64,000 bases of DNA from NCBI RefSeq assembly GCF_016907335.1, contig NZ_JAFBBT010000001.1:682001-746000 (forward strand), given 5' to 3'. This document shows, in pieces, positions 1 to 64,000 of the stretch. The position numbers were made by a program, and so were the translations under genes. Below the pieces are notes generated by a model that had not been told where the DNA came from, searched no databases, and saw nothing but the letters and a program-made list of their open reading frames with translations. Numbering within the stretch: position 1 is the first letter of the stretch; each line of letters opens with the position of its first letter. The DNA comes from Curtobacterium herbarum. GTDB lineage: Bacteria > Actinomycetota > Actinomycetes > Actinomycetales > Microbacteriaceae.

Positions 1-1388
1 CGGGACTCGGGCTCGGTGGCCTGACGCGAGCCGTCCGTGGCGCCCGCCCGGACTGGATCATCGGCGCGCTGCCGGGCCTCGCCGCCGCACGCGCGCTCGG
101 CTGGCCCGGACGCCGGATCGCGACCGTGGCGCTGCCCGCCCCCGCTCGTCGGGCACTGCGCGTCGAGCACACCCTGGCCGCCGTCGCCCGTCGCGGTGCC
201 GTACGTCTGGCCGCCGGTTCCGCGCTGCCGGACGCTCCCGCCGCCGACGCCCCGGCCGCGGTGCTGTTCACCTCCGGGTCGACCGGCCCGGCGAAGGGCG
301 TCGTCTACACGCACGGGCAGCTCGGCGCGGTGCGGGACGCCCTCGCCGGCCAGTACGACGTCGGTGTCGGCACCGGACTGGTGGCGGGCTTCGCCCCGTT
401 CGCGCTCCTCGGACCTGCCCTCGGAGCACGCTCGGTCGCCCCCGACATGGACGTCACCGCGCCCCGGACACTGACCGCCCGTGCGGTCGCGGACGCCGTC
501 GTCGCGGCCGACGCCACCGTGGTGTTCCTCTCGCCGGCGGCGCTGGCGAACGTCGTCGCGACCGCCGCCGCGCTCACCGACGACGACCGGCGGGCCCTCG
601 GCCGCGTGCGGCTGTTCCTGTCCGCCGGCGCCCCGGTGTCGGCGGCGTTGCTCACTGCGGCGACCGAGCTGATGCCGAACGCCAGTGCGCACACCCCGTA
701 CGGCATGACCGAGGGACTGCTCATGACGGACGTCGACCTGGACGGCGTCCGCGCTGCCGGGACGTCCGGGTCCGAGGGCATCTGCGTCGGCCGACCGGCT
801 GCGTCGGTGCAGGTGCGGATCGCCCCGCTCGACGATGACGGCCGCGCGACCGGAGCGCTCACCGAGACGCCGGACGTCACCGGCGAGATCGTCGTCGTCG
901 CCCCGCACGTGCGCGACCACTACGACCGGCTCTGGCGGACCGACCGTGCCTCGCGCCTCGGCGTCAGCGACCCGCGCGGCCACCGCACCGGCGACGTCGG
1001 GCACCTCGACGCCTCCGGCCAGCTCTGGGTCGAGGGTCGCATGCAGCACGTCGTCACGACCCCGGGCAGCGTGGTCACACCGGTCGGTCCCGAACAGCGC
1101 ATCGAACGGGTGGACGGCATCGGCCGTGTCGGCATCGCGGGTATCGGCCCCGCCGGCACGCAGCAGGTCGTCGTCGTCGTCGAGACCGTCCCGGCCGTCC
1201 GTCGCCCCGGCCTGGCGGACCCCGACCTGGCCGCCGCGGTGCGCGTCGCCGCCGGGGTCCCGGTCGCGGCGGTCCTCGTGGTGCCGGTGCTGCCGACGGA
1301 CATCCGGCACAACTCCAAGGTCGACCGGGCACGGCTCTCCCGCTGGGCGTCGTCGGTGCTCGCCGGGGGACGGATGACCCGCCCGTGA
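1..1388 (+). CDS. oleC: OleC-like beta-lactone synthetase, C-terminal part (5' end outside window)
   Basis: The frame is open from base 3, so the gene starts upstream of the window. It is an AMP-forming acyl-CoA-synthetase-family protein: the phosphate loop FTSGSTGPAKG lies near nt 267-299, followed by TPYGMTEG, HRTGDVGHLD and a C-terminal DIRHNSKVDR. The DIRHN ending is typical of OleC, which converts a beta-hydroxy acid to a beta-lactone in head-to-head olefin synthesis. It overlaps the OleD-like gene by 4 nt (ATG within GTGA). In actinobacteria OleB and OleC are often fused, so an OleB hydrolase domain may precede it. Seen: motifs and neighbour. Inferred: substrate and pathway. Confidence 0.78.
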   Translation, partial: GLGLGGLTRAVRGARPDWIIGALPGLAAARALGWPGRRIATVALPAPARRALRVEHTLAAVARRGAVRLAAGSALPDAPAADAPAAVLFTSGSTGPAKGVVYTHGQLGAVRDALAGQYDVGVGTGLVAGFAPFALLGPALGARSVAPDMDVTAPRTLTARAVADAVVAADATVVFLSPAALANVVATAAALTDDDRRALGRVRLFLSAGAPVSAALLTAATELMPNASAHTPYGMTEGLLMTDVDLDGVRAAGTSGSEGICVGRPAASVQVRIAPLDDDGRATGALTETPDVTGEIVVVAPHVRDHYDRLWRTDRASRLGVSDPRGHRTGDVGHLDASGQLWVEGRMQHVVTTPGSVVTPVGPEQRIERVDGIGRVGIAGIGPAGTQQVVVVVETVPAVRRPGLADPDLAAAVRVAAGVPVAAVLVVPVLPTDIRHNSKVDRARLSRWASSVLAGGRMTRP

Positions 1389-2374
1389 GGGTCCTGGTCA
1401 CCGGTGCGAGCGGCTTCCTCGGCCGCGCGGTCGCCGCTGCCGTCCGGGACGCCGGGCACGAGGTCCGGACGTTCCAGCGGCGCCCCTCCCGGGTCGACGG
1501 CGTCACGGACCTGCTCGGCACGATGACCGACCCGGCAGCGGTCCGTTCGGCGGTCGACGGTGTCCAGGCGGTCGTGCACCTGGCCGCCAAGGTGTCGCTG
1601 GCGGGTGACCCCGCCGAGTTCGAGCGCGTCAACGTCGACGGGACGCGCGACCTGCTCGCTGCCGCCCGCGCCGCCGGAGCCACGCGCTTCGTGTTCGTCT
1701 CGTCGCCCTCCGTCGCCCACACCGGGGCGTCGATCGCCGGCGACGACGCCACCCCGGCATCCCCGGAGACCGCCCGCGGCGACTACGCCCGGACGAAGGC
1801 CGCCGCCGAACGCCTGGCCCTGGCCGCCGACGCCCCCGGCTTCGCGGTCGTCGCCGTCCGCCCGCACCTGGTGTGGGGTCCGGGTGACGAGCAGCTCGTC
1901 GGGCGCATCGTCGACCGTGCCCGGAGCGGACGCCTGCCGGTCCTGGACTCCGGCGCCGCCCTGATCGACACCTGCTACGTCGACAACGCCGCCACCGCGA
2001 TGGTCGCCGCGCTGCACCGCGCCGAGGACGTCCACGGCCGGGCCTACGTCGTCACGAACGGGGAGCCCCGTCCGGTCGCCGAGCTCCTCGCCGGGATCTG
2101 CACGGCCTCCGGCGTCCCCGCACCTCGTCGGCACGTGCCCGCCGCGCTCGCCCGGGTCGCCGGGTCCGCGATCGAGGCCCTCTGGCGCGTCCGTCCGGGC
2201 ACCGACGAGCCGCCGATGACCCGGTTCCTCGCCGAACAGCTCTCGACGGCGCACTGGTTCGACCAGCGTCGGACCCGTGCGGACCTGGAGTGGGCGCCGT
2301 CGGTGTCGATCGACGAGGGGCTGCGCGCGCTCGCCGCCGCGGCCGATGCGGACGGGCACATCCGCCGTCCGTAG
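1385..2374 (+). CDS. oleD: OleD-like NAD(P)-dependent 3-oxoacid reductase (extended SDR)
   Basis: This 329-residue extended short-chain dehydrogenase/epimerase has the Rossmann motif GASGFLG at residues 7-13 and the catalytic pair Y134/K138 (YARTK). OleD reduces the 2-alkyl-3-oxoalkanoate made by OleA to the beta-hydroxy acid used by OleC, whose gene overlaps this one by 4 nt. Length and N-terminus fit the family, so the ATG at 1385 is chosen. Membership of the epimerase/3-beta-HSD family is certain. The OleD assignment rests on adjacency to the OleC-like gene, and another 3-beta-HSD-like reductase is possible. Confidence 0.75.
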   Translation: MRVLVTGASGFLGRAVAAAVRDAGHEVRTFQRRPSRVDGVTDLLGTMTDPAAVRSAVDGVQAVVHLAAKVSLAGDPAEFERVNVDGTRDLLAAARAAGATRFVFVSSPSVAHTGASIAGDDATPASPETARGDYARTKAAAERLALAADAPGFAVVAVRPHLVWGPGDEQLVGRIVDRARSGRLPVLDSGAALIDTCYVDNAATAMVAALHRAEDVHGRAYVVTNGEPRPVAELLAGICTASGVPAPRRHVPAALARVAGSAIEALWRVRPGTDEPPMTRFLAEQLSTAHWFDQRRTRADLEWAPSVSIDEGLRALAAAADADGHIRRP

Positions 2375-2384
2375 CGTGGTGGAC

Positions 2385-3287
2385 ATGACCACCTCTGTGC
2401 TCGTCGCCGGTGCGACCGGTGACCTCGGTTCGCGCATCGTCCGTGAACTCCTGCTCCACGACACGCACGTGCGCGTCCTCACCCGCGGGGGATCGAGCCG
2501 GGCGTCCGAGCAGTTCGCCGACCAGGACCGGGTCGAGGTCGTCGTCGCCGACTACACCGACCGGGCTGCGCTGCTCCGGGCACTCGAGGGTGTCGAGGTC
2601 GTCGTCTCGGCCGTCAGCGGCACCCGCTCGGTCATCGTCGACGCGCAGCGGGCCCTGCTCGCGGCCGCAGTCGACGCCGGTGTGCCGCGGTTCGTGCCGT
2701 CCGACTACGCCGCCGACTACCGTTCGGTCACGCCGGGCACGAACCGGAACTTCGAGCTCCGCCGCGAGTTCGCCGCCGACGTCGACGCCGCGTCGATCCG
2801 GGCGACCTCGGTGCTGAACGGTGCCTTCGCCGACATGCTCACCGGGCAGGCGCCGCTGGTGCTGTTCGACCGGCAGCGCGTGCTGTTCTGGTCCTCGCCC
2901 GACCAGGTGCTCGACTTCACCACGAAGGACGACGTCGCCTGGGTCACAGCGCACGTGGCGCTCGACACCGACGCCCCGCGGGTCGTCGAGGTGGCGGGGG
3001 ACCGGGTGACCTCGCGGGAACTGGCGGCCACGATGTCACGGCTGACGGGGCGGACGTTCCGGTTGCAGTGGGCCGGTACCACGGGCCTCCTGTCCGCGAT
3101 GGCGCGCACAGGGCGGCGGCTGTCGTCGACCGAGGACGAGACCTTCCCGGCCTGGCAGGGGATGCAGTACTTCGTCAGCATGTTCAGCGGCGAGGCCGAG
3201 CTGCGCCACGTCCGCAACGACCGCTACGGCCCGCACGAGTGGACGTCGGTGCGGGACGTGGTGGCGGCGCACCTCGGTACCGACTGA
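2385..3287 (+). CDS. NmrA-like NAD(P)-binding protein
   Basis: This 300-residue protein has an N-terminal dinucleotide motif GATGDLG and the layout of the NmrA/isoflavone-reductase-like atypical SDR group, whose members act as redox enzymes or NADP sensors. The upstream open frame is longer, but the ATG at 2385 starts directly with the Rossmann strand (TTSVLVAGATGD). A TAGCGT hexamer at 2372-2377 lies 7 nt before it, suggesting a leaderless transcript. It begins 10 bp after oleD and may be co-regulated with it, but it is not a known ole pathway enzyme. The substrate is unknown. Confidence 0.72.
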   Translation: MTTSVLVAGATGDLGSRIVRELLLHDTHVRVLTRGGSSRASEQFADQDRVEVVVADYTDRAALLRALEGVEVVVSAVSGTRSVIVDAQRALLAAAVDAGVPRFVPSDYAADYRSVTPGTNRNFELRREFAADVDAASIRATSVLNGAFADMLTGQAPLVLFDRQRVLFWSSPDQVLDFTTKDDVAWVTAHVALDTDAPRVVEVAGDRVTSRELAATMSRLTGRTFRLQWAGTTGLLSAMARTGRRLSSTEDETFPAWQGMQYFVSMFSGEAELRHVRNDRYGPHEWTSVRDVVAAHLGTD

Positions 3288-3500
3288 CGAGACGGCGTCG
3301 CGCCGCCGCGGCGGGGTCGAGTGGGCCAGACACCGCCGAGTGGCCGAGACGCCGCCGAGCGGCCGAGACACCGCCGCGTGGCCGAGACACCGCCGGATGT
3401 GGCGGCGTCTCGACGACGGAGCGGCGTCTCGACGATGTGGCGGCGTCTCGCGTCCGGCGGGGGGTCCCACCGCCCGGGAGGCCCGCACCACGTCGGTCGT
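3288..3500. repeat. GAGACGCCGCC-type intergenic repeat cluster
   Basis: About 150 bp holds four tandem copies of a unit near GGCCGAGACACCGCCG (period about 20 bp), followed by three inverted copies of CGGCGTCTCGAC. The whole can fold into a long hairpin. The same core recurs at 28690-28800, 33837-33915 and 61560-61800, always between genes. Open frames crossing it are low-complexity and not credible. Confidence 0.7.
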
Positions 3501-3518
3501 CCGGGGTACCGTCGTCGC

Positions 3519-4070
3519 ATGGACCGTTCCGAGATCCTCGCGGCCGCAGCAGCGGCCCACGCCGCACGCATCGCCGCCGCGGGCGGTGACGACACCGCCG
3601 CACGCGACCGTGCCGAGGCCGCCTCGGCCGCGCCCGCACCCGAGCGCCGCCGGTCCGCGGACGCTGAGCGTGCCGCCGAGTCGGACCGTGCCGCCGACCG
3701 CACCGAGGGTGCGCTGTCGGACTGGCGCCGGATGGGCACCCGCCGCGGGGTGACGCCGGACGCACAGGTGCGGAGCGCGTGGACGGTCACGGGCATCCCG
3801 GAGCAGGGCGACGCCCGTGCCTTCGCGAACGTGCTGCTCTCCACCGCCGGGCACGCGGGCCGGGTCGCCGACGCCGCCCGCCGCAACGAGCGGTTGACCG
3901 GAGCGGCTCGGGCTGCCGCACGACGGACGGTCCGCCGCTACACCGACCACGGTGCCGGTATGTCGGCGATCGGCGACGTCCTGGACGCCGGACCGGTCGA
4001 GCGCGCCGAGTCGGTCGAACTGGACCTGCCGGACGACGTCACCGAGACCTCCGACACCACCGATCGCTGA
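3519..4070 (+). CDS. Hypothetical protein, Ala/Arg-rich
   Basis: This 183-residue protein is unrecognised. The first half is alanine-rich and charged and probably helical; the middle (DWRRMGTRRGV to NVLLSTAGHAGRVADAARR) looks folded; the tail is acidic (ELDLPDDVTETSD). No signal peptide or membrane segment is seen. The ATG at 3519 is chosen because a TACCGT hexamer (3507-3512) sits 6 nt upstream and the frame before it is repeat DNA. It converges on the LysM lipoprotein gene 36 bp downstream. Confidence 0.6.
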   Translation: MDRSEILAAAAAAHAARIAAAGGDDTAARDRAEAASAAPAPERRRSADAERAAESDRAADRTEGALSDWRRMGTRRGVTPDAQVRSAWTVTGIPEQGDARAFANVLLSTAGHAGRVADAARRNERLTGAARAAARRTVRRYTDHGAGMSAIGDVLDAGPVERAESVELDLPDDVTETSDTTDR

Positions 4071-4106
4071 GACCGGCAGGCATCCCGCTGCCGGGACGGG
4101 GCTGCA

Positions 4107-5042
4107 CTACCGCCGGTAGGGGTCCAGGTTGAGGACCGTGTCCTCGTACAGGTACTGCTGGTCGCCGTAGACGGTGACGTCCGGGTTGAGCCAGACCAGG
4201 TCCTTCACCGACAGCCCGAAGCGAGCGGCGACCGAGCCGATGAGGTCCTCCGACGCGATCCGGTAGGCGGTCGGGGCGCCGTCGGTCGAGCCGTCGCTGC
4301 TGGACCGGCCAGTGGCGTTCGGCTGGGCACCGCCGTCGACCGGGTGCACGTTGGTCGTTCGGGCCGGCACCGACCACCGGACGGGCTGCACGGCGAGCAC
4401 CTTGCCGGGGCCGATCTCGACGGGCAGGTCCGGGCTGGCCGAGGTCGCCGCCGAGTAGATGACGATCGCGCCGAGCCAGGACGGGTCCGCGCGGCCGGGG
4501 TCGAGCGCCGTCGCCGCGGGCGCTGCCGCGGCTCCCGGGCCGCCGAGCGTCGTGTCTCCCACCCCGTGCCAGGTGATGCCGTCGCCGACCGCGGGCGGCG
4601 TCTCGAGGAACGTGGTCGCGACCGGCACCGGCAGGGTCGAGGTGAAGCTCGTCCACTGCGCGGTCGGGGTGCCGTCGGTGCCGACGACGACCCGGTAGTG
4701 GAACCGCACGCTGCCCTTCGGCGTGACGACGTCCGCTTCGCTGAGGACACTGCCGACGGGGATCGGCGAGACCGTGGGGTCGGGGGCGGCGGCCTCGGTC
4801 GGGACGGCGGTCGGGGTGCGGGGCGAGGCGGACTCCGCGACGCGGCGGGCCTCGGCGCTGGCGCTCGGGTCGGCCTCGGGGGTGGCGGGGGCGGTGCTGG
4901 CGGTGCTCCGGACCGGCGCGGGGAACTCGTCCGGGCCGCGGAGCAGCGAGCACCCGGCCGTGGCGGTCGTGACGACGACGGCGAGCGCGAGCGCTGTCGT
5001 CAGTCGTCGTCGTTTCCCCTGGAATCCGTCCCCGTGGTGCAT
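4107..5042 (-). CDS. LysM-like domain lipoprotein
   Basis: This 311-residue exported lipoprotein has basic residues 10-13, a hydrophobic stretch and a lipobox TAGC with lipidated Cys31. A Pro/Thr/Ala-rich linker follows to about residue 90. The C-terminal 50 residues (YRIASEDLIGSVAARFG, then LVWLNPD and LYEDTVLNLDP) have the sequence pattern of a LysM peptidoglycan-binding module. An AGGGGGAC ribosome-binding site precedes the ATG at 5042. It faces away from the sugar transporter, and the spacer between them holds the transporter promoter. The function of the middle region is unknown. Confidence 0.7.
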   Translation of the reverse strand: MHHGDGFQGKRRRLTTALALAVVVTTATAGCSLLRGPDEFPAPVRSTASTAPATPEADPSASAEARRVAESASPRTPTAVPTEAAAPDPTVSPIPVGSVLSEADVVTPKGSVRFHYRVVVGTDGTPTAQWTSFTSTLPVPVATTFLETPPAVGDGITWHGVGDTTLGGPGAAAAPAATALDPGRADPSWLGAIVIYSAATSASPDLPVEIGPGKVLAVQPVRWSVPARTTNVHPVDGGAQPNATGRSSSDGSTDGAPTAYRIASEDLIGSVAARFGLSVKDLVWLNPDVTVYGDQQYLYEDTVLNLDPYRR

Positions 5043-5249
5043 GGTCCCCCTGCGCTCGTCCGCTGCGATCCGCCTCGTGCGTGATGGATCGTCGTCTTCT
5101 GACCCGGAGAGCCTACGGCGTCGGCCGTGTCGGCGGAGTGGGAAGATCAGAGACGGTCCACTCCGCGAGTGCACGCCCGCGATGGACAGTGGACCGCTCC
5201 GATGCTGACCAGGGCTTTCATGGACCGGTCCAAGTCGCAATACGACATG

Positions 5250-5286
5250 TTGTCCGGTTGACAGGACAAAGTTTCTGGGTCACGAT
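5250..5286 (+). promoter_or_regulatory. Promoter with overlapping 6-bp inverted repeat before sugar transporter
   Basis: TTGTCC (5250-5255) and GGACAA (5264-5269) form an inverted repeat whose spacer contains a perfect -35 TTGACA (5258-5263). A weak -10 CACGAT (5281-5286) follows at 17 bp. A protein bound to the dyad would block the -35, which suggests repression. The regulator is unknown. Confidence 0.45.
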
Positions 5287-5332
5287 CACTCCCACGCGAT
5301 GACGCGCGATCACGGACGAAGGAGTCACCGAC

Positions 5333-6790
5333 ATGGTCGACATCAAACCGGCAGCACCGACCGTCGCCCTGCCCCCGAACGGCGCCGGTCCCCACCAGCG
5401 ACGCCTCGGGATGCTGGCGCTGGTCGCCACCTTCGGCGGGCTGCTCTTCGGCTACGACACCGGGGTGATCAACGGCGCCCTGCGGCCGATGACCATCGAG
5501 CTCGGCCTGACGAACTTCACCGAGGGGGTCGTCACCAGCTCCCTGCTCTTCGGTGCCGCGATCGGTGCCATGCTCGGCGGCCGCATCGCCGACGGCTGGG
5601 GCCGACGCAAGACGATCCTGGTGCTGGCGGTGACGTTCTTCGTCGGCACCCTGGCGTGCGTGTTCGCCCCGACCTTCGGCGTGATCGTCGTCGGTCGTGT
5701 GCTCCTCGGCCTGGCGGTCGGCGGCGCGTCGACGGTCGTCCCGGTGTTCCTGGCCGAACTGGCCCCGTACGAGATCCGCGGGTCCCTGTCCGGCCGCAAC
5801 GAGCTGATGATCGTCATCGGCCAGCTTGCCGCCTTCCTGGTGAACGCGGTCATCGGCAGCCTGTGGGGTGAGGGCCACGGCGTCTGGCGCGTCATGCTCG
5901 CCGTCTGCGCCCTGCCCGCGATCGCGCTCTTCGTCGGCATGCTCCGGGTGCCGGAGTCGCCCCGGTGGCTCGCGTCGAAGGGGCGCAACGCCGAGGCGCT
6001 CGACGTCCTGCGCCAGATCCGCTCCGACGACCGTGCCGAGGCCGAGATCGAGGACATCAAGCGCAGCAACGAGCTCGAGGCGCAGATCCAGCACGAGAGC
6101 GGCTGGCGCACCCTGCTCGGCAACAAGTGGCTGATCCGGATCGTGCTCATCGGTGCCGGCCTCGGTGTGGCGCAGCAGCTCACCGGCATCAACTCGATCA
6201 TGTACTACGGCCAGACGGTCCTGATCGAGTCCGGGTTCAAGGCGTCCGCCGCCCTGATCGCCAACATCGCCCCCGGGGTCATCGCCGTCATCGGTGGCGT
6301 CATCGCGATCGCGAACATGGAGCGCATCAACCGCCGGACCACGCTGATCATCGGGTTCTCGCTGACCACGGTCTGCCACTTCCTCATCGGCATCGCCTCG
6401 GTCGCCCTGCCCGACGGCAACCCGGCCCGCCCCTGGGTGATCCTGTTCCTCGTCGTCGCGTTCGTCGGGTCGATGCAGACCTTCCTCAACATCGCCGTCT
6501 GGGTCGTCCTGTCCGAGATCTTCCCGACGCAGATCCGGGCACTCGGCATGGGCATCTCGGTGTTCTGCCTGTGGATCGCGAACGCCTTCCTGGGGCTGTA
6601 CTTCCCGACGATCGTCGCCGCGACCGGCATCACCGGCACGTTCTTCGGCTTCGGTATCGTCGGCCTGCTGGCCCTGCTCTTCATCTGGAAGTTCGTGCCG
6701 GAGAGCCGCGGCCGCACCCTCGAAGAGGTCGAAGAGGGCGTCACCACCGGCAACATCTTCACGGTCGACAAGCACGGTCGTCGCGCCTGA
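5333..6790 (+). CDS. Sugar porter family MFS transporter
   Basis: This 485-residue, 12-TM major facilitator of the sugar porter family shows GGLLFGYDTGVINGAL in TM1, GRIADGWGRRK after TM2, PESPRWLASKGR before the central loop, QQLTGINSIMYY in TM7 and C-terminal PESRGRTLEEVE. Relatives move glucose, xylose or myo-inositol by proton symport, and the sequence does not fix the substrate. AAGGAG (5319-5324) lies 8 nt before the ATG. The gene stands alone, with an operator-like promoter upstream and a strong hairpin downstream. Confidence 0.9.
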   Translation: MVDIKPAAPTVALPPNGAGPHQRRLGMLALVATFGGLLFGYDTGVINGALRPMTIELGLTNFTEGVVTSSLLFGAAIGAMLGGRIADGWGRRKTILVLAVTFFVGTLACVFAPTFGVIVVGRVLLGLAVGGASTVVPVFLAELAPYEIRGSLSGRNELMIVIGQLAAFLVNAVIGSLWGEGHGVWRVMLAVCALPAIALFVGMLRVPESPRWLASKGRNAEALDVLRQIRSDDRAEAEIEDIKRSNELEAQIQHESGWRTLLGNKWLIRIVLIGAGLGVAQQLTGINSIMYYGQTVLIESGFKASAALIANIAPGVIAVIGGVIAIANMERINRRTTLIIGFSLTTVCHFLIGIASVALPDGNPARPWVILFLVVAFVGSMQTFLNIAVWVVLSEIFPTQIRALGMGISVFCLWIANAFLGLYFPTIVAATGITGTFFGFGIVGLLALLFIWKFVPESRGRTLEEVEEGVTTGNIFTVDKHGRRA

Positions 6791-6830
6791 CGCAGGCGAC
6801 CGCCGGTCGCGTCGCGAGCGGGTGACTGAC

Positions 6831-6864
6831 GGGAGGCCCGGTGCCAGCTGGCACCGGGCCTCCC
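6831..6864. terminator. Perfect hairpin, U-less terminator candidate
   Basis: GGGAGGCCCGGTGCC pairs perfectly with GGCACCGGGCCTCCC around an AGCT loop, 40 bp after the transporter stop. There is no T-tract. The GGGAGGCCCG arm recurs in hairpins at 9248, 39018 and 61659. Confidence 0.7.
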
Positions 6865-6946
6865 TCGCAGGCTCGGTCGGCGCGCCCGCGCGACGCTCCG
6901 CGTCGCCGCTGAGCGGGCGCGCCCGTCCGTCGGACAGGATGGACGC

Positions 6947-7411
6947 ATGAGTGACGCCGCACCCGAGGGGACCGACGAGCTGCTCGCCGCATCGCGGGGC
7001 CTGCTCGGGGTGGTCGCCCGGTCCCTCGGCCCCGCGCTCGAGGACGTCACGGTCGCGCAGTTCCGGCTCATCGTCCTGGTCGTGACGCTGGGCCCCACCC
7101 GGTCGGGCGACCTGGCGGAGCGACTGGCTGTCGGCCCCTCGACGCTCACCCGCAACGTCGACCGACTGGTGTCGGGCGGTTGGGTGGAGCGTCGGCCGGG
7201 CGAGGGGAGCCGGCGCGAGGTCCGCATCGCGGCGACCGAACGCGGTCACGTCCTGGTCGACGAGGTGACTGCCCGGCGACGGCAGGAGCTCGCGGAGGCG
7301 CTCGCGCGTGTACCCGCCGACCAGCGCGCCGCGGTGGTCGCGGGGATGGCGGCGCTGCGGCGGGCGATGAACGAACCGCTGCCCGAAGAGATCTCGGTGT
7401 TCGGCGGCTGA
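6947..7411 (+). CDS. MarR family transcriptional regulator
   Basis: This 154-residue protein has the MarR winged helix in its middle: SGDLAERLAVGPSTLTRNVDRLVSGGWVER is the helix-turn-helix and RREVRIAATERG the wing. Dimer helices lie at both ends. It sits 65 bp before the CLC transporter gene, and the spacer contains a symmetric nested dyad, so it may regulate that transporter. The ligand is unknown. Confidence 0.85.
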   Translation: MSDAAPEGTDELLAASRGLLGVVARSLGPALEDVTVAQFRLIVLVVTLGPTRSGDLAERLAVGPSTLTRNVDRLVSGGWVERRPGEGSRREVRIAATERGHVLVDEVTARRRQELAEALARVPADQRAAVVAGMAALRRAMNEPLPEEISVFGG

Positions 7412-7428
7412 GTCCACTCCTCCATGTT

Positions 7429-7461
7429 GTTGCATGCCTACAATCGTTGTGTTCATGCAAC
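7429..7461. promoter_or_regulatory. Nested 33-bp dyad with -10 box, likely MarR operator
   Basis: GTTGCATG (7429-7436) pairs with CATGCAAC (7454-7461), and inner ACAA (7440-7443) pairs with TTGT (7447-7450). Both pairs are centred on 7445. A TACAAT -10 (7439-7444) lies inside, so binding should compete with RNA polymerase. It is 15 bp before the clc start. Confidence 0.55.
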
Positions 7462-7476
7462 CAACTCTGGAGGACC

Positions 7477-9249
7477 GTGTCCGCACCCGTCGCACCCCGT
7501 CGCCACCTGCACATCGCGAGCACCCGGTTCGGCGGGGCCGCCGTGCGACTCGCCCTGCCCGCGCTCGTCATCGGCGCCGGAGCGGGGCTCGCCGCTGTCG
7601 TGTTCCGCTGGCTGATCGAGCACGCGACGCTCGTGTTCAGCGGGCACGCGGACTACTCGGCCGTGACCGGGCACCCGGCGAACCCCTGGGTGCCGTGGCT
7701 CGGTGCCGGGTTCGTCGTGCTCGCGCCGGCGGTCGGCGGGCTGCTCTACGGCCCCCTCATCCAGCGCTTCGCCCCTGAGGCACGCGGCCACGGCGTCCCC
7801 GAGGTGATGTTCGCCATCGCGCGGAACGGCGGGCGCATCCGGGGGAGTGTCGCGGTGGTGAAGGCCCTGGCCAGTGCGATCTGCATCGGCGCCGGCGGAT
7901 CGGTCGGGCGCGAGGGGCCCATCATCCAGATCGGTTCCGCGCTCGGGTCGACGATCGGGCGGTGGATGCGGATGCCCGAGGTCCGGCTGCGGACCCTGGT
8001 GGCCTGCGGCGCTGCGGGCGGCATCTCCGCGACGTTCAACGCGCCCGTCGCCGGGGTGTTCTTCGCCCTCGAGCTCCTGCTCCGCGACTTCACGCCCACG
8101 TCGTTCGGCGCGGTGGCGATCGCGAGCGTCACCGCGGCACTGATCGGACGCGCGGCGTTCGGTGACACGGCGTTCCTGCACCTGCCGTCGATCGGGGCCG
8201 TCACGCCGCCCGAGTACCTGCTCTTCGCGGCGCTCGGGCTGCTCGCCGGAATGATCGGCATCGGCTTCACCCGGGTGCTGTACCTGGTCGAGGACGCCTG
8301 CGACCTGATGTGGGCGGCGTCGCGTGGTCCGGAGTGGCTGCGCCCGGTCGTCGGTGGAGTGGTGCTCGGCGCCCTGCTGCTCGCGCTCCCGCAGCTGTAC
8401 GGCGTCGGCTACCCGGTGCTCGAACGGGGTGTCGCCGGGCAGTACGCGATCGGGTTCCTGGCGGTGCTGGTCGTGGGGAAGGTGCTCGCGACGTCGCTGA
8501 CGCTCGGCATCGGGGGGTCCGGCGGGGTGTTCGCGCCGTCGCTGTTCGTCGGTGCCATGGCGGGAGCGGGCTTCGGTGAGGTCGTCGCGATGATCGACCC
8601 GGCGATGCGCGGCCAGGTCGGGGCCTTCGCGGTGGTCGGGATGGCCGCGGTGTTCGCCGGGTCGACGCGGGCGCCGATCACCGCCGGGATCATGCTGTTC
8701 GAGCTGACCGGGGACACCGCCCTGCTGCTGCCGATCGTCGTCGCGGTCGTCATCGCCACCGCCGTGTCGAAGGTGCTGTCGCGGGACACCATCTACACGC
8801 TGAAGCTCAGCCGACGCGGGGTCGACCTGACGGACTCGGCCGGAGCGGCGCCGTCGCTGGCCGACGCCACGGCGGGTGGTTCGGCGCGGGCACTCGGCCC
8901 GGTGCTGTCGTCCGGAGCGTCGGCGGCGCAGGCCCTCGAGGTGCTCGAGGACCACGACGGGGACCCCGTCGTGCTCGTCGACACCGACGGGGCGTTCGTG
9001 GGCGTCGTGTCGGCCCGCTCCGTCGGTGACGCCGTGCTCGGTGACCAGGACTTCGCGTCCCGTCCGGCCACCGACGTGGTCGCGGACGTGCGCGCGGTCC
9101 CGACGACCGCGCTGCTGCGGGACGTCGTCCCCGAGGTGGTGGGTGCCACCGAGACCAGCGGCCTGCCCGTCGTCGACGGGTCCGGCCGGCCGGTCGGGTG
9201 GCTCGGCCCGGCCGACGCGCTGCGTGCCCTGGTGCCGTCCACGACGTAG
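7477..9249 (+). CDS. CLC family chloride channel/transporter with CBS domains
   Basis: This 590-residue protein has hallmark CLC selectivity motifs: GSVGREGP near residue 145 (with the gating Glu), GGSGGVFAPSLF in the second half, and about ten membrane helices. The last 150 residues fit paired cytosolic CBS regulatory domains (EDHDGDPVVLVDTDGAFVGVV and TSGLPVVDGSGRPVGWL). The GTG at 7477 is chosen because TGGAGG precedes it and MSAPVAPRR leads into the first helix. At the position of the internal proton glutamate of E. coli ClcA I read ALELLL, so channel versus exchanger activity is open. It follows marR, with a putative operator between. Confidence 0.88.
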   Translation: MSAPVAPRRHLHIASTRFGGAAVRLALPALVIGAGAGLAAVVFRWLIEHATLVFSGHADYSAVTGHPANPWVPWLGAGFVVLAPAVGGLLYGPLIQRFAPEARGHGVPEVMFAIARNGGRIRGSVAVVKALASAICIGAGGSVGREGPIIQIGSALGSTIGRWMRMPEVRLRTLVACGAAGGISATFNAPVAGVFFALELLLRDFTPTSFGAVAIASVTAALIGRAAFGDTAFLHLPSIGAVTPPEYLLFAALGLLAGMIGIGFTRVLYLVEDACDLMWAASRGPEWLRPVVGGVVLGALLLALPQLYGVGYPVLERGVAGQYAIGFLAVLVVGKVLATSLTLGIGGSGGVFAPSLFVGAMAGAGFGEVVAMIDPAMRGQVGAFAVVGMAAVFAGSTRAPITAGIMLFELTGDTALLLPIVVAVVIATAVSKVLSRDTIYTLKLSRRGVDLTDSAGAAPSLADATAGGSARALGPVLSSGASAAQALEVLEDHDGDPVVLVDTDGAFVGVVSARSVGDAVLGDQDFASRPATDVVADVRAVPTTALLRDVVPEVVGATETSGLPVVDGSGRPVGWLGPADALRALVPSTT

Positions 9250-9289
9250 ACGGGAGGCCCGTGGCGGATCCGCCACGGGCCTCCCGTCT
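9248..9289. terminator. 42-bp perfect palindrome, bidirectional terminator
   Basis: AGACGGGAGGCCCGTGGCG pairs without mismatch with its complement around GATC. It starts in the clc stop codon and ends 14 bp before the convergent oxidoreductase stop, so it can serve both genes. It has no T-tract. Confidence 0.8.
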
Positions 9290-9303
9290 GTGCACTGGTC
9301 GCG

Positions 9304-10296
9304 CTACGGGCGCAGGAGCACCTTGCCGACGCGACCCGCGGTGTCGCTCGCGCGGGCGGCGTCACGGGCGTCCTCGAACGCGAACGTCTCGGACACGGGG
9401 AGCGTGAGCGACCCGTCGAGCACGCGCGTGATGAGCTCGCCGAAGAGCTGCTGCTTCGTCTCGGCCGGCATGGTGCGGCTGACGACGCTGCCCCAGAAGC
9501 CCTTGACGGTCAGCTGGCCGAAGATGACCTTGCCGGACGGGATCTCGAGCGTGGGGGAGGCCATCGCGCCGAAGACGACGAGCGTGGCGTTCTCGCCCAG
9601 CACCGAGGCGATGTCGCCCGCTGCCGGGCCACCGACGGACTCGACGCCGGCGACGATCGGGGCGCCACCGGTGATCGCGGTGACCTGGTCCTGCCAGTCG
9701 TCCGCGTCGGTGGCGACGATGCGCTCGACGCCCTGTGCGCGGAGTTCCTCGACACCGGCGGCGCGACGCACCAGGCCGATGACGTTGATGCCGCGGGCGG
9801 CACCGAGCTGGGCGACCATGCGGCCGACCGCACCGTTGGCGGCGTTCTGGATGATCCAGTCACCCTCGTGCAGGTCGAGCGAGTGCAGCAGGCTGATCGC
9901 GCTGAACGGCATCGAGACGAGCTGGGCGGCGGACTCGTCGGGCATCGCGTCCGGCACCGGGATGAGCCCGGCGGCGTCGGCGACGTAGTACTCGGCCCAG
10001 ACGCCGAACGTGCCACCGGCGACGCGCTGGCCGACGGTGAGGTTCGTGACGCCCTCGCCCAGGGACTCGACGACGCCGAGGGCCTCGGTGCCGGACTGCG
10101 CGGGCAGCTCGGGCTTGAAGCCGTAGGTGCCGCGGATGGTCCACAGGTCGTGGTTGTGGATCGGGGAGAGCACGGTCCGGACGAGGACCTGGCCGGCGCC
10201 CGGGGTGGGGACGGGGCGCTGGTCGACGGTCAGGACGTCGGCGGGCTCGCCGAACTGCGGGTGGACGACGGCGCGCATCGTGTTCTGGTCTGCCAT
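9304..10296 (-). CDS. Zinc-independent MDR-family NADPH oxidoreductase (quinone/enoyl reductase type)
   Basis: This 330-residue medium-chain reductase has an N-terminal GroES-like fold (GAGQVLVRTVLSPIHNHDLWTIRGTYG) and a nucleotide-binding fold with NAANGAVGRMVAQLGAARG. The cysteine/histidine zinc ligands of alcohol dehydrogenases are absent, so quinone-reductase-like or 2-enoyl-thioester-reductase-like activity is expected. It starts 3 nt after the ohr stop and is surely co-transcribed with it. In the ohr operon it may detoxify reactive carbonyls or quinones formed during peroxide stress, which is inferred from context. Confidence 0.82.
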   Translation of the reverse strand: MADQNTMRAVVHPQFGEPADVLTVDQRPVPTPGAGQVLVRTVLSPIHNHDLWTIRGTYGFKPELPAQSGTEALGVVESLGEGVTNLTVGQRVAGGTFGVWAEYYVADAAGLIPVPDAMPDESAAQLVSMPFSAISLLHSLDLHEGDWIIQNAANGAVGRMVAQLGAARGINVIGLVRRAAGVEELRAQGVERIVATDADDWQDQVTAITGGAPIVAGVESVGGPAAGDIASVLGENATLVVFGAMASPTLEIPSGKVIFGQLTVKGFWGSVVSRTMPAETKQQLFGELITRVLDGSLTLPVSETFAFEDARDAARASDTAGRVGKVLLRP

Positions 10297-10299
10297 GGT

Positions 10300-10722
10300 T
10301 CAGTCCTCCGAGACGGTGATCGTGACGTCGATGTTGCCGCGCGTCGCGTTCGAGTACGGGCACACCTGGTGGGCGGCGTCCGCGAGGGCCTGGGCCTGGT
10401 CGTGGTCCATGCCCGGGATGACGACCTCGAGCATGACGGCGAGCTGGAAGCCGCCCTGGCCGTTCGGGCCGATCTGGACGCGACCGCCGACGGAGGAGTC
10501 GGCGACCTTGACCTTCTGCGAGCGGGCGACGCCCTGCAGGGCGGAGTGGAAGCACGCGGCGTAGCCGGCGGCGAAGAGCTGCTCGGGGTTGGCGCCGGCG
10601 CCGGAGCCGCCCATCTCCTTGGGGATGGCCATGTCCAGCTCGAACGTGCCGTCGCTGGTCTGGACCTTGCCGTTGCGGCCTTCGCCGGTGGACAGGGCTT
10701 CTGCGGTGTAGAGGACGTCCAT
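10300..10722 (-). CDS. ohr: Organic hydroperoxide reductase Ohr
   Basis: This 140-residue OsmC/Ohr-family thiol peroxidase has the two reactive cysteines in their standard settings: C57 in GYAACFHSAL and C121 in HQVCPYSNATRGN. The start MDVLYTAEA and the length match Ohr. It reduces organic hydroperoxides using lipoylated proteins. The OhrR-type regulator lies 32 bp upstream on the same strand and an oxidoreductase follows 3 bp downstream, giving an ohrR-ohr-oxidoreductase unit. Confidence 0.93.
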   Translation of the reverse strand: MDVLYTAEALSTGEGRNGKVQTSDGTFELDMAIPKEMGGSGAGANPEQLFAAGYAACFHSALQGVARSQKVKVADSSVGGRVQIGPNGQGGFQLAVMLEVVIPGMDHDQAQALADAAHQVCPYSNATRGNIDVTITVSED

Positions 10723-10754
10723 GTGGGGTTCCTTCCTTCGTGGGGTCTGTGTGG

Positions 10755-11207
10755 TCAGTCCGCGACCGGGGCGGGGGCGGCCGCCGCTCGGTGCATCGCC
10801 TCGGTGAGGTGCTGCAGGGTCGCGATGAGTTCGACGGCCGACTGCTCGTCGGTCAAGCCGGTGCCCGCGGCGATACGCGCCGGGACGTGGGCGAGTTCGG
10901 TGCGCAGGGCGCGTCCGCGGTCGCCGGTGGTGACGGTGACGACACGCTCGTCGGTGCTGCGGCGCTCGCGGCGGACCAGATCGGCCTGCTCCATGCGCTT
11001 GAGGAGCGGGGAGAGCGTGCCGGAGTCGAGCTGCAGGTGTTCGCCCAGGCTCGAGACGGTCTGGTCGCCCTCGACCCACAGGGTCACGAGGACCAGGTAC
11101 TGCGGGTAGGTGAGGCCCCACGGCTCGAGCATCGAGCGGTACGCCTGGGTGGTCGCCCGGGTCGCTGCGTAGAGGGAGAAGCACACCATCTCGTCGGTCA
11201 CGGGCAT
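10755..11207 (-). CDS. ohrR: OhrR organic peroxide sensor (MarR family)
   Basis: This 150-residue protein has the OhrR signature VCFSLYAATRATTQAYR, whose Cys10 corresponds to the peroxide-sensing cysteine of Bacillus OhrR. It continues with LTYPQYLVLVTLW and the recognition helix LDSGTLSPLLKRMEQADLV, and a DER wing follows. A TTG start at 11243 would add 12 residues but would run through the putative operator, so the ATG at 11207 (preceded by GTGGTGG) is preferred. It should repress itself and ohr until oxidised. Confidence 0.9.
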   Translation of the reverse strand: MPVTDEMVCFSLYAATRATTQAYRSMLEPWGLTYPQYLVLVTLWVEGDQTVSSLGEHLQLDSGTLSPLLKRMEQADLVRRERRSTDERVVTVTTGDRGRALRTELAHVPARIAAGTGLTDEQSAVELIATLQHLTEAMHRAAAAPAPVAD

Positions 11208-11217
11208 GTCCACCACT

Positions 11218-11244
11218 GTTGCACGCGACCGGGTTGCGCACAAC
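11218..11244. promoter_or_regulatory. OhrR operator candidate
   Basis: GTTGCGCACAAC (11233-11244; arms GTTG/CAAC) and a second TGTTGCAC half-site (11218-11225) lie 11-37 bp upstream of ohrR. The position fits autoregulation; binding is inferred. Confidence 0.45.
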
Positions 11245-11348
11245 TCAGTTCACCGGATGCCCAGGGTCCAGGGTGCACGACGGCGATGTGCCGTCAGCGC
11301 ACGGCGGGACGGGTGTCGTCGGGGCCGGTTAGGCTGGCCGGACCGAAG

Positions 11349-12353
11349 ATGACCAGCAACCACGCAGCCTCCGCACCGACGACGACCACAGCGATCCCGC
11401 GAGTCGGCTCCTCGGCGTCCCACGGCAAGACGATCCTGATCGGCGAACACGCCGTGGTCTACGGCGCACCCGCCCTCGTCCTGCCGGTGACCGACGTCCG
11501 CGTGACCGCCACCGCGACGCCGCTGCCGGCCGGCGCGGAGCCGACGCTGGAGTCGACGGTCCACACCGGACCGCTCGGCAACGCACCCGCCGCCGTGCTG
11601 CCCACCGTCACCGCCGTCACCGCGACGCTCCGGCACCTGGCGCAGACCGGACACCCGGCCGCCGCGGACCTGCCACTGCACGTCCTGGTCGACAGCCAGG
11701 TCCCGACCGCCCGGGGCATGGGTTCCAGCGCCGCCGTCGCCGCTGCCGTCACCGCCGCCGTCGCCGACGTGTTCGGTGTCGCGCTCGACACCGACACCCA
11801 CCACGAGCTCATCCAGGAGTGCGAGCGCGTCGCGCACGGCCGCCCCTCCGGACTCGACGCCCGCGGGGTCGTCGCCACCGAACCCGTCTGGTTCGCCGCC
11901 GGCGTCATCGAGCCCGTGCAGGTCACCGGCCGGTTCGTCTTCGTCGTCGCCGACACCGGCGTCCCGGGCCACACCCGCGCCGCCGTCGCCGCCGTCCGCG
12001 AACGCCACGACCGCGCCCCCCAGATGGTCGACGCCGTCGTGGAGCGCATCGGCGGACTCGCCCGGACCGCCCGTGGCACACTCGTGGACGGCGACGCCCA
12101 GGGCCTCGGTGCCACCATGGACGCCGCGCACGAACTGCTCACCACCCTCGACGTGTCGAGCGGCGACCTCGACCGGCTCGTCGGTGCCGCACGCAGCGCG
12201 GACGCCCTCGGCGCGAAGCTCACCGGCGGTGGCCGCGGCGGATGCGTCCTGGCGCTCGCCGCCGACGACGAGCACGCCGCCCGCATCGCGACCGCACTGC
12301 GGAGCGCCGGGGCGACCGCCACCTGGACCACCTCGATCGGAGCCCGCGCCTGA
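11349..12353 (+). CDS. mvk: Mevalonate kinase
   Basis: This 334-residue GHMP kinase opens with SHGKTILIGEHAVVYG, has the ATP loop PTARGMGSSAAVAAA in its middle and TGGGRGGCVLAL near the end. It phosphorylates mevalonate and is first in a five-gene operon whose neighbours share overlapping start and stop codons. The ATG at 11349 follows a TAGGCT hexamer (11330-11335) and gives a short N-terminal extension; a slightly later start cannot be excluded. Order and sequence resemble the mevalonate cluster of Streptomyces CL190. Confidence 0.92.
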   Translation: MTSNHAASAPTTTTAIPRVGSSASHGKTILIGEHAVVYGAPALVLPVTDVRVTATATPLPAGAEPTLESTVHTGPLGNAPAAVLPTVTAVTATLRHLAQTGHPAAADLPLHVLVDSQVPTARGMGSSAAVAAAVTAAVADVFGVALDTDTHHELIQECERVAHGRPSGLDARGVVATEPVWFAAGVIEPVQVTGRFVFVVADTGVPGHTRAAVAAVRERHDRAPQMVDAVVERIGGLARTARGTLVDGDAQGLGATMDAAHELLTTLDVSSGDLDRLVGAARSADALGAKLTGGGRGGCVLALAADDEHAARIATALRSAGATATWTTSIGARA

Positions 12354-13348
12354 TGACCTCCACCGCCGTCGCGCACCCCAACATCGCGCTCGTGAAGTAC
12401 TGGGGCAAGGCAGACGCCGACCTCGCGCTGCCCGCCACCGGCAGCGTCTCGATGGGCCTCGACGTCTTCCCCACCACGACCGCCGTCACCCTGCTCGACC
12501 AGGGGGAACAGGACGCCTTCACCCTGAACGGCCGCGTCGTCGACGACGGTGCACTGGTGCGGGTCGAGCGCTTCCTGGACCTGGTCCGCGACCTGGCCGG
12601 CTCCGACGCCCGCGCCGCCGTGGTCTCGGAGAACACCGTGCCCACCGGCGCCGGGCTGGCCTCGAGCGCCTCGGGCTTCGCCGCACTCGCCGTCGCGGCG
12701 GCCGACGCCTACGGCCTGGACCTGTCCGCACGTGACCTGTCCCGACTCGCCCGACGCGGTTCCGGTTCGGCCACGCGATCGATCCCCGGCGGGGTGTCCG
12801 TCTGGCACGCCGGCGACGACCAGGCCTCGTTCGCCGAGACCGTCCCCGCGCCGCCGATGGCCATGGTGGTCGTCACGATCAACGACGGCCCGAAGGAGAT
12901 CGGCTCGCGCGAGGCGATGCGCCGCACCATCGCGACGTCGCCGTTCTACCCGGCGTGGGTGACCTCGACCACCGTCACCGTGGACGACATGCTCGCCGCG
13001 TGCGCCGCGGGCGACTTCACCCGGATCGGCGAGCTCACCGAGAGCAACGCGCTCCGCATGCACGCCACGATCGAGGGCGCCTTCCCGCCGATCCGCTACC
13101 TGAACAGCCGCAGCGTCGCCGTGTTCGACGCCGTCGCCGCGATGCGCGCCGACGGGCTCGAGGCGTACGCCACCGCGGACGCCGGCCCGAACGTCGTCGT
13201 GCTCTGCCGACCGGAGGACCGGGCCCGGGTGGCGACGGCGCTCGACGGCCAGGGTGCGGTCATCGAGTCCGGCACCGGACCAGCCGCACGCCTGCTCCGC
13301 TCCGAAGGCACGGGGGAGAACCCCGAGGCAGAGGAGAGCATCAGGTGA
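12353..13348 (+). CDS. mvaD: Diphosphomevalonate decarboxylase
   Basis: This 331-residue GHMP protein has the family start AHPNIALVKYWGKAD and the phosphate loop VPTGAGLASSASGFAAL, followed by RRGSGSATRSIPGGVSVW, the decarboxylase signature. It converts 5-diphosphomevalonate to isopentenyl diphosphate. Its ATG overlaps the mevalonate kinase stop (TGATG), and its own stop overlaps the next GTG, so translation is probably coupled. Confidence 0.93.
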   Translation: MTSTAVAHPNIALVKYWGKADADLALPATGSVSMGLDVFPTTTAVTLLDQGEQDAFTLNGRVVDDGALVRVERFLDLVRDLAGSDARAAVVSENTVPTGAGLASSASGFAALAVAAADAYGLDLSARDLSRLARRGSGSATRSIPGGVSVWHAGDDQASFAETVPAPPMAMVVVTINDGPKEIGSREAMRRTIATSPFYPAWVTSTTVTVDDMLAACAAGDFTRIGELTESNALRMHATIEGAFPPIRYLNSRSVAVFDAVAAMRADGLEAYATADAGPNVVVLCRPEDRARVATALDGQGAVIESGTGPAARLLRSEGTGENPEAEESIR

Positions 13349-14424
13349 TCGAGTTCCGAGCCCACGGCAAGCTGTTCGTGGCGGGCGAGTACGCCGTCGT
13401 CGAGCCCGGACAGCCGTCGGTGCTCATCGCCCTCGACCGGGCGATCACCGCCCGGGTCACCGAGGGACACGGCGCCGGCAGCGTGCACTCCCAGGAGTAC
13501 GGCAACCTCCCGCTGACCTGGACCCGTGCCGAGGACGGCCTGGCGCTCGACCGTGAGCACCACCCCTACGACTACGTGATGGCGACGATCGACCTGGTCG
13601 AGAAGCTCCGCGCCGAACTCGGCATCGCACCGCGCTTCCACGACCTGCGCATCGAGAGCCAGCTCGACGACGCCAGCGGCCGGAAGTTCGGCCTGGGGTC
13701 CTCGGCCGCGGTGACCGTCGCGACCGTCGGTGCCCTCGACCGCTTCTACGGCCTCGGGCTCTCGCAGCGCCGGCGCTTCATGGTGGCGTTGCTCGCCACG
13801 ATCCGGGTCGCCCCGCGTGCGTCCGGCGGCGACCTGGCGGCCAGCACGTTCGGCGGTTGGCTCCGGTACAGCGCGCCCGACCGGGAGGCCCTGGCCGGCC
13901 TGCTCGACGAGCGCTCGGTCTCCGCGATCCTCGACGACGAACAGGCGTGGGCCGGCTTCGACGTCGAGCACCTGCCCGCACCGGCCGACCTGCGCCTCCT
14001 GGTCGGGTGGACCGGGTCCCCGGCGTCCACCACCAAGCTCGTCGGCGTCGTGCGCCGACACCGCGACGGCGACTACGCGGCGTTCCTCGACGCCAGCCGG
14101 GCCTGCGTCGACGACCTGACCACGGGCCTCCGGACCGGCGACGCCGACCGGACGCTCGCCGCGCTCCGTCGCGCACGCGGCCTGCTGCAGGGCCTCGGCA
14201 CGTCCGTCGGCTCGCAGATCGAGACCCCGCGGCTCGCGACCCTGTGCGACGTCGTCGAGGCCGCCGGCGGGGCCGCGAAGCCCTCCGGCGCCGGCGGCGG
14301 CGACTGCGGCATCGCGCTCGTCCCCACGGACGGCGACGACGCCGAGATCCTCCGCGCCTGGGAGGCGCACGACATCAGGCACCTCAGCGTCGCGGTGCAA
14401 CCCGAGGAAGGGACCACGCGATGA
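13345..14424 (+). CDS. Phosphomevalonate kinase
   Basis: This 359-residue GHMP kinase has N-terminal FRAHGKLFVAGEYAVVEPG, the ATP loop RKFGLGSSAAVTVATVGAL and GAAKPSGAGGGDCGIAL at the C-terminus. It makes 5-diphosphomevalonate for the decarboxylase encoded just upstream. The GTG at 13345 overlaps the mvaD stop by 4 nt and places the first strand at the usual distance. In the CL190 cluster an isomerase gene (fni) follows this position; here HMG-CoA reductase follows directly. Confidence 0.9.
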   Translation: MIEFRAHGKLFVAGEYAVVEPGQPSVLIALDRAITARVTEGHGAGSVHSQEYGNLPLTWTRAEDGLALDREHHPYDYVMATIDLVEKLRAELGIAPRFHDLRIESQLDDASGRKFGLGSSAAVTVATVGALDRFYGLGLSQRRRFMVALLATIRVAPRASGGDLAASTFGGWLRYSAPDREALAGLLDERSVSAILDDEQAWAGFDVEHLPAPADLRLLVGWTGSPASTTKLVGVVRRHRDGDYAAFLDASRACVDDLTTGLRTGDADRTLAALRRARGLLQGLGTSVGSQIETPRLATLCDVVEAAGGAAKPSGAGGGDCGIALVPTDGDDAEILRAWEAHDIRHLSVAVQPEEGTTR

Positions 14425-15485
14425 GCGTCCTGCAGACCCCGATCCCGACGAAGTGGGTCGGGCCGATCCGCGTCAGCGGCAACGCCGTCGAGGGCGAGCA
14501 CGAGGTGCCCCTCGCCACCTACGAGTCGCCGCTCTGGCCCTCCGTCGGTCGTGGCGCCCGGATCTCGCGGATGATCGAGGGCGGCATCGTCTCGACCGTC
14601 GTCGACGAGCGGATGACCCGCTCCGTCGTCGTCCGTGCCGCCAGTGCGGCCGCCGCGCACCTCTCCGCCGGTCGGATCCTGGCCCGCCAGGACGAACTCG
14701 AGACGATCGTCGTCGGGCAGAGCCGGTTCGCGAAGCTCATCGAGGTGCACCCGGAGATCGTCGGGGACCTGCTGTTCCTGCGCTTCGCCTTCACGACGGG
14801 TGACGCCTCCGGCCACAACATGGTGACCCAGGCGGCGGACACGCTGCTGCCGGCGATCCTGGCCTGGGAGCCCGAGCTCCGCTACGTGTCGATCTCGGGC
14901 AACTTCTGCTCCGACAAGAAGGCCACCGCGGTGAACGGCATCCGTGGGCGCGGGCGCAACACCATCGCCGAGATCGTGATCCCGGGCGAGGTCGTCGAGA
15001 AGCGCCTGCGGTCCTCGACCGAGCGGATCGTCGAGCTCAACACCGCGAAGAACCTGGTCGGCTCGACCATCGCCGGAGCCCTGCGGTCCGCGAACGCGCA
15101 CTACGCCAACATGCTGCTCGGCTTCTACCTGGCCACCGGGCAGGACGCCGCCAACATCGTCGAGGGCTCGCAGGGCATCACGCTCGCCCAGGCCCGCGGC
15201 GACGACCTGTACTTCTCGTGCTCGCTGCCGCACCTGATCGTCGGCACCGTCGGCAACGGCAAGGGCAACGACCTGCCCGTCGTCGAGGACGCCCTGGTGC
15301 GCCTCGGCTGCCGGGAGGACCGCGAGCCCGGTGCCAACGCCCGCCGCCTGGCCGCACTCTGCGCCGCCACCGTGCTGTGCGGGGAACTCTCGCTGCTCGC
15401 CGCCCAGACGAACCCGGGCGAGCTGATGGCAGCCCACGTCGCGATGGAACGCCGCGGCCACCGACCTGAAGGAGCTTCGGCATGA
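14421..15485 (+). CDS. mvaA: Hydroxymethylglutaryl-CoA reductase
   Basis: This 354-residue HMG-CoA reductase carries the conserved blocks PLATYESPLWPSVGRGA, DASGHNMVTQAAD, GNFCSDKKATAVNGI (catalytic Lys), ATGQDAANIVEGSQG and GTVGNGKG, and ends LCGELSLLAAQTNPGEL. The sequence runs nearly in step with the Streptomyces enzyme of the CL190 mevalonate cluster. It reduces HMG-CoA to mevalonate with NADPH. The ATG lies within the stop of the upstream kinase (ATGA), and the stop overlaps the next start. Confidence 0.95.
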   Translation: MSVLQTPIPTKWVGPIRVSGNAVEGEHEVPLATYESPLWPSVGRGARISRMIEGGIVSTVVDERMTRSVVVRAASAAAAHLSAGRILARQDELETIVVGQSRFAKLIEVHPEIVGDLLFLRFAFTTGDASGHNMVTQAADTLLPAILAWEPELRYVSISGNFCSDKKATAVNGIRGRGRNTIAEIVIPGEVVEKRLRSSTERIVELNTAKNLVGSTIAGALRSANAHYANMLLGFYLATGQDAANIVEGSQGITLAQARGDDLYFSCSLPHLIVGTVGNGKGNDLPVVEDALVRLGCREDREPGANARRLAALCAATVLCGELSLLAAQTNPGELMAAHVAMERRGHRPEGASA

Positions 15486-16654
15486 CCGCCCAGCACCCAC
15501 TCGCACTGGGCATCCACGACCTCGCCATCGCGACGGGGCACCACGTGCTCGACCTCGACGACCTCGCTGCCGCCAACGGCGTGGACCCCGCGAAGTACCA
15601 CGTCGGCATCGGCCAGGACGCCTTCAGTGTCCCCGCCCCCGACGAGGACATCGTCACGATGGGCGCCGCCGCCGCGAAGCAGGTGATCGACCGCCACGGC
15701 GTCGACGGCATCCGCACGGTGCTGTTCGCCACCGAGTCCGGCGTCGACCAGTCGAAGGCCGCCGGTGTGTACGTGCACGGGCTGCTCGGCCTGCCGCGCA
15801 ACGTCCGCGTCGTCGAGCTGAAGCAGGCCTGCTACGGCGGGACCGCGGCGGTGCAGATGGCCCTCGGCATCATCGCCCGCGACCCGAGCGAGCGGGTGCT
15901 CGTCATCGCCGCCGACGTCGCCCGCTACGACGTCGAGACCGCCGCCGAGCCGACGCAGGGTGCCGGAGCGGTCGCGATGCTCATCGCCGCCGACCCCGAC
16001 CTGATCGAACTCGAGCCGCAGTCCGGGCTGTTCACCGCCGACGTCGACGACTTCTGGCGGCCCAACGACCGCTCGACCGCGCTCGTCGACGGCCGCCTGT
16101 CCGTCACCGCCTACGTCGACTCGTTCATCGGCGCCTGGGACGACCTGGCATCGCGCGGTGGCCCCGGCATCGAGGCGATCGACCGCTTCGTCCACCACCA
16201 GCCGTTCACGAAGATGGCGATCAAGGCGCACCGGAAGCTCGCCCAGCACGTGGGTGTGCCGTTCGAGGAGACCGAACTCGCGATCGGCTTCACGTACAAC
16301 CGGCAGACCGGCAACACGTACACGGCGTCGCTCTGGATCGCCCTCGGGGCGCTGCTCGACCTGGACGACGACCTGGCCGGCGCCCGCATCGGCATGTTCA
16401 GCTACGGCTCGGGCAGCGTCGGTGAGCTGATGACCGGCGTCGTCCGTCCCGAGTACCAGCAGCACCGCCGTACCGGCCGGGTGCACGAGCTGCTCGCCGC
16501 GCGGGTACCGCTGTCGGTCGAGGTGTACCGCGAGCTGCACGCCGCCGGCGCGGCCACGAGCGAGGACGTCGAGCGCCCCCGCGTCACCACGGCACCGTTC
16601 CGGTTCGCCGGGGTGTCCGGTGGTGCACGCCACTACGAGGCGACCGCCGCCTGA
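15482..16654 (+). CDS. mvaS: Hydroxymethylglutaryl-CoA synthase
   Basis: This 390-residue thiolase-fold enzyme condenses acetyl-CoA and acetoacetyl-CoA. The catalytic triad is recognisable: Glu85 in ATESG, Cys117 in KQACYGGTAA and the His in HHQPFTKMA (residue 239). It closes the mevalonate operon, overlapping the reductase stop by 4 nt. About 115 bp of intergenic DNA follows, with three copies of CTGACCGGGG and an imperfect GGGAGGCCCG-type hairpin before the convergent glycosyltransferase gene. Confidence 0.95.
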   Translation: MTAQHPLALGIHDLAIATGHHVLDLDDLAAANGVDPAKYHVGIGQDAFSVPAPDEDIVTMGAAAAKQVIDRHGVDGIRTVLFATESGVDQSKAAGVYVHGLLGLPRNVRVVELKQACYGGTAAVQMALGIIARDPSERVLVIAADVARYDVETAAEPTQGAGAVAMLIAADPDLIELEPQSGLFTADVDDFWRPNDRSTALVDGRLSVTAYVDSFIGAWDDLASRGGPGIEAIDRFVHHQPFTKMAIKAHRKLAQHVGVPFEETELAIGFTYNRQTGNTYTASLWIALGALLDLDDDLAGARIGMFSYGSGSVGELMTGVVRPEYQQHRRTGRVHELLAARVPLSVEVYRELHAAGAATSEDVERPRVTTAPFRFAGVSGGARHYEATAA

Positions 16655-16771
16655 CCGGGGCGTCCGGCGTCTGACCGGGGCGGCTGTCGCCTGACCGGGG
16701 TGCCCGGCCCGGCCGCGTCGCCTGTGCTCGGCGTCGTCCCGGGAGGCCCGTGACCGGCTCCCCGGGGCGGG

Positions 16772-18139
16772 TCACCGGTTGTCCGCGCGACTCGCGGCGC
16801 TGGCCCGACGGTCCAGGGGGACCGGCTCGGAGGCCGTGCTCGCCTCGTCCGTCGGCGTCGCGTCGGTCCGGACCGGGTGGCGCCGGCCGGAGTGGAACAC
16901 CCACGCCTTGAAGAGGACGAACCGGACCACCGTGGCCACCAGGTTCGCGCCCGTGAGCACCGCGATCTCGGCCGTGTGCGTCGAACCCGGGGCGACCGCG
17001 TGCAGTACCACGAGCGAGCCGGAGGTCATCGCCCAGGCGATCGCGAACACCACGAGCCCCTGCACCTGGTGCCGGCCCGAACCGGCTCGACCGCGCACCC
17101 CGAAGGTGAACCGGCGGTTCAGTGCCGTGTTGCCGACCGCGGTGAGCAGCAGGGCGAGGAAGTCCGCGGACTGCGCGCCGATCGCCGGGCGGAACAGGGC
17201 GTAGAGCAGGGCGAAGGCGATCGTCGACAGCACGCCGACCGCGCCGAACCGGAGCACCTGGCCGCCGAGCCCGAGGTGCGCCGGGGTGAAGGGGCGGCGG
17301 CCGATCGCCTCGTACACCGGCGCGATCGGCACCCGACCCGTGGCCAGACCGCGGGAGACCCGCCACATGCCCCGCAGGTCCTCGGTCGCGGTCGAGGCGA
17401 TGTGCACGGACGAGTTGACGTCGTCCACCCAGTCGACCGGGACCTCGTGGATGCGGAGGCCGGCGTGCTCGGCCAGGACGAGCATCTCGGTGTCGAAGAA
17501 CCAGGCGTCGTCCTCGCAGAGCGGCAGCAGGTGGTGTGCGGCCTCGGCGGTGACGGCCTTGAACCCGCACTGCGCGTCCGAGAAGGCCACTCCCATCGTC
17601 GTCCGGAGCAGCGCGTTGTACGAGCGGGAGATGAACTCGCGCTTGCTGCCCCGGACCACGCGGGAGGTGCCGGCCAACCGGGTCCCGATCGCCAGGTCCG
17701 AGTGGCCGGACAGCAGCGGGGCGACCAGGGGTCCCAGGGCGGCGAGGTCCGTCGAGAGGTCCTCGTCGACGTACACGAGCACCCGGGCCGGGGACGCTCC
17801 CCACACGGCCTTCAGCGCGCGGCCGCGGCCCTTCAGCGGCAGGTGCACCGCGTGGACGCCGGGCAGCATCGCGGCCAGGTCGTCGGCGATGCGGGCGGTG
17901 TCGTCGGTCGAGGCGTTGTCGGCGATCGTGATGCGCCACGAGTGGTGCAGTGACGTCGTGCAGAAGGCGTGCAGCCGTCGGACGTGCGCGGCGAGGGTGT
18001 CCTGCTCGTCGTGGCACGGGACGACGATGTCGATGTCGAGGGTGGGGTTCGTCTCCGTCATGCGGATCATGCTCGGCAGCGGGGCAGTGCGGGCCGGAGC
18101 AGGGCGCTGTGGTGCGGGTAAGAACGGGTGGTGTGTCAC
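16772..18139 (-). CDS. GT2 glycosyltransferase fused to GtrA membrane domain
   Basis: This 455-residue two-domain protein has an N-terminal GT-A fold (residues 35-265) with VVPCHDEQDTL, ADNASTDDT and the metal-binding VYVDEDLS, in the dolichyl-phosphate-mannose-synthase style. After residue 275 a GtrA-like domain follows with four predicted membrane helices (LRFGAVGVLSTIAFALLYALF, TAVGNTALNRRFTF, NLVATVVRFVLFKAWVF). Such fusions make polyprenyl-phosphate sugars and may flip them for cell-envelope glycosylation. The GTG at 18139 is the longest start; MTETNPTLD 27 codons later is an alternative. It lies next to a GT39 operon that would use such a donor. Confidence 0.83.
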   Translation of the reverse strand: MTHHPFLPAPQRPAPARTAPLPSMIRMTETNPTLDIDIVVPCHDEQDTLAAHVRRLHAFCTTSLHHSWRITIADNASTDDTARIADDLAAMLPGVHAVHLPLKGRGRALKAVWGASPARVLVYVDEDLSTDLAALGPLVAPLLSGHSDLAIGTRLAGTSRVVRGSKREFISRSYNALLRTTMGVAFSDAQCGFKAVTAEAAHHLLPLCEDDAWFFDTEMLVLAEHAGLRIHEVPVDWVDDVNSSVHIASTATEDLRGMWRVSRGLATGRVPIAPVYEAIGRRPFTPAHLGLGGQVLRFGAVGVLSTIAFALLYALFRPAIGAQSADFLALLLTAVGNTALNRRFTFGVRGRAGSGRHQVQGLVVFAIAWAMTSGSLVVLHAVAPGSTHTAEIAVLTGANLVATVVRFVLFKAWVFHSGRRHPVRTDATPTDEASTASEPVPLDRRASAASRADNR

Positions 18140-18260
18140 ATTCCGGGGGTGCTAGGGTCAGGTTGCTCGTTGCGTTGAGCTTCGAGAAGTGGACCCGAGA
18201 CCCATCCGGACGGTTGTGGCGCTCGGGTTTCGCGCGTTTCCGGGCGCTGCCCCACTCCGC

Positions 18261-19838
18261 TCAGAGGAGGGGCAGGGTGACCGTGAAGGCGGTCCGCGCC
18301 TGGTCCGAGACGACGTGGACCGTGCCGCCCTCGGCCTCCACCACGGCGCGGACGATCGCCAGGCCCAACCCGCTCGTGCCGTGCTCGCGGGAGCGTGAGG
18401 CCGCCCCGCGGGTGAACCGGTCGAACAGCGTCGGCAGCGCCTCGGCGGGGATCGGCGGGCCGTCGTTGGCGACGACGAACTGCACCGCGTCCGCGGCCCG
18501 GCGGAGGGACACCACGACCGCGGTCCCGGTGGGCGTGTGGGTCCGGGCGTTCGTCAGCAGGTTCGTGACCACCCGGCGGAGGGCTCCGGCGTCGCCGTCG
18601 AGCACGACGGGGTCGTCGTCGACCTGCAGCGTCCACCGGTGGCCGGGGGCGGTGGTGCGGGCGTCCATCGTCGCCTCGACGACGATCGACGTCAGGTCCA
18701 CCGGCTGCGCGGAGGGGTGCGGGACCGGGTCGTCGGGGTCCGTGGTGTCGGCGCGCGGGACCCCGGCGACCGCCGCAGCGTCGAGCCGGGCCAGCAGCAG
18801 GAGCTCCTCGACCAGGTCGCCCATCCGGCGGGCCTCGGTGCCGATCCGGTCGACGTTCCGCCGGACCTCGGCGGGGTCGTCGGTGTGCCCGGTCAGCTCG
18901 GCGTAGGCGCGGACGGTGGCGATCGGGGTGCGGAGCTCGTGGGAGGCGTCGGCGACGAAGGTCCGCATGCCGGCCTCGGCGTCGCGGCGGACGGTCAGGG
19001 CACGGGCGACGTGTCCGAGCAGCCGGTTGAGTGCGGTGCCGACCTGACCGACCTCGCGGTTCGCAGCGAGGTCGGAGTCCGCGACCCGGGCGGCGATGTC
19101 GGGGTCACCGCGGTCGAGGTCGAGGGTGGTGACGCTCGACGCCACCGCGGCGACGTGCTCGAGCGGCCGCAGGGAGCGACGGACGAGCAGTGCGCCGGCC
19201 CAGCAGGCGACGAGCAGCCCGACGAGGGTGACCGCCGCGATGACGAGCAGCAGCCGACTGATCGACGCGTCGAGGTCGCCGAGCGGCAGCGCCGTGACGA
19301 AGACGTCCCCGTCCGAGCCGACGGCCTGCGCGCGGAAGGGCCCGAGCGTGCCGAGGCTCGTCGTGACCGGCTGCCCGGTGGGGTCGAGGGCGGCGAGGGT
19401 CCGCTCCTGCGCGGCGGTCAACGTGTGCTGTCGGCCGCGCGCGTCGGTGTACCCGCCGAGGAGCGCGTCGCCGTCCCGGTAGATCGCGACCACCGTGCCG
19501 GCGGACTGGCCCGGCGCGCCGATGACGGTGTTGTCCGGATCGGGCGCGGCGGACGACGACGATCCCGACGAAGACGGCGGCGGCGACGAAGACGACGACC
19601 CGGACGAGGACGACCCCGACGACGACCCGGACGCGGACGATGCCCGCGTCGGGAACCCGCCCCGCATCCCGCCCGGCGGTCCGCCGACCACGCGACCGGC
19701 GGCCGTCGCCAGCTCTGCGTCGAGCCGCTCGACCAGGTACCCCCGGTACGCGACGACGGTCACCGCGCCGACCACGACGTTGGTCGCGACGAGCAGCAGG
19801 GCGACGGCGGCGACGATCCGCCACCGCAGCGACGGCAC
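18261..19838 (-). CDS. Sensor histidine kinase
   Basis: This 525-residue membrane kinase has TM1 (7-31), an external domain with a serine-rich low-complexity stretch (67-97), TM2 (about 197-219), a HAMP segment, and phosphoacceptor His300 in ADASHELRTP. The N-box is LLTNARTHTP; the G-boxes include GTSGLGLAIV. The GTG at 19838 has GGAGG 7 nt before it; a GTG at 19859 overlapping the regulator stop (GTGA) would add 7 residues. It forms a two-component system with the preceding regulator and is third in an operon headed by a GT39 gene. Confidence 0.88.
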   Translation of the reverse strand: MPSLRWRIVAAVALLLVATNVVVGAVTVVAYRGYLVERLDAELATAAGRVVGGPPGGMRGGFPTRASSASGSSSGSSSSGSSSSSPPPSSSGSSSSAAPDPDNTVIGAPGQSAGTVVAIYRDGDALLGGYTDARGRQHTLTAAQERTLAALDPTGQPVTTSLGTLGPFRAQAVGSDGDVFVTALPLGDLDASISRLLLVIAAVTLVGLLVACWAGALLVRRSLRPLEHVAAVASSVTTLDLDRGDPDIAARVADSDLAANREVGQVGTALNRLLGHVARALTVRRDAEAGMRTFVADASHELRTPIATVRAYAELTGHTDDPAEVRRNVDRIGTEARRMGDLVEELLLLARLDAAAVAGVPRADTTDPDDPVPHPSAQPVDLTSIVVEATMDARTTAPGHRWTLQVDDDPVVLDGDAGALRRVVTNLLTNARTHTPTGTAVVVSLRRAADAVQFVVANDGPPIPAEALPTLFDRFTRGAASRSREHGTSGLGLAIVRAVVEAEGGTVHVVSDQARTAFTVTLPLL

Positions 19839-19855
19839 CCGACGCCTCCGCCCGC

Positions 19856-20629
19856 TCACGGGGACGGCCGGAGCACGTACCCGGCTCCGCGGACGGTGTG
19901 GATCAGCGGCTCGCGTCCGGCGTCGACCTTCTTCCGCAGGTACGACACGTACATGTCCACGAGGTTCGACGACGACCCGAAGTCCATGCCCCACACGTGC
20001 GCCAGCAGGTGCTCGCGCGACAGCACCCGGTTGGCGTTCCGGGCCAGGTGCCGCAGCAGTTCGTACTCGGTCGGGGTGAGGTCGATCGGGTCGTCCCCGC
20101 GGCTGACGGTGCGGGTCTCCTCGTCGAGCCGGAGGTCCCCGACCACGACCGCGGTGTCCGCCGCCGCGGTGGCCGCGACCCGGGCCGAGGTCCGGGCGAG
20201 GATCCGTGCCCGGGCGACGAGTTCGTCGATGCCGAACGGCTTCGTCAGGTAGTCGTCGCCGCCCCGGGTGAGTCCGGCGAGCCGGTCCTCGGCGGCGTCC
20301 CGGGCGGTGAGGAACAGCACCCGGACGTCGTCGCGGGCGTCCCGGAGCCGGTCGAGCACGGTGAAGCCGTCGATGTCCGGCAGCATCACGTCGAGGACGA
20401 TGACGTCGGGCTGTCCCGCGCGGGCGGCGAAGAGCACGTCCCGACCCCGGTGGACGGTCTGCACGGCCCACCCGTCGGCGGCGAACGCCAGCCCGACCGC
20501 CTCGGCCAGGGCGTGCTCGTCGTCGACGACGAGGACACGGACGGGTGTGCCGTCGGTGCGTGCGAGCGGGGTGCCTGCCACGGGGGCGAGCCTACCCACG
20601 GTCCCGTCCGTGTCCTGGTCGTCGTGCAC
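19856..20629 (-). CDS. OmpR/PhoB-family response regulator
   Basis: This 257-residue regulator has a receiver domain with acidic pair D36/D37, phosphoacceptor D80 (IVLDVMLPDIDGF) and K130 (YLTKPF). The C-terminal winged helix has LTPTEYELLRHLARNANRVLSREHLL, YVSYLRKKVD and HTVRGAGYVLRP. It starts with GTG 6 nt after the GT39 stop and couples to the kinase gene downstream. Its targets probably include envelope functions, judging only from operon context. Confidence 0.92.
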   Translation of the reverse strand: MHDDQDTDGTVGRLAPVAGTPLARTDGTPVRVLVVDDEHALAEAVGLAFAADGWAVQTVHRGRDVLFAARAGQPDVIVLDVMLPDIDGFTVLDRLRDARDDVRVLFLTARDAAEDRLAGLTRGGDDYLTKPFGIDELVARARILARTSARVAATAAADTAVVVGDLRLDEETRTVSRGDDPIDLTPTEYELLRHLARNANRVLSREHLLAHVWGMDFGSSSNLVDMYVSYLRKKVDAGREPLIHTVRGAGYVLRPSP

Positions 20630-20635
20630 GGCCGG

Positions 20636-22834
20636 CTACCCCGCCGCGCCGAGGTCGTAGACGGTCTGCCCGCCGACGGTCGTCGCGTCGTAGTTCGCCG
20701 CGACCCACTCCGCGATGGCGCTCGCGGTGGACGAGCCACCACCCGTGCGACCCCCCATCCCGCCACCGGTGCCCGAGGCGATGTAGTAGCCGATCTTGCC
20801 GGCCGCCACGTCCGCCTGGAACTCCGCCAGGGTGGGGGTGGGGTCGCTCGACCAGCCGCCGATGGCCATCACGGCGGTGTCGGTGTCGAGTTCCAGCTGC
20901 GCGGCGGACTGGGAGCCGCCGACCGCGGCGGACCAGGTGGTGTCGGTCGAGCGGAGCAGCGCCTCGAGCGCCGAGGACGTCGAGGCGCCGCCGCCCATGG
21001 CACCGCCGGTCCGGGAGCCGCCGTCGCTGCTGTCGGACGGGAGGCTCGTCCCCGACCCCGACTCGCTGGTCCCGTCACCGGTGGTCCCGCCTCCAGTGGT
21101 CCCACCTCCGCTGGTCCCGTCCGGCATCGCCGGCGGCTGGCCGCCGTCGGTGCCCGACGGCGGGGTCCCGCCGGGACCGCCCTGCGCGCCCGAGCCGCTG
21201 CTGTCGGAACGTTCGTCCCCGGTGCCGGTGGCCGATCCGCCGGGGCCGTTCGCGCCTCCCGGCATGCCGCCCGTGCCGCCGGAGGTGCCGGACGGACCGA
21301 CGCTCGGGATCGAACCGGAGTGCGCGACCGTGGTCGTGACGACCGCGTACGCGGTGGTGCCGGCGAGGCCGGACAGGGTGCCGACGAGGACGCCGACGGC
21401 GACGAGGCGACGCAGCCGGGGGACGCTGCCGACCACGATGAGCGCGGTCGAGACCAGTCCGCCGACCAGGACCAGCCACCGCAGCCAGGGCAGCCAGTCG
21501 GGGTTCTCGCCGAGCAGGCACCAGCTCCAGACCGCGGTGGCGCCGGTCATCGCGGCGAGGCCCAGCCGGCCGGTCACGCGGTGTCGGGCGTGCCAGAGGA
21601 GGGCGCCGCCGGTCCCGACGAGTCCGGCGATCGCGGGGGTGAGTGCGACCGTGTAGTACGGGTGGATCGTGCCGGACATGTACGAGAAGACCAGCCCGGT
21701 GACGAGCAGCCAACCGCCCCAGAGGACGAGTCCGGCGCGTGCGGGGTCGGCGAGGTGCCGCCGGCCGACGACCACCAGGCCGAGGACGAGGGCGATGAGC
21801 GCGGCGGGCAGGAGCCACGAGATCTCGAGGCCCATCTCGGACGAGAACAGGCGGTTCAGCCCGGTCGACCCGCCGAAGGACGAGCCCGCGGTGCCGCCGG
21901 CCATGCCACCGCCGCCGCCGTTGCCCGAGCCGCCGAAGATCCGGCCGAGCCCGTTGTACCCGAAGACCAGGTCGAGCACCGTGTCGTTCGTCGACCCGCC
22001 GATGTACGGTCGGGCGTCCGCCGGCCACAGCGCGACGGCGAGGACCCACCAGCCGGCCGCGACGACGAGCGACACCGCGCCGATGAGCAGCCCGACGATG
22101 CGCCGCGGCCACGAGGTCCGCGCAGCGACCAGGTACACCAGGCCGAACGCCGGCAGCACGAGCAGCCCCTGCAGCATCTTCGTCAGGAACGCGAACCCGA
22201 GCGCGACCCCGGCCAGGGCGATCCACCGCCAGCTGCCCCGCGGCAGGGCCCGCACGGTCGCGTACGCCCCGGCGGTCATGAGGAACACGAGCAGGGCGTC
22301 CGGGTTGTCGAAGCGGAACATCAGTGCCGCCGCCGGGGTCGCCGCGACGACGAGGCCCGCGAGCAGCGCGCCGACCCCCGCGGTGGTCGATCCCAGCCGC
22401 GCCAGGGTGCGGCGGACCGTGCCCCAGACCAGCGCGACGGTCCCGACGGCCATCAGCGCCTGGGGGAGCAGCAGGCTGGTGCTCGAGAAGCCGAACAGCC
22501 GCGCCGACAGCACCATCACCCACAGCGACGCCGGGGGCTTGTCGACCGTGATGAAGTTCGACGAGTCGAGCGAGCCGAAGAAGAACGCCGTCCACGACTT
22601 CGTGCCGGCCTGCACGGCGGCGGCGTAGAAGCTGTTGGCGTAGCCGGAGACACTGAGGTCCCAGAGGTACAGCACGGCGGTGAGGGCGAGGAGCGCCCAG
22701 AACGCCGGCCGCAGCCAGCGGGCGTCCTCGCGCTCGCCGAGGAACAGGCGAGCGAGGGGCGGGCGACGTCGGACCGGCGCGTCACTGCGCGCGCGGTCGC
22801 GACGATCGGTCACGGGTACCGGGTAGGTGGTCAT
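20636..22834 (-). CDS. GT39-type membrane glycosyltransferase with Gly/Ser-rich tail
   Basis: This 732-residue polytopic protein has an N-terminal half like ArnT/PMT (GT39) transferases, with the catalytic-loop motif NFITVDKPPASLWVM and about a dozen membrane helices to residue 500. The tail starts as a Gly/Ser/Pro-rich low-complexity region of about 130 residues and ends in a small external domain (SAAQLELDTDTAVMAIGGW, then VAANYDATTVGGQTVYDLG). Relatives transfer a sugar from a polyprenyl phosphate to wall polymers or proteins. The start MTTYPVPVTD is chosen; MLAAM 4 codons upstream is possible. It is first gene of an operon with the two-component pair. Confidence 0.85.
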   Translation of the reverse strand: MTTYPVPVTDRRDRARSDAPVRRRPPLARLFLGEREDARWLRPAFWALLALTAVLYLWDLSVSGYANSFYAAAVQAGTKSWTAFFFGSLDSSNFITVDKPPASLWVMVLSARLFGFSSTSLLLPQALMAVGTVALVWGTVRRTLARLGSTTAGVGALLAGLVVAATPAAALMFRFDNPDALLVFLMTAGAYATVRALPRGSWRWIALAGVALGFAFLTKMLQGLLVLPAFGLVYLVAARTSWPRRIVGLLIGAVSLVVAAGWWVLAVALWPADARPYIGGSTNDTVLDLVFGYNGLGRIFGGSGNGGGGGMAGGTAGSSFGGSTGLNRLFSSEMGLEISWLLPAALIALVLGLVVVGRRHLADPARAGLVLWGGWLLVTGLVFSYMSGTIHPYYTVALTPAIAGLVGTGGALLWHARHRVTGRLGLAAMTGATAVWSWCLLGENPDWLPWLRWLVLVGGLVSTALIVVGSVPRLRRLVAVGVLVGTLSGLAGTTAYAVVTTTVAHSGSIPSVGPSGTSGGTGGMPGGANGPGGSATGTGDERSDSSGSGAQGGPGGTPPSGTDGGQPPAMPDGTSGGGTTGGGTTGDGTSESGSGTSLPSDSSDGGSRTGGAMGGGASTSSALEALLRSTDTTWSAAVGGSQSAAQLELDTDTAVMAIGGWSSDPTPTLAEFQADVAAGKIGYYIASGTGGGMGGRTGGGSSTASAIAEWVAANYDATTVGGQTVYDLGAAG

Positions 22835-22923
22835 GGCAGCGAGCATCGCCGTCGGGGGTCGACCCGGCCGATGCGTCTCCTGTGGACCGCCTAAGACCGG
22901 CCACGGATCGGAGCCGGGCCGCG

Positions 22924-23679
22924 TCAGGCGGTGGGGGTGCCGCCTGCGGTCGAACCCTGCCGGCGGACGCGACGACGCGCCTCCCGGAGGCTCGCCCGCT
23001 GCATCCGCATCGACGGCCAGCCGGCGGCGCGGGCGTGCGCCGCGAGTCCCTGGTCCGGGTTCACCACGACGGGGTTCCCGACCAGCGAGAGCAGCGGGAT
23101 GTCGTGGCGCGAATCGGAGTACGCCCAGCACGCAGCGGGGTCGGCGCCGGTCTCGGCCAGGAGCTTCCGTGCGGCGACGGCCTTGTGCTCACCGTGCAGG
23201 AACGCCCCCTCGAGCCGGCCCGTGTAGGCGCCCTCGCTGGTCTCGAACACGCTGCCGAGGGCTCCGGTCAGCCCGAGGCTGCGGGCGATCACCTCGGCCA
23301 GGAACGTCGGCGTCGCGGTGACGAGCCACACCTGGTGGCCCTTCGCCAGGTGCTCCTGCGCCAGCGCGGCGGTCTCCGGCCAGACCGTCGACTCGGTGTG
23401 GCGCAGGTAGACGTCGTCGGACAGCTTCGCCATGTCGGCGACGGTGATGCCGGTGATGACCTCGAGCCCGCGGGTCTGGGCGGAGGCCAGGTGCCGGTCG
23501 TTCTCGCCCCGGACCTTGAAGCGCGCGTGCTTCCACCCGGCGCTGACGATGTCGCGCATGGTGATCAGTCCGGCCGCACGGAGTCCGCGGACCAGGTGGA
23601 ACGCGCTCGCGCCGTGGATGAGGGTGTTGTCCACGTCGAAGAACGCGAGGACCGGGGTGCTCGCCTGCTCGACCGTCAT
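22924..23679 (-). CDS. HAD-IB family phosphatase
   Basis: This 251-residue HAD hydrolase of the SerB-like IB subgroup has nucleophile motif DVDNT (Asp15/Asp17), a Thr motif WLVTATPT, a Lys in EHKAVAARK and the acidic pair in YSDSRHDIPLL. Bacterial relatives dephosphorylate phosphoserine or lysophosphatidate, and the substrate is not fixed here. A TAGCCT hexamer ends 6 nt before the ATG, suggesting leaderless expression. It is transcribed towards the GT39 operon with a 90-bp gap. Confidence 0.85.
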   Translation of the reverse strand: MTVEQASTPVLAFFDVDNTLIHGASAFHLVRGLRAAGLITMRDIVSAGWKHARFKVRGENDRHLASAQTRGLEVITGITVADMAKLSDDVYLRHTESTVWPETAALAQEHLAKGHQVWLVTATPTFLAEVIARSLGLTGALGSVFETSEGAYTGRLEGAFLHGEHKAVAARKLLAETGADPAACWAYSDSRHDIPLLSLVGNPVVVNPDQGLAAHARAAGWPSMRMQRASLREARRRVRRQGSTAGGTPTA

Positions 23680-23718
23680 CGGCCCAGGCTAGGCGCTCCC
23701 CCTGACCCCTCCGCGAAA

Positions 23719-23776
23719 CGCAACGTCGGCGACGCTCCGCAACGGGATACCGCTGCGAGACGTCGCCGACGTTGCG
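23719..23776. terminator. Long intergenic hairpin
   Basis: CGCAACGTCGGCGACG (23719-23734) pairs perfectly with CGTCGCCGACGTTGCG (23761-23776) across a 26-nt loop. It lies 15 bp after the fructosamine-kinase-like stop, so it may terminate that gene. It has no T-tract. Confidence 0.6.
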
Positions 23777-23790
23777 TGTTGCGGGACGGA

Positions 23791-24603
23791 TCAGGCGTAG
23801 CGGCGGGCTGCGCGCAGGGCCGCGTCCGTGTACGAGCCGCCGAACAGCAGCACGTGCAGCAGCAGCGGCGCCAGCTGGTGCAGCTCGACGCGCTCCTGCC
23901 ACCCGGGCGCCAGACGCGACTCGGCGTCGTACGCGGCCAGGACGGTCTCGAGCCGGGGCAGCCAGAACAGTGCGAGCAGCGCCAGGTCCGTCTCGGCGTG
24001 CCCACCGTGCGGGTTCGCGTCGATGAGCACCGCTCCGGTCGGCTCGGACCGGTCCCTGGGCCACAGCACGTTCCCCGCCCACAGGTCACCGTGCAGCCGG
24101 GCGGGGCCGTCCCCGACCAGTGCAGGCTGCGGGGAGCCGAGCGTGCCGTCCTCCAGTCGGTCGCAGACGCGCTCGAACACGGCGGCCTCGGAGCCGTCGT
24201 ACCCGCCCGCGTCGACGATGCGGTGCACGAAGTCGCGGATCCGGTACTCGGCGAAGAACTCGCCCCACGTCTCGGGCGCCTCGCTCGCGGGGACGAACGG
24301 CGTCCGCGAGCGGCCCATCCGCAGCGGTCCGTTCGCGGGGAACCCGGGCGACGGCGCTCCCCAGTGCGACGCCCCGGCGGCGTGGGTGTGGGCGAGCGAC
24401 CGTCCGAAGCGCTCCGCCTGGGCCGCCGAGGGTGCGGTGTCCGAGATGAACTCGAGCTCGAGCACCGTCGGACGCGGACGAGCCACCACCCGGGCGATGC
24501 GGGTGCCGCCGGCGTCCTCGGCCTCGGCGAGCCACTCGAGTCCGGCCGCCTCGGCGGCGGCCTCGTCCGGGCTGGTGAGGGTCTTGACGTAGGTCTCCGA
24601 CAT
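23791..24603 (-). CDS. Fructosamine-3-kinase-like aminoglycoside-phosphotransferase-fold protein
   Basis: This 270-residue APH-fold kinase has a Brenner motif ARLHGDLWAGNVLW and the metal-binding ALIDANPHGGHAETDLALLALF, the form seen in fructosamine-3-kinases (YniA and relatives). These phosphorylate the sugar of glycated proteins or small amines for deglycation. The ATG at 24603 is the only start that keeps the family N-terminus; upstream DNA is an imperfect GCGCGCCGA repeat. It stands alone between a LysR gene and the HAD phosphatase. Confidence 0.82.
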   Translation of the reverse strand: MSETYVKTLTSPDEAAAEAAGLEWLAEAEDAGGTRIARVVARPRPTVLELEFISDTAPSAAQAERFGRSLAHTHAAGASHWGAPSPGFPANGPLRMGRSRTPFVPASEAPETWGEFFAEYRIRDFVHRIVDAGGYDGSEAAVFERVCDRLEDGTLGSPQPALVGDGPARLHGDLWAGNVLWPRDRSEPTGAVLIDANPHGGHAETDLALLALFWLPRLETVLAAYDAESRLAPGWQERVELHQLAPLLLHVLLFGGSYTDAALRAARRYA

Positions 24604-24704
24604 CACCCCATCCTGCCCGGAGCGCGCCGAGCGCGCCGAGCGCGCGGAGACCGCGCACGCCGCGCACGCCCGCCTGCCTGCACGCTCAGCACACCGCGCG
24701 GACC

Positions 24705-25553
24705 TCACACCGCGTCGACCAGCGCCCGCGCCAAGGGGTGCCACGGCCGCGAGGACGGCCCCGACAGCACCAGGGTCCGCTCGTACCGCGGCGCGACCGG
24801 CAGCATCACGAGCCCGGCGGGCAGCATCACCCGGCCGAGGGTCGGCACGATCGACACCCCCTCGCCGCGCTCGATCATCCCGAACATGGTGCTCATCTCC
24901 CGCACCCGGTGGGCGTACCGGAAGGGCTGCCCGGCGAGCGCGTGCATCCGCTCGATCTGGTGTTCGCAGCCCCCGCCGCCCGCGACCAGGCCGTCGTCGT
25001 GCAGGTCGTCGAGCGTCAGCGCCTCGGCTCCCGCCAGCGGGTGGTCGCGTCGGACCACGGCGGCCATCTCGTCCGTCGCCACGACGACCCCGCCGTCCGG
25101 CATCGCGACCGGGTCGACGAGCACGGCGGCGTCGACCGTCCCGGCCTCGAGCCACTCCGGCATCTCGTCGTCGTCGCCCTCGTAGACCTGCACGTCGACG
25201 TCCGGCAGGGTCACCGCCCACAGTTCCCGGAGGCGCGGCAGCAGCCCCTGGCACACGGTCGGGACGGCGGCGAGGCGCACGGTGCCGCGCGCCGTGGCGG
25301 GCCGGACCACGGCCTCCAGGGCGTCGACCGAGGCGAGGACGCTCCGGGCGTGGGCCAGCAGGCGCTCGCCCAGCGGGGTCGGGACGGCGGCGCCGCCGCG
25401 GCGGACGACCGGGCCGCCGACCTCGCGCTCGAGCCCCGCGACGGCGTGCGACACGGCGGACTGGCCGACCCCGAGCGCGACGGCCGCCGTGGTGAAGGAG
25501 CCGGCGTCGACGGTCGCGACGAAGGCGCGGAGCTGGGGGAGCGAGACGGTCAT
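24705..25553 (-). CDS. LysR family transcriptional regulator
   Basis: This 282-residue protein has the N-terminal winged HTH (LPQLRAFVATVDAGSFTTAAVALGVGQSAVSHAVAGLE) and a periplasmic-binding-like effector domain from about residue 90. It is divergent from an EamA exporter, with 70 bp between starts containing two short dyads, so it probably regulates the exporter and itself. The effector is unknown. Confidence 0.9.
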   Translation of the reverse strand: MTVSLPQLRAFVATVDAGSFTTAAVALGVGQSAVSHAVAGLEREVGGPVVRRGGAAVPTPLGERLLAHARSVLASVDALEAVVRPATARGTVRLAAVPTVCQGLLPRLRELWAVTLPDVDVQVYEGDDDEMPEWLEAGTVDAAVLVDPVAMPDGGVVVATDEMAAVVRRDHPLAGAEALTLDDLHDDGLVAGGGGCEHQIERMHALAGQPFRYAHRVREMSTMFGMIERGEGVSIVPTLGRVMLPAGLVMLPVAPRYERTLVLSGPSSRPWHPLARALVDAV

Positions 25554-25562
25554 GCGTGTCCT

Positions 25563-25597
25563 TCATGTCGGCATGAGGTCCATGCGTTTGCCGCATG
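25563..25597. promoter_or_regulatory. Tandem dyads between divergent LysR and EamA genes
   Basis: TCATGTCGGCATGA (25563-25576) and CATGCGTTTGCCGCATG (25581-25597, arms CATGCG/CGCATG) lie side by side in the divergent spacer. Spacing fits a LysR activation/recognition site pair. Confidence 0.45.
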
Positions 25598-25623
25598 TGC
25601 GTGCGGTGTCGAGACTAGGCCAC

Positions 25624-26529
25624 GTGAACGCCCTCCTCTACGTGCTCGTCGCCCTGACCTGGGGGTCGAGCTTCTTCTTCGCGAAGATCGGGCTCGACGG
25701 CCTCGCGCCGCAGCAGGTCGCCACCGTCCGCACCGTGCTCGGTGCGCTGACGCTCGTCGTGGTGCTCCTCGTCACCCGCCGTCGCTGGCCACGCGAGAAG
25801 CGGGTGTGGGGGCACCTGCTCGTCGTCGCGGTGTTCCTCAACGCCGTCCCCTCGTCGCTGATGGCGTGGGCGGAGCAGACCGTGCCGTCGGGCCTCGCGA
25901 GCATCTACAACGCGACCACGCCGATCATGACGCTGCTGGCGTTGGCCGTCCTGGTCCCCACCGAGCGGCTCAGCCGTCGGCAGGTGGCCGGGATCGTCCT
26001 CGGCATCGTCGGTGTGCTCGTCCTGGTCGGCCCGTGGGACGTCCTCGGCGACCCGGAGGTCCTGGCGAGCGTGCCAGGCCAGGTCGCGCTGCTCGGCATG
26101 ACCGCCTCGTACGGCATCGGCCTCGCCTGGCTCCGCCGCTTCGGCGTCGGCGGCGGGTACGACCCGACCACCGTCGCGACGGTGCAGCTCACCCTCGCGG
26201 CCGGGCTGATGCTGGTCGTCGCGCCCGTCGTCGCCACCGGTCCGGTGCAGCTGGACTGGAGGATCGTGGGCGCGATGGTCGCGCTCGGTGCCGTGGGCAC
26301 GGGGCTGGCCTACGCGTGGAACACCCGACTGGTCGGCGCGTGGGGCGCGGGGCGGGCCTCCACCGTGACCTACCTGACGCCGGTCGTCGGGGTCGCGCTC
26401 GGCGTCCTCGTGCTCGGTGAGCCGCTGCGGTGGAACGAACCCGTCGGCGGGCTGGTCGTGCTCGCCGGGATCGCGTTGGCCTCCGGGCTGCTCGGCGCGC
26501 GACGGCGGGTCGCGGCGTCGACGGTGTGA
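25624..26529 (+). CDS. EamA/DMT superfamily transporter
   Basis: This 301-residue protein with ten predicted membrane helices in two EamA repeats starts ALLYVLVALTWGSSFFFAKIGLDG, a typical DMT opening. Relatives export amino acids or metabolites. The GTG at 25624 is 70 bp from the divergent LysR start and places the first helix directly after it. The LysR neighbour suggests inducible export; the substrate is unknown. Confidence 0.87.
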   Translation: MNALLYVLVALTWGSSFFFAKIGLDGLAPQQVATVRTVLGALTLVVVLLVTRRRWPREKRVWGHLLVVAVFLNAVPSSLMAWAEQTVPSGLASIYNATTPIMTLLALAVLVPTERLSRRQVAGIVLGIVGVLVLVGPWDVLGDPEVLASVPGQVALLGMTASYGIGLAWLRRFGVGGGYDPTTVATVQLTLAAGLMLVVAPVVATGPVQLDWRIVGAMVALGAVGTGLAYAWNTRLVGAWGAGRASTVTYLTPVVGVALGVLVLGEPLRWNEPVGGLVVLAGIALASGLLGARRRVAASTV

Positions 26530-26562
26530 CCGGGTGCACCGCTCGGCCCGTACGCTGACCGG

Positions 26563-27432
26563 GTGACCGACGCCCCGACCGCCTCGACGGTCCGCCTGCT
26601 GTTCGCGTCCTCGCACCCCGGCCCGACCGTCACCGTCACCGTCCTGGCCGCGGTCATCGCCACGGCTGTCGGGCACCCGTTCTGGGTCGTGCTCCTGGTG
26701 GCGCTCGCCGTGGTCGCGGGGCAGCTGTCGATCGGACTGGCCAACGACTGGATCGACGCCGACCGCGACCGTGCGGTGGGACGGAGCGACAAGCCCGTCG
26801 CCCGTGGCCTGATCGCCGTCGGCACGGTCCGGACCGCCGCGGTCGTGACCGCCGGGGTCGCCGTCGTCCTCTCGCTGTTCCTCGGACCGGTCGCCGCCGT
26901 CGCCCACGTCGTCCTCGTGGCGGCCGGGTGGGCCTACGACGCCGGACTGAAGCGGACCGTGGTCTCGGTCGTGCCGTTCATCGTGGCGTTCGGGCTGCTG
27001 CCGGTCGTCGCGGTCGCTGCCGGCCCCGACGGCGGGTGGCCGGCGACGTGGGCGATCGCCACCGGAGCGGTGTTCGGCGTCGCGATCCACTGCACGAACG
27101 TCCTGCCCGACCTGGTCGACGACGCGGCCACCGGGGTCCGCGGCTTCCCGCACCGCCTGGGGCTGCACGCGTCCGGGATCGTGGCGTTCGGGTCGCTCGT
27201 CGTCGCCGCGGTCCTGGTGCTCGTCGGCCAGCTCGGTGGGGACGACCCGGTCCGTGGTGTCGGGGCGGTGCTCGCCGTGCTCGGTGCCGTCGTGGTGGTC
27301 GTGCTCGCGGCGGTCGGGGTGCGGCTCGTGCTCACCGGACCGCCGACGCGCACGCTGTTCCGGCTCGTGATCGCGTCGTCCCTCGTGCTCGTCGTCGAGC
27401 TCGGGTTCGCCGGGGCAGCCCTCGTGGCCTGA
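26563..27432 (+). CDS. UbiA family prenyltransferase
   Basis: This 289-residue membrane enzyme has about eight helices and the two aspartate-rich motifs of UbiA enzymes: NDWIDADRD (61-69) and LPDLVDDAATG in the second half. These bind prenyl diphosphate through magnesium. The acceptor is unknown (quinone, tetrapyrrole or lipid). The GTG at 26563 lies 6 nt after TACGCT (26551-26556), suggesting leaderless expression. Isoprenoid supply could come from the mevalonate operon 10 kb upstream, which is inference. Confidence 0.85.
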   Translation: MTDAPTASTVRLLFASSHPGPTVTVTVLAAVIATAVGHPFWVVLLVALAVVAGQLSIGLANDWIDADRDRAVGRSDKPVARGLIAVGTVRTAAVVTAGVAVVLSLFLGPVAAVAHVVLVAAGWAYDAGLKRTVVSVVPFIVAFGLLPVVAVAAGPDGGWPATWAIATGAVFGVAIHCTNVLPDLVDDAATGVRGFPHRLGLHASGIVAFGSLVVAAVLVLVGQLGGDDPVRGVGAVLAVLGAVVVVVLAAVGVRLVLTGPPTRTLFRLVIASSLVLVVELGFAGAALVA

Positions 27433-27463
27433 GTTCTGCTCGGGTGCGCCGTTACAGTGCACC

Positions 27464-28630
27464 ATGACCGAAACCACGCCCACCCCCCGCCTGTTGCGGC
27501 TCGGGGTGTTGGCCGTCTCCCGGAAGGCCGACGAACGTCGCCTGCCGATCCACCCCGCGCACCTCGAGCGCATCGACCCGGACCTCCGTGCGCAGATCGT
27601 CCTGGAGCGCGGCTACGGGGACCGGTTCGGTGTCCCCGACGACGACCTCGAGCCGCTCGTCGCCGGCATGGCCACGCGTGCCGAGATCATCGCCACGTCC
27701 GACGTGGTGCTCCTGCCGAAGCCCCTGGCCGAGGACCTCGCCGACCTGCGCGACGGCCAGGTGCTCTGGGGCTGGCCGCACTGCGTGCAGGACCAGGAAC
27801 TGACGCAGCTCGCGATCGACAAGCGGCTCACCCTGATCGCCTGGGAGGCCATGAACCACTGGCGCGAGGACGGCGGCTTCAGCCTGCACGTCTTCCACAA
27901 GAACAACGAGCTCGCCGGGTACTGCTCCGTGCTGCACGGCCTGCAGCTCTGCGGGTCCACGGGCGACTACGGCCGTCGTCTGACCGCCGTCGTGATCGGG
28001 TTCGGGGCCACTGCGCGCGGGGCCGTCACGGCACTGAATGCGCACGGTGTCCACGACGTCCGCGTCCTGACCAACCGGGACATCGCCGCGGTCGGGTCAC
28101 CGATCCCGTCGGTCGACATCCTGCAGTTCGAGCACGACGACCACGCCCCCTTCGCGAGCACGGTCCGCACGCCCGACGGCCCGGTGCCGCTGGCGCCGTA
28201 CCTGGCCGAGAACGACATCGTCGTGAACTGCACGCTGCAGGACCCGAACGCCCCGCTCACCTACCTGCGGACCGAGGACCTCGACGCCTTCCGTCCCGGC
28301 AGCCTGATCGTGGACGTGTCGATCGACGAGGGCATGGGGTTCAGCTGGGCACGCTCGACGTCCTTCGCCGAACCGATGGTCACGGTGGGTGACTCGACGA
28401 ACTACTACGCAGTCGACCACAGCCCGTCGCTGCTCTGGAACTCGTCGACGTGGGAGATCAGCGAGGCGCTCGTGCCGTTCCTCCGCACCGTGATGTCCGG
28501 GCCGTCGGCCTGGGCGGAGTCCGACACGATCCACCGTGCGATCGAGATCGAGGACGGGCAGGTCCGCAACGACGCGATCCTGGCGTTCCAGGGCCGGGCG
28601 GCGGAGTACCCCCACGGCGTGACTGCCTGA
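27464..28630 (+). CDS. N5-(carboxyethyl)ornithine synthase-like dehydrogenase
   Basis: This 388-residue protein of the alanine-dehydrogenase/saccharopine-dehydrogenase-like fold has N-terminal KADERRLPIHPAHLERI and a central nucleotide-binding segment LTAVVIGFGATARGAVTAL. The layout matches lactococcal carboxyethyl-ornithine synthases, which join pyruvate to ornithine or lysine with NADPH. The ATG is 5 nt after TACAGT (27453-27458). A strong hairpin follows the stop. Identity as a fold relative is solid; the exact reaction is inferred. Confidence 0.75.
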   Translation: MTETTPTPRLLRLGVLAVSRKADERRLPIHPAHLERIDPDLRAQIVLERGYGDRFGVPDDDLEPLVAGMATRAEIIATSDVVLLPKPLAEDLADLRDGQVLWGWPHCVQDQELTQLAIDKRLTLIAWEAMNHWREDGGFSLHVFHKNNELAGYCSVLHGLQLCGSTGDYGRRLTAVVIGFGATARGAVTALNAHGVHDVRVLTNRDIAAVGSPIPSVDILQFEHDDHAPFASTVRTPDGPVPLAPYLAENDIVVNCTLQDPNAPLTYLRTEDLDAFRPGSLIVDVSIDEGMGFSWARSTSFAEPMVTVGDSTNYYAVDHSPSLLWNSSTWEISEALVPFLRTVMSGPSAWAESDTIHRAIEIEDGQVRNDAILAFQGRAAEYPHGVTA

Positions 28631-28631
28631 C

Positions 28632-28667
28632 GAGTCGACCGGTTCGGCTCCGGATCCCGGTCGACTC
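28632..28667. terminator. Hairpin after the dehydrogenase gene
   Basis: GAGTCGACCGG pairs perfectly with CCGGTCGACTC around a 14-nt loop, starting 1 nt after the stop codon. Confidence 0.65.
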
Positions 28668-28689
28668 CGCGTCCGGCTGCGAAACGGCG

Positions 28690-28800
28690 TCTGGCTGAGA
28701 CACGTCGGTCGGCCCGAGACGCCGCCGAATCCCGCGGCGTCCTGGGTGCTCGGCGGCGTCCCGCACAGACGGGCCCGTCTCGACGGGCCGCCCGTCCGCG
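28690..28800. repeat. GAGACGCCGCCGA-type intergenic repeat
   Basis: CGAGACGCCGCCGA and an inverted CGGCGGCGTCCCG lie between convergent gene ends, with ACGGGCCCGT nearby. Same family as the cluster at 3288. Confidence 0.55.
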
Positions 28801-28810
28801 CGTCAGGCGA

Positions 28811-30010
28811 CTACGCCCACGCCATCGCGTAGAGCCGGGCGAGCGCACCCGAGGTCCGGAGGGCCAGGACGGACCGGAGCAGCGCCTCCCGGCCGATGCC
28901 GACCACGTCCGGGACGGCACTGCCGAGTGCCATGTTCGCCTCGGCCTGCCGACCCGCTCGGCGGGCGGCGGCCTGCCGGCGCCGCGCGTAGGACGGCCAC
29001 GGTCCGGCCGCGCCGGTCCGGACCGCGTCGCTCAGCAGGGGCGCGAGGTCCGCGGCGTCCAGCCACCCGAGGTTCATGCCCTGCCCGCCGATCGGGCTGA
29101 TCTCGTGGGCCGCGTCGCCGACCAGGACGACGCGGCCGACGCCGATGCGTTCGGCGGTCCGCCGGCGGACGCGGAACGCGCTGAGCATCGAGCAGGTGGT
29201 CGCGTCCGGTGCGACGCCGGTGCGGTCGCGGACGATCGCGGCCAGCCGGGAGGCTCGTCCCGCCTCCGGTGCGTCCGCTGCGGTGGTCGGGGCGGATCCG
29301 TCCACGAGCGGGTCGTCGGCGGGCAGGAGCGCCACGTAGCGGCGGCGGCCGTGGGGGAGCGGGAAGGACTCGACGACCCCGGCCGACCCGACGTCGACGA
29401 GTGCGGTCGCACGGGCGTCGGCGTCCTCGGGGTCGGCGAAGTCGCCCATCACGTACCGGTCGGGGTAGTCCCGGCCGGTCGTGCCGATGCCGAGCAGGTC
29501 GCGGACGACGCTGCGGGCGCCGTCGGCACCGACCACGAACGCGGCCCGGACCGACACGGTCCGCCCGTCCCGGTCGGTGCCCGTCGCGTCGACGTGGTCG
29601 GCGTGCCGGGTGAGGTCGACGAGTGCGGTGCCGGTCCGGAGGGCGTCCGGAGCGGCGGCGGCGAGACGCTCCCGCAGCAGCGTCTCGGTGCGGTGCTGGT
29701 CGAGCGTCGCGACGTACGGGTGGGTGTCCGAGGCCCGGTCGAACGACAGCGCGCCGAGCACCCGGCCGCGGCTGCGTGCGACGCCGGTGCGGACGAGGAC
29801 GGCCTCGTCGAGCACCGGGCGGGCCAGACCGATCTCGGCGAAGGCGTCGATCGAGGGCGGGTGGATGCCGATGGCGCGGGAGCCGACCGGGTCGGTGGTC
29901 CGGCGCTCCCAGACCTGCACGGCCGTGCCGCGGGCGGCCAGGAGCGCGCCGAGGAACAGGCCGACCGGTCCGCCGCCGACGACGAGGACGTCCGTGGTGT
30001 CCGTGGTCAC
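28811..30010 (-). CDS. FAD-dependent aromatic-type monooxygenase
   Basis: This 399-residue group A flavoprotein hydroxylase has N-terminal VLVVGGGPVGLFLGALLAARG, central VVGADGARSVVRDLLG and C-terminal VLVGDAAHEISPIGGQGMNLG for FAD/NAD(P)H and ribityl binding. Such enzymes hydroxylate phenols, polyketides or antibiotics. A GTG start lies 7 nt after TAGGCT. It is divergent from a deleted ArsR-MFS locus; monooxygenase, regulator and efflux pump may once have formed a drug-inactivation module. Confidence 0.85.
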   Translation of the reverse strand: MTTDTTDVLVVGGGPVGLFLGALLAARGTAVQVWERRTTDPVGSRAIGIHPPSIDAFAEIGLARPVLDEAVLVRTGVARSRGRVLGALSFDRASDTHPYVATLDQHRTETLLRERLAAAAPDALRTGTALVDLTRHADHVDATGTDRDGRTVSVRAAFVVGADGARSVVRDLLGIGTTGRDYPDRYVMGDFADPEDADARATALVDVGSAGVVESFPLPHGRRRYVALLPADDPLVDGSAPTTAADAPEAGRASRLAAIVRDRTGVAPDATTCSMLSAFRVRRRTAERIGVGRVVLVGDAAHEISPIGGQGMNLGWLDAADLAPLLSDAVRTGAAGPWPSYARRRQAAARRAGRQAEANMALGSAVPDVVGIGREALLRSVLALRTSGALARLYAMAWA

Positions 30011-30080
30011 GCGGCCGAGCCTACGCAGGGCCGGGCGTGCGAGCGGTCGGGGTGCGGATCACGACCGGCGGCACGACCCC

Positions 30081-30094
30081 CAAAGGTCCCTTTG
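30081..30094. promoter_or_regulatory. ArsR-type operator dyad
   Basis: CAAAGG-TC-CCTTTG, a 14-bp near-perfect palindrome, overlaps a TTGACG -35-like box and lies 33 bp before the ArsR-like start. This is typical for an autoregulated ArsR repressor. Confidence 0.5.
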
Positions 30095-30127
30095 ACGGTG
30101 TCGGTGCCCGACTGTCACGATGCCCTC

Positions 30128-30540
30128 GTGTCCACCGTCGACGAGCTCCGCGCCACCGCGCACCCCATCCGCCTGGGGTGGCGCTCATGGTCGTGGCCGC
30201 GGTACCGGTGCTCACCCTGGCGCTCCGTCCCTCCGTCCCGGCGTTGATCGTGTCGTTCGCGGTCGCCGGAGCCGCCATCGAGGTCTTCTCGATCGCCTGG
30301 GACCAGTCCCTGCAGACGAAGGTGCCGCGGGATGTCCTGGCCCGCGTCTACTCGTACGACGCCGTCGGGTCGGTCGTCGCCGTGCCGTTCGGTGAGGCCC
30401 TGGTCGGCCCGCTCGCCCACACGGTCGGCACCACCCCGACGCTGCTCGGCTGCGCCGTGCTCATCGTCGTCGCCACCGTGGCGGCCGCCGTCACGCCGAG
30501 CGTCCGGCGGGTGACCGTCCAGGAGGCGCGTCCCACCTGA
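30128..30540 (+). pseudogene. ArsR N-terminus joined to MFS C-terminus by deletion
   Basis: GTG 30128 opens STVDELRATAHPIRL, the start of an ArsR-type regulator, and stops matching after about 16 codons near 30175. From about 30180, in another frame, the sequence encodes the last 117 residues of an MFS pump (SIAWDQSLQTKVPRDVLARVYSYDAVGSVVAVPFGEALVGPL). The parsimonious reading is one deletion removing most of the regulator and most of the transporter. An ATG at 30187 could still make the 117-residue membrane fragment. The divergent FAD monooxygenase is intact. Confidence 0.75.
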
Positions 30541-30626
30541 TCCCGCAGGCTCCGGTCCCGCGGGCGTTCTCCACCGGAACGCACCGACCTCTGCCGATGG
30601 GTGCGACGCAGCACTACCGTGTGCGC

Positions 30627-31043
30627 ATGGCCCAGGAGGACGAGACACCGGTGGCGGAGACGACACCCGCGCAGCACATCGACGCGATGATCGCGGCGCA
30701 CCCGGACTGGCGCGGGGCGCTGCTCGCCGACGCCCGCACGGCGATCCTGGCGGTGGACCCGGCGATCGAGGAGACCTGGAAGTGGCGGGGCGCCCCGGTG
30801 TGGGAGCTCGAGGGGATCCTGGTCGTCGGGAACGTCTTCCAGCAGGCGGTGAAGCTCGGCTTCATGTACGGCGCATCACTGGCGGACCCGGACGGCCTGT
30901 TCAACGACGAGCTCGGCGGCAACCAGCGCCGGGCGATCAAGTACTCGGCGGGTGGCACCTTCGACGCACCGGCGCTGCAGGCGCTCGTGCGTCGGGCGAT
31001 CGACCACAACCACGCCCGGCGCGCGGCCAGCCGCCGGCGCTGA
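30627..31043 (+). CDS. DUF1801 (YdhG-like) domain protein
   Basis: This 138-residue protein has the DUF1801 pattern: HIDAMIAAHPDWRGALLADARTAIL, then a Trp-rich core ETWKWRGAPVWELEG and a C-terminal AIKYSAGGTFDAPALQALVRRAI. The family is small, cytosolic and of unknown biochemistry. The ATG at 30627 is 6 nt after TACCGT (30615-30620); an ATG 10 codons upstream would overlap that hexamer. It stands alone, convergent with an acyltransferase gene. Confidence 0.78.
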   Translation: MAQEDETPVAETTPAQHIDAMIAAHPDWRGALLADARTAILAVDPAIEETWKWRGAPVWELEGILVVGNVFQQAVKLGFMYGASLADPDGLFNDELGGNQRRAIKYSAGGTFDAPALQALVRRAIDHNHARRAASRRR

Positions 31044-31052
31044 CCGGTCGCG

Positions 31053-32255
31053 TCAGCTCGTGGCGGCGCTGCGGGCGGCGCGGTCCTCGGCGACCAGCAG
31101 GCGGGCCTCCCGGGCGCGGGCGCGGAGCTTCTCGACCGGGACCTCGACCGCGTAGGCCGCCCCGATCGACACCACGACAGCTGCGGCGAAGAGCCAGACG
31201 TCCCCGAACCAGCCGATCGCGAACGTGCCGAGCAGCGCGATGACGAGCGGGTGCCAGAGGTACGCGGAGTACGACACCCGGCGGCCGAACCAGGCGATCG
31301 GGCTCCAGGACAGCGCCTGGGACACCGGCGTCCGCACCGAGACGAGCCCGCCGATCAGCACCGCGGCGAAGAGCCCGGTCACCGGCATGAGCAGGCCGAA
31401 GGTCCAGGCGTGCTCGGTCCAGTCGTCGCCGATCCAGAACTGCACCCCGAGCACCACCGCCGCACCGACCCAGGTGCCGACGTGTCCGGCGAGCCCCGCG
31501 GCGAACGCCCGGAACCGGTCGTCGTCGAGCAGCAGGGCGAGCAGGCAACCGGTGGCGAGCGGCACGACACCGAGCACGGGGGAGAAGTACACGTCCGGCG
31601 TGGACCCGCCGGAGGGGGTGCGGTAGCTCAGCCAGGTCGCGGCGGAGGCGGCGACGATCACCGCGGACAGGCCGATGACGAGTGCGCGACGACGGCGTCC
31701 GAGCGCGAGCAGGACCACGAGCACCGGCGGCCAGACCAGGTAGAACTGCTCCTCCATCGACAGGCTCCACGTGTGCGCGAACACGCCCTGCGTGGTGTCC
31801 CAGAACGACCGGTAGAGGTTGCCCGTGTAGGTGAGGGCGATGAACGCGGCCTCGCCCGCCGAGAACGAGGCGCCCTTGTAGTCGCCGACCCAGTTCCAGA
31901 GCAGCAGTCCGGCGACGACCAGGGCGACCAGAGCCGGGTAGAGCCGGAGCAGGCGCTTCCACCAGAACGTGCCGAGTCGCACGGTGCCGGTCTTCCGGCG
32001 TTCGCGGAGCAGCAGCGTGGTGATGAGGTAGCCGGAGAGCACGAAGAACACGGTCACACCGATCCACCCGCCCTCGAACTGCGGCACGTGCAGGTGGTAC
32101 AGGATCACCATGACGATCGCGACGGTGCGCAGGCCGTCGAGGGCCAGGGCGCGGGAGGCGAGGGGTGCGGGCGCGGTCGACTGTACGGGGACGGCTGCGG
32201 TCCCCGCCCGGTGGACGGTCGTCGGGGATGGCGCCGGGGCTGCGGTCCGGGTCAT
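31053..32255 (-). CDS. Acyltransferase family 3 (OafA/YrhL-like) membrane protein
   Basis: This 400-residue protein with about ten membrane helices has the AT3 signatures LDGLRTVAIVMVILYHLHVPQFEGGWIGVTVFFVLSGYLIT near residue 40, WWKRLLRLYPAL, and HTWSLSMEEQFYLVWP. Members O-acylate wall polysaccharides, lipids or antibiotics. Only a short charged C-terminus follows the last helix, with no extra SGNH domain. The acceptor is unknown. Confidence 0.87.
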   Translation of the reverse strand: MTRTAAPAPSPTTVHRAGTAAVPVQSTAPAPLASRALALDGLRTVAIVMVILYHLHVPQFEGGWIGVTVFFVLSGYLITTLLLRERRKTGTVRLGTFWWKRLLRLYPALVALVVAGLLLWNWVGDYKGASFSAGEAAFIALTYTGNLYRSFWDTTQGVFAHTWSLSMEEQFYLVWPPVLVVLLALGRRRRALVIGLSAVIVAASAATWLSYRTPSGGSTPDVYFSPVLGVVPLATGCLLALLLDDDRFRAFAAGLAGHVGTWVGAAVVLGVQFWIGDDWTEHAWTFGLLMPVTGLFAAVLIGGLVSVRTPVSQALSWSPIAWFGRRVSYSAYLWHPLVIALLGTFAIGWFGDVWLFAAAVVVSIGAAYAVEVPVEKLRARAREARLLVAEDRAARSAATS

Positions 32256-32317
32256 CCCGCCAGTGTGCTCCGGCAGTCCATGAACCGGCTCCGAGCTGTC
32301 CGGTCACGGCCGGAGCG

Positions 32318-32458
32318 TCAGACCGCCCGCCGTCCCGTCGTGCTCGGCCGCCCCATCGTCGCCGTCAGGGCCTCGAGTCGCTCGGTCGCCAGATCGGGCA
32401 GCGTCCGGGTCTCGCCCGGGGTGATCCACTGCGCGAACGCCAGGTGGAACACGGTCAC
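32318..32458 (-). pseudogene. TetR-like C-terminal remnant
   Basis: A 46-residue frame from GTG 32458 reads VTVFHLAFAQWITPGE, then LPDLATERLEALTATMG, the look of the last helix pair of a TetR-family ligand domain. No HTH domain is found nearby. An 11-bp direct repeat CGGTGACGGCT (32460-32470, 32477-32487) separates it from the NDH-2 stop. It may be a deletion scar or a small unrelated peptide. Confidence 0.35.
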
Positions 32459-32485
32459 GCGGTGACGGCTGTCACCCGGTGACGG

Positions 32486-33784
32486 CTACTCCGCCTTCTG
32501 CAGCTGCCAGGGCTCCGGCTCGCGGTCGCCGTTCGGGCGGACCGGGCGGACGTCGCCGACGATCGGGATCGAGCGCTTCCGCATGAACCACACGTAGCGG
32601 ACGAAGAAGTGGGTCAGCGTCGACATCCGGTTGCCGTTGCCGAGCAGGCTGGTGATGTGGACGAACACCCACGCCGCCCACGCGACCGGCCCGACCATCG
32701 TGATGCCGCCACGGAGCTGCGCGACGGCGGCGTTCGTGCCGATCGTCGCCATCGTGCCCTTGTCGAAGTACTTGAACCGCTCGGTCGGCTTGCCGGCCAG
32801 ACGACGCTTGATCTGCTGGGCGACGTGCTTGCCACCCTGCAGGGCCGGCTGCGCGAGCTGTGCCAACGCGGCGTCCTGCGCGGCGATGTCCCCGGCGGAG
32901 AAGACCCGGTCGACGCCCTTGACGCTCAGGTCGTCGTTCACCTGGATGCGGCCGCCGTGGGTCTGCGGCAGGCCCCAGTTGCCGACCTCCTTGTGCGCCG
33001 AGACGCCGGTCGCCCAGATCACCTGGGAGGCCGGGATGACCTCACCACCGGCGAGCCGGACGCCGTCGGGCATGACCTCTTCGACACCGGCGTTCAGGCG
33101 CAGGACGACGCCACGCTTCCGCAGGATCTTCGCCGCGTACCGACGCAGGCGCGGGGCGAACGGCTTGAGGAGCTCACCGCTGCGGTGCACGAGCGTGATC
33201 GAGATGTTGCCGCGTTCGATCTCCGGGTACGCACCGACCAGTGCCTGGTCGCGGAGTTCGGCGAGCGCGCCGGCCATCTCGACGCCGGTCGCACCGCCAC
33301 CGACGATGACGACGCGGATCTCGTCCGGGCCCTGCTTCGCCGCAGCCTGCTCCAGGCGGGTGAAGAGCTCGTCGCGGATGCGGAGCGCCTGCGACCGGGA
33401 GTACATCGAGTACGCGTACTCGTAGGCGCCGGGCGTGCCGAAGTAGCTCGTGTTCACGCCGTTGGCCAGGATCAGGTAGTCGTAGTGCAGGTGCTCGCCG
33501 TCGGACATCTCGGCGATGCGCTCGTCGTGCCGGATGCCGGTGAGCAGCCCGTGGCGGAAGTCCGCGTTCGACTGCCGGGCCCGCAGGCTGCGCAGGAAGT
33601 ACGTCACGTCGCCGGCGTTCAGCCCGCCGGTCGCCACCTGGTACATGAGCGGCTGGAACATGTTGTAGACGTGGCGGTCGACGAGCGTGACACGGACCGG
33701 AGCGTCCTTCAGCTCACGCATGGCGGCGATCCCGGCGAATCCACCGCCGACGATGACGACGTGCGGGCGGGTGTCCTGCGGCAT
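32486..33784 (-). CDS. ndh: Type II NADH dehydrogenase (NDH-2)
   Basis: This 432-residue flavoprotein has two Rossmann folds: VVIVGGGFAGIAAM near the N-terminus for FAD and VVIVGGGATGVEMAGALAEL near residue 165 for NADH. QVIWATGVSAH, VDRVFSAGDIAA and a C-terminal amphipathic stretch fit a peripheral membrane enzyme passing electrons from NADH to menaquinone without proton pumping. The ATG at 33784 has GGAG 6 nt upstream and begins just before the FAD motif. Confidence 0.92.
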   Translation of the reverse strand: MPQDTRPHVVIVGGGFAGIAAMRELKDAPVRVTLVDRHVYNMFQPLMYQVATGGLNAGDVTYFLRSLRARQSNADFRHGLLTGIRHDERIAEMSDGEHLHYDYLILANGVNTSYFGTPGAYEYAYSMYSRSQALRIRDELFTRLEQAAAKQGPDEIRVVIVGGGATGVEMAGALAELRDQALVGAYPEIERGNISITLVHRSGELLKPFAPRLRRYAAKILRKRGVVLRLNAGVEEVMPDGVRLAGGEVIPASQVIWATGVSAHKEVGNWGLPQTHGGRIQVNDDLSVKGVDRVFSAGDIAAQDAALAQLAQPALQGGKHVAQQIKRRLAGKPTERFKYFDKGTMATIGTNAAVAQLRGGITMVGPVAWAAWVFVHITSLLGNGNRMSTLTHFFVRYVWFMRKRSIPIVGDVRPVRPNGDREPEPWQLQKAE

Positions 33785-33836
33785 GGTGAGCTCCGGTTGT
33801 CGTGCGGTCTGGGCCACCCAGAAGGGTACGCCGGTC

Positions 33837-33915
33837 CGGCGTCTCCGCGGTCCACCCCTCGGCGGACGGCCGGGAGGCGCGGGTCCGGTCCGTCGAGCGG
33901 GTCGCGGAGACGCCG
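33837..33915. repeat. GAGACGCCG-family long hairpin
   Basis: CGGCGTCTCCGCG (33837-33849) and CGCGGAGACGCCG (33903-33915) form a perfect 13-bp inverted repeat enclosing 53 bp. A tandem GGTGGCCCCGCGGCCC pair follows. It lies between two minus-strand genes. Confidence 0.6.
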
Positions 33916-33983
33916 TGCCTCGGTGGCCCCGCGGCCCGGTGGCCCCGCGGCCCGGTGGCTCGGTGTTCCGGAGCCCCCGGTGG

Positions 33984-34457
33984 TCAGCTGCCCTGCTGCG
34001 GGGTGATCGTGGCGCCGCCCGGGAGCTCCTGACTGCTGCCGGTGCCGGACTGGCCGCGCGGGCCGTCCTGCCCGGTGCCGGTGCCGGGGCCGCTGCCACC
34101 GCCCGGCACCGTGAACGAGGAGACGCCGTGGCTCGCGACCGCGTGCCCGACCGCGAAGCCGACACCACCGCCGACGAGCAGCGCGCCGAGGCCGATCGCC
34201 GCCGCGACGACCGGCCAGAACCACGGCGGGTGCGGGGTGTTCCGACCCGCGGGTACCGGGCCCGGTGTTTGTACCGGGCCCGGCGCTGCTGCGGAGGCCG
34301 ATGCCGCTGCGGGCGCCGCGGTCGGCGTGCCGTACCAGGACGGCGGGGGCGGCGAGAGGGTGGCGGTCGGCGCGGCAGCAGGGGCTGCGGCCCACGCGTC
34401 GTGGGGTCCGTCGGTGCGTTCGTCGGGTCGTCGTCGCGGAGGGGTCGTGTCGCTCAT
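33984..34457 (-). CDS. Pro/Ala-rich single-pass membrane protein
   Basis: This 157-residue protein has a disordered N-terminal half rich in Pro, Ala and Thr, one membrane helix (residues about 80-105, WFWPVVAAAIGLGALLVGG) and a Gly/Ser-rich external tail. No enzymatic domain is visible. The topology resembles small actinobacterial envelope proteins with a cytosolic proline-rich segment. Function is unknown. It is divergent from the alpha/beta hydrolase gene. Confidence 0.65.
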   Translation of the reverse strand: MSDTTPPRRRPDERTDGPHDAWAAAPAAAPTATLSPPPPSWYGTPTAAPAAASASAAAPGPVQTPGPVPAGRNTPHPPWFWPVVAAAIGLGALLVGGGVGFAVGHAVASHGVSSFTVPGGGSGPGTGTGQDGPRGQSGTGSSQELPGGATITPQQGS

Positions 34458-34592
34458 GTCAGCAGTGCACCCCGCGGACCTTGCAGGAGTCGAAGACCCG
34501 GCTGTCCCTGCGCTGCGCATCACCTGCGCTGTCGACCACCGTGCTGCGGAGCACTCCCAGGTGGTCACCGGCCACCGGCATAGTCTCGGGTG

Positions 34593-35381
34593 ATGCGCGC
34601 GCTGGTGGAGACGGTCCGGGTCGACGGGCACCGCGTCCGACTCCGGACGGTGGCGCCCGCCGGCCGCCTGCACGACGCGTTCGCCCCCACCGTCGTCCTG
34701 GTGCACGGCATCGGCATGTCGCACCGCTCCTTCCGCCGACTGCAGGCCGCGCTGTCCCGCAGCCACCGCACCGTCGCCGTCGACCTGCCCGGCTTCGGGG
34801 GACTGCCGTACTCCGGCCGTCGCTTCGAGGCGCACGAGTACGCCGACCTCGTCGTCCGCGCGGTCACCGAGCGCGGCGCCGGGGACCTGGTCGTGGTGGG
34901 GCAGTCGATGGGCAGCCAGGTCGCCGTCGAAGCGGGCCTCCGGCACACCGACGTCGTGTCCTCGGTCGTGCTCATCGGACCCGTCGTCGACGACCACCGC
35001 CGTTCGCTGGTCCGGTTGGCCGCGGCACTCGCCGTCGACTGCGCGTTCGAGGGTGTCCGGATGAACGCCGTCGTCCTCACCGACTACTTCCGGAGCGCCG
35101 CTCAATACCTGCGCGAACTCCGGCCGATGCGCGACTACCGCATGCTCGACCGGGTCCGCGCTCTCACCGTCCCGGTGCTCGTCGTCCGCGGCGAACAGGA
35201 CCCGATCGCGAAGCACGACTGGGGGCAGCGGGTCGTCGGAGCGGCCGCACGCGGAGCCCTCGTCGAACTGCCCGGCGGCCACCACGTCCAGGAGCGGCAG
35301 TCCGTCGCCGTCGCCCGGCTCGTCGAGGAGTTCCGGCGGGTGCAGACCCTCGAGGCCAGTCGGGACGAGGTGCCGCGGTGA
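34593..35381 (+). CDS. Alpha/beta hydrolase
   Basis: This 262-residue alpha/beta-hydrolase has oxyanion motif VLVHGIGMSHRSF, nucleophile elbow VVGQSMGSQVA, an acid in VRGEQDPIA and catalytic His in LPGGHHVQ. The ATG at 34593 lies 6 nt after TAGTCT (34581-34586); a GTG one codon earlier is possible. It overlaps the next gene by 4 nt, so two different hydrolases are translated together. The substrate, perhaps an ester or lipid, is unknown. Confidence 0.85.
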   Translation: MRALVETVRVDGHRVRLRTVAPAGRLHDAFAPTVVLVHGIGMSHRSFRRLQAALSRSHRTVAVDLPGFGGLPYSGRRFEAHEYADLVVRAVTERGAGDLVVVGQSMGSQVAVEAGLRHTDVVSSVVLIGPVVDDHRRSLVRLAAALAVDCAFEGVRMNAVVLTDYFRSAAQYLRELRPMRDYRMLDRVRALTVPVLVVRGEQDPIAKHDWGQRVVGAAARGALVELPGGHHVQERQSVAVARLVEEFRRVQTLEASRDEVPR

Positions 35382-36112
35382 CCGACGCGACCACCGGCGG
35401 AGGCGGGGGGACGCGGACGACGCCGGGCGTGCCTCCCGTCCGGGTCGGACTCGTGCGACGTGCACGGTGGGCGCTGCTGGACTGGGTCTACGCCGCCGTC
35501 TGGCAGGCCCGCAGCCTCGGCCCGACCACCGCCGACGACTACCGGACCGGCGACCGACAGGCCGTCGTCGTGATCCCCGGCGTCTACGAGACCTGGCACT
35601 TCATGCGCCCGCTGATGGACGTGCTGCACGACCGCGGTCACCCGGTGCACGTGCTCACTGTGCTCCGGCACAACGTCAAGCCCGTCCCCGTGTCGGCGGA
35701 GGAGGTCATGGCGTACCTCGACGAACACGACCTGCGCGGGGTCCTCGTCGTCGCGCACAGCAAGGGCGGGCTCATCGGCAAGTACGCGATGACCCGGCTC
35801 GACCCGCACGGGCGCATCGACCGGATGGTCGCGGTGTCGACGCCGTTCGCCGGCTCGAAGTACGCCGTCCTGGCACCCGTCCGACACCTGCGGGTGTTCC
35901 GTGCCGCCGACCCGGTGCTGGCGGGCCTGGCACGCGAGCTCGACGCGAACGCCCGGATCACCTCGGTCTACGGGGTGTTCGACACGCTCATCCCGGGCGG
36001 CAGCGAACTGACGGGCGCCGAGAACGTGCGGTTGGACCTCGGCGGGCACTTCCGGATCCTCGGCGACCGCCGGACCGCGGCGGCCGTGCTGCGGGCGGCG
36101 GACGGGGACTGA
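35378..36112 (+). CDS. Lipase-like alpha/beta hydrolase (PGAP1/class-2 lipase type)
   Basis: This 244-residue hydrolase has an N-terminal segment with a weak hydrophobic helix, PGVYETWHFMRPLMDVLHDRG as the oxyanion region, nucleophile elbow VVAHSKGGLIGKY and a C-terminal His in LDLGGHFRIL. The AHSKGG form and the text around it resemble lipases and PGAP1-like acylhydrolases. The GTG at 35378 overlaps the previous stop (GTGA). It may act with the upstream hydrolase on the same lipid; this is inference. Confidence 0.8.
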   Translation: MTDATTGGGGGTRTTPGVPPVRVGLVRRARWALLDWVYAAVWQARSLGPTTADDYRTGDRQAVVVIPGVYETWHFMRPLMDVLHDRGHPVHVLTVLRHNVKPVPVSAEEVMAYLDEHDLRGVLVVAHSKGGLIGKYAMTRLDPHGRIDRMVAVSTPFAGSKYAVLAPVRHLRVFRAADPVLAGLARELDANARITSVYGVFDTLIPGGSELTGAENVRLDLGGHFRILGDRRTAAAVLRAADGD

Positions 36113-36157
36113 CGGCATCGCTGCCGCCGGTGACACCCGGGCGCTACGCTCAGCCCC

Positions 36158-36823
36158 GTGGCCAGCCGGAGCATCTACGTGGAGACCGTGATCGACGCCG
36201 ACGTCGACGCGGTGTGGGCTGCCACGCAGGACCCCCGACAGCACGTGCGGTGGGACGTCCGGTTCTCCGAGATCGTCCCGGAGCCCGCCGAACCGGACGG
36301 GTCCGCACGCTTCACCTACGTCCGCCGGTCCGCCGTCCACGACGTGCACGGCACCGGCATCTCGCTCGGCGAACGACGACGCGACGACGGCACGCGTACC
36401 TCGGCGCTCCGCTTCGCCACCCGGGACCGGCTGTCCCCGATCCGGACCGGTCGCGGCTACTGGCGGTACGTGCCGACCGACGACGGCCGGACCCGGTTCG
36501 TCACCGGCTACGACTACGACTCCAGGTGGGGGCCGCTCGACCTCGTCGTCCGGCCGCTCCTCGGGTGGGCGACCGCCTGGAGCTTCGACCGCCTCCGCAT
36601 CTGGCTCGAGGGCGGAGCCGAGCCGGAGGCGTGGCCGCTCACCAGCGCACTGGCCGTGTGGCGGCGGGACCGGCCACGGGCCTCCCGGACGCTCCGCGCA
36701 CCCGCCGGCGGGACGCGTCGAGCCGACCACCTGCGGGACGCCCCGGCGACCCTCGCGACCCTGGCTCCGCCCGGTGCGAGGGTCAGGCCCGGTGCGACCG
36801 CCAGGCCCGGAGGGATCGCATGA
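36158..36823 (+). CDS. SRPBCC (START-like) domain protein
   Basis: This 221-residue protein has residues 1-150 forming a START/polyketide-cyclase-like pocket (ETVIDADVDAVWAATQDPRQHVRWD, then GYWRYVPTDDGRTRFVTGYDYDSRWG). The last 50 residues are Arg/Ala/Pro-rich and probably disordered. SRPBCC proteins bind lipids or polyketides. The GTG is 7 nt after TACGCT (36145-36150). The next gene overlaps by 4 nt, so the two products may work together. Confidence 0.75.
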   Translation: MASRSIYVETVIDADVDAVWAATQDPRQHVRWDVRFSEIVPEPAEPDGSARFTYVRRSAVHDVHGTGISLGERRRDDGTRTSALRFATRDRLSPIRTGRGYWRYVPTDDGRTRFVTGYDYDSRWGPLDLVVRPLLGWATAWSFDRLRIWLEGGAEPEAWPLTSALAVWRRDRPRASRTLRAPAGGTRRADHLRDAPATLATLAPPGARVRPGATARPGGIA

Positions 36824-37491
36824 GCTCGGTGTTCCGGCAGGCGCTCGGCGCCGACTTCGACCGGCTGCACCCGATGATGCAGCGGAGGTTCGGCGTCGGA
36901 CTCGACGCTGCTGAGGCGTGCGTCGGGCACGGCACCATGCAGTCGATCCGACGCGGGCCCTGGTGGACCGTGCCGTTCCTGCAGATCGGTCGGCTCCGGA
37001 ACATCCTGGTCCCCGACGTCGGCGACGACGTCCCGTTCACCATCGAGAACTACCCCTACCGCGACGTGCTCGGCCGCGAGACCGTGACCTTCGTCCGGAC
37101 CTACACCGTTTGCTCCGGGCGCACGGCACGGTTCGACGCGACGATGGTGCTCGTCGACGGCCGGGTGCTCGACTACCTCGGCTCGCACCAGCACCTGGCG
37201 GTCGACCTCGACCTGGCCGTCGACGAGCGCGGCGGGCTCGTCCTGACCTCGGACGCGCAGCGGTTCCACGAGGGGCCGCTGTCGTTCCGATTCCCGATGC
37301 TGTTCAGCGGGCGGGCGATCCTGCGCGAGTGGTGGTCGGACGACGACCGGTCGTTCCACGTCGACCTCGAGGTGCACAACCGACTGTTCGGGTTCCTCTT
37401 CGGCTACCGCGGCTCGTTCACCTGCGAGTGGGTGCCGGCGACGGACGCCCCCGAGCGGTTGAAGCCGCGGCGGACCGAAGCGCGGACGTAG
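36820..37491 (+). CDS. DUF4166 domain protein
   Basis: This 223-residue protein starts FRQALGADFDRLHPMMQRRFG and contains MLVDGRVLDYLGSHQHLAVDLDL and LREWWSDDDRSFHVDLEVHNRLFGFLFGYRGSF, in the style of DUF4166, a lipid-binding-like fold of unknown function often fused to NAD-dependent reductases. Here it stands alone after an SRPBCC gene. The ATG lies in the upstream stop (ATGA). It is convergent with the acidic gene that follows. Confidence 0.72.
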   Translation: MSSVFRQALGADFDRLHPMMQRRFGVGLDAAEACVGHGTMQSIRRGPWWTVPFLQIGRLRNILVPDVGDDVPFTIENYPYRDVLGRETVTFVRTYTVCSGRTARFDATMVLVDGRVLDYLGSHQHLAVDLDLAVDERGGLVLTSDAQRFHEGPLSFRFPMLFSGRAILREWWSDDDRSFHVDLEVHNRLFGFLFGYRGSFTCEWVPATDAPERLKPRRTEART

Positions 37492-37500
37492 CCCGCCGCG

Positions 37501-38967
37501 TCAGATGTCGAGGACGCCGTCGACCGCCGCGCCTCGGGACGGGATGTGGCCGGTCGCGACGTCCTCCTCCAGGTGGACCGTGACGTACTGCCGGTCGATC
37601 GGGTACCCGGCGTCGTCGAAGACCCGGTACCGCCTGCGCAGTCGCAGGAACGGCACCGCCGTGTGTTCGAACGAGACGACAACCTCGGTGTCCGGCCAAG
37701 CGCCGTCGACGTCCACCTGCACTGCGCGGTAGTCGCTCCGCACCCGGGTGACGGTGTCGGTGTCGGCTGACCACATCACGCTCGGTTCGCTCAGGCCGAC
37801 GAACTGCTCGCGGACCGCCGCGACACTGCGCTCGACCGTCTCCGGGTCCGGTTCCGGCGTCTGCCAGGAGGCTCCGCTCGCGCCCGTCAGGTCGAGTCGC
37901 CCGACCCACGGGGCGCGTCGGGCCTGGAGCGCGGCGTCCTCTGCAGCCCACACCGCCTCGAGCTCCTCGAGGTCCCCTCCGCCGTCCTCGTCCGTGGCCG
38001 GGACGGAGGCGTGGTCCTCGGTGACGACGGCCGACGGCAGGCCCGCGGTGACGTCGACGACCACCTCGCGGGGTTCGTACACGGTGTCCCAGCTGCGCCA
38101 GGGCCCGCGTTCGCCGAACGGCACCTCGACCTGCCGAGGGCCGGCGGGGTGGAAGCGCAGGGTCATCCGGCCGTCCTCGATCGAGACGGCGTCGACCAGG
38201 TGGTCGACCAGCACGGTGGTCCGCTCGTCGGCCGGGGTGATCCGGACGATCTCGGTCGGCGGGGTCGGGAGGGGAGCGCTGACCGGGCCGTCGTCGGCGT
38301 CGTCGTCGTCCTGGTCGTCGTCGCTGCCCGGCTGGCGACCGATGCTGACGGTCCACTGGCTGGCAGTGCCGACGAACGTCTCGTCGTCGTCGTCGTCACC
38401 GTCACCGTCACCGTCGAGGGGGTCGGGGCGGTCCTCGTCCTCGTTCTCTTCTTCGTCTTCGTCGTCTTCCGGCTCGGTCCACGTGTCACGGTCGGGCCAG
38501 AACGGGGCCACCGGGGCCCACTCGAGTGTCTCGGGGTCGATGCGGGACAGGTCGTCGTGGTCCTCGGCCGTGCCGCTCGACTCCTCGGTCCAGAACGACG
38601 CATCACGGGGATCGCCGACCCACAGCCCCTCGGCGTCGACCCCGATCGGTCGCCGGTCGCCGAGTTCCACGGACCGCGGCGGTTGCTCGGGCGACAGGAA
38701 CACGGCCGTCCGGGACGACTGCTCCATGTCCTCTGCCGCGTAGACGATCCACACGCCCGACGGGCTCGGCCAGACGTCCGCCCCGTCGACGGCGCCCGAC
38801 GGCAGGGGTGCCGTCGGCCAGGTCAGCCACCGCTGGAACTCGTCGCCCTCGACCACCGCGGCCACCGGGCGGCTCGTGTCCGGGACGATCGTCACCGGTC
38901 CGACGGCGACGACGTCGAGCGGGTCGAGGGGGTCAGGCACGTCGGGCAGATCCTGTGCATCGGTCAC
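37501..38967 (-). CDS. Hypothetical acidic protein
   Basis: This 488-residue cytosolic protein is unrecognised. The N-terminal third resembles a beta-propeller-like assessment fold (SGVWIVYAAEDMEQSSRTAVFLS, RPIGVDAEGLWVGDPRD). Two highly acidic runs near residues 165-200 and 215-230 consist mainly of Asp and Glu. The C-terminal half looks beta-rich. The GTG start lies 7 nt after TACCGT. The acidic blocks derive from GTCGTC-type triplet repeats that could slip. Confidence 0.6.
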   Translation of the reverse strand: MTDAQDLPDVPDPLDPLDVVAVGPVTIVPDTSRPVAAVVEGDEFQRWLTWPTAPLPSGAVDGADVWPSPSGVWIVYAAEDMEQSSRTAVFLSPEQPPRSVELGDRRPIGVDAEGLWVGDPRDASFWTEESSGTAEDHDDLSRIDPETLEWAPVAPFWPDRDTWTEPEDDEDEEENEDEDRPDPLDGDGDGDDDDDETFVGTASQWTVSIGRQPGSDDDQDDDDADDGPVSAPLPTPPTEIVRITPADERTTVLVDHLVDAVSIEDGRMTLRFHPAGPRQVEVPFGERGPWRSWDTVYEPREVVVDVTAGLPSAVVTEDHASVPATDEDGGGDLEELEAVWAAEDAALQARRAPWVGRLDLTGASGASWQTPEPDPETVERSVAAVREQFVGLSEPSVMWSADTDTVTRVRSDYRAVQVDVDGAWPDTEVVVSFEHTAVPFLRLRRRYRVFDDAGYPIDRQYVTVHLEEDVATGHIPSRGAAVDGVLDI

Positions 38968-39017
38968 GTCGACGACGGTAGTGGCTGAGCCTCGTTCCTG
39001 CCGTCCCGGCCACGGGC

Positions 39018-39060
39018 CGGACGGGAGGCGCGTGCCGTCCGGTCCCGCGCCTCCCGTCCG
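39018..39060. terminator. Perfect 15-bp hairpin between co-directional genes
   Basis: CGGACGGGAGGCGCG pairs with CGCGCCTCCCGTCCG across a 13-nt loop, between the end of the xylanase gene and the start of the acidic gene. Same arm family as 9248 and 61659. Confidence 0.7.
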
Positions 39061-39088
39061 ACGGCGGTCGCGTCCGCACCGCGGACCG

Positions 39089-40327
39089 TCAGTCCGTCGT
39101 CAGCCGGACCTCCGCCGGCGCGTCCCGACCGATCGTGACCGTGGACTCCGCGCTGCCGGCGCGCACCGCGTACTCGCCCCGGAACCCGCGCAGCCGTGCG
39201 CGCCCGGAGTCGTCCGTGCGGAGGGTCGTCGGCCCCGTCCACCACTCGTCCTTCACGAGACGACGGAGGGCGTCGTACGACGGCTTCGGCGTGCCGTCCG
39301 CGCGGACCAGGCCGATCGGGGCGTTCAACCAGGCGCCCCGGTCGGTGACTCCCCAGTAGGTGATCGCCTGGACCGCGGGGTGCCCGACCAGGCTGCGGTA
39401 GTGGCGTTCGAGCTCGTCGGCCTGGCGCGCCTCACCCTCCGGCGTCGAGGGCCATGAGTCCACCTGGTGGTCGTTGAGGTCGACGATGTGCGCGGGCATC
39501 AGGTCGCCGGACACGAGCGAGGTCTCGGTCAGGTGCAGCGGCAGGCCGTACCGGGCGAAGCGGTCCACCATCGCGAGCATCGTGTCCTCGCCCCAGTAGC
39601 CCTGGTGCATGTGGGTCTGCAGGCCGATGGCGTCGATGCCGATCCCGGCCTCCAGGACGCCCTCGATCAGGCACTCGTACGCGTCCGACAGGTCGAAGTC
39701 GTTGAGCAGCAGCGTGACCGACGGGTTCGTCGCGCGTGCCTCGTCGACGGCCATCCGGATCATCGCGAGGCGGCCGCGTGCCCGGGCGAGGGGTGTGATG
39801 CCGTTGTCGCCGTTCGCGAAGTGCGGCATGATCACGACCTCGTTGATCGCGTCCCATGTGTCCACGAGGCCGGTGAAGTCCCGCACCTCGCGGCGGATCC
39901 GTTCGCGCTGCAGCCGCTCGACCTCGTCGGTGTCCAGCCCGAGCAACCAGTCCGGCTGCACGGTGTGCCAGACCAGCGGGTGCCCCTTCGTCGCGACGCC
40001 GCGGTCACGGAACCAGGCGGCCGTCCGCTGCAACCGCTCGGTGTCGGGGCGGCCGCGCTCGGGTTCGAAGCGGCCCCAGTAGAACGGCAGCGTGGCGGTG
40101 TTGAAGACGTCGAGCCAGAGGTCGGCGAGCTCGGGGGTGCCGACGTCGTCGGGGTCGTGCTCACCGTTCGCGAGGCCGATGAAGTCGAACCCGATGTTGC
40201 CGAACCCGAACTCGTGACGCCGCTGTTCCACGACGACCTCGGTGCCTGCCCGGGGTGTGCCGTCGGCGTCGGCCACGGTGACGATGAGCTCGCCGGTCCG
40301 GTGTGCTGTGTCGTGCTGCGTCTCCAT
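39089..40327 (-). CDS. GH10 endo-1,4-beta-xylanase, cytoplasmic
   Basis: This 412-residue protein has a complete GH10 barrel between residues 40 and 330: KGHPLVWH, acid/base Glu163 in WDAINEVV, and nucleophile Glu268 in HLTETSL. YWGVTDRGAWLN also fits the family. A short beta-rich segment precedes the barrel and another follows it. No signal peptide is present, so it should act on imported xylo-oligosaccharides inside the cell. GGGAGG lies 8 nt before the ATG, and TAAGTT (40358-40363) may be the -10. No sugar transporter is adjacent. Confidence 0.9.
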   Translation of the reverse strand: METQHDTAHRTGELIVTVADADGTPRAGTEVVVEQRRHEFGFGNIGFDFIGLANGEHDPDDVGTPELADLWLDVFNTATLPFYWGRFEPERGRPDTERLQRTAAWFRDRGVATKGHPLVWHTVQPDWLLGLDTDEVERLQRERIRREVRDFTGLVDTWDAINEVVIMPHFANGDNGITPLARARGRLAMIRMAVDEARATNPSVTLLLNDFDLSDAYECLIEGVLEAGIGIDAIGLQTHMHQGYWGEDTMLAMVDRFARYGLPLHLTETSLVSGDLMPAHIVDLNDHQVDSWPSTPEGEARQADELERHYRSLVGHPAVQAITYWGVTDRGAWLNAPIGLVRADGTPKPSYDALRRLVKDEWWTGPTTLRTDDSGRARLRGFRGEYAVRAGSAESTVTIGRDAPAEVRLTTD

Positions 40328-40363
40328 CGACGGCCTCCCGCATTTGTTGTGAACGGGAACTTA

Positions 40364-40797
40364 TCAGGTCGGGGTGATGGAAGCGAGCGTGTCCTCCTGG
40401 GGCTGTCGGCGCGTGGAGGACCTGTCTCCCACGCACACAGCTCGTCTCCGGAGCGCGTTCCTCGGTGCTGCCCCAGCCAGTGGACGTCTGCCGGCAGGTC
40501 AGGAGCAACGTGCCGTGCGCGCTTGCCTGTTGTCGGGGTGGGCACCGGGTTCAGGGGCGTGCTCGAGCGGGATGCACGCGGCGATCTGAGGCCCGCACTG
40601 GCGTCCCCGAGGGGGAGTGCCCCACCCTTCTCCGGATGCGTGGACGGTGTTGCATTCGACGCCCCTTCACCGGGCGTATTCGCGGGACAGTCATACGGGA
40701 ATCCCCAGGTCAGGGAGGATGCGGGCAAGTTGTCATGGTTGTCGGCGTCAGCCGTGTACCGGTGGGCGACCCTCATGCGGACAGCTGCGAGCTCCGT
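40364..40797. other. Intergenic stretch without credible gene
   Basis: About 430 bp between the xylanase promoter and the MerR stop. Open frames on both strands are short, start poorly and resemble no family. Nothing beyond the xylanase promoter was recognised. Confidence 0.5.
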
Positions 40798-41697
40798 TCA
40801 GGGTGCCTGTTCTGCCGATACGCCGAGCCGCACCGCCAGCTCCATCGAGCGCAGACGAGCCGGTGAGAAGTCATAGGGCATGGCCTGGATCGCCTCCGCC
40901 GCGCTGGTGACCCGTGTGTCCTTCGCCGTGTCGGAAACGGGCGCCGTGTCGGTGTCTTTGGGCAGGTGCAGTTCGTCCCAGGCATCGAAGAGAACGTCGT
41001 CCTCCTCCAGCTGACCGGACTCCTCGATAACGCTCATCAGAGTGGTCTCGAAGGCGTGCCGCTCGGCCGCCACCTGCGCCACGCGAGGGTCATCGACGGC
41101 GACCGTATCGTCGAGTGCCGCTTCAGCGGCGTCGACGCGGTCGGACTCGGTGCGCAGTTCGGGGTGAAGGGCGAGGGTGAGGAAGCGGCTGGCCTGAGCG
41201 ATGGCGCCGAGGGGACCGAAGATGCGCTCGGTGACCAGGAGGGTGTCGAGGTCGTCCTGGCGCAGCGAGCCCACGGGTGCGGCCTCGAGGCGGCTGGAAA
41301 CGAAGTCGTCGAGCAGCCCCAGCCGGCTGCCGAGGGTACGCATGCGCTGCACGGAGCTGAGCTTCTTCTGCAGCTCGGCCATCTGCGCGACGAGGGTGTC
41401 CTCGAGCCGCGCGAGGACACCGGCGACCTCGTCGTCGCTGTCAGGGTCGGCGGGTGCGCCACCGGTGAACGCATCGCGGACGTCGTCGAGGGCGATGCCG
41501 GCGTCGGCCATGCGTCGGATCCAGAGCAGTCGGATGATCTCTGCATAGCCGTACCGGCGTCGACCGTCGCTGCCTCGCTTGCGCTCCGAAAGCAGGCCGA
41601 CCTGGTGGTAGTGGCGGATTGCGCGCGGAGTGGTGCCGACGAAGGCCGCGGCGTCGCCGATCAGGACCTCACGGGGAGGCGTCGGGAATGGGTGCAT
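40798..41697 (-). CDS. MerR family transcriptional regulator
   Basis: This 299-residue protein has an N-terminal MerR winged helix (IGDAAAFVGTTPRAIRHYHQVGLL, then GRRRYGYAEIIRLLWIRRMADAGIALDDV) and a coiled dimerisation helix near 90-115. The remaining 180 residues are a helical effector region without clear ligand motif. No obvious target gene is adjacent. It lies just outside the dyad-punctuated array that begins 200 bp away. Confidence 0.8.
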   Translation of the reverse strand: MHPFPTPPREVLIGDAAAFVGTTPRAIRHYHQVGLLSERKRGSDGRRRYGYAEIIRLLWIRRMADAGIALDDVRDAFTGGAPADPDSDDEVAGVLARLEDTLVAQMAELQKKLSSVQRMRTLGSRLGLLDDFVSSRLEAAPVGSLRQDDLDTLLVTERIFGPLGAIAQASRFLTLALHPELRTESDRVDAAEAALDDTVAVDDPRVAQVAAERHAFETTLMSVIEESGQLEEDDVLFDAWDELHLPKDTDTAPVSDTAKDTRVTSAAEAIQAMPYDFSPARLRSMELAVRLGVSAEQAP

Positions 41698-41899
41698 GAC
41701 GGGCCTCCGGGCTGGGGACGAAACTTAACGTGCTTCGAGCAGACCACATGACGCTGCGGCAGGTGCAAGCCGATCTCACGTAGGACGCTGACGCCGGTCA
41801 GCTGGCGTGTACATCGCTCGCCTGCAACACCTGTTGTTGAGGGCTGCTAGATCAGTGGTGAGGGTCGGCGACTTATTGCTTTACGGGCCGAAGATGTGA

Positions 41900-41925
41900 C
41901 CGGTGAGTAATCGGCTAACGGACGG
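41900..41925 (-). repeat. Cassette-array dyad, copy 1
   Basis: Core TTAGCCGATTACTCAC (read on the minus strand) between CCG and CGG. Its TAG is the stop codon of the adjacent minus-strand gene (ends SVR-stop). Confidence 0.7.
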
Positions 41926-42436
41926 AGCTGGCAGGGGTGCCGTCTTCCCACATCAGTGCTGTTGCCTGCTCCTCGTGGATGAGCAGGTCGCGGATCAGGG
42001 GCGCGTTCTCGACGGGGCAGGACAGGGCGATGAGGTTCTCCGAGATCGCGTCGACGAGACACCCGCGCTGGGCGTAGCGTCCTGCGATCGACCGCCACGC
42101 CGCGGCGAGGTCCGGATCTTCGCCGAGCCAGAGTCGGAAGGTGGCCTGGTTGCCGTGCTCGCTGACGCTCGTTGCCACGAGCGATCCTTCCGCGGATCTG
42201 ACGGTGGCTACTGTGTCGTCGTAGTTCACGCCGTACACCCATGCGGGTACTGCACGAACCTGCACCAGGTCCGGCCCGATCGTCTTTGCGTTCAACGCTT
42301 CCCAGAACACGTCACCAGAGTCGGAGGGAAGCGCGAACCAGACTTCAGTGTCCGCGTCGGACGCCGATTGCGTCGGCACAAGCGAAGATCCCGCCCATTC
42401 GGCCGTCCGACTGGGGTGCTGCCGGTACTCGCTCAT
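41915..42436 (-). CDS. Hypothetical protein, DUF4265-like
   Basis: This 173-residue cytosolic protein has TEVWFALPSDSGDVFWEALNAKTIG followed by VQVRAVPAWVYGVNYDDTV, which resembles DUF4265 proteins; the match is by eye only. The C-terminal half is mixed alpha/beta with LIRDLLIHEEQATALMWEDG. A TAGATT box ends 6 nt before the ATG. The gene is bounded by dyad copies 1 and 2 and takes its stop codon from copy 1. No function can be given. Confidence 0.55.
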   Translation of the reverse strand: MSEYRQHPSRTAEWAGSSLVPTQSASDADTEVWFALPSDSGDVFWEALNAKTIGPDLVQVRAVPAWVYGVNYDDTVATVRSAEGSLVATSVSEHGNQATFRLWLGEDPDLAAAWRSIAGRYAQRGCLVDAISENLIALSCPVENAPLIRDLLIHEEQATALMWEDGTPASSVR

Positions 42437-42506
42437 GGCGGCAATCTAGCCTCGCCATGCACCCGACCGCACTCGGTTTCGGTCGACGACACCGCCCGAC
42501 CTCGAG

Positions 42507-42530
42507 CCCGGTTGACGATCGGCTACCGGG
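42507..42530 (-). repeat. Cassette-array dyad, copy 2
   Basis: Core GTAGCCGATCGTCAAC (minus strand) between perfect arms CCCG and CGGG. Between two minus-strand genes. Confidence 0.7.
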
Positions 42531-42588
42531 CGAAGGACGCCAGCTTCATCGGGAGACGCAGTGTGCTTGGTGCTGGATCAGGTTCCAC

Positions 42589-43428
42589 TCAAGCGTTGTT
42601 GCTCATCAGGGCTTCCTCGTGCTGGACGAACCCGTCGGGCGCATCTGTTGACAGCCGGCCAGCGATCGTCGCGGCGAGGAGCGCGGCGAGGAAGGGCACG
42701 AGCGTAATCGCGGAGGAGACCGCCGCCTTGACTGAGAAGGCGAGCTGGGTTCCGTACACGCCGGTCGACAGCGGGAACACGAGGACCGAGGCCAGGACCG
42801 GCAGGAGCAGCAGCGACCAGGTCCAACCCGGCCGACGGAGGACGACGAGCCAGACAGCGAGCCATGCACCCGTGATGATGCCCAGAGAGAGTGCGGGGTG
42901 CACCGGCGGGTTGAAGAACCCGGTCTGGATCGACCACCACAGAGCCGTCACGGCCAGGACGAACAGCGCACCCATCGCCCGGCGGCGGATCGGCGCCCCG
43001 GTGACGAGGAGGACACTCGCGCTCACGGCGAGCCCGGGCACCACGGTGAGGACGATCGAGATCAGCAGGACCACCGGGACGCCGCCCGCGAGCCCGTTGT
43101 AGCGCTGCACGAGCCCGAGTCCCAGGCCCCCGGCCAGGAAGGACACCGCGGCGAGGACCAGGAGGACCGGGATCGTCGGGATCGTGTGCGGTGTGCTGCG
43201 GACGGAGCCGGGCATCGTGGTCATGGTGTTCCCCCAGGTGGATCGGTGGCCGGCGCGTCGGTGGAAGAGCGCCGTGGTGAGTGCGCCGAACGCGACAGCG
43301 GTCGGCGAGAGGTCGAGCTCGTGTGCGTCACGGACGTCGGCGAGCCACTGCTCGTGTCGGGGGGCACGCTGCTCCAGCGGCGAGGCGGCGACGGCAGCGG
43401 AGACGAGCAGCCGGTCGAGCGCGCTCAC
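42589..43428 (-). CDS. Polytopic membrane protein
   Basis: This 279-residue protein has a cytosolic N-terminal 60 residues (ALDRLLVSAAVAASPLEQRAPRHEQWLADV) resembling the helical prefix of PadR-linked membrane proteins, then about seven membrane helices. The GTG overlaps the stop of the PadR gene (GTGA), so the two are translationally coupled and PadR probably senses or regulates the membrane product. No transport motif was recognised. Confidence 0.65.
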   Translation of the reverse strand: MSALDRLLVSAAVAASPLEQRAPRHEQWLADVRDAHELDLSPTAVAFGALTTALFHRRAGHRSTWGNTMTTMPGSVRSTPHTIPTIPVLLVLAAVSFLAGGLGLGLVQRYNGLAGGVPVVLLISIVLTVVPGLAVSASVLLVTGAPIRRRAMGALFVLAVTALWWSIQTGFFNPPVHPALSLGIITGAWLAVWLVVLRRPGWTWSLLLLPVLASVLVFPLSTGVYGTQLAFSVKAAVSSAITLVPFLAALLAATIAGRLSTDAPDGFVQHEEALMSNNA

Positions 43429-43763
43429 TGGGCCACCGGCCGGTGCGTCGGACGGGCGGTCCCCGCAGTGCGTGCCGCAGCACGGGCCGCATCCCCGCGG
43501 GCCCGCACCAGTTCGCGCGCAGCCACCGCGCCGTCGGCCGTGAACTCGTGGAGTCGTCGCCGTGGACCGGAGCGGTCAGCGTCGTCATCCCACGAGGAAC
43601 GCGTCCAGCCCTGTTGCTCCAGGCGCTCCAGGATCGGGTACACGGTGCCGGCCGGTCGGCCGGTCGCCTTGATGACGAGCAGCCCCCAGGTCGGTCCGTC
43701 GCTCGCGAGCAGTGCATCGAGCACCTCGAGCGTGGGAGCGGTCACGCGTCTGATCGGGTCCAT
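43425..43763 (-). CDS. PadR family transcriptional regulator
   Basis: This 112-residue winged-helix protein has VLDALLASDGPTWGLLVIKATGRPAGTVYPILERLEQQGW, then the wing and a short C-terminal helix. The PadR-membrane protein pair is a common bacterial module for envelope or drug stress. The promoter is unusually clear, and a CTATATAG palindrome in its spacer suggests autoregulation. Confidence 0.85.
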   Translation of the reverse strand: MDPIRRVTAPTLEVLDALLASDGPTWGLLVIKATGRPAGTVYPILERLEQQGWTRSSWDDDADRSGPRRRLHEFTADGAVAARELVRARGDAARAAARTAGTARPTHRPVAQ

Positions 43764-43769
43764 CCCCTG

Positions 43770-43798
43770 AATCTACCTATATAGTACAAGAAGGTCAA
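43770..43798 (-). promoter_or_regulatory. padR promoter with palindromic spacer
   Basis: On the minus strand: -35 TTGACC (43793-43798), 17-bp spacer containing CTATATAG (43777-43784), -10 TAGATT (43770-43775). The predicted start of transcription falls on the ATG, giving a leaderless mRNA. Confidence 0.65.
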
Positions 43799-43828
43799 GG
43801 GCCTGTAGCAAGCTTCTGTGGTGGGCGT

Positions 43829-43850
43829 CCGGTCGACCATGGTCTACCGG
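43829..43850 (-). repeat. Cassette-array dyad, copy 3 (variant centre)
   Basis: Core GTAGACCATGGTCGAC (minus strand) between CCG and CGG. The usual central palindrome CCGATCGG is replaced by another palindrome, ACCATGGT. Confidence 0.55.
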
Positions 43851-43879
43851 GCGGGTCGAGCGTGCAATCGCACCTCCGA

Positions 43880-44707
43880 CTAGGGCTTCGCCCCGTTCCC
43901 GAACGACCCGTGCAGCGTCGTCCCCGCGAACGCAGTTCCGTCGATCACCCCGTGTACCCGAGCGAGCGTGGCGTCGTCCGCCGGGGAGACCCCGATCGTC
44001 AGCGAGCCGTAGTCGATGCGCATCGTCTGCGGAATGCTCGCCTCGAGTCCGGTCACGCCCGGAGTGGAGGCGAGCGTGGCCAGTCCGGACGCGACACCGA
44101 GGGCGGTTTCGTCAGGGATCTGCTGGTCGAACGTGCCCGAGTAGGTGACGGAGGAGAGGACGTGTCCCGGCCCGGCCGGCACCTGCAGCGTGAGGGTGAC
44201 ACCGGTCCAGGCGATCCGCTCCGCCATCGCGACCGGGACCGCCGCCGCTTCCGACGGGGTTGCGTCCGGGTCCATCGTGACCACGAAAGCGCTCGAGAAC
44301 GAGTGCGTCTCGGTCGCACCGGCCGGGGGTGTGGGACGAGCGGAGGGCGTGGGCACCGGCGGGAGCATGGGATCGTCCTGGGAGACACCGCCGATCGGCG
44401 GCGGTGCAGCCGGGCCGGCGTCGCGGTTGTTCCATGCGTCGAGGCCAGGGGGCGTGACGTCCGTTCCGTCGGCGGCGGTGTAGCGCTGGTGCAGCTCGAT
44501 CCGGTTCGCCGCGCTCGCGACGCCGGGGCTGGCCTGCACGGTGCGGAGTGCGTCGTGGAGGGTGGACGCGACCTGCGGGTCCAGCTGCGGGACCGCCGCC
44601 GCTGTCGTGGCGGAGGAGGCCGTGTCTCCCTGCCCGGCCGCGCACCCCGTGACCGAGACGAGCGTGATCACGAGGGCTGCGGTGACGGCGGCGGTTCGCT
44701 GGAGCAT
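43880..44707 (-). CDS. Hypothetical lipoprotein
   Basis: This 275-residue exported protein has a hydrophobic signal and lipobox VTGC with Cys22. A Pro-rich linker (about 100-125) divides two domains; the second has IAWTGVTLTLQVPAGPGHVLSS and IPQTMRIDYGSLTIGV, beta-rich. No known family was recognised. It is a single-gene unit between dyad copies 3 and 4. Confidence 0.65.
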   Translation of the reverse strand: MLQRTAAVTAALVITLVSVTGCAAGQGDTASSATTAAAVPQLDPQVASTLHDALRTVQASPGVASAANRIELHQRYTAADGTDVTPPGLDAWNNRDAGPAAPPPIGGVSQDDPMLPPVPTPSARPTPPAGATETHSFSSAFVVTMDPDATPSEAAAVPVAMAERIAWTGVTLTLQVPAGPGHVLSSVTYSGTFDQQIPDETALGVASGLATLASTPGVTGLEASIPQTMRIDYGSLTIGVSPADDATLARVHGVIDGTAFAGTTLHGSFGNGAKP

Positions 44708-45005
44708 CCTCCGACCGTACGGGCACGGACGACCCGACGCATCGACCGTTCGGCACAGCTGGTGTGAGACGGTGCCCGGCCGGACACGACCAAGTCCGGC
44801 GAAGCACCGTCTCCATAGGCGATCGGTGGGCGGTGCGTGCGAGCACGCACCTCTTCCCCGGCTGGTACCCCGTGGTTACCGTGGTCACATGGACTGCTTC
44901 GCGAGCTGGCGCACTCGCAACTGAAGGGACGGCTCTGGCCGTCGCCCTCCTCCACCCCGGCCCCGGGTGTGGAGCCTTCAGACTGCTCACGAAAGAAGCA
45001 CAACC
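44708..45005. other. Intergenic stretch holding dyad copy 4
   Basis: About 300 bp between divergent genes. It contains a degenerate array dyad (44804-44836) and an imperfect GTGCGTGCGAGCACGCAC palindrome at 44833-44850. No gene is seen. Confidence 0.45.
44804..44836 (+). repeat. Cassette-array dyad, copy 4 (degenerate)
   Basis: Core-like ATAGGCGATCGGTGGG (44815-44830) within wider arms GCACCG and CGGTGC. Least certain copy. Confidence 0.35.
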
Positions 45006-45482
45006 ATGCACATCCGCGACTGCACATCGCTCGACCTCCCCGCGCTCACCGCACTCACGATCGAGACCTTCCGGCCCCTCCTCGCCGGCTCCCTCGTACA
45101 GCTACGGGCCGAAGTCACCGCGCACGACCACGGGCACTGGGAAGACGACTACCGCCACGAGGTCCCGTCTCTGCTCGCTCCAGACGAGGGCCGCTTCATC
45201 ACACTCGCGGAAGAACATGGCACACCGCTCGGCTACGTCGGCTGGAACACCACCGGTGCGACGTCCGGACGACTGGAGATGGTTGCCGTTCACCCTGACG
45301 CTCGTCGGCAAGGGGTCGCGCGAGCGCTCTGCTTGGCGGCGCTGACCAGGCTCGGAGAGCTTGGGGTCACCGTGGTGCACATCGGAACGGGCGGCGACGA
45401 GTTCCACGCCCCGGCACGAGCCCTCTACGAATCCCTCGGCTTCATCCCGTACCCGACCGTCGACTACGCCCGGACGCTCTGA
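45006..45482 (+). CDS. GNAT family N-acetyltransferase
   Basis: This 158-residue protein has the GNAT order: IRDCTSLDLPALTAL strand/helix, then GRLEMVAVHPDARRQGVARALCLAAL, the acetyl-CoA pyrophosphate loop (RRQGVA). RALYESLGFIPYPTVDYARTL closes the fold, as in aminoglycoside-type or unknown small-molecule acetyltransferases. The ATG at 45006 gives a family-sized protein. It is a single-gene unit between dyad copies 4 and 5 with its own terminator. Confidence 0.85.
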   Translation: MHIRDCTSLDLPALTALTIETFRPLLAGSLVQLRAEVTAHDHGHWEDDYRHEVPSLLAPDEGRFITLAEEHGTPLGYVGWNTTGATSGRLEMVAVHPDARRQGVARALCLAALTRLGELGVTVVHIGTGGDEFHAPARALYESLGFIPYPTVDYARTL

Positions 45483-45487
45483 TCGGA

Positions 45488-45520
45488 GCCGGGAGGGCTA
45501 CCGAGCGCAGCCCTCCCGGC
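45488..45520. terminator. 12-bp perfect hairpin after GNAT
   Basis: GCCGGGAGGGCT pairs with AGCCCTCCCGGC around a 9-nt loop, 6 bp after the stop. Confidence 0.7.
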
Positions 45521-45545
45521 CTGATGAACTGCACCTGACGGCGTC

Positions 45546-45567
45546 TCGATAGCCGATCGTCAACCGA
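45546..45567 (+). repeat. Cassette-array dyad, copy 5
   Basis: Core ATAGCCGATCGTCAAC between TCG and CGA, placed between two convergent gene ends. Confidence 0.65.
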
Positions 45568-45592
45568 ACGTGCTGCTGCCGCGGATCGGCGG

Positions 45593-46219
45593 TCAGTCAA
45601 AGGAGCTGAGCGCCTCCGCGTACTTTTCGGCAGTATCTCGTGTCTCTGCGGTGACGAGGAGAGCGTGTGCGCCGATGCGTCGGGTGAATGATCCGTGGCA
45701 CGGGATGACGATGATCTTGGTGAGCCCTGCGCGCCACGCGGGCACGAGCTGCTCGAGGCTCTCCCGCTCCGGGCTTCGTGTCGTGCGCGGCGATGTACGT
45801 TCCTGGAACAGGGTGCTGTTCCACACGTCGTATTCGTCGGTGAACGCTGCGTCGCCGAACCAGTCCTGCCAGGACGGCCCGACAAGCTGAGCGAGTAGCT
45901 CTTTCCGCTCCTGCGAAGCGAGCGGCGAAGACTGCAGCCGATCGAACAGGAGCGGGTCTCGTTCTTCGCCAGCATGAGCCACGCATGCGCGCCAGATCTC
46001 GGGACAGGAGCTCGCCCAGGCTTCGACCTGCGAGTCGTTGAACGCGGGTTCCTGCGCCGGAGTTGCAACCAAGCGCGGTGGTAGGTCCTCCCCGATCGGG
46101 TCGAGTCTCCAGGCCTCACGAATCCAGAGCAGATCGAGCAACGCGTGCACGTCGTCCTCGATCGTGATCCGCATGTCGTGAGGCCAGGGATTCCCCGGCA
46201 TCGGGTCAGTCGTGAACAC
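45593..46219 (-). CDS. Hypothetical protein
   Basis: This 208-residue soluble protein is unrecognised. It has DVHALLDLLWIREAWRLDP near the N-terminus, a charged helical middle, and a C-terminal TKIIVIPCHGSFTRRIGAHALLVTAETRDTAEKYAEAL that suggests an alpha/beta domain. The GTG at 46219 is chosen for its strong upstream GGAGG; longer frames lack one. A single-gene unit between dyad copies 5 and 6. Confidence 0.6.
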   Translation of the reverse strand: MFTTDPMPGNPWPHDMRITIEDDVHALLDLLWIREAWRLDPIGEDLPPRLVATPAQEPAFNDSQVEAWASSCPEIWRACVAHAGEERDPLLFDRLQSSPLASQERKELLAQLVGPSWQDWFGDAAFTDEYDVWNSTLFQERTSPRTTRSPERESLEQLVPAWRAGLTKIIVIPCHGSFTRRIGAHALLVTAETRDTAEKYAEALSSFD

Positions 46220-46356
46220 GCGACCTCCTTCGCTCGTGTTCAGCGAAGCACTCAAGTGCCGAGCGGGCAACCGCCGTCGTGATCACCATCAGAAGAACGG
46301 CCGAGCAGCAACGGTCGAGACACGTCGGCGAATCACCTTCGCCACGGGTGGTAGGT

Positions 46357-46386
46357 ACGTCCGGTAGCAAGTCGTTCAACGGACGT
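46357..46386 (+). repeat. Cassette-array dyad, copy 6
   Basis: Core GTAGCAAGTCGTTCAA between perfect 7-bp arms ACGTCCG and CGGACGT. The rest of 46220-46482 holds nothing recognisable. Confidence 0.6.
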
Positions 46387-46482
46387 GCTTGTTCGAAGCT
46401 GCCAGGCGGGGACCCTCGATGGTTCTGGTCCCGGGTGGGGCTCCGCTCTCGGACGCCTACGTCTGAGAGCGGAGCTGAGGAT

Positions 46483-47067
46483 TTAGCGGTTGGGGTGCGC
46501 TTGTCGGTTGACGCAGCGGTAGACGGTTGCGCGTCCGATGCCGAACAGCTCGGCGAGTTCGGCGACCGAGTGCGTGCCAGCTTCGTGGACCTCGAGGAGA
46601 TGGCGTTGTTGCGCGGGGCTGAGTTTGGGTTGCCGGCCGCGGAGGTGGCCTTTCGCTTTCGCGATCTGCATTCCTTCGCGCGTTCGGGCGCGGATGAGGT
46701 CGGACTCGAACTCGGCCACCATCGCGAGGACGTTGAACAGCAGACGGCCGACGGGGTCGTTCGGGTCGTGGACGGAGCCGCCGATGTTGAGCTTGACGTT
46801 CTTGGCGGTGAGTTCGTCGACGATGTCCTTCGCGTCGCGGAGGCTTCGTGCGAGCCGGTCGAGCTTGGCGATGACGAGTGTGTCCCCGTCACGACAGGAG
46901 GCAAGCGCTTCGCGCAGCCCTGGTCGTGATCTGTTCGTGCCAGTCAGGCCATGATCGGTGTGGATGTTGGGCGGGAGGACTCCAAGCCGTTCCAGCGCGA
47001 CGCGCTGGGCGGTGAGGTCCTGTTCGTAGGTTGAGACGCGGGCGTACCCGATGAGTAGAGCGGTCAT
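46483..47067 (-). CDS. Serine recombinase (resolvase/invertase family)
   Basis: This 194-residue recombinase has catalytic Ser12 in GYARVSTYEQD, then LVIAKLDRLARSLRD (active-site Arg), the long E-helix AMVAEFESDLIRARTREGM and a C-terminal Hin-like HTH (HSVAELAELFGIGRATVYRCV). It is complete and of normal length. The ATG at 47067 starts directly at the catalytic domain. No transposase adjoins it, and it sits inside the dyad array, so it could be a lone invertase, a transposon remnant, or relevant to array rearrangement. Confidence 0.9.
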   Translation of the reverse strand: MTALLIGYARVSTYEQDLTAQRVALERLGVLPPNIHTDHGLTGTNRSRPGLREALASCRDGDTLVIAKLDRLARSLRDAKDIVDELTAKNVKLNIGGSVHDPNDPVGRLLFNVLAMVAEFESDLIRARTREGMQIAKAKGHLRGRQPKLSPAQQRHLLEVHEAGTHSVAELAELFGIGRATVYRCVNRQAHPNR

Positions 47068-47172
47068 GGCGCGAGGATCCGCCGACTTCCCGAGTCCGCC
47101 TCGTCTCGCACCGCGATCGGCCACCGGACAGCGGGCAGCTACTCCTCACTGCCATCACGTCGACCTGGTTGG

Positions 47173-47403
47173 ATGGAGTCCATGTGGATCCCCGGACTCA
47201 TTGCCGGGCCGGCAATCGTGGCGGTAGCGGTCACCGCGTTCGTGCGTCCGGCACCGATCGCGCAGTACTTCGTCGACGCCCAGCAGGGCAGCCGCGGTCC
47301 GCAGACTGCGATGACCCCGGGACTCGTCCGTGTGCTCGCTGTAGGGCTGGCAATGATCGGCATCGTCTGGACACTCCTGTCTATCTTCGGTCCCCCCGAG
47401 TGA
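47173..47403 (+). CDS. Small two-helix membrane protein
   Basis: This 76-residue protein has an N-terminal helix IPGLIAGPAIVAVAVTAFV, a short polar loop and a second helix VRVLAVGLAMIGIVWTLLSIF. No family was recognised. A start at 47182 (preceded by GGAG) is equally possible. It overlaps the 3' end of the convergent kinase frame by 23 nt because that frame has run past its expected stop. Confidence 0.5.
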   Translation: MESMWIPGLIAGPAIVAVAVTAFVRPAPIAQYFVDAQQGSRGPQTAMTPGLVRVLAVGLAMIGIVWTLLSIFGPPE

Positions 47404-48019
47404 TCGGAGAGTCGAAGGCGCGACCAAACGGAGTCCGGTAGCCGATCGGCCAGCGGACGCTGCTGTCGATGGCGACCTGTTCGAGGATCGTCCGCACCGT
47501 TTGTTCACCAGTGAGGTCGGCGCTGTCGATCCACTGTCCTTGATCGCCGAAGCCGGCTCGCATGGTTGCGTCAAGTTCGGAGTAGCCGTCGAAGTCGAAC
47601 TGCTCGTCGGCGCTCCGTGCGGCATTGCGGTCGCGGCAGGCTGCTTCGCCGGGAGCGAGGACGACCAGTCGTGCGCGCTGCTGTGGGAGCTGCCGGAGGA
47701 GGCGATCGAGATTGTCCCGTCCGGGGAGGACGCAGTCGATGATGGTCGTGAAACCGCTCGCCGTGAAGTTGTGCGCGAGCGCGCCGATGTTGCGGTAGCA
47801 GAGTTCGACTTGTCGTTCTGCTTCGTCGGCGGGGTGACCGAGTGGCCAGACCGCGCCGGAGACGATCATCGCGTTGAGGTCGTCGGCGCCGATCCGCACG
47901 GCACGAGGGAGCGCTGCAGCAAGGGCACGGCTCACCGTCGACTTTCCAGCGCCCGGCATACCGGTCACGACCCAAGCCACCGCTGCGCTCGTCGAGAGGT
48001 CGACGGCTCCGTCAAGCAT
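47381..48019 (-). CDS. P-loop kinase/phosphotransferase with read-through tail
   Basis: This 212-residue AAA_33-type protein has Walker A VVTGMPGAGKSTVSRAL and a lid region FTTIIDCVLPGRDNLDRLL, like small-molecule kinases. The natural end is probably SSVR, inside dyad copy 7, where the other copies give a stop; here the codon is TGG, so the frame continues 20 residues (WPIGYRTPFG and on). The ATG at 48019 overlaps the esterase stop, indicating a two-gene operon. The substrate is unknown. Confidence 0.7.
   Translation of the reverse strand: MLDGAVDLSTSAAVAWVVTGMPGAGKSTVSRALAAALPRAVRIGADDLNAMIVSGAVWPLGHPADEAERQVELCYRNIGALAHNFTASGFTTIIDCVLPGRDNLDRLLRQLPQQRARLVVLAPGEAACRDRNAARSADEQFDFDGYSELDATMRAGFGDQGQWIDSADLTGEQTVRTILEQVAIDSSVRWPIGYRTPFGRAFDSPITRGDRR
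47433..47458 (+). repeat. Cassette-array dyad, copy 7
   Basis: Core GTAGCCGATCGGCCAG between perfect arms GTCCG and CGGAC. It lies within the read-through tail of the kinase gene. Confidence 0.75.
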
Positions 48020-48869
48020 CGGTGTGATCCTCCGCCCAGAGCCACCGCAGCGCATCGGGAAGTAATACCCCGCCGTGGTTCGGGGAGTGCGACCCGTCGC
48101 CGACGACGAGCCGGAAGTCATAGCCAGCTCTCGCGAGCGCGGACGCGGTGTCGAGGCTCTCGGCGAACCAGTTCCACGCTCGCTCGTTCCAGTGGAGGTC
48201 TCTGTGCGCAGCATGCAGGAACACGCGGGTGGGTCGCGGTGCTTCGGCCGCGAGGAGCTCGGGGTAGGGGTTTCCGCCCGGCATCTGCGCGAAGCTCGGG
48301 TTGAATGCGATGACCCTCCCGAACCCGTCAGGGCGAGTCCATGCTGCTGTCAGGGCGGCATTGCCGCCGCTACTGCCGCCGCAGATGCCACGGTTCATCG
48401 GTTCAGCCGAAACGCCGTAGCGAGACTCGACCTCTGGTAGGACTTCCTCCAGCAGGAAGCTCGCGTAGGTGTCATCAAACGCGTCGTACTCGGCATTGCG
48501 GTGCTTCGTCGGTACGCCGTCGACGTTCACCACTCCGGGGTCGACGAACACGCCGATCATCTGCGGAAGGACGCCGTCCGCGGCGAGGTTGTCCAGCACG
48601 GTCCCCCCTCGGACCGCGCCGTCTGGATCGAGGTACCACCAGCCGTCATTGAAGACCATGACCGCGCTTGCAGCATCAGCGAGATGTCCTGCGGGGCGAT
48701 GGACCCAGACCTTCCGGGAAGTCCCCGGGTACCGTTCGCTCGAGCCGAGGTGGAGTTCCTCAATCGTGCCGGCAGGGACGTCAGGTCGGATCGCTGAGTC
48801 GGGTCCGTACTCGTACGAGACGTCCCGCTGCCCGATCGGGAGAGCGGCGAACGGCACTGTCGGAGACAC
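48012..48869 (-). CDS. Putative esterase (Fes/esterase-D-like alpha/beta hydrolase)
   Basis: This 285-residue alpha/beta-hydrolase has SRKVWVHRPAGH at the family start, MVFNDGWWYLD, nucleophile elbow ICGGSSGGNAAL and catalytic His in GDGSHSPNHGG. The form resembles PF00756 esterases that cleave enterobactin, carotenoid or acyl esters. The GTG start is family-consistent. It shares an 8-nt overlap with the kinase, suggesting joint action, and lies between dyad copies 7 and 8. Confidence 0.82.
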   Translation of the reverse strand: MSPTVPFAALPIGQRDVSYEYGPDSAIRPDVPAGTIEELHLGSSERYPGTSRKVWVHRPAGHLADAASAVMVFNDGWWYLDPDGAVRGGTVLDNLAADGVLPQMIGVFVDPGVVNVDGVPTKHRNAEYDAFDDTYASFLLEEVLPEVESRYGVSAEPMNRGICGGSSGGNAALTAAWTRPDGFGRVIAFNPSFAQMPGGNPYPELLAAEAPRPTRVFLHAAHRDLHWNERAWNWFAESLDTASALARAGYDFRLVVGDGSHSPNHGGVLLPDALRWLWAEDHTDA

Positions 48870-48920
48870 GACCCGACTCTAACGACCAACCTCACGAGCA
48901 GACAGGCGCCGTCACACTCC

Positions 48921-48948
48921 GTGCCGGTAGCGGATTGGTCATCGGACG
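48921..48948 (+). repeat. Cassette-array dyad, copy 8
   Basis: Core GTAGCGGATTGGTCAT between CCG and CGG. On its minus strand it gives GTCCGATGA, the VR-stop of the adjacent GNAT gene. Confidence 0.65.
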
Positions 48949-49436
48949 AGCCGCACTGTTGTTCCGATCGGGCCGAAACTGGAGATGGCACCGTCGGCGA
49001 TGAAGCCGTTTCGTCGGTAGAACGAGTGAGCGCGCGGGTTGTCGGCCGCGACCCACAGTGACGCCGGCCGTTCGCCGAGCACAGCGTCCAGTAGCGCTTG
49101 ACCTGTTCCGCTCCCGTGCGCGTGCTCGAGCACATAGAGCATGCTCAGCTCCTCGGGCCGGACGGCGGCCGGTTCTTCCGCGGTGGCCTGGACAGCGGCG
49201 AACCCGATCATGCCCACCTCTTCGATGGCGACCACCGCTGTGAAGGTCTGGTCTTCCAGGTTCGATGACCACATGCTGACGCGCCGGTCGACGTCGAACC
49301 AGGGGTTGGTGTCGGGGTCGTCCACGAACCGCCCGTAGGTTTCGCGCCAGGAAGCGGCGTGCAGGCGGGCAATGCTCGCCGCGTCATCGATGGTTGCCGC
49401 CCGGATCACGGCGGTAGCTGAACCACGCTCTCCCAT
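48939..49436 (-). CDS. GNAT family N-acetyltransferase
   Basis: This 165-residue protein has VIRAATIDDAASIARLHAASWRETY, LSMLYVLEHAHGSGTGQALLDAVL (acetyl-CoA loop HGSGTG) and ADNPRAHSFYRRNGFI, the three usual GNAT blocks. The ATG at 49436 has TACGGT 6 nt upstream; longer frames run through dyad copy 9. The stop lies in dyad copy 8. The substrate is unknown. Confidence 0.85.
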   Translation of the reverse strand: MGERGSATAVIRAATIDDAASIARLHAASWRETYGRFVDDPDTNPWFDVDRRVSMWSSNLEDQTFTAVVAIEEVGMIGFAAVQATAEEPAAVRPEELSMLYVLEHAHGSGTGQALLDAVLGERPASLWVAADNPRAHSFYRRNGFIADGAISSFGPIGTTVRLVR

Positions 49437-49499
49437 GTCCTGACCGTACCGATCGACGTGGCGGGATGGGTCATAGAGCTCCTGACAGCCGGCGCCCTG

Positions 49500-49526
49500 T
49501 CGCGGTAGCCGATCGGTCACCGGGCG
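49500..49526 (+). repeat. Cassette-array dyad, copy 9
   Basis: Core GTAGCCGATCGGTCAC, weak arms. Sits between two divergent GNAT genes. Confidence 0.65.
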
Positions 49527-49549
49527 TGGCTCCCTGGAAGGATGACAGC

Positions 49550-50119
49550 GTGCGCATCTCTCCTTGGCCTGCTCAAAGCGGGGCTCTCCTCCTCCGCGAC
49601 CCTCGGCCCGAGGAAGCGGACCAGGTCGTCGCCCTGCGGAACAACCCCGTCGTCAACCGGTTCATGCTTCGCACACACGTCGACCCGGATGCCTACGCCA
49701 GAGAGTGGGCGAGCATCCCCGACAGTGACACTGACTTCTCGTGCGTCGCTGAGCTGAACGGCCAGCTCGCCGGCCTGGGGTTCCTCGACGTCACCGACGG
49801 CCTGGGGCAACCAGGAATGCCCCAAGGCACGCAGGGCGTCATCGGCTACATGCTCCAACCCGACCTCGCCGGACGAGGACTGGGAACGGACCTGGCCCGC
49901 GGGCTCCTGGCCGCAGCATTCGACGCGCTCCAGCTCCGGCGTGTCACAGCAAGCTGCAACGCAGACAACATCGCCTCCGCCCGCGTCCTGGAAAAGAACG
50001 GCATGCGACGCGAGCAGCACGGCGTCGGGGATTCCTGGCACGCCGACCTGGGATGGGTCGACGGCTACCAGTACGCCATGCTCGATCGCGAGTGGGCCGT
50101 CGCTCGAACCGTCCGATAG
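49550..50119 (+). CDS. GNAT family N-acetyltransferase (RimJ/RimL type)
   Basis: This 189-residue protein has LLLRDPRPEEADQVVALRNNPVVNRFM at the start, then GVIGYMLQPDLAGRGLGTDLARGLLAAAF (acetyl-CoA loop) and VTASCNADNIASARVLEKNGMRRE, typical of RimJ/RimL-like acetyltransferases. The GTG at 49550 is preceded by AAGGA. The stop TAG (50117-50119) is inside dyad copy 10, reading TVR-stop. Confidence 0.85.
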   Translation: MRISPWPAQSGALLLRDPRPEEADQVVALRNNPVVNRFMLRTHVDPDAYAREWASIPDSDTDFSCVAELNGQLAGLGFLDVTDGLGQPGMPQGTQGVIGYMLQPDLAGRGLGTDLARGLLAAAFDALQLRRVTASCNADNIASARVLEKNGMRREQHGVGDSWHADLGWVDGYQYAMLDREWAVARTVR

Positions 50120-50138
50120 CCGATCGGGTGCCGGACGG
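50109..50138 (+). repeat. Cassette-array dyad, copy 10
   Basis: Core ATAGCCGATCGGGTGC between perfect 7-bp arms CCGTCCG and CGGACGG. Provides the stop of the upstream GNAT. Confidence 0.75.
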
Positions 50139-50143
50139 GGCGA

Positions 50144-50186
50144 TATACTGTCAGCGACGAAACCTCCGCCGACCACGGCGGAGGTT
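50144..50186 (+). promoter_or_regulatory. Promoter and terminator-like hairpin masking the ribosome-binding site
   Basis: TATACT (50144-50149) is a good -10. AACCTCCGCC (50161-50170) pairs perfectly with GGCGGAGGTT (50177-50186), followed by TTCTTG. The 3' arm contains the GGAGG of the interrupted GNAT gene, 9 nt before its ATG. The element could stop transcription or hide the start. Confidence 0.6.
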
Positions 50187-50193
50187 TTCTTGT

Positions 50194-50645
50194 ATGAGCA
50201 CCCCAACACCCCTGACCATCACCACCGCCGACGAACGACACCGCCCTCAGCTCGAACAGCTCTGGACCATGTTCCGGCACGAGATGTCCGCGTTCACCGG
50301 CACGCTCCCCGATGAGCGCGGCCGCTTCCGCCAAGAACGACTCGACGCCGGCCTTGCGGAGCCGGGCTGGTCGGCACACGTATTCCACCTCAGACCGCAC
50401 CCGGTCGGACTCGCGGTCCTCCGCGGCCTCGACGAAGAGGAACACATCATCAGTAGCTTCTTCATCGCGCACGGAGTACGACGCTCTCGCATCGGACGTG
50501 CCGCCGTGACGGAACTGACCGCTGCGCACCCGGGGAGATGGGCGGTGGCCTACCAGGACCGCAACGAAGTAGCAGCGAAGTTCTGGCGCACGGTCGCGAC
50601 CGAAATCGACCCGACGTGCACGTTCGAGCACCACGCCGTCCCAGG
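50194..50645 (+). pseudogene. GNAT acetyltransferase interrupted by transposon (5' part)
   Basis: ATG 50194 opens a GNAT (ITTADERHRPQLEQLWTMFRHEM, HIISSFFIAHGVRRSRIGRAAV, YQDRNEVAAKFWR) that is intact to FEHHAVP. The transposon enters at codon 151. Without it and one CCCAGG copy, the frame continues from 60702 as GQPELPADSWARFGVR and stops at TAG 60748-60750 in dyad copy 11. In the present chromosome the frame reads on through the left repeat and the cargo promoter to 50847, so any product has a foreign tail of about 67 residues. Confidence 0.88.
50640..50645. repeat. Target-site duplication, left copy
   Basis: CCCAGG directly before the left inverted repeat; repeated at 60696-60701. Confidence 0.85.
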
Positions 50646-50695
50646 TGTGGGCAGCTTCGCTCCGTGTCGTCGGAATCGCTTCCTTCGGTGTCGGG
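50646..50695. repeat. Left terminal inverted repeat
   Basis: Begins TGTGGGCAGCTTCGCTC and ends TCGGTGTCGGG. GTGTCG occurs twice, perhaps transposase subsites. Matches the right end at 41 of 50 positions. Confidence 0.88.
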
Positions 50696-50741
50696 ACGTC
50701 GCGGGTGCGCGAGACGGCCCGCGTGACTTGGGGTTCGGGTG

Positions 50742-50747
50742 CATAAT
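50742..50747 (+). promoter_or_regulatory. -10 box of the cargo operon
   Basis: CATAAT, one mismatch from consensus, 46 bp inside the left end. The expected RNA start is near 50754, just before the leader structure. No clear -35. Confidence 0.5.
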
Positions 50748-50763
50748 GGTGGTGTCTTCGGAC

Positions 50764-50860
50764 CCGGTAGTGGGGCTTGCCGGACCCAACCTCGACAGTT
50801 GTCGACAACAGTCCCTATCTCAGCTGGTCGCGCTTCTGCGCGCCTGAGGTAGGGAGTGTC
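50764..50860 (+). ncRNA. Switch-like leader RNA, divergent fluoride (crcB) riboswitch candidate
   Basis: P1 CCGGTA/TGCCGG (50764-50769, 50778-50783) holds an 8-nt loop whose GGGGCT (50772-50777) can form a pseudoknot with AGTCCC (50810-50815). TCGAC-AGTT-GTCGA (50792-50805) lies between. Overlapping CCC starts an alternative 11-bp stem CCCTATCTCAG/CTGAGGTAGGG (50813-50823, 50844-50854) that hides the GGGAG before the usp ATG. This matches crcB riboswitch topology, and P1 has the same length as the Bacillus cereus one. Some conserved junction bases (UGAU) are absent, so the class is not proven. Confidence 0.6.
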
Positions 50861-51367
50861 ATGACAGCACCAATCGGTTCCGGACCGGTCGTCGTCGGCG
50901 TCCTGCCCGGCCTCGCTCCGGGGGTCATCGAGGTTGCGTCGTCTATCGCGCGGCGCTTCGGTACGACGCTGGTGTGCGTCAGCGTGGATGCATCGCTCTT
51001 CGATGCCGGTACGCGCTCGGACGGGTCGGTGATGGTGGAACCGATCGACCCTGACACCGCTGACACGACACCGCAGGGCTTGTCGGACAGTGACAAGGCG
51101 GCAGTACGTGCTGCCGCAACGACCTACGGCGTCGACGTCACGTTCGTCCCGGGTGTCGGGGATCCGAGCCGGGCACTGTCGCAGGTGGCCGAAGACCGCG
51201 ACGCGGCGATGCTGGTCGTCGGGGCCAGGACGGGAGCGGGTCGAATCGCGGAGTTCTTCACGGGGTCGGTCGCGGTACGGCTGACCCATCAGCAGCACCG
51301 TTCAGTGCTCGTAGTGCCCGTTGATCCGGTCGGGTTCGATGCCCCACTGCCGTGGGACACCCCGTGA
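50861..51367 (+). CDS. Universal stress protein (UspA domain)
   Basis: This 168-residue Usp fold has GPVVVGVLPGLAPGVIEVASSIARRFG at the start, DVTFVPGVGDPSRALSQVAEDRDAAMLVVGART in the middle and AVRLTHQQHRSVLVVPVDP, the usual Usp end; the ATP-binding GxxGxxxxGS is only partly kept (GAGRIAEFFTGS). Universal stress genes occur with fluoride riboswitches in other bacteria. It is first in the operon, and its ribosome-binding site lies in the leader's alternative stem. The stop overlaps the next GTG. Confidence 0.82.
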   Translation: MTAPIGSGPVVVGVLPGLAPGVIEVASSIARRFGTTLVCVSVDASLFDAGTRSDGSVMVEPIDPDTADTTPQGLSDSDKAAVRAAATTYGVDVTFVPGVGDPSRALSQVAEDRDAAMLVVGARTGAGRIAEFFTGSVAVRLTHQQHRSVLVVPVDPVGFDAPLPWDTP

Positions 51368-52107
51368 CCGGCCAGCTTGTTCTGCTCCGCCACGGACAGA
51401 GCACTGCGAACGCTGCCGGTACCTTCACCGGCTTGCGAGACGTCGCGCTGACCGAACAGGGCAGCGCCGAAGCGAATCGGGCTGGGTTGCTACTTCTGCA
51501 TGCCGGCATCCGACCGGACCTCGTGCTCACGTCGACGCTCGAGCGGGCGCTCCACACGGCGGAGCTCGTCACCGACGTCCTCGGACGTGATGCGCCGATC
51601 GAGTCGACGTGGCGGTTGAACGAGCGGAACTACGGCGCCCTCACCGGCATGTCCAAGCAGAATGCGCAAGCGGCGTTGGGGGCGGAGCAGTTCTTCGCTG
51701 TTCGTCGGACCCGCACGGGACGGCCACCACGCATGTCGATCCGCGCGTGGCTGGCGCTCCGGCGGACGCCGGCGCTTCGTGGACTGCCGTGGGCGGCACT
51801 TCGTCGAACCGAAACACTCTCCGACGTCATCCGCCGGGTCCAACCCGTCCTGTCGCACAGCATCACCCCGGCACTCCGCGACGGGCAGACAGTGCTCGTC
51901 GTCGCGCACGGCAACTCACTGCGGGCACTGTGTGCCTGCATGGACGGCCTAACTGACGGTGAGCTCGCGGACCTGAACCTCCCCACGGGCGAACCCCTGA
52001 TCTACCGGTTCGACGGCGACGGTGGGTTCTGTCCGCGGGGTGGGGAGTACCTGCATCCGGCAGCACGAGCAGCAGCGGCAGCGGTCGCTGCGGAAGGTGG
52101 AACATGA
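51364..52107 (+). CDS. Phosphoglycerate mutase-like histidine phosphatase (GpmA type)
   Basis: This 247-residue member of the histidine phosphatase superfamily has the phosphohistidine motif LVLLRHGQSTAN, then LNERNYGALTGMSK, close to the GpmA form, and second catalytic His in VVAHGNSLRALCACMDGLTD. Cofactor-dependent mutases interconvert 3- and 2-phosphoglycerate, supplying enolase, whose gene lies four genes on. The GTG at 51364 overlaps usp (GTGA). A plain phosphatase cannot be excluded because the middle is divergent (RTRTGRPPRMSIRAW). Confidence 0.75.
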   Translation: MTGQLVLLRHGQSTANAAGTFTGLRDVALTEQGSAEANRAGLLLLHAGIRPDLVLTSTLERALHTAELVTDVLGRDAPIESTWRLNERNYGALTGMSKQNAQAALGAEQFFAVRRTRTGRPPRMSIRAWLALRRTPALRGLPWAALRRTETLSDVIRRVQPVLSHSITPALRDGQTVLVVAHGNSLRALCACMDGLTDGELADLNLPTGEPLIYRFDGDGGFCPRGGEYLHPAARAAAAAVAAEGGT

Positions 52108-52607
52108 CCTCCCGAACGGACACGCAGCTGCCCGATGGGCAGCTCCCGCCCGACCCAGACATCGACGCCAACGACCCGGAACGTATCGACCGGCCAGTGC
52201 ATCTGCGGTGGCGGTACCTCGGTGTCGTCGCACTCGGCGGCGCCATCGGTACCGCCGCACGCGACGGACTCAGCACCGCGTTCCCCGCTCAGCAGGAGGT
52301 GTCCTGGGCGATCTTCTGGATCAACATCGCCGGCGCGCTCCTACTGGGTGTGCTGCTGGAACACCTCGCGCATCGCGGACCTGACGAGGGTCGCCGCCGG
52401 ACACTGCGCCTGCTTCTGGGAACCGGTGTCCTCGGCGGGTTCACCACCTACAGCACCCTCGCGACCAGCACCGCGGTGTTGTTCCTCGCTGGCCGCGGGT
52501 TGGCCGGCACCGGGTACGCGCTCCTGACGGTCCTCGCCGGCGCGATCGCCACCGGTAGCGGCCTCGCGATCGCGGGTTTGGTCCGACCGAACGGGGCCAC
52601 ATCATGA
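52104..52607 (+). CDS. crcB: Fluoride channel subunit CrcB/Fluc 1
   Basis: This 167-residue Fluc has a 35-residue polar N-terminal extension followed by four membrane helices with signatures [27 protein letters not shown] (pore Asn) and [15 protein letters not shown] (Phe/Thr pore track). It exports fluoride by channel action at the plasma membrane. Overlap with the mutase (ATGA) and with the second crcB (ATGA) means all are co-translated. Paired crcB genes usually form heterodimers. Confidence 0.92.
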
Positions 52608-52975
52608 GCGCCCTGGCCTTCCTCAGCGTCGCGGTCGCTGGCGGTGTCGGCGCGGCCGCACGGTTCTTCGTGGATGGTGCGATCAACCGGGGTCGGCAGT
52701 TCCGGCTCCCGGTCGGGACGCTGACGATCAACATCACCGGCTCGTTCCTGCTGGGCTTGATCACCGGCGCCGCCGGTCACCTCGGCGCCACCCCCGTCGC
52801 GGTGCTCGGAACAGGGCTCATGGGTGGCTACACCACGTTCAGCACCGCCAGCTTCGAGACCGTCCGCCTCGCACGCACTGGCCGCACCACCGCGGCTGCC
52901 GTGAACGGGCTCGGGATGCTCGTCGTCTCCGTCGCCGCAGCCGCCGGGGGCGTCACCCTCGGCACCCTCACTTGA
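52604..52975 (+). CDS. crcB: Fluoride channel subunit CrcB/Fluc 2
   Basis: This 123-residue Fluc has four helices and [31 protein letters not shown] and [15 protein letters not shown]. Unlike its neighbour it has no N-terminal extension. Sequence divergence between the two subunits suggests an antiparallel heterodimer with two fluoride paths. The ATG overlaps the first crcB stop. Confidence 0.92.
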
Positions 52976-53001
52976 CCATCCGACTGGGAGACGAACAGCT
53001 C

Positions 53002-53487
53002 ATGCACTTCGACATCACGATCGAGATCCCCCGCGGCAGCGGCAACAAGTACGAGGTCGACCACGCCACCGGACGGATCCGCCTGGACCGGGCGGTGTTC
53101 ACCAGCATGGTGTTCCCGCAGGACTACGGCTCGATCGACGACACTCTCGGCGATGACGGCGACCCCCTCGACGCGCTCGTGCTGCTGCCCCGGCCCACGT
53201 TCCCCGGCGTCGTCATCGACGTCCGCCCGGTCGGGATGCTCCGCATGGTCGACGAGAACGGCGGCGATGACAAGATCCTCACCGTCCCCGCCGGAGACGT
53301 CCGCTTCGACCACGTCCAGGACATCTCCGACGTCGCCGAGCCGGTCCTGGCGGAGATCGAGCACTTCTTCGCCCACTACAAGGAGATCGAGCACGGCAAG
53401 CACGTCACCACCAACGGGTGGGCGAACCGTGTCGACGCCGAAGCCATCATCCGCGCCGCACAGGAACGGTTCACCCCGCACCCCTGA
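53002..53487 (+). CDS. ppa: Inorganic pyrophosphatase (family I)
   Basis: This 161-residue hexameric-type soluble pyrophosphatase has [18 protein letters not shown] at the N-terminus, then [24 protein letters not shown] containing the metal-binding Asp cluster and signature [10 protein letters not shown], and [11 protein letters not shown] near the end. It hydrolyses pyrophosphate. Fluoride inhibits this family by replacing the attacking hydroxide, so a second copy here should raise tolerance. The ATG at 53002 matches the family N-terminus and follows GGGAG. It follows crcB2 by 26 nt. Confidence 0.93.
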
Positions 53488-53531
53488 CCGGCACCCGCGC
53501 ACCCGACACCATCCAGTGCGCGCCCTGAACC

Positions 53532-53594
53532 GCCGTGGGGAGGCAACTGGCGCCCAGTGATCGCCAGGAGGTCGTCCCTCCGCCTCCCCGCGGC
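53532..53594 (+). ncRNA. Three-way-junction RNA between ppa and eno
   Basis: A 13-bp closing stem (53532-53544 with 53582-53594, one G-U) encloses CTGGCG-loop-CGCCAG (53547-53567) and GAGG-TCGTC-CCTC (53568-53580), joined by at most two unpaired bases. It ends 38 nt before the eno start and has no T-tract, so it is not a typical terminator. It may be a regulatory leader, processing site or mRNA stabiliser. Confidence 0.5.
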
Positions 53595-53632
53595 CCACAC
53601 CCGCACGACCAACCCGAAAGGCGACAACCGCC

Positions 53633-54967
53633 GTGAACGACTACATCAGCAACGTCCACCACACCACCCACCATCAGGGCGAGTACGTGACCCACACCAG
53701 CCGCCCCGTCACCATCAGCAGCCTGCACGGCTCCCGGATCCTCGACTCCCGCGGCTACCCGACGATCCAGGTGCGTCTCGAGCTCGAGGACGGCACCGTC
53801 GTCACCGGTGACGCCCCCGCAGGCGCATCCACTGGCGCGCATGAGGCTGTCGAGCTTCGCGACGGCGGCAGCAGCTACGGCGGCCGCGACGTGAGCCAGG
53901 CACTGCACCTCATCACGACGGACGTCGCACCGATGATCACCGGCCAGTCGTGGACCTCGATCGGGCAGGCCGACGCCGCCCTCGCTGCCCTCGACGGCAC
54001 CCCGAACCACCGCCGGCTCGGCGCGAACAGTGTCGTCGCGACCTCGATCGCGATGGCACGCGCTCTCGCCGCCGCAGCGGAGCTGCCGCTCTGGCGTTGG
54101 ATCGCAGACGTCACCGGCAGCACGCCCCGCCTGCCCGTCCCGCACTTCAACGTGCTCAACGGCGGAGCGCACGCAGCGAACGCGCTCGACTTCCAGGAGT
54201 TCATGATCGCCCCGGTGAACGCCGAGACCATGACCGACGCGGTTCGGATCGGATCGGACGTCTACCACGCGCTGGCGGCACTGGTCCGGGAACGGTTCGG
54301 CAGTCTCGGTCTCGGGGACGAAGGCGGCTTCGCCCCGTCGATCGCCGCGCCCGAGGAGGCCCTCGACCTCCTCGTCGCCGCGATCAGTGCCGCCGGTTAC
54401 GAGCCCGGCGTGGACACCGTCGCGATCGCACTCGACCCGGCGGCGAACGAGTTCGCGCTCGGTGACGGTAGCTACCGGGTCGTGGACCGCCGGCTCGACC
54501 GCGCAGGCATGGTCGACTACTACCGCGACCTCATCAGCCGGTATCCGATCCGGAGCATCGAAGACGGCTTCTCCGAAGATGACCACGGCGGCTGGAAGGC
54601 GATGTCGTTCGCGCTCGGCGACATGCTCCAGATCGTCGGCGATGATCTCTACGTCACCGATCCGCAGCGCATCCGCGACGGTGGGAAGGACGGGCTCTCG
54701 AACGCGGCGCTCATCAAGCCGAACCAGATCGGCACCGTCTCCCAGACCCTCGACGCGATCGGCGTCGCACGCTCGCTCGGGATGCGGAGCATGGTGTCGC
54801 ACCGGTCCGGCGAGACCACCGACACGTTCATCGCGGACCTCGTCGTCGGCACCGGAACCGGACAGATCAAGTCCGGCGCACCCGCCCGCGGAGAACGCGT
54901 CGCCAAGTACAACCGGCTCACCGAGATCGCGGAGAACAATCCGGAGCTGCCCTACGGGCTGCGCTGA
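53633..54967 (+). CDS. eno: Enolase (second, transposon-borne copy)
   Basis: This 444-residue enolase has all catalytic residues in place: His180 (NGGAH), Glu230 (GDEGGF), metal ligands Asp268, Glu310 and Asp337, Lys362 (LIKPNQIG) and Lys413, plus SHRSGETTDTFIADL. It has about 25 extra N-terminal residues, and the usually invariant SRGNPT reads SRGYPT (Tyr42). Enolase is a classical fluoride target (fluorophosphate-Mg complex). This copy is too divergent to be the usual housekeeping enzyme. GTG start with AAAGG upstream. Its end overlaps the convergent LysR gene by 16 nt. Confidence 0.93.
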   Translation: MNDYISNVHHTTHHQGEYVTHTSRPVTISSLHGSRILDSRGYPTIQVRLELEDGTVVTGDAPAGASTGAHEAVELRDGGSSYGGRDVSQALHLITTDVAPMITGQSWTSIGQADAALAALDGTPNHRRLGANSVVATSIAMARALAAAAELPLWRWIADVTGSTPRLPVPHFNVLNGGAHAANALDFQEFMIAPVNAETMTDAVRIGSDVYHALAALVRERFGSLGLGDEGGFAPSIAAPEEALDLLVAAISAAGYEPGVDTVAIALDPAANEFALGDGSYRVVDRRLDRAGMVDYYRDLISRYPIRSIEDGFSEDDHGGWKAMSFALGDMLQIVGDDLYVTDPQRIRDGGKDGLSNAALIKPNQIGTVSQTLDAIGVARSLGMRSMVSHRSGETTDTFIADLVVGTGTGQIKSGAPARGERVAKYNRLTEIAENNPELPYGLR

Positions 54968-55884
54968 CCCCGACCGGTCACCTCGTGGGCGACGCGCAGG
55001 AAAGCAGAACCAGCTGGCTGAGGCTCTCCCGACCAGATCGCCCGCAACGGCCGGGCAAGTGGCGGCCCAGCGAGCGGGACCCGCACCAGCGACCCGTCGT
55101 TGATGTCGGCGGCGACCGTGCGAAGGCTCATCACCGCCGGTGCAATTCCAGCCTGCGCGTTCGCCCGGATGATGCTCGTGGTCTCCAGCACCGCGGCCGG
55201 AACCGACATGCTCAAACCGGCCTCCCTGAGCCATGCGGCGAGGGTCGCGCGAGTTCCGGAACCTTCTTCCCGCAGGAGCAGAGCCGTCGCCGCCAGGACC
55301 TCCGCAGTGATCCCGGTCGACCGAGCCCAGGGATGTTCCGGCGCAACGACGACCGCGAGCTCATCGTCCGCGATCACCTGCGCGGACACACCTGCCGCCG
55401 TCACCGGGGTCTCCGTGAACCCGAGGTTCGCGCCACCCGACTGCACGAGGTCCGTCACCGCGGCGGAGTTGCCCGCGATCAGGCGCACCCGCACGTCGGG
55501 TTCGCGGCGGCGGAATTCGAGCAGCCAGCCCGGCAGCAGCAGCTCCGCGATCGTCTGTGACGCTGCGACGACGAGCGAACCCGTGGGAGTCCGCAGCGCA
55601 GCCACTCCTGCTTCGAGGTGGCGAGACGCGTCGAGGACCGGTCCGGCCAGCCCGACGACGAGCCTGCCGGTCTCGGTCAGCACCGACCCCGTGGTCGAGC
55701 GGTGCACCAACAAGTGACCGACCATGCGCTCGGCGACCCGGATCCGAGCAGACACTGCCTGTTGCGTGACGCCGAGCGCTCCAGCGGCAGCGGAGAGGGA
55801 GCCGGTCTCGGCGACGCGTGCGAGCACGTCGAGTGTGTCGAGGTCGAGGGTTCGGTCCGTGAGTCGCCGTAGTGCCACAATCAT
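54952..55884 (-). CDS. LysR family transcriptional regulator
   Basis: This 310-residue protein has an N-terminal HTH LDVLARVAETGSLSAAAGALGVTQQAVSARIRVAE and an effector domain from residue 95 (GSLVVAASQTIAELLLPGWLLEFRRREP) similar to CysB/CbbR-type regulators. It is divergent from the TehA-like transporter. A 15-bp perfect palindrome covers its own ATG, and the shared spacer is 63 bp, so autorepression and control of the transporter are likely. The ligand is unknown. Confidence 0.88.
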   Translation of the reverse strand: MIVALRRLTDRTLDLDTLDVLARVAETGSLSAAAGALGVTQQAVSARIRVAERMVGHLLVHRSTTGSVLTETGRLVVGLAGPVLDASRHLEAGVAALRTPTGSLVVAASQTIAELLLPGWLLEFRRREPDVRVRLIAGNSAAVTDLVQSGGANLGFTETPVTAAGVSAQVIADDELAVVVAPEHPWARSTGITAEVLAATALLLREEGSGTRATLAAWLREAGLSMSVPAAVLETTSIIRANAQAGIAPAVMSLRTVAADINDGSLVRVPLAGPPLARPLRAIWSGEPQPAGSAFLRVAHEVTGRGQRSP

Positions 55885-55891
55885 TGATTGT
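55877..55891. promoter_or_regulatory. 15-bp perfect palindrome over the LysR start codon
   Basis: ACAATCA-T-TGATTGT. LysR binding here would block its own translation start region and transcription. TTGATTG half-sites fit LysR boxes. Confidence 0.55.
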
Positions 55892-55947
55892 GCCCTGCCA
55901 AGAGGTTCCGGGTACCGCCAGAGGCAGGATTCGCGCAGGCTTGGCCC

Positions 55948-57114
55948 ATGACAACGCTCCGCACGGACCCTGCACCCGCGAACGGTAGCCAGCTGCCCCA
56001 ACGGCCGCAGACGGCGTTGTTCCGTGACCTGGAGCGGCCAGGCCTGATCGTGTCGAATCTCACACCGAACTGGTTCGCGTCGATCATGGGCACGGGGATC
56101 GTCGCTGTCGCAGCTGCGTCACTGCCGCTGCAGTTCCCCGGGCTGCGCCTCGCGGCGACGGTCGTGTGGGCGATCGCCGCGGTGCTCCTCGTCGCCCTCA
56201 CGACCGCGACGGTGCTGCACTGGATCCGCTACCGGAGCACTGCAGCCGGGCACCAGCTCAACCCGGTGATCTCGCACTTCTACGGCGCACCACCGATGGC
56301 GTTCCTCACCGTCGGCGCCGGGACACTCCTGCTCGGCAAGGACTGGGTCGGCCTGCCCGCCGCCGTCACCATCGACTGGGTCCTGTGGACCATCGGCACC
56401 ATCGGAGGACTGCTCACGGCAGTGCTCGTGCCGTACCTGGCGTTCACCCGCCACGAGAACAAGCCCGACTCCGCGTTCGGCGGCTGGCTGATGCCGATCG
56501 TCCCGCCGATGGTGTCCGCCTCCACCGGTGCGCTCCTGCTGCCGTACGCCCCCGCCGGGCAGGCGCGGGAGACGCTGCTGTGGTCCTGCTACGGCTTCTT
56601 CGGCCTCAGCCTCATCACGTCGCTGGTCGTGATCACGCTGATCTGGAACCGTCTCGCGCAGCACAAGGTCGGGGCCGCCGGCATGGTCCCGACTCTGTGG
56701 ATCGTCCTCGGGCCGGTCGGACAGTCGATCACCGCGGTGAACCTCCTCGCATCGAACGCCCCCACCGTTGTCGATGCGAGTACCGCGCATGCCCTGCTGG
56801 TCGTGGCGCTGGTGTACGGGTTCGCGATGCTCGGCTTCGCGCTGCTGTGGACCGTCATCGCCCTCGCGATCACCATCCGCACTGCCCGCGAACACTTGCC
56901 GTTCAGCCTGACTTGGTGGTCCTTCACGTTCCCCGTCGGGACCTGCGTCACCGGCCTGAACGGGCTCGCCCTGCACTCAGGCCTGACCGTCGTTGCCGTC
57001 CTCGCCGTCATCTACTACGCCGGCCTCGTCGCCGCATGGATCACCGTTGCCCTTCGCACCTTTCACGGATCCGTCATCCGTGGCACCCTGCTGGCACCGC
57101 CACAGCCGGCATGA
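55948..57114 (+). CDS. TehA/SLAC1-type (TDT family) anion transporter
   Basis: This 388-residue protein with ten predicted helices starts ERPGLIVSNLTPNWFASIMGTGIVAVAAASLP, typical of TDT transporters, and contains HFYGAPPMAFLTVGAG and FSLTWWSFTFPVGTCVTGLNGLA. Relatives carry malate, sulfite or tellurite-linked anions, or form chloride/nitrate channels (SLAC1). In this cargo it may move fluoride or another small anion, which is an inference. Start ATG 55948; it overlaps the UDG-like gene by 4 nt. Confidence 0.83.
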   Translation: MTTLRTDPAPANGSQLPQRPQTALFRDLERPGLIVSNLTPNWFASIMGTGIVAVAAASLPLQFPGLRLAATVVWAIAAVLLVALTTATVLHWIRYRSTAAGHQLNPVISHFYGAPPMAFLTVGAGTLLLGKDWVGLPAAVTIDWVLWTIGTIGGLLTAVLVPYLAFTRHENKPDSAFGGWLMPIVPPMVSASTGALLLPYAPAGQARETLLWSCYGFFGLSLITSLVVITLIWNRLAQHKVGAAGMVPTLWIVLGPVGQSITAVNLLASNAPTVVDASTAHALLVVALVYGFAMLGFALLWTVIALAITIRTAREHLPFSLTWWSFTFPVGTCVTGLNGLALHSGLTVVAVLAVIYYAGLVAAWITVALRTFHGSVIRGTLLAPPQPA

Positions 57115-57683
57115 GTACCCCCGAGGAACTCGCTGACGTTCGATCGCTGAACGGTCTCGCGGAGACGTGGCGGACCGCGCCCGACGGCAGCCGACGGTTC
57201 GTCCCGAGCTTCGACCCACGATCCGGCGGCAGATTCAGCCGTGTCCTGGTCCTGATGCAGTCGCCTGGCCCCCAGACCATCGCCGCAGCGCACGCAGCGA
57301 TCTGCAGCGAGGACAACCCGGGCCCGACCGCGGCCGCGTTCCGAGCAGCCCGTATCGAGTCCGGACTCGCACGCGGCGAGTACGTCCGCTGGAACCTTGT
57401 CCCATGGGAACTGCCCGACCGCGTGCGACTCGAGGACATCGACGAGGGGCGGCATGCCCTCGCCACACTGCTCGCGGCCCTCCCCGCTCTCACTGCGATC
57501 GTCACGTACGGGGCCGTTGCCCTCGACGGCGTCATGCGACACTTCACCCTGGACGAGCACCCCCGACTCCTTCCGGTCATCGCAGCACCACATCCGTCTC
57601 CCGCCAACGGCCGCCACCGATCGGAACAACACCTCCGTTCCGTGCAAGCACTCCGGCTCGCCGCGCGAGCGCGGCAGACGTAA
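57111..57683 (+). CDS. Uracil-DNA glycosylase superfamily protein
   Basis: This 190-residue UDG-like domain has RVLVLMQSPGPQTIAAAH, SEDNPGPTAAAFRAARIESGL, YVRWNLVPWEL and a C-terminal VIAAPHPSPANG, which mirrors the His loop of family 4/5-like UDGs. Catalytic details differ from classic Ung, so activity is uncertain. The ATG overlaps the transporter stop (ATGA), so both are made together. It is the last cargo gene before the recombination region. Confidence 0.7.
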   Translation: MSTPEELADVRSLNGLAETWRTAPDGSRRFVPSFDPRSGGRFSRVLVLMQSPGPQTIAAAHAAICSEDNPGPTAAAFRAARIESGLARGEYVRWNLVPWELPDRVRLEDIDEGRHALATLLAALPALTAIVTYGAVALDGVMRHFTLDEHPRLLPVIAAPHPSPANGRHRSEQHLRSVQALRLAARARQT

Positions 57684-57823
57684 CAAATACGAACGATTCC
57701 GCTACAACTATCCGTACCGGCGCTCAGTCCGGGTGCGAGGCGCCGTGTCTTGTAGCGGAACCCAGTCCCAGAATCTACGTGCCGCCACTACCCCTCCTGG
57801 TCGAGTTTCGCTACGTTCTCTTC
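57684..57823. other. Candidate res recombination site
   Basis: TTCCGCTACAA (57697-57707) and TTGTAGCGGAA (57750-57760) form a perfect 11-bp inverted repeat, and a related TTTCGCTACGTT lies at 57806-57817. The position directly before a serine resolvase fits a res site with several subsites. TACGTT (57812-57817) also serves as a -10. Confidence 0.6.
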
Positions 57824-58426
57824 ATGGGTCACCTTCTCGGGTATGCGCGCGTGTCCACCACAGACCAGGACGCGTCGCTGCAGATCGACGCGCTCAACGC
57901 CGCTGGCTGCTACCGCGTGTTCGTCGACACCATGTCCGGGTCGCTCCAACACCGGCCCGAGCTCGACAAGCTCCTCGACCAGCTCCGCCCCGGCGACACT
58001 CTCGTCGTCTGGCGACTCGACCGGCTCGGCCGGTCCATCCGGCACCTCATCGATCAGCTGCACGCTCTCGCCGAGCGCGGCATCGGGTTCCGGTCCCTGC
58101 AGGAGACCATCGACACCACCTCGCCCGGCGGCCGGCTCGTGTTCCACGTCTTCGCCGCGTTGGCGGAGTTCGAACGGGACCTCATCAAGGAACGCACCAA
58201 CGCCGGCCTCGCCGCCGCTCGAGCCCGCGGCCGCACCGGCGGCCGACCATCTCGGCTCTCCGCGGACCAGGTGCGCACCGCACGCCGGCTCTACGAACAG
58301 CAGGACATGACCGTCGCGCAGATCGGCGACGTGCTCGGCGTTAGCCGCACCACCATCTACCGTGCACTCGCGAAGCACGCCGAGCCCGTCGCGGCGCGAC
58401 GAACCAAGCCTTCCCCAACGATGTAG
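57824..58426 (+). CDS. tnpR: Transposon resolvase (serine recombinase)
   Basis: This 200-residue resolvase has catalytic Ser11 in LLGYARVSTTDQD, VVWRLDRLGRSIRHL with catalytic Arg, the dimer helix AALAEFERDLIKERTNAGL and a C-terminal HTH (MTVAQIGDVLGVSRTTIYRAL). It should resolve cointegrates at the adjacent res region. The ATG is 6 nt after TACGTT. The transposase follows 6 bp downstream. Confidence 0.92.
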   Translation: MGHLLGYARVSTTDQDASLQIDALNAAGCYRVFVDTMSGSLQHRPELDKLLDQLRPGDTLVVWRLDRLGRSIRHLIDQLHALAERGIGFRSLQETIDTTSPGGRLVFHVFAALAEFERDLIKERTNAGLAAARARGRTGGRPSRLSADQVRTARRLYEQQDMTVAQIGDVLGVSRTTIYRALAKHAEPVAARRTKPSPTM

Positions 58427-58432
58427 CTGGCT

Positions 58433-59836
58433 ATGGACGCGAGCGAGCGGTGGGGCATCCTTCGACTGCACGTCGAGGACGCCATCCCGCTCGCCACCCT
58501 GGCCCGCACCACGGGCGTCGCTGAGCGCACCCTGCAACGCTGGTTGGCCCGCTACCGAACCGGCGGATACCCGGCTCTCGCCGACGGCACCCGCACCGAT
58601 CACGGCGCCCGACGGACGGCACCGGAACTGGTGCGCCTGATTGAGGGGCTCGCACTCACCAAGCCACGACCTTCGATCGCCACGATTCACCGCCAGGTCG
58701 ACAATTACTGCACCAAACGAGGTCTCTCAGCGCCGTCGTACTCCGTTGTGCGGTCGATCGTGAACGGGCTTGATCCCGGGATGGTGACGCTCGCGCTTGA
58801 GGGGCCCGCGTCATATCGGGACAAGCACGAACTGCTGCTCCGACGTCGTGCGGATCGCCCCAACGCGATCTGGCAGGCGGACCACACGATGCTCGATCTG
58901 CTCATCGTCGGACCCGACGGCAAGCCCGAACGGCCGTGGTTGACGGTGATCCTCGACGACTACTCCCGCGCGGTCTGCGGGTACATGGTGTTCCTCGGCG
59001 CCCCATCCGCCGCGAACACCGCGCTCGCGCTCCGGCAAGCGATCTGGCACAAGCCGGAACCGGACTGGCCTGTCTGCGGGATCCCAGACGTGCTCTACAC
59101 AGACCACGGGTCCGACTTCACCAGCCACCGAATCGGCGACACCGCCGCCGTGCTGCACCTCCGCATCATCCACTCGCAGGTCGCTCGCCCCCAGGGCCGC
59201 GGGAAGATCGAGCGGTTCTTCGGCACCATCAACACCGAGCTGCTCCCAACGCTCCCCGGCCACCTCGCACCCGGATCCTCGGCGCCGGCGCCGACGCCGG
59301 CGCTGGATCTCGCCGGTGTCGACAGTGCCATCAACACGTTCATCCGCCGCTACAACGCCCGCATCCACCGCGAGCTCCGGAAGAGCCCACTGGAAGCGTG
59401 GATCGCAGACGGGTGGCTGCCACGAATGCCGGACTCCCTCGAGCAGCTCGACGGGTTCCTGCTCACCGTCCCGACCACGCGTGTCGTGCAACGAGACGGC
59501 ATCCACTTCGAAGGGCTCCGCTACACCGCAACCACTCTCGCACCCTTCGTGGGCAGCACCGTCAGCGTCCGGTACGACCCCCGCGACGTCACCGAGATCC
59601 GTGTCTTTCACCGCGACGCGTTCCTGTGCACCGCGATCAGTACCGCGCATCAGACCGAGACCATCAGTCTCAAGCAGATCCAGGCCGCCCGGAACGCGCA
59701 ACGAAGAGCCCTGCGCGGGCAGATCCGCGAACGCATCGCGATCGTCCGCCCCACACCCGATGATCACACCCCACCAGCACCCGCACCGGCACCGGATCAA
59801 CCGCGACTGATGACCTACGAGGAGGACCGGTCATGA
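58433..59836 (+). CDS. tniA: DD35E transposase (TniA/Tn552 p480 type)
   Basis: This 467-residue transposase has an N-terminal HTH (IPLATLARTTGVAERTLQRWLARY), a second DNA-binding segment, and the catalytic triad Asp150 (WQADHT), Asp224 (YTDHGSDF) and Glu260 (GRGKIERFF) with exactly 35 residues between the last two. A Mu-type C-terminal beta domain follows. It is the size of Tn552 p480. Its stop overlaps the ATPase start, as in Tn552 and Tn5053. Confidence 0.93.
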   Translation: MDASERWGILRLHVEDAIPLATLARTTGVAERTLQRWLARYRTGGYPALADGTRTDHGARRTAPELVRLIEGLALTKPRPSIATIHRQVDNYCTKRGLSAPSYSVVRSIVNGLDPGMVTLALEGPASYRDKHELLLRRRADRPNAIWQADHTMLDLLIVGPDGKPERPWLTVILDDYSRAVCGYMVFLGAPSAANTALALRQAIWHKPEPDWPVCGIPDVLYTDHGSDFTSHRIGDTAAVLHLRIIHSQVARPQGRGKIERFFGTINTELLPTLPGHLAPGSSAPAPTPALDLAGVDSAINTFIRRYNARIHRELRKSPLEAWIADGWLPRMPDSLEQLDGFLLTVPTTRVVQRDGIHFEGLRYTATTLAPFVGSTVSVRYDPRDVTEIRVFHRDAFLCTAISTAHQTETISLKQIQAARNAQRRALRGQIRERIAIVRPTPDDHTPPAPAPAPDQPRLMTYEEDRS

Positions 59837-60645
59837 CGAGCCAGTTCATCATCACGAAGGAACACCGTCGGTTCGCGGAGTTCGCCGACGCCGTCCGGAA
59901 GCAGAACACCATCGGCGTCTGCTTCGGCCCCGCTGGCGTCGGCAAGACCCTCTCCGCACGCCGCTACGCCCACTGGGACAGCATCGGCCCGTTCATCGCC
60001 AGATGGGCCGCACGCAGCGAAGACGACACGAAGATCTACGCCGCCGCCCACCGAGCCCGCACCGTCTTCTACACGCCCGAGGTCTCCGCCACGATGCGCG
60101 CCCTGCAGGACGACCTCCGGCACGACATGCTCCGCACCGAACGCTGCATCGAGGAACACCTCCTGCTCCAGGGTCGCCACTTCGACCACGCACACGGCCC
60201 CAACCCGTCCCTGCTCGAGCTGATCATCATCGACGAGTCCGAACGCCTCACCGGCAACGCGATCGAGTGGCTCCGCGACCAGTACGACCGCACCGGCATA
60301 GCGATGATCCTCATCGGCATGCCCGGCATCGAGAAGCAGTTCAGCCACTACCCGCAGCTCTACAGCCGCCTCGGTTTCGCCCACCAGTACCGTCCGCTCG
60401 GCCACGACGAGCTGCTCTTCGTCCTCGAACGTCAATGGCGCAAGCTCGGCAAGACGCTCGACCCCGACGACTTCACCGACGCGCAAGCCATCGCCGCCGT
60501 CGAACGCATCACCCGCGGCAACTTCCGGCTCCTTGAGCGCCTCCTCCCTCAGATCCAACGCGTCCTGAAGATCAACGAGCTCGACGTCATCACCAACGAC
60601 GTCGTCGAGGCCGCCCGCAGCACCCTCGTCATCGGCACCACCTGA
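59833..60645 (+). CDS. tniB: Transposition AAA ATPase (TniB/Tn552 p271 type)
   Basis: This 270-residue AAA ATPase has Walker A GPAGVGKT (32-39), Walker B LIIIDE (Asp134/Glu135) and a sensor-type MILIGMPGIEKQF. The C-terminal helical lid resembles MuB/TniB/IstB proteins. It selects targets and activates the transposase. Length equals Tn552 p271. The ATG overlaps the tniA stop, and its own stop is immediately followed by the right inverted repeat. Confidence 0.92.
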   Translation: MTSQFIITKEHRRFAEFADAVRKQNTIGVCFGPAGVGKTLSARRYAHWDSIGPFIARWAARSEDDTKIYAAAHRARTVFYTPEVSATMRALQDDLRHDMLRTERCIEEHLLLQGRHFDHAHGPNPSLLELIIIDESERLTGNAIEWLRDQYDRTGIAMILIGMPGIEKQFSHYPQLYSRLGFAHQYRPLGHDELLFVLERQWRKLGKTLDPDDFTDAQAIAAVERITRGNFRLLERLLPQIQRVLKINELDVITNDVVEAARSTLVIGTT

Positions 60646-60695
60646 CCCGACACCGATCGCAGCGAAAACGACGACACAGAGCGAGGCTGCTCACA
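60646..60695. repeat. Right terminal inverted repeat
   Basis: Reads CCCGACACCGA... to ...GCTGCTCACA; complement of the left end with 9 mismatches in 50. It abuts the tniB stop. Confidence 0.88.
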
Positions 60696-60701
60696 CCCAG
60701 G
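60696..60701. repeat. Target-site duplication, right copy
   Basis: CCCAGG, identical to 50640-50645. Confidence 0.85.
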
Positions 60702-60750
60702 CCAGCCGGAGCTACCCGCCGACTCCTGGGCCCGATTCGGTGTCCGGTAG
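60702..60750 (+). pseudogene. 3' remnant of the interrupted GNAT gene
   Basis: In the restored frame this piece encodes GQPELPADSWARFGVR and then TAG (60748-60750). It is cut off from its 5' part by the transposon and has no start codon. Confidence 0.85.
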
Positions 60751-60770
60751 CCGACCGATCAACGAGACAC
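60740..60770 (+). repeat. Cassette-array dyad, copy 11
   Basis: Core GTAGCCGACCGATCAA between GTGTC and GACAC, the right arm having one bulged base. Provides the stop of the interrupted GNAT. Confidence 0.7.
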
Positions 60771-60813
60771 TGTCGGCCTGTAACGTTCGACGTCGCGCTC
60801 TTATCGTTGGTCG

Positions 60814-61455
60814 ATGGATCTCGATCAAGTCTGGCCCTTGTTCGGGCTGCGCCTCATCACTCCCAGGCTGGAACTGCGCCCCCTGCGCGACGAGGACCTT
60901 CCCGGGCTCGTCGACGTGGCACTGTCGGGTGTGCACGATCCCGCTCGGATGCCGTTCGGTGTTCCGTGGACGGACGCAGAACCGACAACATTGGCGCATT
61001 CTCTCGCGCAGTACCACTGGAAGCTACGGTCCGGAGTGAGCCCTGACTCATGGGGTGTGAGCTTCACCGTGCTCCACCACGGCACGCCGGTCGGCGTCCA
61101 GGAGTTGCATGCTCGCCGCTTCGCCGCGCGCAAGACCGTCGAGAGCGGATCATGGCTTGCCCTCGCGCACCAGGGCAACGGGCTCGGCACCGAGATGCGG
61201 ACGGCATTGCTGCTGTTCTCGTTCGATCACCTAGGAGCGGAGTGGGCGGAGTCGAGCGCAGCCGCTTGGAACGAAGCATCCCTGCGGGTGTCGCAGAAGC
61301 TCGGATATGAGGTCAACGGTGTTAGTCGTGCCCAGACTCGCGCGGATGAGGTTGTCGACGAGGTCAGGGTGCGACTACGGCGGGAGGATTTCGCTAGGCC
61401 GAACTGGAGCCTGACGACTGAAGGGGTCGAAGCAGCTACTGAGTTCTTGATGTAG
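60814..61455 (+). CDS. GNAT family N-acetyltransferase
   Basis: This 213-residue RimJ/RimL-type acetyltransferase has LRLITPRLELRPLRDEDLPGLVDVAL, PVGVQELHARRFAARKTVESGSWLALAHQGNGLGTEM (acetyl-CoA loop QGNGLG) and AAWNEASLRVSQKLGYEVNG. The ATG is 6 nt after TATCGT (60802-60807). It lies between dyad copies 11 and 12; its stop precedes copy 12 by 23 nt. The acceptor is unknown. Confidence 0.86.
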   Translation: MDLDQVWPLFGLRLITPRLELRPLRDEDLPGLVDVALSGVHDPARMPFGVPWTDAEPTTLAHSLAQYHWKLRSGVSPDSWGVSFTVLHHGTPVGVQELHARRFAARKTVESGSWLALAHQGNGLGTEMRTALLLFSFDHLGAEWAESSAAAWNEASLRVSQKLGYEVNGVSRAQTRADEVVDEVRVRLRREDFARPNWSLTTEGVEAATEFLM

Positions 61456-61478
61456 CCGGACGGGCAAAGATCCGGACA

Positions 61479-61504
61479 TCTCGTTAGCCGATCGGCCAAC
61501 GAGA
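61479..61504 (+). repeat. Cassette-array dyad, copy 12
   Basis: Core TTAGCCGATCGGCCAA between perfect TCTCG and CGAGA; with the adjacent TT/AA the arms reach 7 bp. It marks the right edge of the array. Confidence 0.75.
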
Positions 61505-61559
61505 CGTTCCATGGGTTTGACTGAATGCCATGGGCCCGCGAAACGATCGGCCGCCCTTC

Positions 61560-61800
61560 GTCTGTGAGAGACACCGCTGAGTGTGCGAGACGCCGCGGAA
61601 TGTGGCGGTGTCTCGCGGCGTCCGCGGTGTCTCGCGCAGACGCCGGCGTTTGGCGGGGCGGACGGGAGGCGCGGGGCGAGCGGGCTGCGCGCCTCCCGTC
61701 CGACGCCCCGTCTGTGGGAAACGCCGCCGAGTGCGGGAGACGCCGCGGAATGTGGCGGCGTCTCGGGAGGTCCGCGGTGTCTCGCGGAGACGCCGGCGTC
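61560..61800. repeat. GAGACGCCGC repeat cluster
   Basis: Two similar blocks, each GAGACGCCGCGGAATGTGGC followed by GGTGTCTC or GGCGTCTC, flank the hairpin at 61659. The same text, GATGTGGCGGCGTCTCG, occurs in the 3288 cluster. No gene is seen in 61505-61814. Confidence 0.65.
61659..61702. terminator. Perfect 15-bp hairpin
   Basis: CGGACGGGAGGCGCG with CGCGCCTCCCGTCCG, 14-nt loop, 112 bp past the LacI stop; same arms as the hairpin at 39018. Confidence 0.65.
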
Positions 61801-61814
61801 CCGCGCCTGCCGCC

Positions 61815-62849
61815 TCAGGAACCGGGCGGGGGCGGCGCCGTGCTCGCGCGGACCACGAGGGACGCCGGCAGCTGCACGTGCGCCGGTACGTCGCGGCCGC
61901 CGAGCAGTTCCAGCAGCATGCGGAGCGCCTCGGCACCGAGGTCGTGCAGCGGCTGCGCGACCGTCGTCAGCGGGGGAGTGGCGTTCGCGGCCTGGGGGAC
62001 GTCGTCGAAGCCGACAACGGACAGGTCCTGCGGCACGCGGAGCCCGAGTTCGCCGGCGACCTGCAGCACCCCGATCGCCGAGCTGTCGTTCGCCGCGAAC
62101 ACCGCGGTCGGTCGGTCGTGGCGGGAGAGCAGTTCGCGGGCGACCTCGGCGGTGGCGGCGGTCTGGTAGTCGCCGACGCGGACCAGGTCGGGGTCGAACG
62201 GGATGCCGGCGGCCTCGAGGGACCGGCGGTACCCGAGCTCGCGCAGTTCCGCCGAGGCCAGGTCGGCACGTCCGCGGATGTGCGCGATCCGGCGGTGTCC
62301 GAGGGCGATGAGGTGTTCGGTCGCGGCCCGCGCCCCGCCGACGTTGTCGGAGTCGATCGCGGCGTGGCCCTCGGGCCCGGTGTGCGGGTCGATCGACACG
62401 ACGGGGATCGGGGTGCTCGCCATCAGGGTGGTGGGGGTGACGACGATCGCGCCGTCGATCAGGGTGCCCGCCAGTCGGGAGAGTGAGCGACGCTCCCAGC
62501 CGGGGCGTGCCTCACCGCTGACGAGTCCGGCGTACGCGAGCAGCTCGTACCCGGTGCCGTCGGCGGCGGACGAGATGCCCGTGAGCAACTCGGTCGAGAA
62601 CGGCTCGAACTCGGTGACCAGGATGCCGATCACGTCGGTGCGGCTGCGGCGGAGACTGCGGGCGACCAGGGAGCTCTCGTACCCGAGCGACTCGATCACC
62701 GCGAGCACGCGTTGTGAGGTGGCGGCGGCGACACCGTCGCGTCCGTTGATGACCTTCGAGACGGTCGGGACGGAGACACCGGCGGCCCGCGCGACATCGC
62801 TGATGGTGGTCCGCCCCCGCAGGGGAGCCGGACGGGCGATGGCATCCAC
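61815..62849 (-). CDS. LacI family transcriptional regulator
   Basis: This 344-residue regulator has an N-terminal HTH (TTISDVARAAGVSVPTVSKVINGRDGVAAATSQRVLAVIESLGY) and the periplasmic-binding-like sugar domain (VIGILVTEFEPFSTELLTGI, HRRIAHIRGRADLASAELRELGYRRSLEAAGI). The GTG at 62849 lies 6 nt after TACGGT. It is divergent from a sugar-binding lipoprotein gene and probably represses it and the transporter genes beyond the window. Confidence 0.9.
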   Translation of the reverse strand: MDAIARPAPLRGRTTISDVARAAGVSVPTVSKVINGRDGVAAATSQRVLAVIESLGYESSLVARSLRRSRTDVIGILVTEFEPFSTELLTGISSAADGTGYELLAYAGLVSGEARPGWERRSLSRLAGTLIDGAIVVTPTTLMASTPIPVVSIDPHTGPEGHAAIDSDNVGGARAATEHLIALGHRRIAHIRGRADLASAELRELGYRRSLEAAGIPFDPDLVRVGDYQTAATAEVARELLSRHDRPTAVFAANDSSAIGVLQVAGELGLRVPQDLSVVGFDDVPQAANATPPLTTVAQPLHDLGAEALRMLLELLGGRDVPAHVQLPASLVVRASTAPPPPGS

Positions 62850-62904
62850 GTCGACACCGTACCCCGCGCCGGGCCGCTGAGCCGCGGACCGCCACGCACC
62901 GAAA

Positions 62905-62950
62905 TCGTTATCGAAATCGATTGACAAGCCGAAAGAGCGCCAGGCATGCT
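62905..62950 (+). promoter_or_regulatory. Promoter and LacI operator of the sugar transporter
   Basis: -35 TTGACA (62921-62926), 18-bp spacer, -10 CATGCT (62945-62950). ATCGAAATCGAT (62910-62921) and TCGTTATCGA (62905-62914) overlap the -35, as expected for a LacI-type operator. Confidence 0.55.
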
Positions 62951-63003
62951 CTCCGTGCGGCCTCGCGGTCGCATGTCAACGACGACTACCGAGGGATTCC
63001 ACA

Positions 63004-64000
63004 ATGACGAGGAAGAACAGGTTCGCGGCGGCAATCGCCATCGCAGCCGGCACCGCACTGCTCGCCACGGGCTGCTCGAGCGGCGGATCCGCCGACGACG
63101 GCAACGGCAACGGCAAGGTCACGATGACCTTCTGGCACAACTCCACCACCGGACCGGGCAAGGCCTACTGGGCCGACACGGTCAAGGCGTTCGAGAAGAA
63201 GAACCCGAACGTCACGATCAAGATCCAGGCCATCCAGAACGAGGACCTGGACGGCAAGCTCCAGACCGCGCTGAACTCCGGTGACGGCCCCGACGTCTTC
63301 CTGCAGCGCGGTGGCGGCAAGCTCAACGCCATGATCAACGCCGGGCAGCTGCTCGACATCAAGGACTCGATCAGCGCCGACGCGAAGAAGTCGATCAGCG
63401 CCGGCACGTTCTCGGGCTACGACGCGAAGGACGGCACCTACGCCATGCCCGTCGCCGTGCTCCCCGAGGGCATCTGGTACTCGAAGGACCTCTTCGAGAA
63501 GGCCGGCATCTCGGGTACCCCCACCACGATGGACGAGCTCAACGACGACATCAGCAAGCTCAAGGACGCCGGGGTCGACCCGGTCGCCGTCGGTGCGAAG
63601 GACGCCTGGCCGGCCGCGCACTGGTACTACAACTTCGCCCTCCGCGCCTGCAGCGAGAAGACCCTGACCGGTGCCGCGAAGTCGCTGAAGTTCGACAACG
63701 CCTGCTGGGCCAAGGCCGGCAAGGACCTCGAGGCCTTCAACGACACCAAGCCGTTCAACGACGGCTTCCTCACCACCGCAGCCCAGCAGGGTGCCGGCAG
63801 CTCCGCCGGTCTCCTCGCCAACCACAAGGCGGCCATGGAACTCATGGGCGCGTGGGACCCGGGCGTGATCTCCTCCCTGACCCCGGACGCCAAGCCGCTG
63901 CCGGACCTCGGCTGGTTCCCGTTCCCCGCTGTGTCCGGCGGCAAGGGTGACGCCAAGTCGATGATGGGTGGTGTCGACGGCTACTCCTGCACCGCGAAGG
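63004..64000 (+). CDS. Sugar ABC transporter substrate-binding lipoprotein (3' end outside window)
   Basis: A signal peptide ends in lipobox ATGC (Cys24). The mature protein follows the family 1 extracellular solute-binding fold: VTMTFWHNSTTGPGKAYWADTVKAFEKKNPNV, SGDGPDVFLQRGGGKL, YAMPVAVLPEGIWYSKDLFEKAG and ANHKAAMELMGAWDPGV. Relatives bind oligosaccharides such as cellobiose, chitobiose or xylo-oligomers. GAGGGA precedes the ATG. The frame is open to base 64000, with permease genes expected next. Confidence 0.9.
   Translation, partial: MTRKNRFAAAIAIAAGTALLATGCSSGGSADDGNGNGKVTMTFWHNSTTGPGKAYWADTVKAFEKKNPNVTIKIQAIQNEDLDGKLQTALNSGDGPDVFLQRGGGKLNAMINAGQLLDIKDSISADAKKSISAGTFSGYDAKDGTYAMPVAVLPEGIWYSKDLFEKAGISGTPTTMDELNDDISKLKDAGVDPVAVGAKDAWPAAHWYYNFALRACSEKTLTGAAKSLKFDNACWAKAGKDLEAFNDTKPFNDGFLTTAAQQGAGSSAGLLANHKAAMELMGAWDPGVISSLTPDAKPLPDLGWFPFPAVSGGKGDAKSMMGGVDGYSCTAK

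Follow-up and report, generated by a model that had tools for sequence, protein, structure and literature searches.

The window analysed here is a stretch of 64,000 nucleotides of the Curtobacterium herbarum genome, and positions 41,900 to 61,504 of it raise the question of whether the one- and two-gene units found there, separated by short dyads, are mobile gene cassettes in an array and, if so, which enzyme moves them. The original prediction, made from the sequence alone, described twelve dyads in this interval. All twelve were recovered where it had placed them by a position weight matrix (PWM), refined iteratively on the window together with 20 loci that were picked around pattern hits, and two further dyads (c0, which is weak, and c6b) were detected. 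Copy c0 corrects the earlier statement that the first 41.9 kb hold no copy. The sites are as follows:

40757..40782, minus strand: c0, terminal copy, central GT, 13.0 bits; exchange border with locus L059
41898..41923, minus strand: c1, AT core, 21.1 bits (PWM)
42506..42531, minus strand: c2, AT, 31.8 bits; exchange border
43827..43852, minus strand: c3, AT, centre CCATGG, 22.8 bits; exchange border
44810..44835, plus strand: c4, AT, weak, 13.2 bits; matches stop there (query ranges 3464-4442 and 4432-5183)
45544..45569, plus strand: c5, AT (PWM); between two convergent genes
46359..46384, plus strand: c6, GT (PWM); downstream border of the resolvase cassette
47104..47129, minus strand: c6b, AT, 17.6 bits; overlooked in the original prediction; precedes the resolvase start by 36 bp; match border (query ranges 5981-6737 and 6731-7066)
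47433..47458, plus strand: c7, AT, 33.5 bits
48922..48947, plus strand: c8, AT, 22.8 bits
49500..49525, plus strand: c9, AT, 30.3 bits
50111..50136, plus strand: c10, AT (PWM); includes the TAG stop of a GNAT gene
60742..60767, plus strand: c11, AC core (GT on the opposite strand), 27.5 bits
61479..61504, plus strand: c12, AT, last copy, 30.6 bits

The dyads are imperfect double-stranded palindromes of ~28 bp, in which two inverted half-sites of ~13 bp flank a 2-bp core, mostly AT. In c3, which had been described as swapping its central palindrome for another, the palindrome does differ, but the central AT is retained. Across 437 kb the PWM found 163 sites that score at least 12 bits, whereas three Markov-shuffled versions of this sequence gave 3, 3 and 4. 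Simpler scans of the window gave weak enrichment, because many copies have imperfect arms: the plain pattern with up to two mismatches occurred 29 times against a mean of 20.1, a mild excess only, and a strict scan for the core with perfect arms returned 13 rows (five array copies and three places elsewhere), with 0-7 in shuffles.

The original prediction had also proposed that the arms covary and that the element is therefore a folded DNA or RNA. Covariation was not found in either 131 or 97 sites, in which the sequence itself is conserved. None of 22 mirror-pair tests on the 131 sites was significant (lowest p 0.069), and in the 97 aligned sites the pairs with two-sided change (6 versus 6.8 in shuffles), the cells with two-sided change (57 versus 48.6; 49/500 shuffles) and the covariation score (0.165 versus 0.157; 77/500 shuffles) gave nothing. 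Folding of the twelve copies as single-stranded DNA yielded z of -1.2 or below in seven, one of these below -3, which lends the folded reading no support, and no dyad matched Rfam at the gathering score. We therefore rejected an RNA or single-stranded DNA structure and regard the dyads as double-stranded palindromes.

The units that lie between the sites are mixed in orientation:

40798..41697, minus strand: MerR-family regulator, unit c0-c1; 99% identical unit in genome G025
41915..42436, minus strand: DUF4265 protein (Pfam), unit c1-c2; 99.2% in G014
42589..43763, minus strand: PadR-like regulator and a protein with no Pfam match, unit c2-c3; 99.4% in G025
43880..44707, minus strand: gene with no match in the Pfam search, unit c3-c4
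45006..45482, plus strand: GNAT (Pfam), unit c4-c5
45593..46270, minus strand: gene with no match in the Pfam search, unit c5-c6
46483..47067, minus strand: R1, a small serine recombinase of 194 aa that is itself within a cassette; PF00239 and PF02796 over cut-off
47173..47403, plus strand: small ORF with no Pfam match, unit c6b-c7; 88.9% unit in G036
47381..48869, minus strand: AAA_33 protein and esterase (Pfam), unit c7-c8; 89.5% unit in G044 and G033
48939..49436, minus strand: GNAT, unit c8-c9
49550..50119, plus strand: GNAT, unit c9-c10; 89% unit in G040
60814..61455, plus strand: GNAT, unit c11-c12

A codon scorer rated 192 of 223 units as coding, and a stop codon lies within 30 bp of a dyad centre in 91 of these 192. 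Such palindromes between genes, close to stop codons, could suggest a REP-like element, a bidirectional terminator or an operator, a reading that we consider very improbable. In the 3.52-Mb contig of the own genome, the model gave 28 hits up to E 3, and the nine at E≤0.01, to which the following applies (seven places, some hit on both strands), all fall in 724.5-743.5 kb, that is, in the array, rather than being dispersed genome-wide as REP/BIME. Moreover, c5 has the convergent arrangement, while other copies sit at the 5' ends of genes; the lack of covariation and of an Rfam match also counts against this reading, as do the units that end at the dyad centre in other genomes.

The proposal that the units are gene cassettes is strongly supported, as units between dyads recur as blocks in other species, and copies scattered genome-wide with no unit exchange were not what we observed. 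Other species have units of 97-99% identity set among different neighbours, and the breakpoints fall at the dyad centre or close to it; unit c2-c3 has element-free homologues elsewhere. Among the 149 matches listed between the array and other genomic places, none extends more than 40 bp past a dyad centre on both sides, and 88 of the 298 ends of these listed matches are no more than 16 bp from a centre, versus 4% by chance. When fetched loci from different genomes were compared, 87 of 345 HSP ends fell 16 bp or less from a centre in one partner or both, where the chance for a random position is 0.8%. When 21 junctions were checked base by base, 13 reached the centre, ten of them ending 1-3 bp past it, while eight ended 4-8 bp inside, short of it. 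Of 45 ends that are near the centre in each of the two partners, 22 run 1-6 bp past it, 18 run 7-14 bp past it and five fall short, a picture that the conserved dyad blurs. Genomes G035 and G040 carry different cassettes at one place, with immediate flanks 91-95% identical and interiors (4.3 and 6.4 kb) that share no blastn match longer than 48 bp. These alignments strongly support an array of exchangeable cassettes with one site per unit, and they place the probable exchange point at or near the 2-bp core of the ~28-bp dyad. Ordinary homologous recombination between related species through a repeated sequence, with the dyads as passive repeats, could also exchange blocks, but seems to us quite unlikely: imperfect repeats of 26 bp are poor RecA substrates, and block ends coincide with the dyad centre or lie close to it even though the half-sites differ between partners and the neighbours differ on both sides.

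Which enzyme, then, acts at these sites? A search for a recombinase gene beside a copy, as had been advised, uncovered small serine resolvases, one of which, R1, lies inside the interval. R1 combines a PF00239 catalytic domain with a C-terminal HTH, as small serine recombinases do, and its nearest solved structures are a DNA-invertase (residues 4-184) and the gamma-delta resolvase (residues 5-188). The R1 unit is 97-98% identical in G028 and G054, and the resolvase stretch is the sole match of the window's cassettes to plasmids (72-80% identity). R1-type genes occur in at least 10 of 66 genus genomes, and in four of ten an AT site is present at -62/-63.

In form, the dyad is similar to the crossover site I that belongs to one clade of Tn3-type serine resolvases. 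According to the available part of PMC12217951, serine resolvases cleave the central 2 bp of res site I, and the res of ~120 bp is located upstream of the resolvase gene. Of 13 clade-2 resolvase genes fetched from Curtobacterium, 7 have the element 144-146 bp upstream, and among relatives outside the genus a site falls at -160..-121 in 15 of 71, versus 0.26% of 14,126 control windows; the other 6 and 56 genes, respectively, have no site at the res position. At either scored position, a site was found for 26 of 55 genes in one clade (its size counted by eye) and for 0 of 42 outside it, and these res-position counts, like those of GT ends below, are favoured because the loci were partly selected for a leader, site or resolvase hit; the site at L175 is shared with a training locus. 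For the resolvase of L165, outside the clade, a GT site of 26.8 bits lies 270 bp upstream, beyond the scored window and beside a leader. The stretch between site and resolvase gene is alike in Curtobacterium and Arthrobacter. Tn552-type resolvases, including that of the window at 57823, served as a negative control and had no element in the 400 bp upstream.

A tyrosine recombinase is a different candidate, most likely host XerC/XerD acting as on pdif modules, which offer a precedent (PMC9501444, in the part available), or else an unseen integron integrase. Tyrosine recombinases were present in 7 of 7 genomes checked, while PF00239 is without a match in 12 of 66 genus genomes; no single serine recombinase common to all array-bearing genomes was found, and G004, G022, G033, G035 and G062 are among those with an array yet no such match. 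We nevertheless hold this alternative to be improbable. As originally noted, no integron integrase lies near the array (722.8-743.5 kb): two genes of the own genome match PF00589 at E≤0.001, putatively XerC/XerD, at 596602 and 1418691, the nearer ~126 kb away. The dif of the genus, NGCGCCGATAATGCATATTATGTCAA, found in 7 of 8 genomes, shares only GCCGAT with the dyad arms when compared by eye, and the XerC/XerD arms with their 6-bp spacer are not matched; XerCD/dif was rejected on these grounds. Exchange by tyrosine recombinases involves a 6-8-bp overlap, for which some partner sites, having little beyond the central AT in common, are too short, and the site occupies the res position of serine resolvases.

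The array end supplied a further element:

40385..40769, minus strand: non-coding leader, a res-like accessory region abutting c0, with no resolvase gene beside it here

The leader is matched in 31 of 66 genus genomes at E≤1e-5, mostly partially, and shares the motif TGTCCCGC..GCCCGGTGAAGG with the stretches upstream of resolvases. Its indels are non-triplet in five aligned loci, and a structured RNA was rejected, the RNAalifold covariation term being unfavourable (+4.76) and no Rfam family over cut-off. The leader is best explained, judging from the shared motif, as res accessory sequence. GT cores occupy 23 of 81 array ends but 15 of 225 internal sites (p=2e-6), counts that include two loci, L054 and L325, with 8 kb in common. 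In other genera, a related resolvase was found in four of ten fetched loci, some at array ends, and upstream of three of these four is a GT site, located at the end of the array within the limits of the stretch that was fetched.

Taken as a whole, we think it likely that the interval is a mobile gene cassette array whose dyads are double-stranded core recombination sites of a small Tn3/gamma-delta-type serine recombinase, and that the cassettes are probably cut and joined by such an enzyme rather than by an integron integrase. A recombinase of the clade that includes R1 would bind the half-sites, make a 2-bp staggered cut at the core and rejoin the ends, so that circular cassettes are inserted or neighbours swapped. 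Cassettes with AT cores may insert in either orientation, since AT is self-complementary, which fits the mixed orientations. The ancestor may have been a resolvase of the plasmid type whose res locus was complete, comprising site I and the accessory region; of this locus, cassettes would retain site I alone. Canonical resolvases require accessory sites, and cassette copies show none, having no accessory region between the site and a resolvase gene, which counts against the resolvase reading. As clade-2 site I has a GT core and most cassette sites have AT, the enzyme serving AT-core sites is a candidate assignment only and unproven. Least certain is the suggestion that GT-core sites and the accessory leader form a fence, with which AT-core sites do not recombine, and which would fix one array end as attI does in integrons. 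Whether a resolvase can join site-I-only DNA between molecules is the central question. We lean, by a small margin, towards a broader proposal, namely that Curtobacterium and some other Microbacteriaceae genera possess a second, independently evolved integron-like platform, with a small serine recombinase derived from a plasmid resolvase and able to travel as a cassette, site-I-only AT-core cassettes and a GT-core full res that caps and insulates the array.

Site-specific recombinases are already known to move modules in integrons, pdif modules and res shuffling; a search of the open-licence literature, preprints being outside its scope, turned up no description of the present combination. In the Tn3/gamma-delta resolvase-res systems of transposons and plasmids, the site I dyad is likewise cut at its central 2 bp by the same protein family (PMC12217951, available part), but res normally serves dimer and cointegrate resolution, whereas here many isolated site I copies border genes, with as many as 16 sites in a cluster. 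Serine resolvases also exchange DNA modules at res sites (Kholodii 2001, as cited in the available parts of PMC9501444 and PMC12217951), although that shuffling takes place at complete res sites, those of transposons and plasmids, and those parts describe no site-I-only cassette arrays. In the pdif modules of Acinetobacter, genes are similarly mobile as modules and have short core recombination sites at their borders, but they depend on XerC/XerD tyrosine recombinases and dif-like sites (PMC9501444, available part). If our reading is correct, gene-capture arrays would have arisen more than once, here as a genus-wide system with another recombinase class; it would explain the trade of acetyltransferases, hydrolases and regulators among these bacteria and add to the genetic toolkit a short recombination site that is indifferent to orientation.

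The textbook example of one-step gene capture is the integron, which uses a tyrosine recombinase and folded sites. The array looks like an independently evolved counterpart of integrons: both have small one- or two-gene cassettes with intervening recombination sites, often just past a stop codon, GNAT-rich cargo and turnover at a fixed locus, and some arrays end in a recombinase gene and a special site. Here, in contrast, no IntI is near and the candidate enzyme is a serine recombinase, the sites are ~28-bp double-stranded palindromes rather than folded attC, and exchange appears to occur at a 2-bp centre, with cassettes in mixed orientations.

We confirmed by PWM scan that the twelve dyads of the original prediction are real, and the scan added two further copies, c6b at 47104 and c0 at 40757, in a genome (G000) that consists of one 3.52-Mb contig, the window being G000:C1:682001-746000. 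An iterated PWM recovered 163 sites of at least 12 bits in 437 kb (the window plus 20 loci) versus 3, 3 and 4 in shuffles, a density which is not genome-wide because the 20 loci were picked around pattern hits. The consensus is approximately GTYYCGRTAGCCGA-TCGGYYACCGRGAC, with no base prominent outside about ±14 bp from the centre, and the central dinucleotide of sites reaching 20 bits was AT in 195, GT in 25, AC in 4 and CC in 1. The arms had also been claimed to covary, for which we obtained no signal: none of 22 mirror positions exceeded permutation (131 sites), and across 97 aligned sites the helix named in that claim showed 6 two-sided pairs versus 6.8 in shuffles and a covariation score equalled in 77 of 500 shuffles, with 57 cells of two-sided change versus 48.6 (49/500). 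Arm sequences vary because several letters are tolerated per half-site, not because the arms pair.

The pattern KTAGCCGATCGGYCAVC, searched with one mismatch allowed and with palindromic variants scored on both strands, matched in 60 of 66 genus genomes, the reversed-pattern control giving mostly 0-2 matches per genome. All nine own-genome model hits at E≤0.01 (seven places) fall inside the array. Family-wide, the model found matches in 40/249 genomes and 23/78 genera, own genus included, many being single hits close to threshold; outside the genus, clusters with multiple sites are present in two other Microbacteriaceae genera, g5 and g32. Median site spacing was 678 bp (337 sites in 56 clusters of at least three, a few counted doubly through the 8-kb overlap of loci L054 and L325).

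The units between sites recur in other genomes of the genus, as in the following examples.

Identity of array units to other Curtobacterium genomes (G-handles)
Unit c1-c2: 99.2% in G014
Unit c2-c3: 99.4% in G025
Resolvase unit c6-c6b: 97-98% in G028 and G054
Unit c7-c8: 89.5% in G044 and G033
Unit c9-c10: 89% in G040

When 40385-50200 was compared with the genus, 64 of 66 genomes matched, own included, with about four candidates scored per genome. Among the matches listed, each unit from the leader (the non-coding 40385-40769) through c10 had homologues in 3 to 27 genomes, often partial and down to 68% identity; none of 149 extended more than 40 bp beyond a centre on both sides, and 88/298 ends lay within 16 bp of a centre (about 4% expected), which bears out the expectation that units vary as blocks. 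Unit c5-c6, matched in three genomes, had no end at a centre among these matches. Thirteen of 21 junctions extend as far as the centre, 10 of them ending 1-3 bp beyond it, and the other 8 end 4-8 bp short; at copy 3, with central CCATGG, the exchange border is still at AT. In HSPs between loci fetched from different genomes, 87/345 ends were no more than 16 bp from a centre in one or both partners, versus 0.8% for a random position, and 21/194 HSPs had both ends at sites. Forty-five of the 345 ends were near a centre in both partners, of which 22 pass it by 1-6 bp, 18 by 7-14 bp and 5 stop short. Genomes G035 and G040 are 91-95% alike in the immediate flanks, with nothing above 48 bp matching in the stretch that these flanks enclose. 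Across genera, g32 L317:14521-15103 matches Curtobacterium locus L326 at 88.9% with both ends 3-4 bp from centres, one such case among the best 30 cross-genus matches listed.

A coding-like ORF was found in 192/223 units of 250-2500 bp, its stop within 30 bp of a centre in 91 and its start in 21. Pfam classes in 130 sampled of these 192 included Acetyltransf_1 (18), Acetyltransf_3 (14), Abhydrolase_6 (7) and Resolvase (2), and PADLOC gave 24 families, mostly single-member, such as TIR/ThsB. Homologues of the PadR unit occur in other species with no element of at least 13 bits nearby in the fetched stretches (L335, L336, L352-L354, L356, L357), which suggests that a native gene was captured as a cassette, such loci being a possible source.

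Unit c10-c11 harbours a ~10-kb transposon (50646-60697) with ends TGTGGGCAGC/TGTGAGCAGC, CCCAGG flanks on each side and a 97.5% copy in locus L061. It carries a resolvase (57823), Mu-type transposase, AAA protein, Usp and CrcB genes, together with putative enolase, pyrophosphatase and phosphoglycerate-mutase-like genes read from ORFs, a putative fluoride-resistance-like cargo. Between the last copy and a LacI regulator gene, 61540-61800 holds repeated GAGACGCCG/GCGTCTCG-type stretches.

As predicted, no integron integrase lies near the array: the genome has two PF00589 genes, putatively XerC and XerD, both distant from it. A canonical dif was seen in 7/8 genus genomes (L122-L128) and was absent from the own genome at up to three mismatches. 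The interval itself encodes a 194-aa serine recombinase, R1 (46483-47067), with Resolvase and HTH_7 domains; arrays are also present in genomes without any PF00239 match. In 4 of ten loci with R1-type genes an element is placed at -62/-63, and in 8 there is one at +613 or +681 to +688. A contig labelled as a Patulibacter MAG (L232) holds a 96% identical R1 with elements at +613 and +1022, reflecting either contamination or wide transfer.

In clade 2, a related resolvase group in Curtobacterium, the element lies 144-146 bp 5' of the start in 7/13 distinct fetched loci, several of which were fetched for a leader match; the site of one of them, L175, also belongs to a training locus. Among 71 relatives outside Curtobacterium, taken from the 80 top-ranked of 193 protein hits after L277 and L296 had been excluded, 15 had a site of at least 13 bits at -160 to -121, versus 0.26% of 14,126 control windows. 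In a tree of 97 proteins, built without near-duplicates and with half of the relatives from outside Curtobacterium, all 26 element-bearing genes (-160 to -121 or -70 to -41) fell in one clade of 55 members, counted by eye, versus 0/42 elsewhere. Outside that clade, the resolvase of locus L165 (start 10650) has a 26.8-bit GT site upstream of it across a 270-bp gap, beside the leader, so the leader is not bound to a single clade. The leader is at least partly present in 31/66 genomes, and the site-to-gene stretch, similar between Curtobacterium and Arthrobacter, matches it.

GT cores were commoner at array ends (23/81 versus 15/225), an enrichment helped by how loci were chosen, and our guess is that such ends function as a fence. 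A related resolvase was found in 4/10 fetched loci from other genera: L311, L315 and L317 have it together with a GT site where the array ends, within the limits of the fetched stretch, and L312 has it without a detectable site. On contig G043:C2 (56.5 kb), the sites are situated on the site-I side of the resolvase.

The nearest solved structures to R1 are DNA-invertase and gamma-delta resolvase. Res is described as lying upstream of the resolvase gene and as being about 120 bp long with three subsites, of which site I is cleaved at its central 2 bp (PMC12217951).
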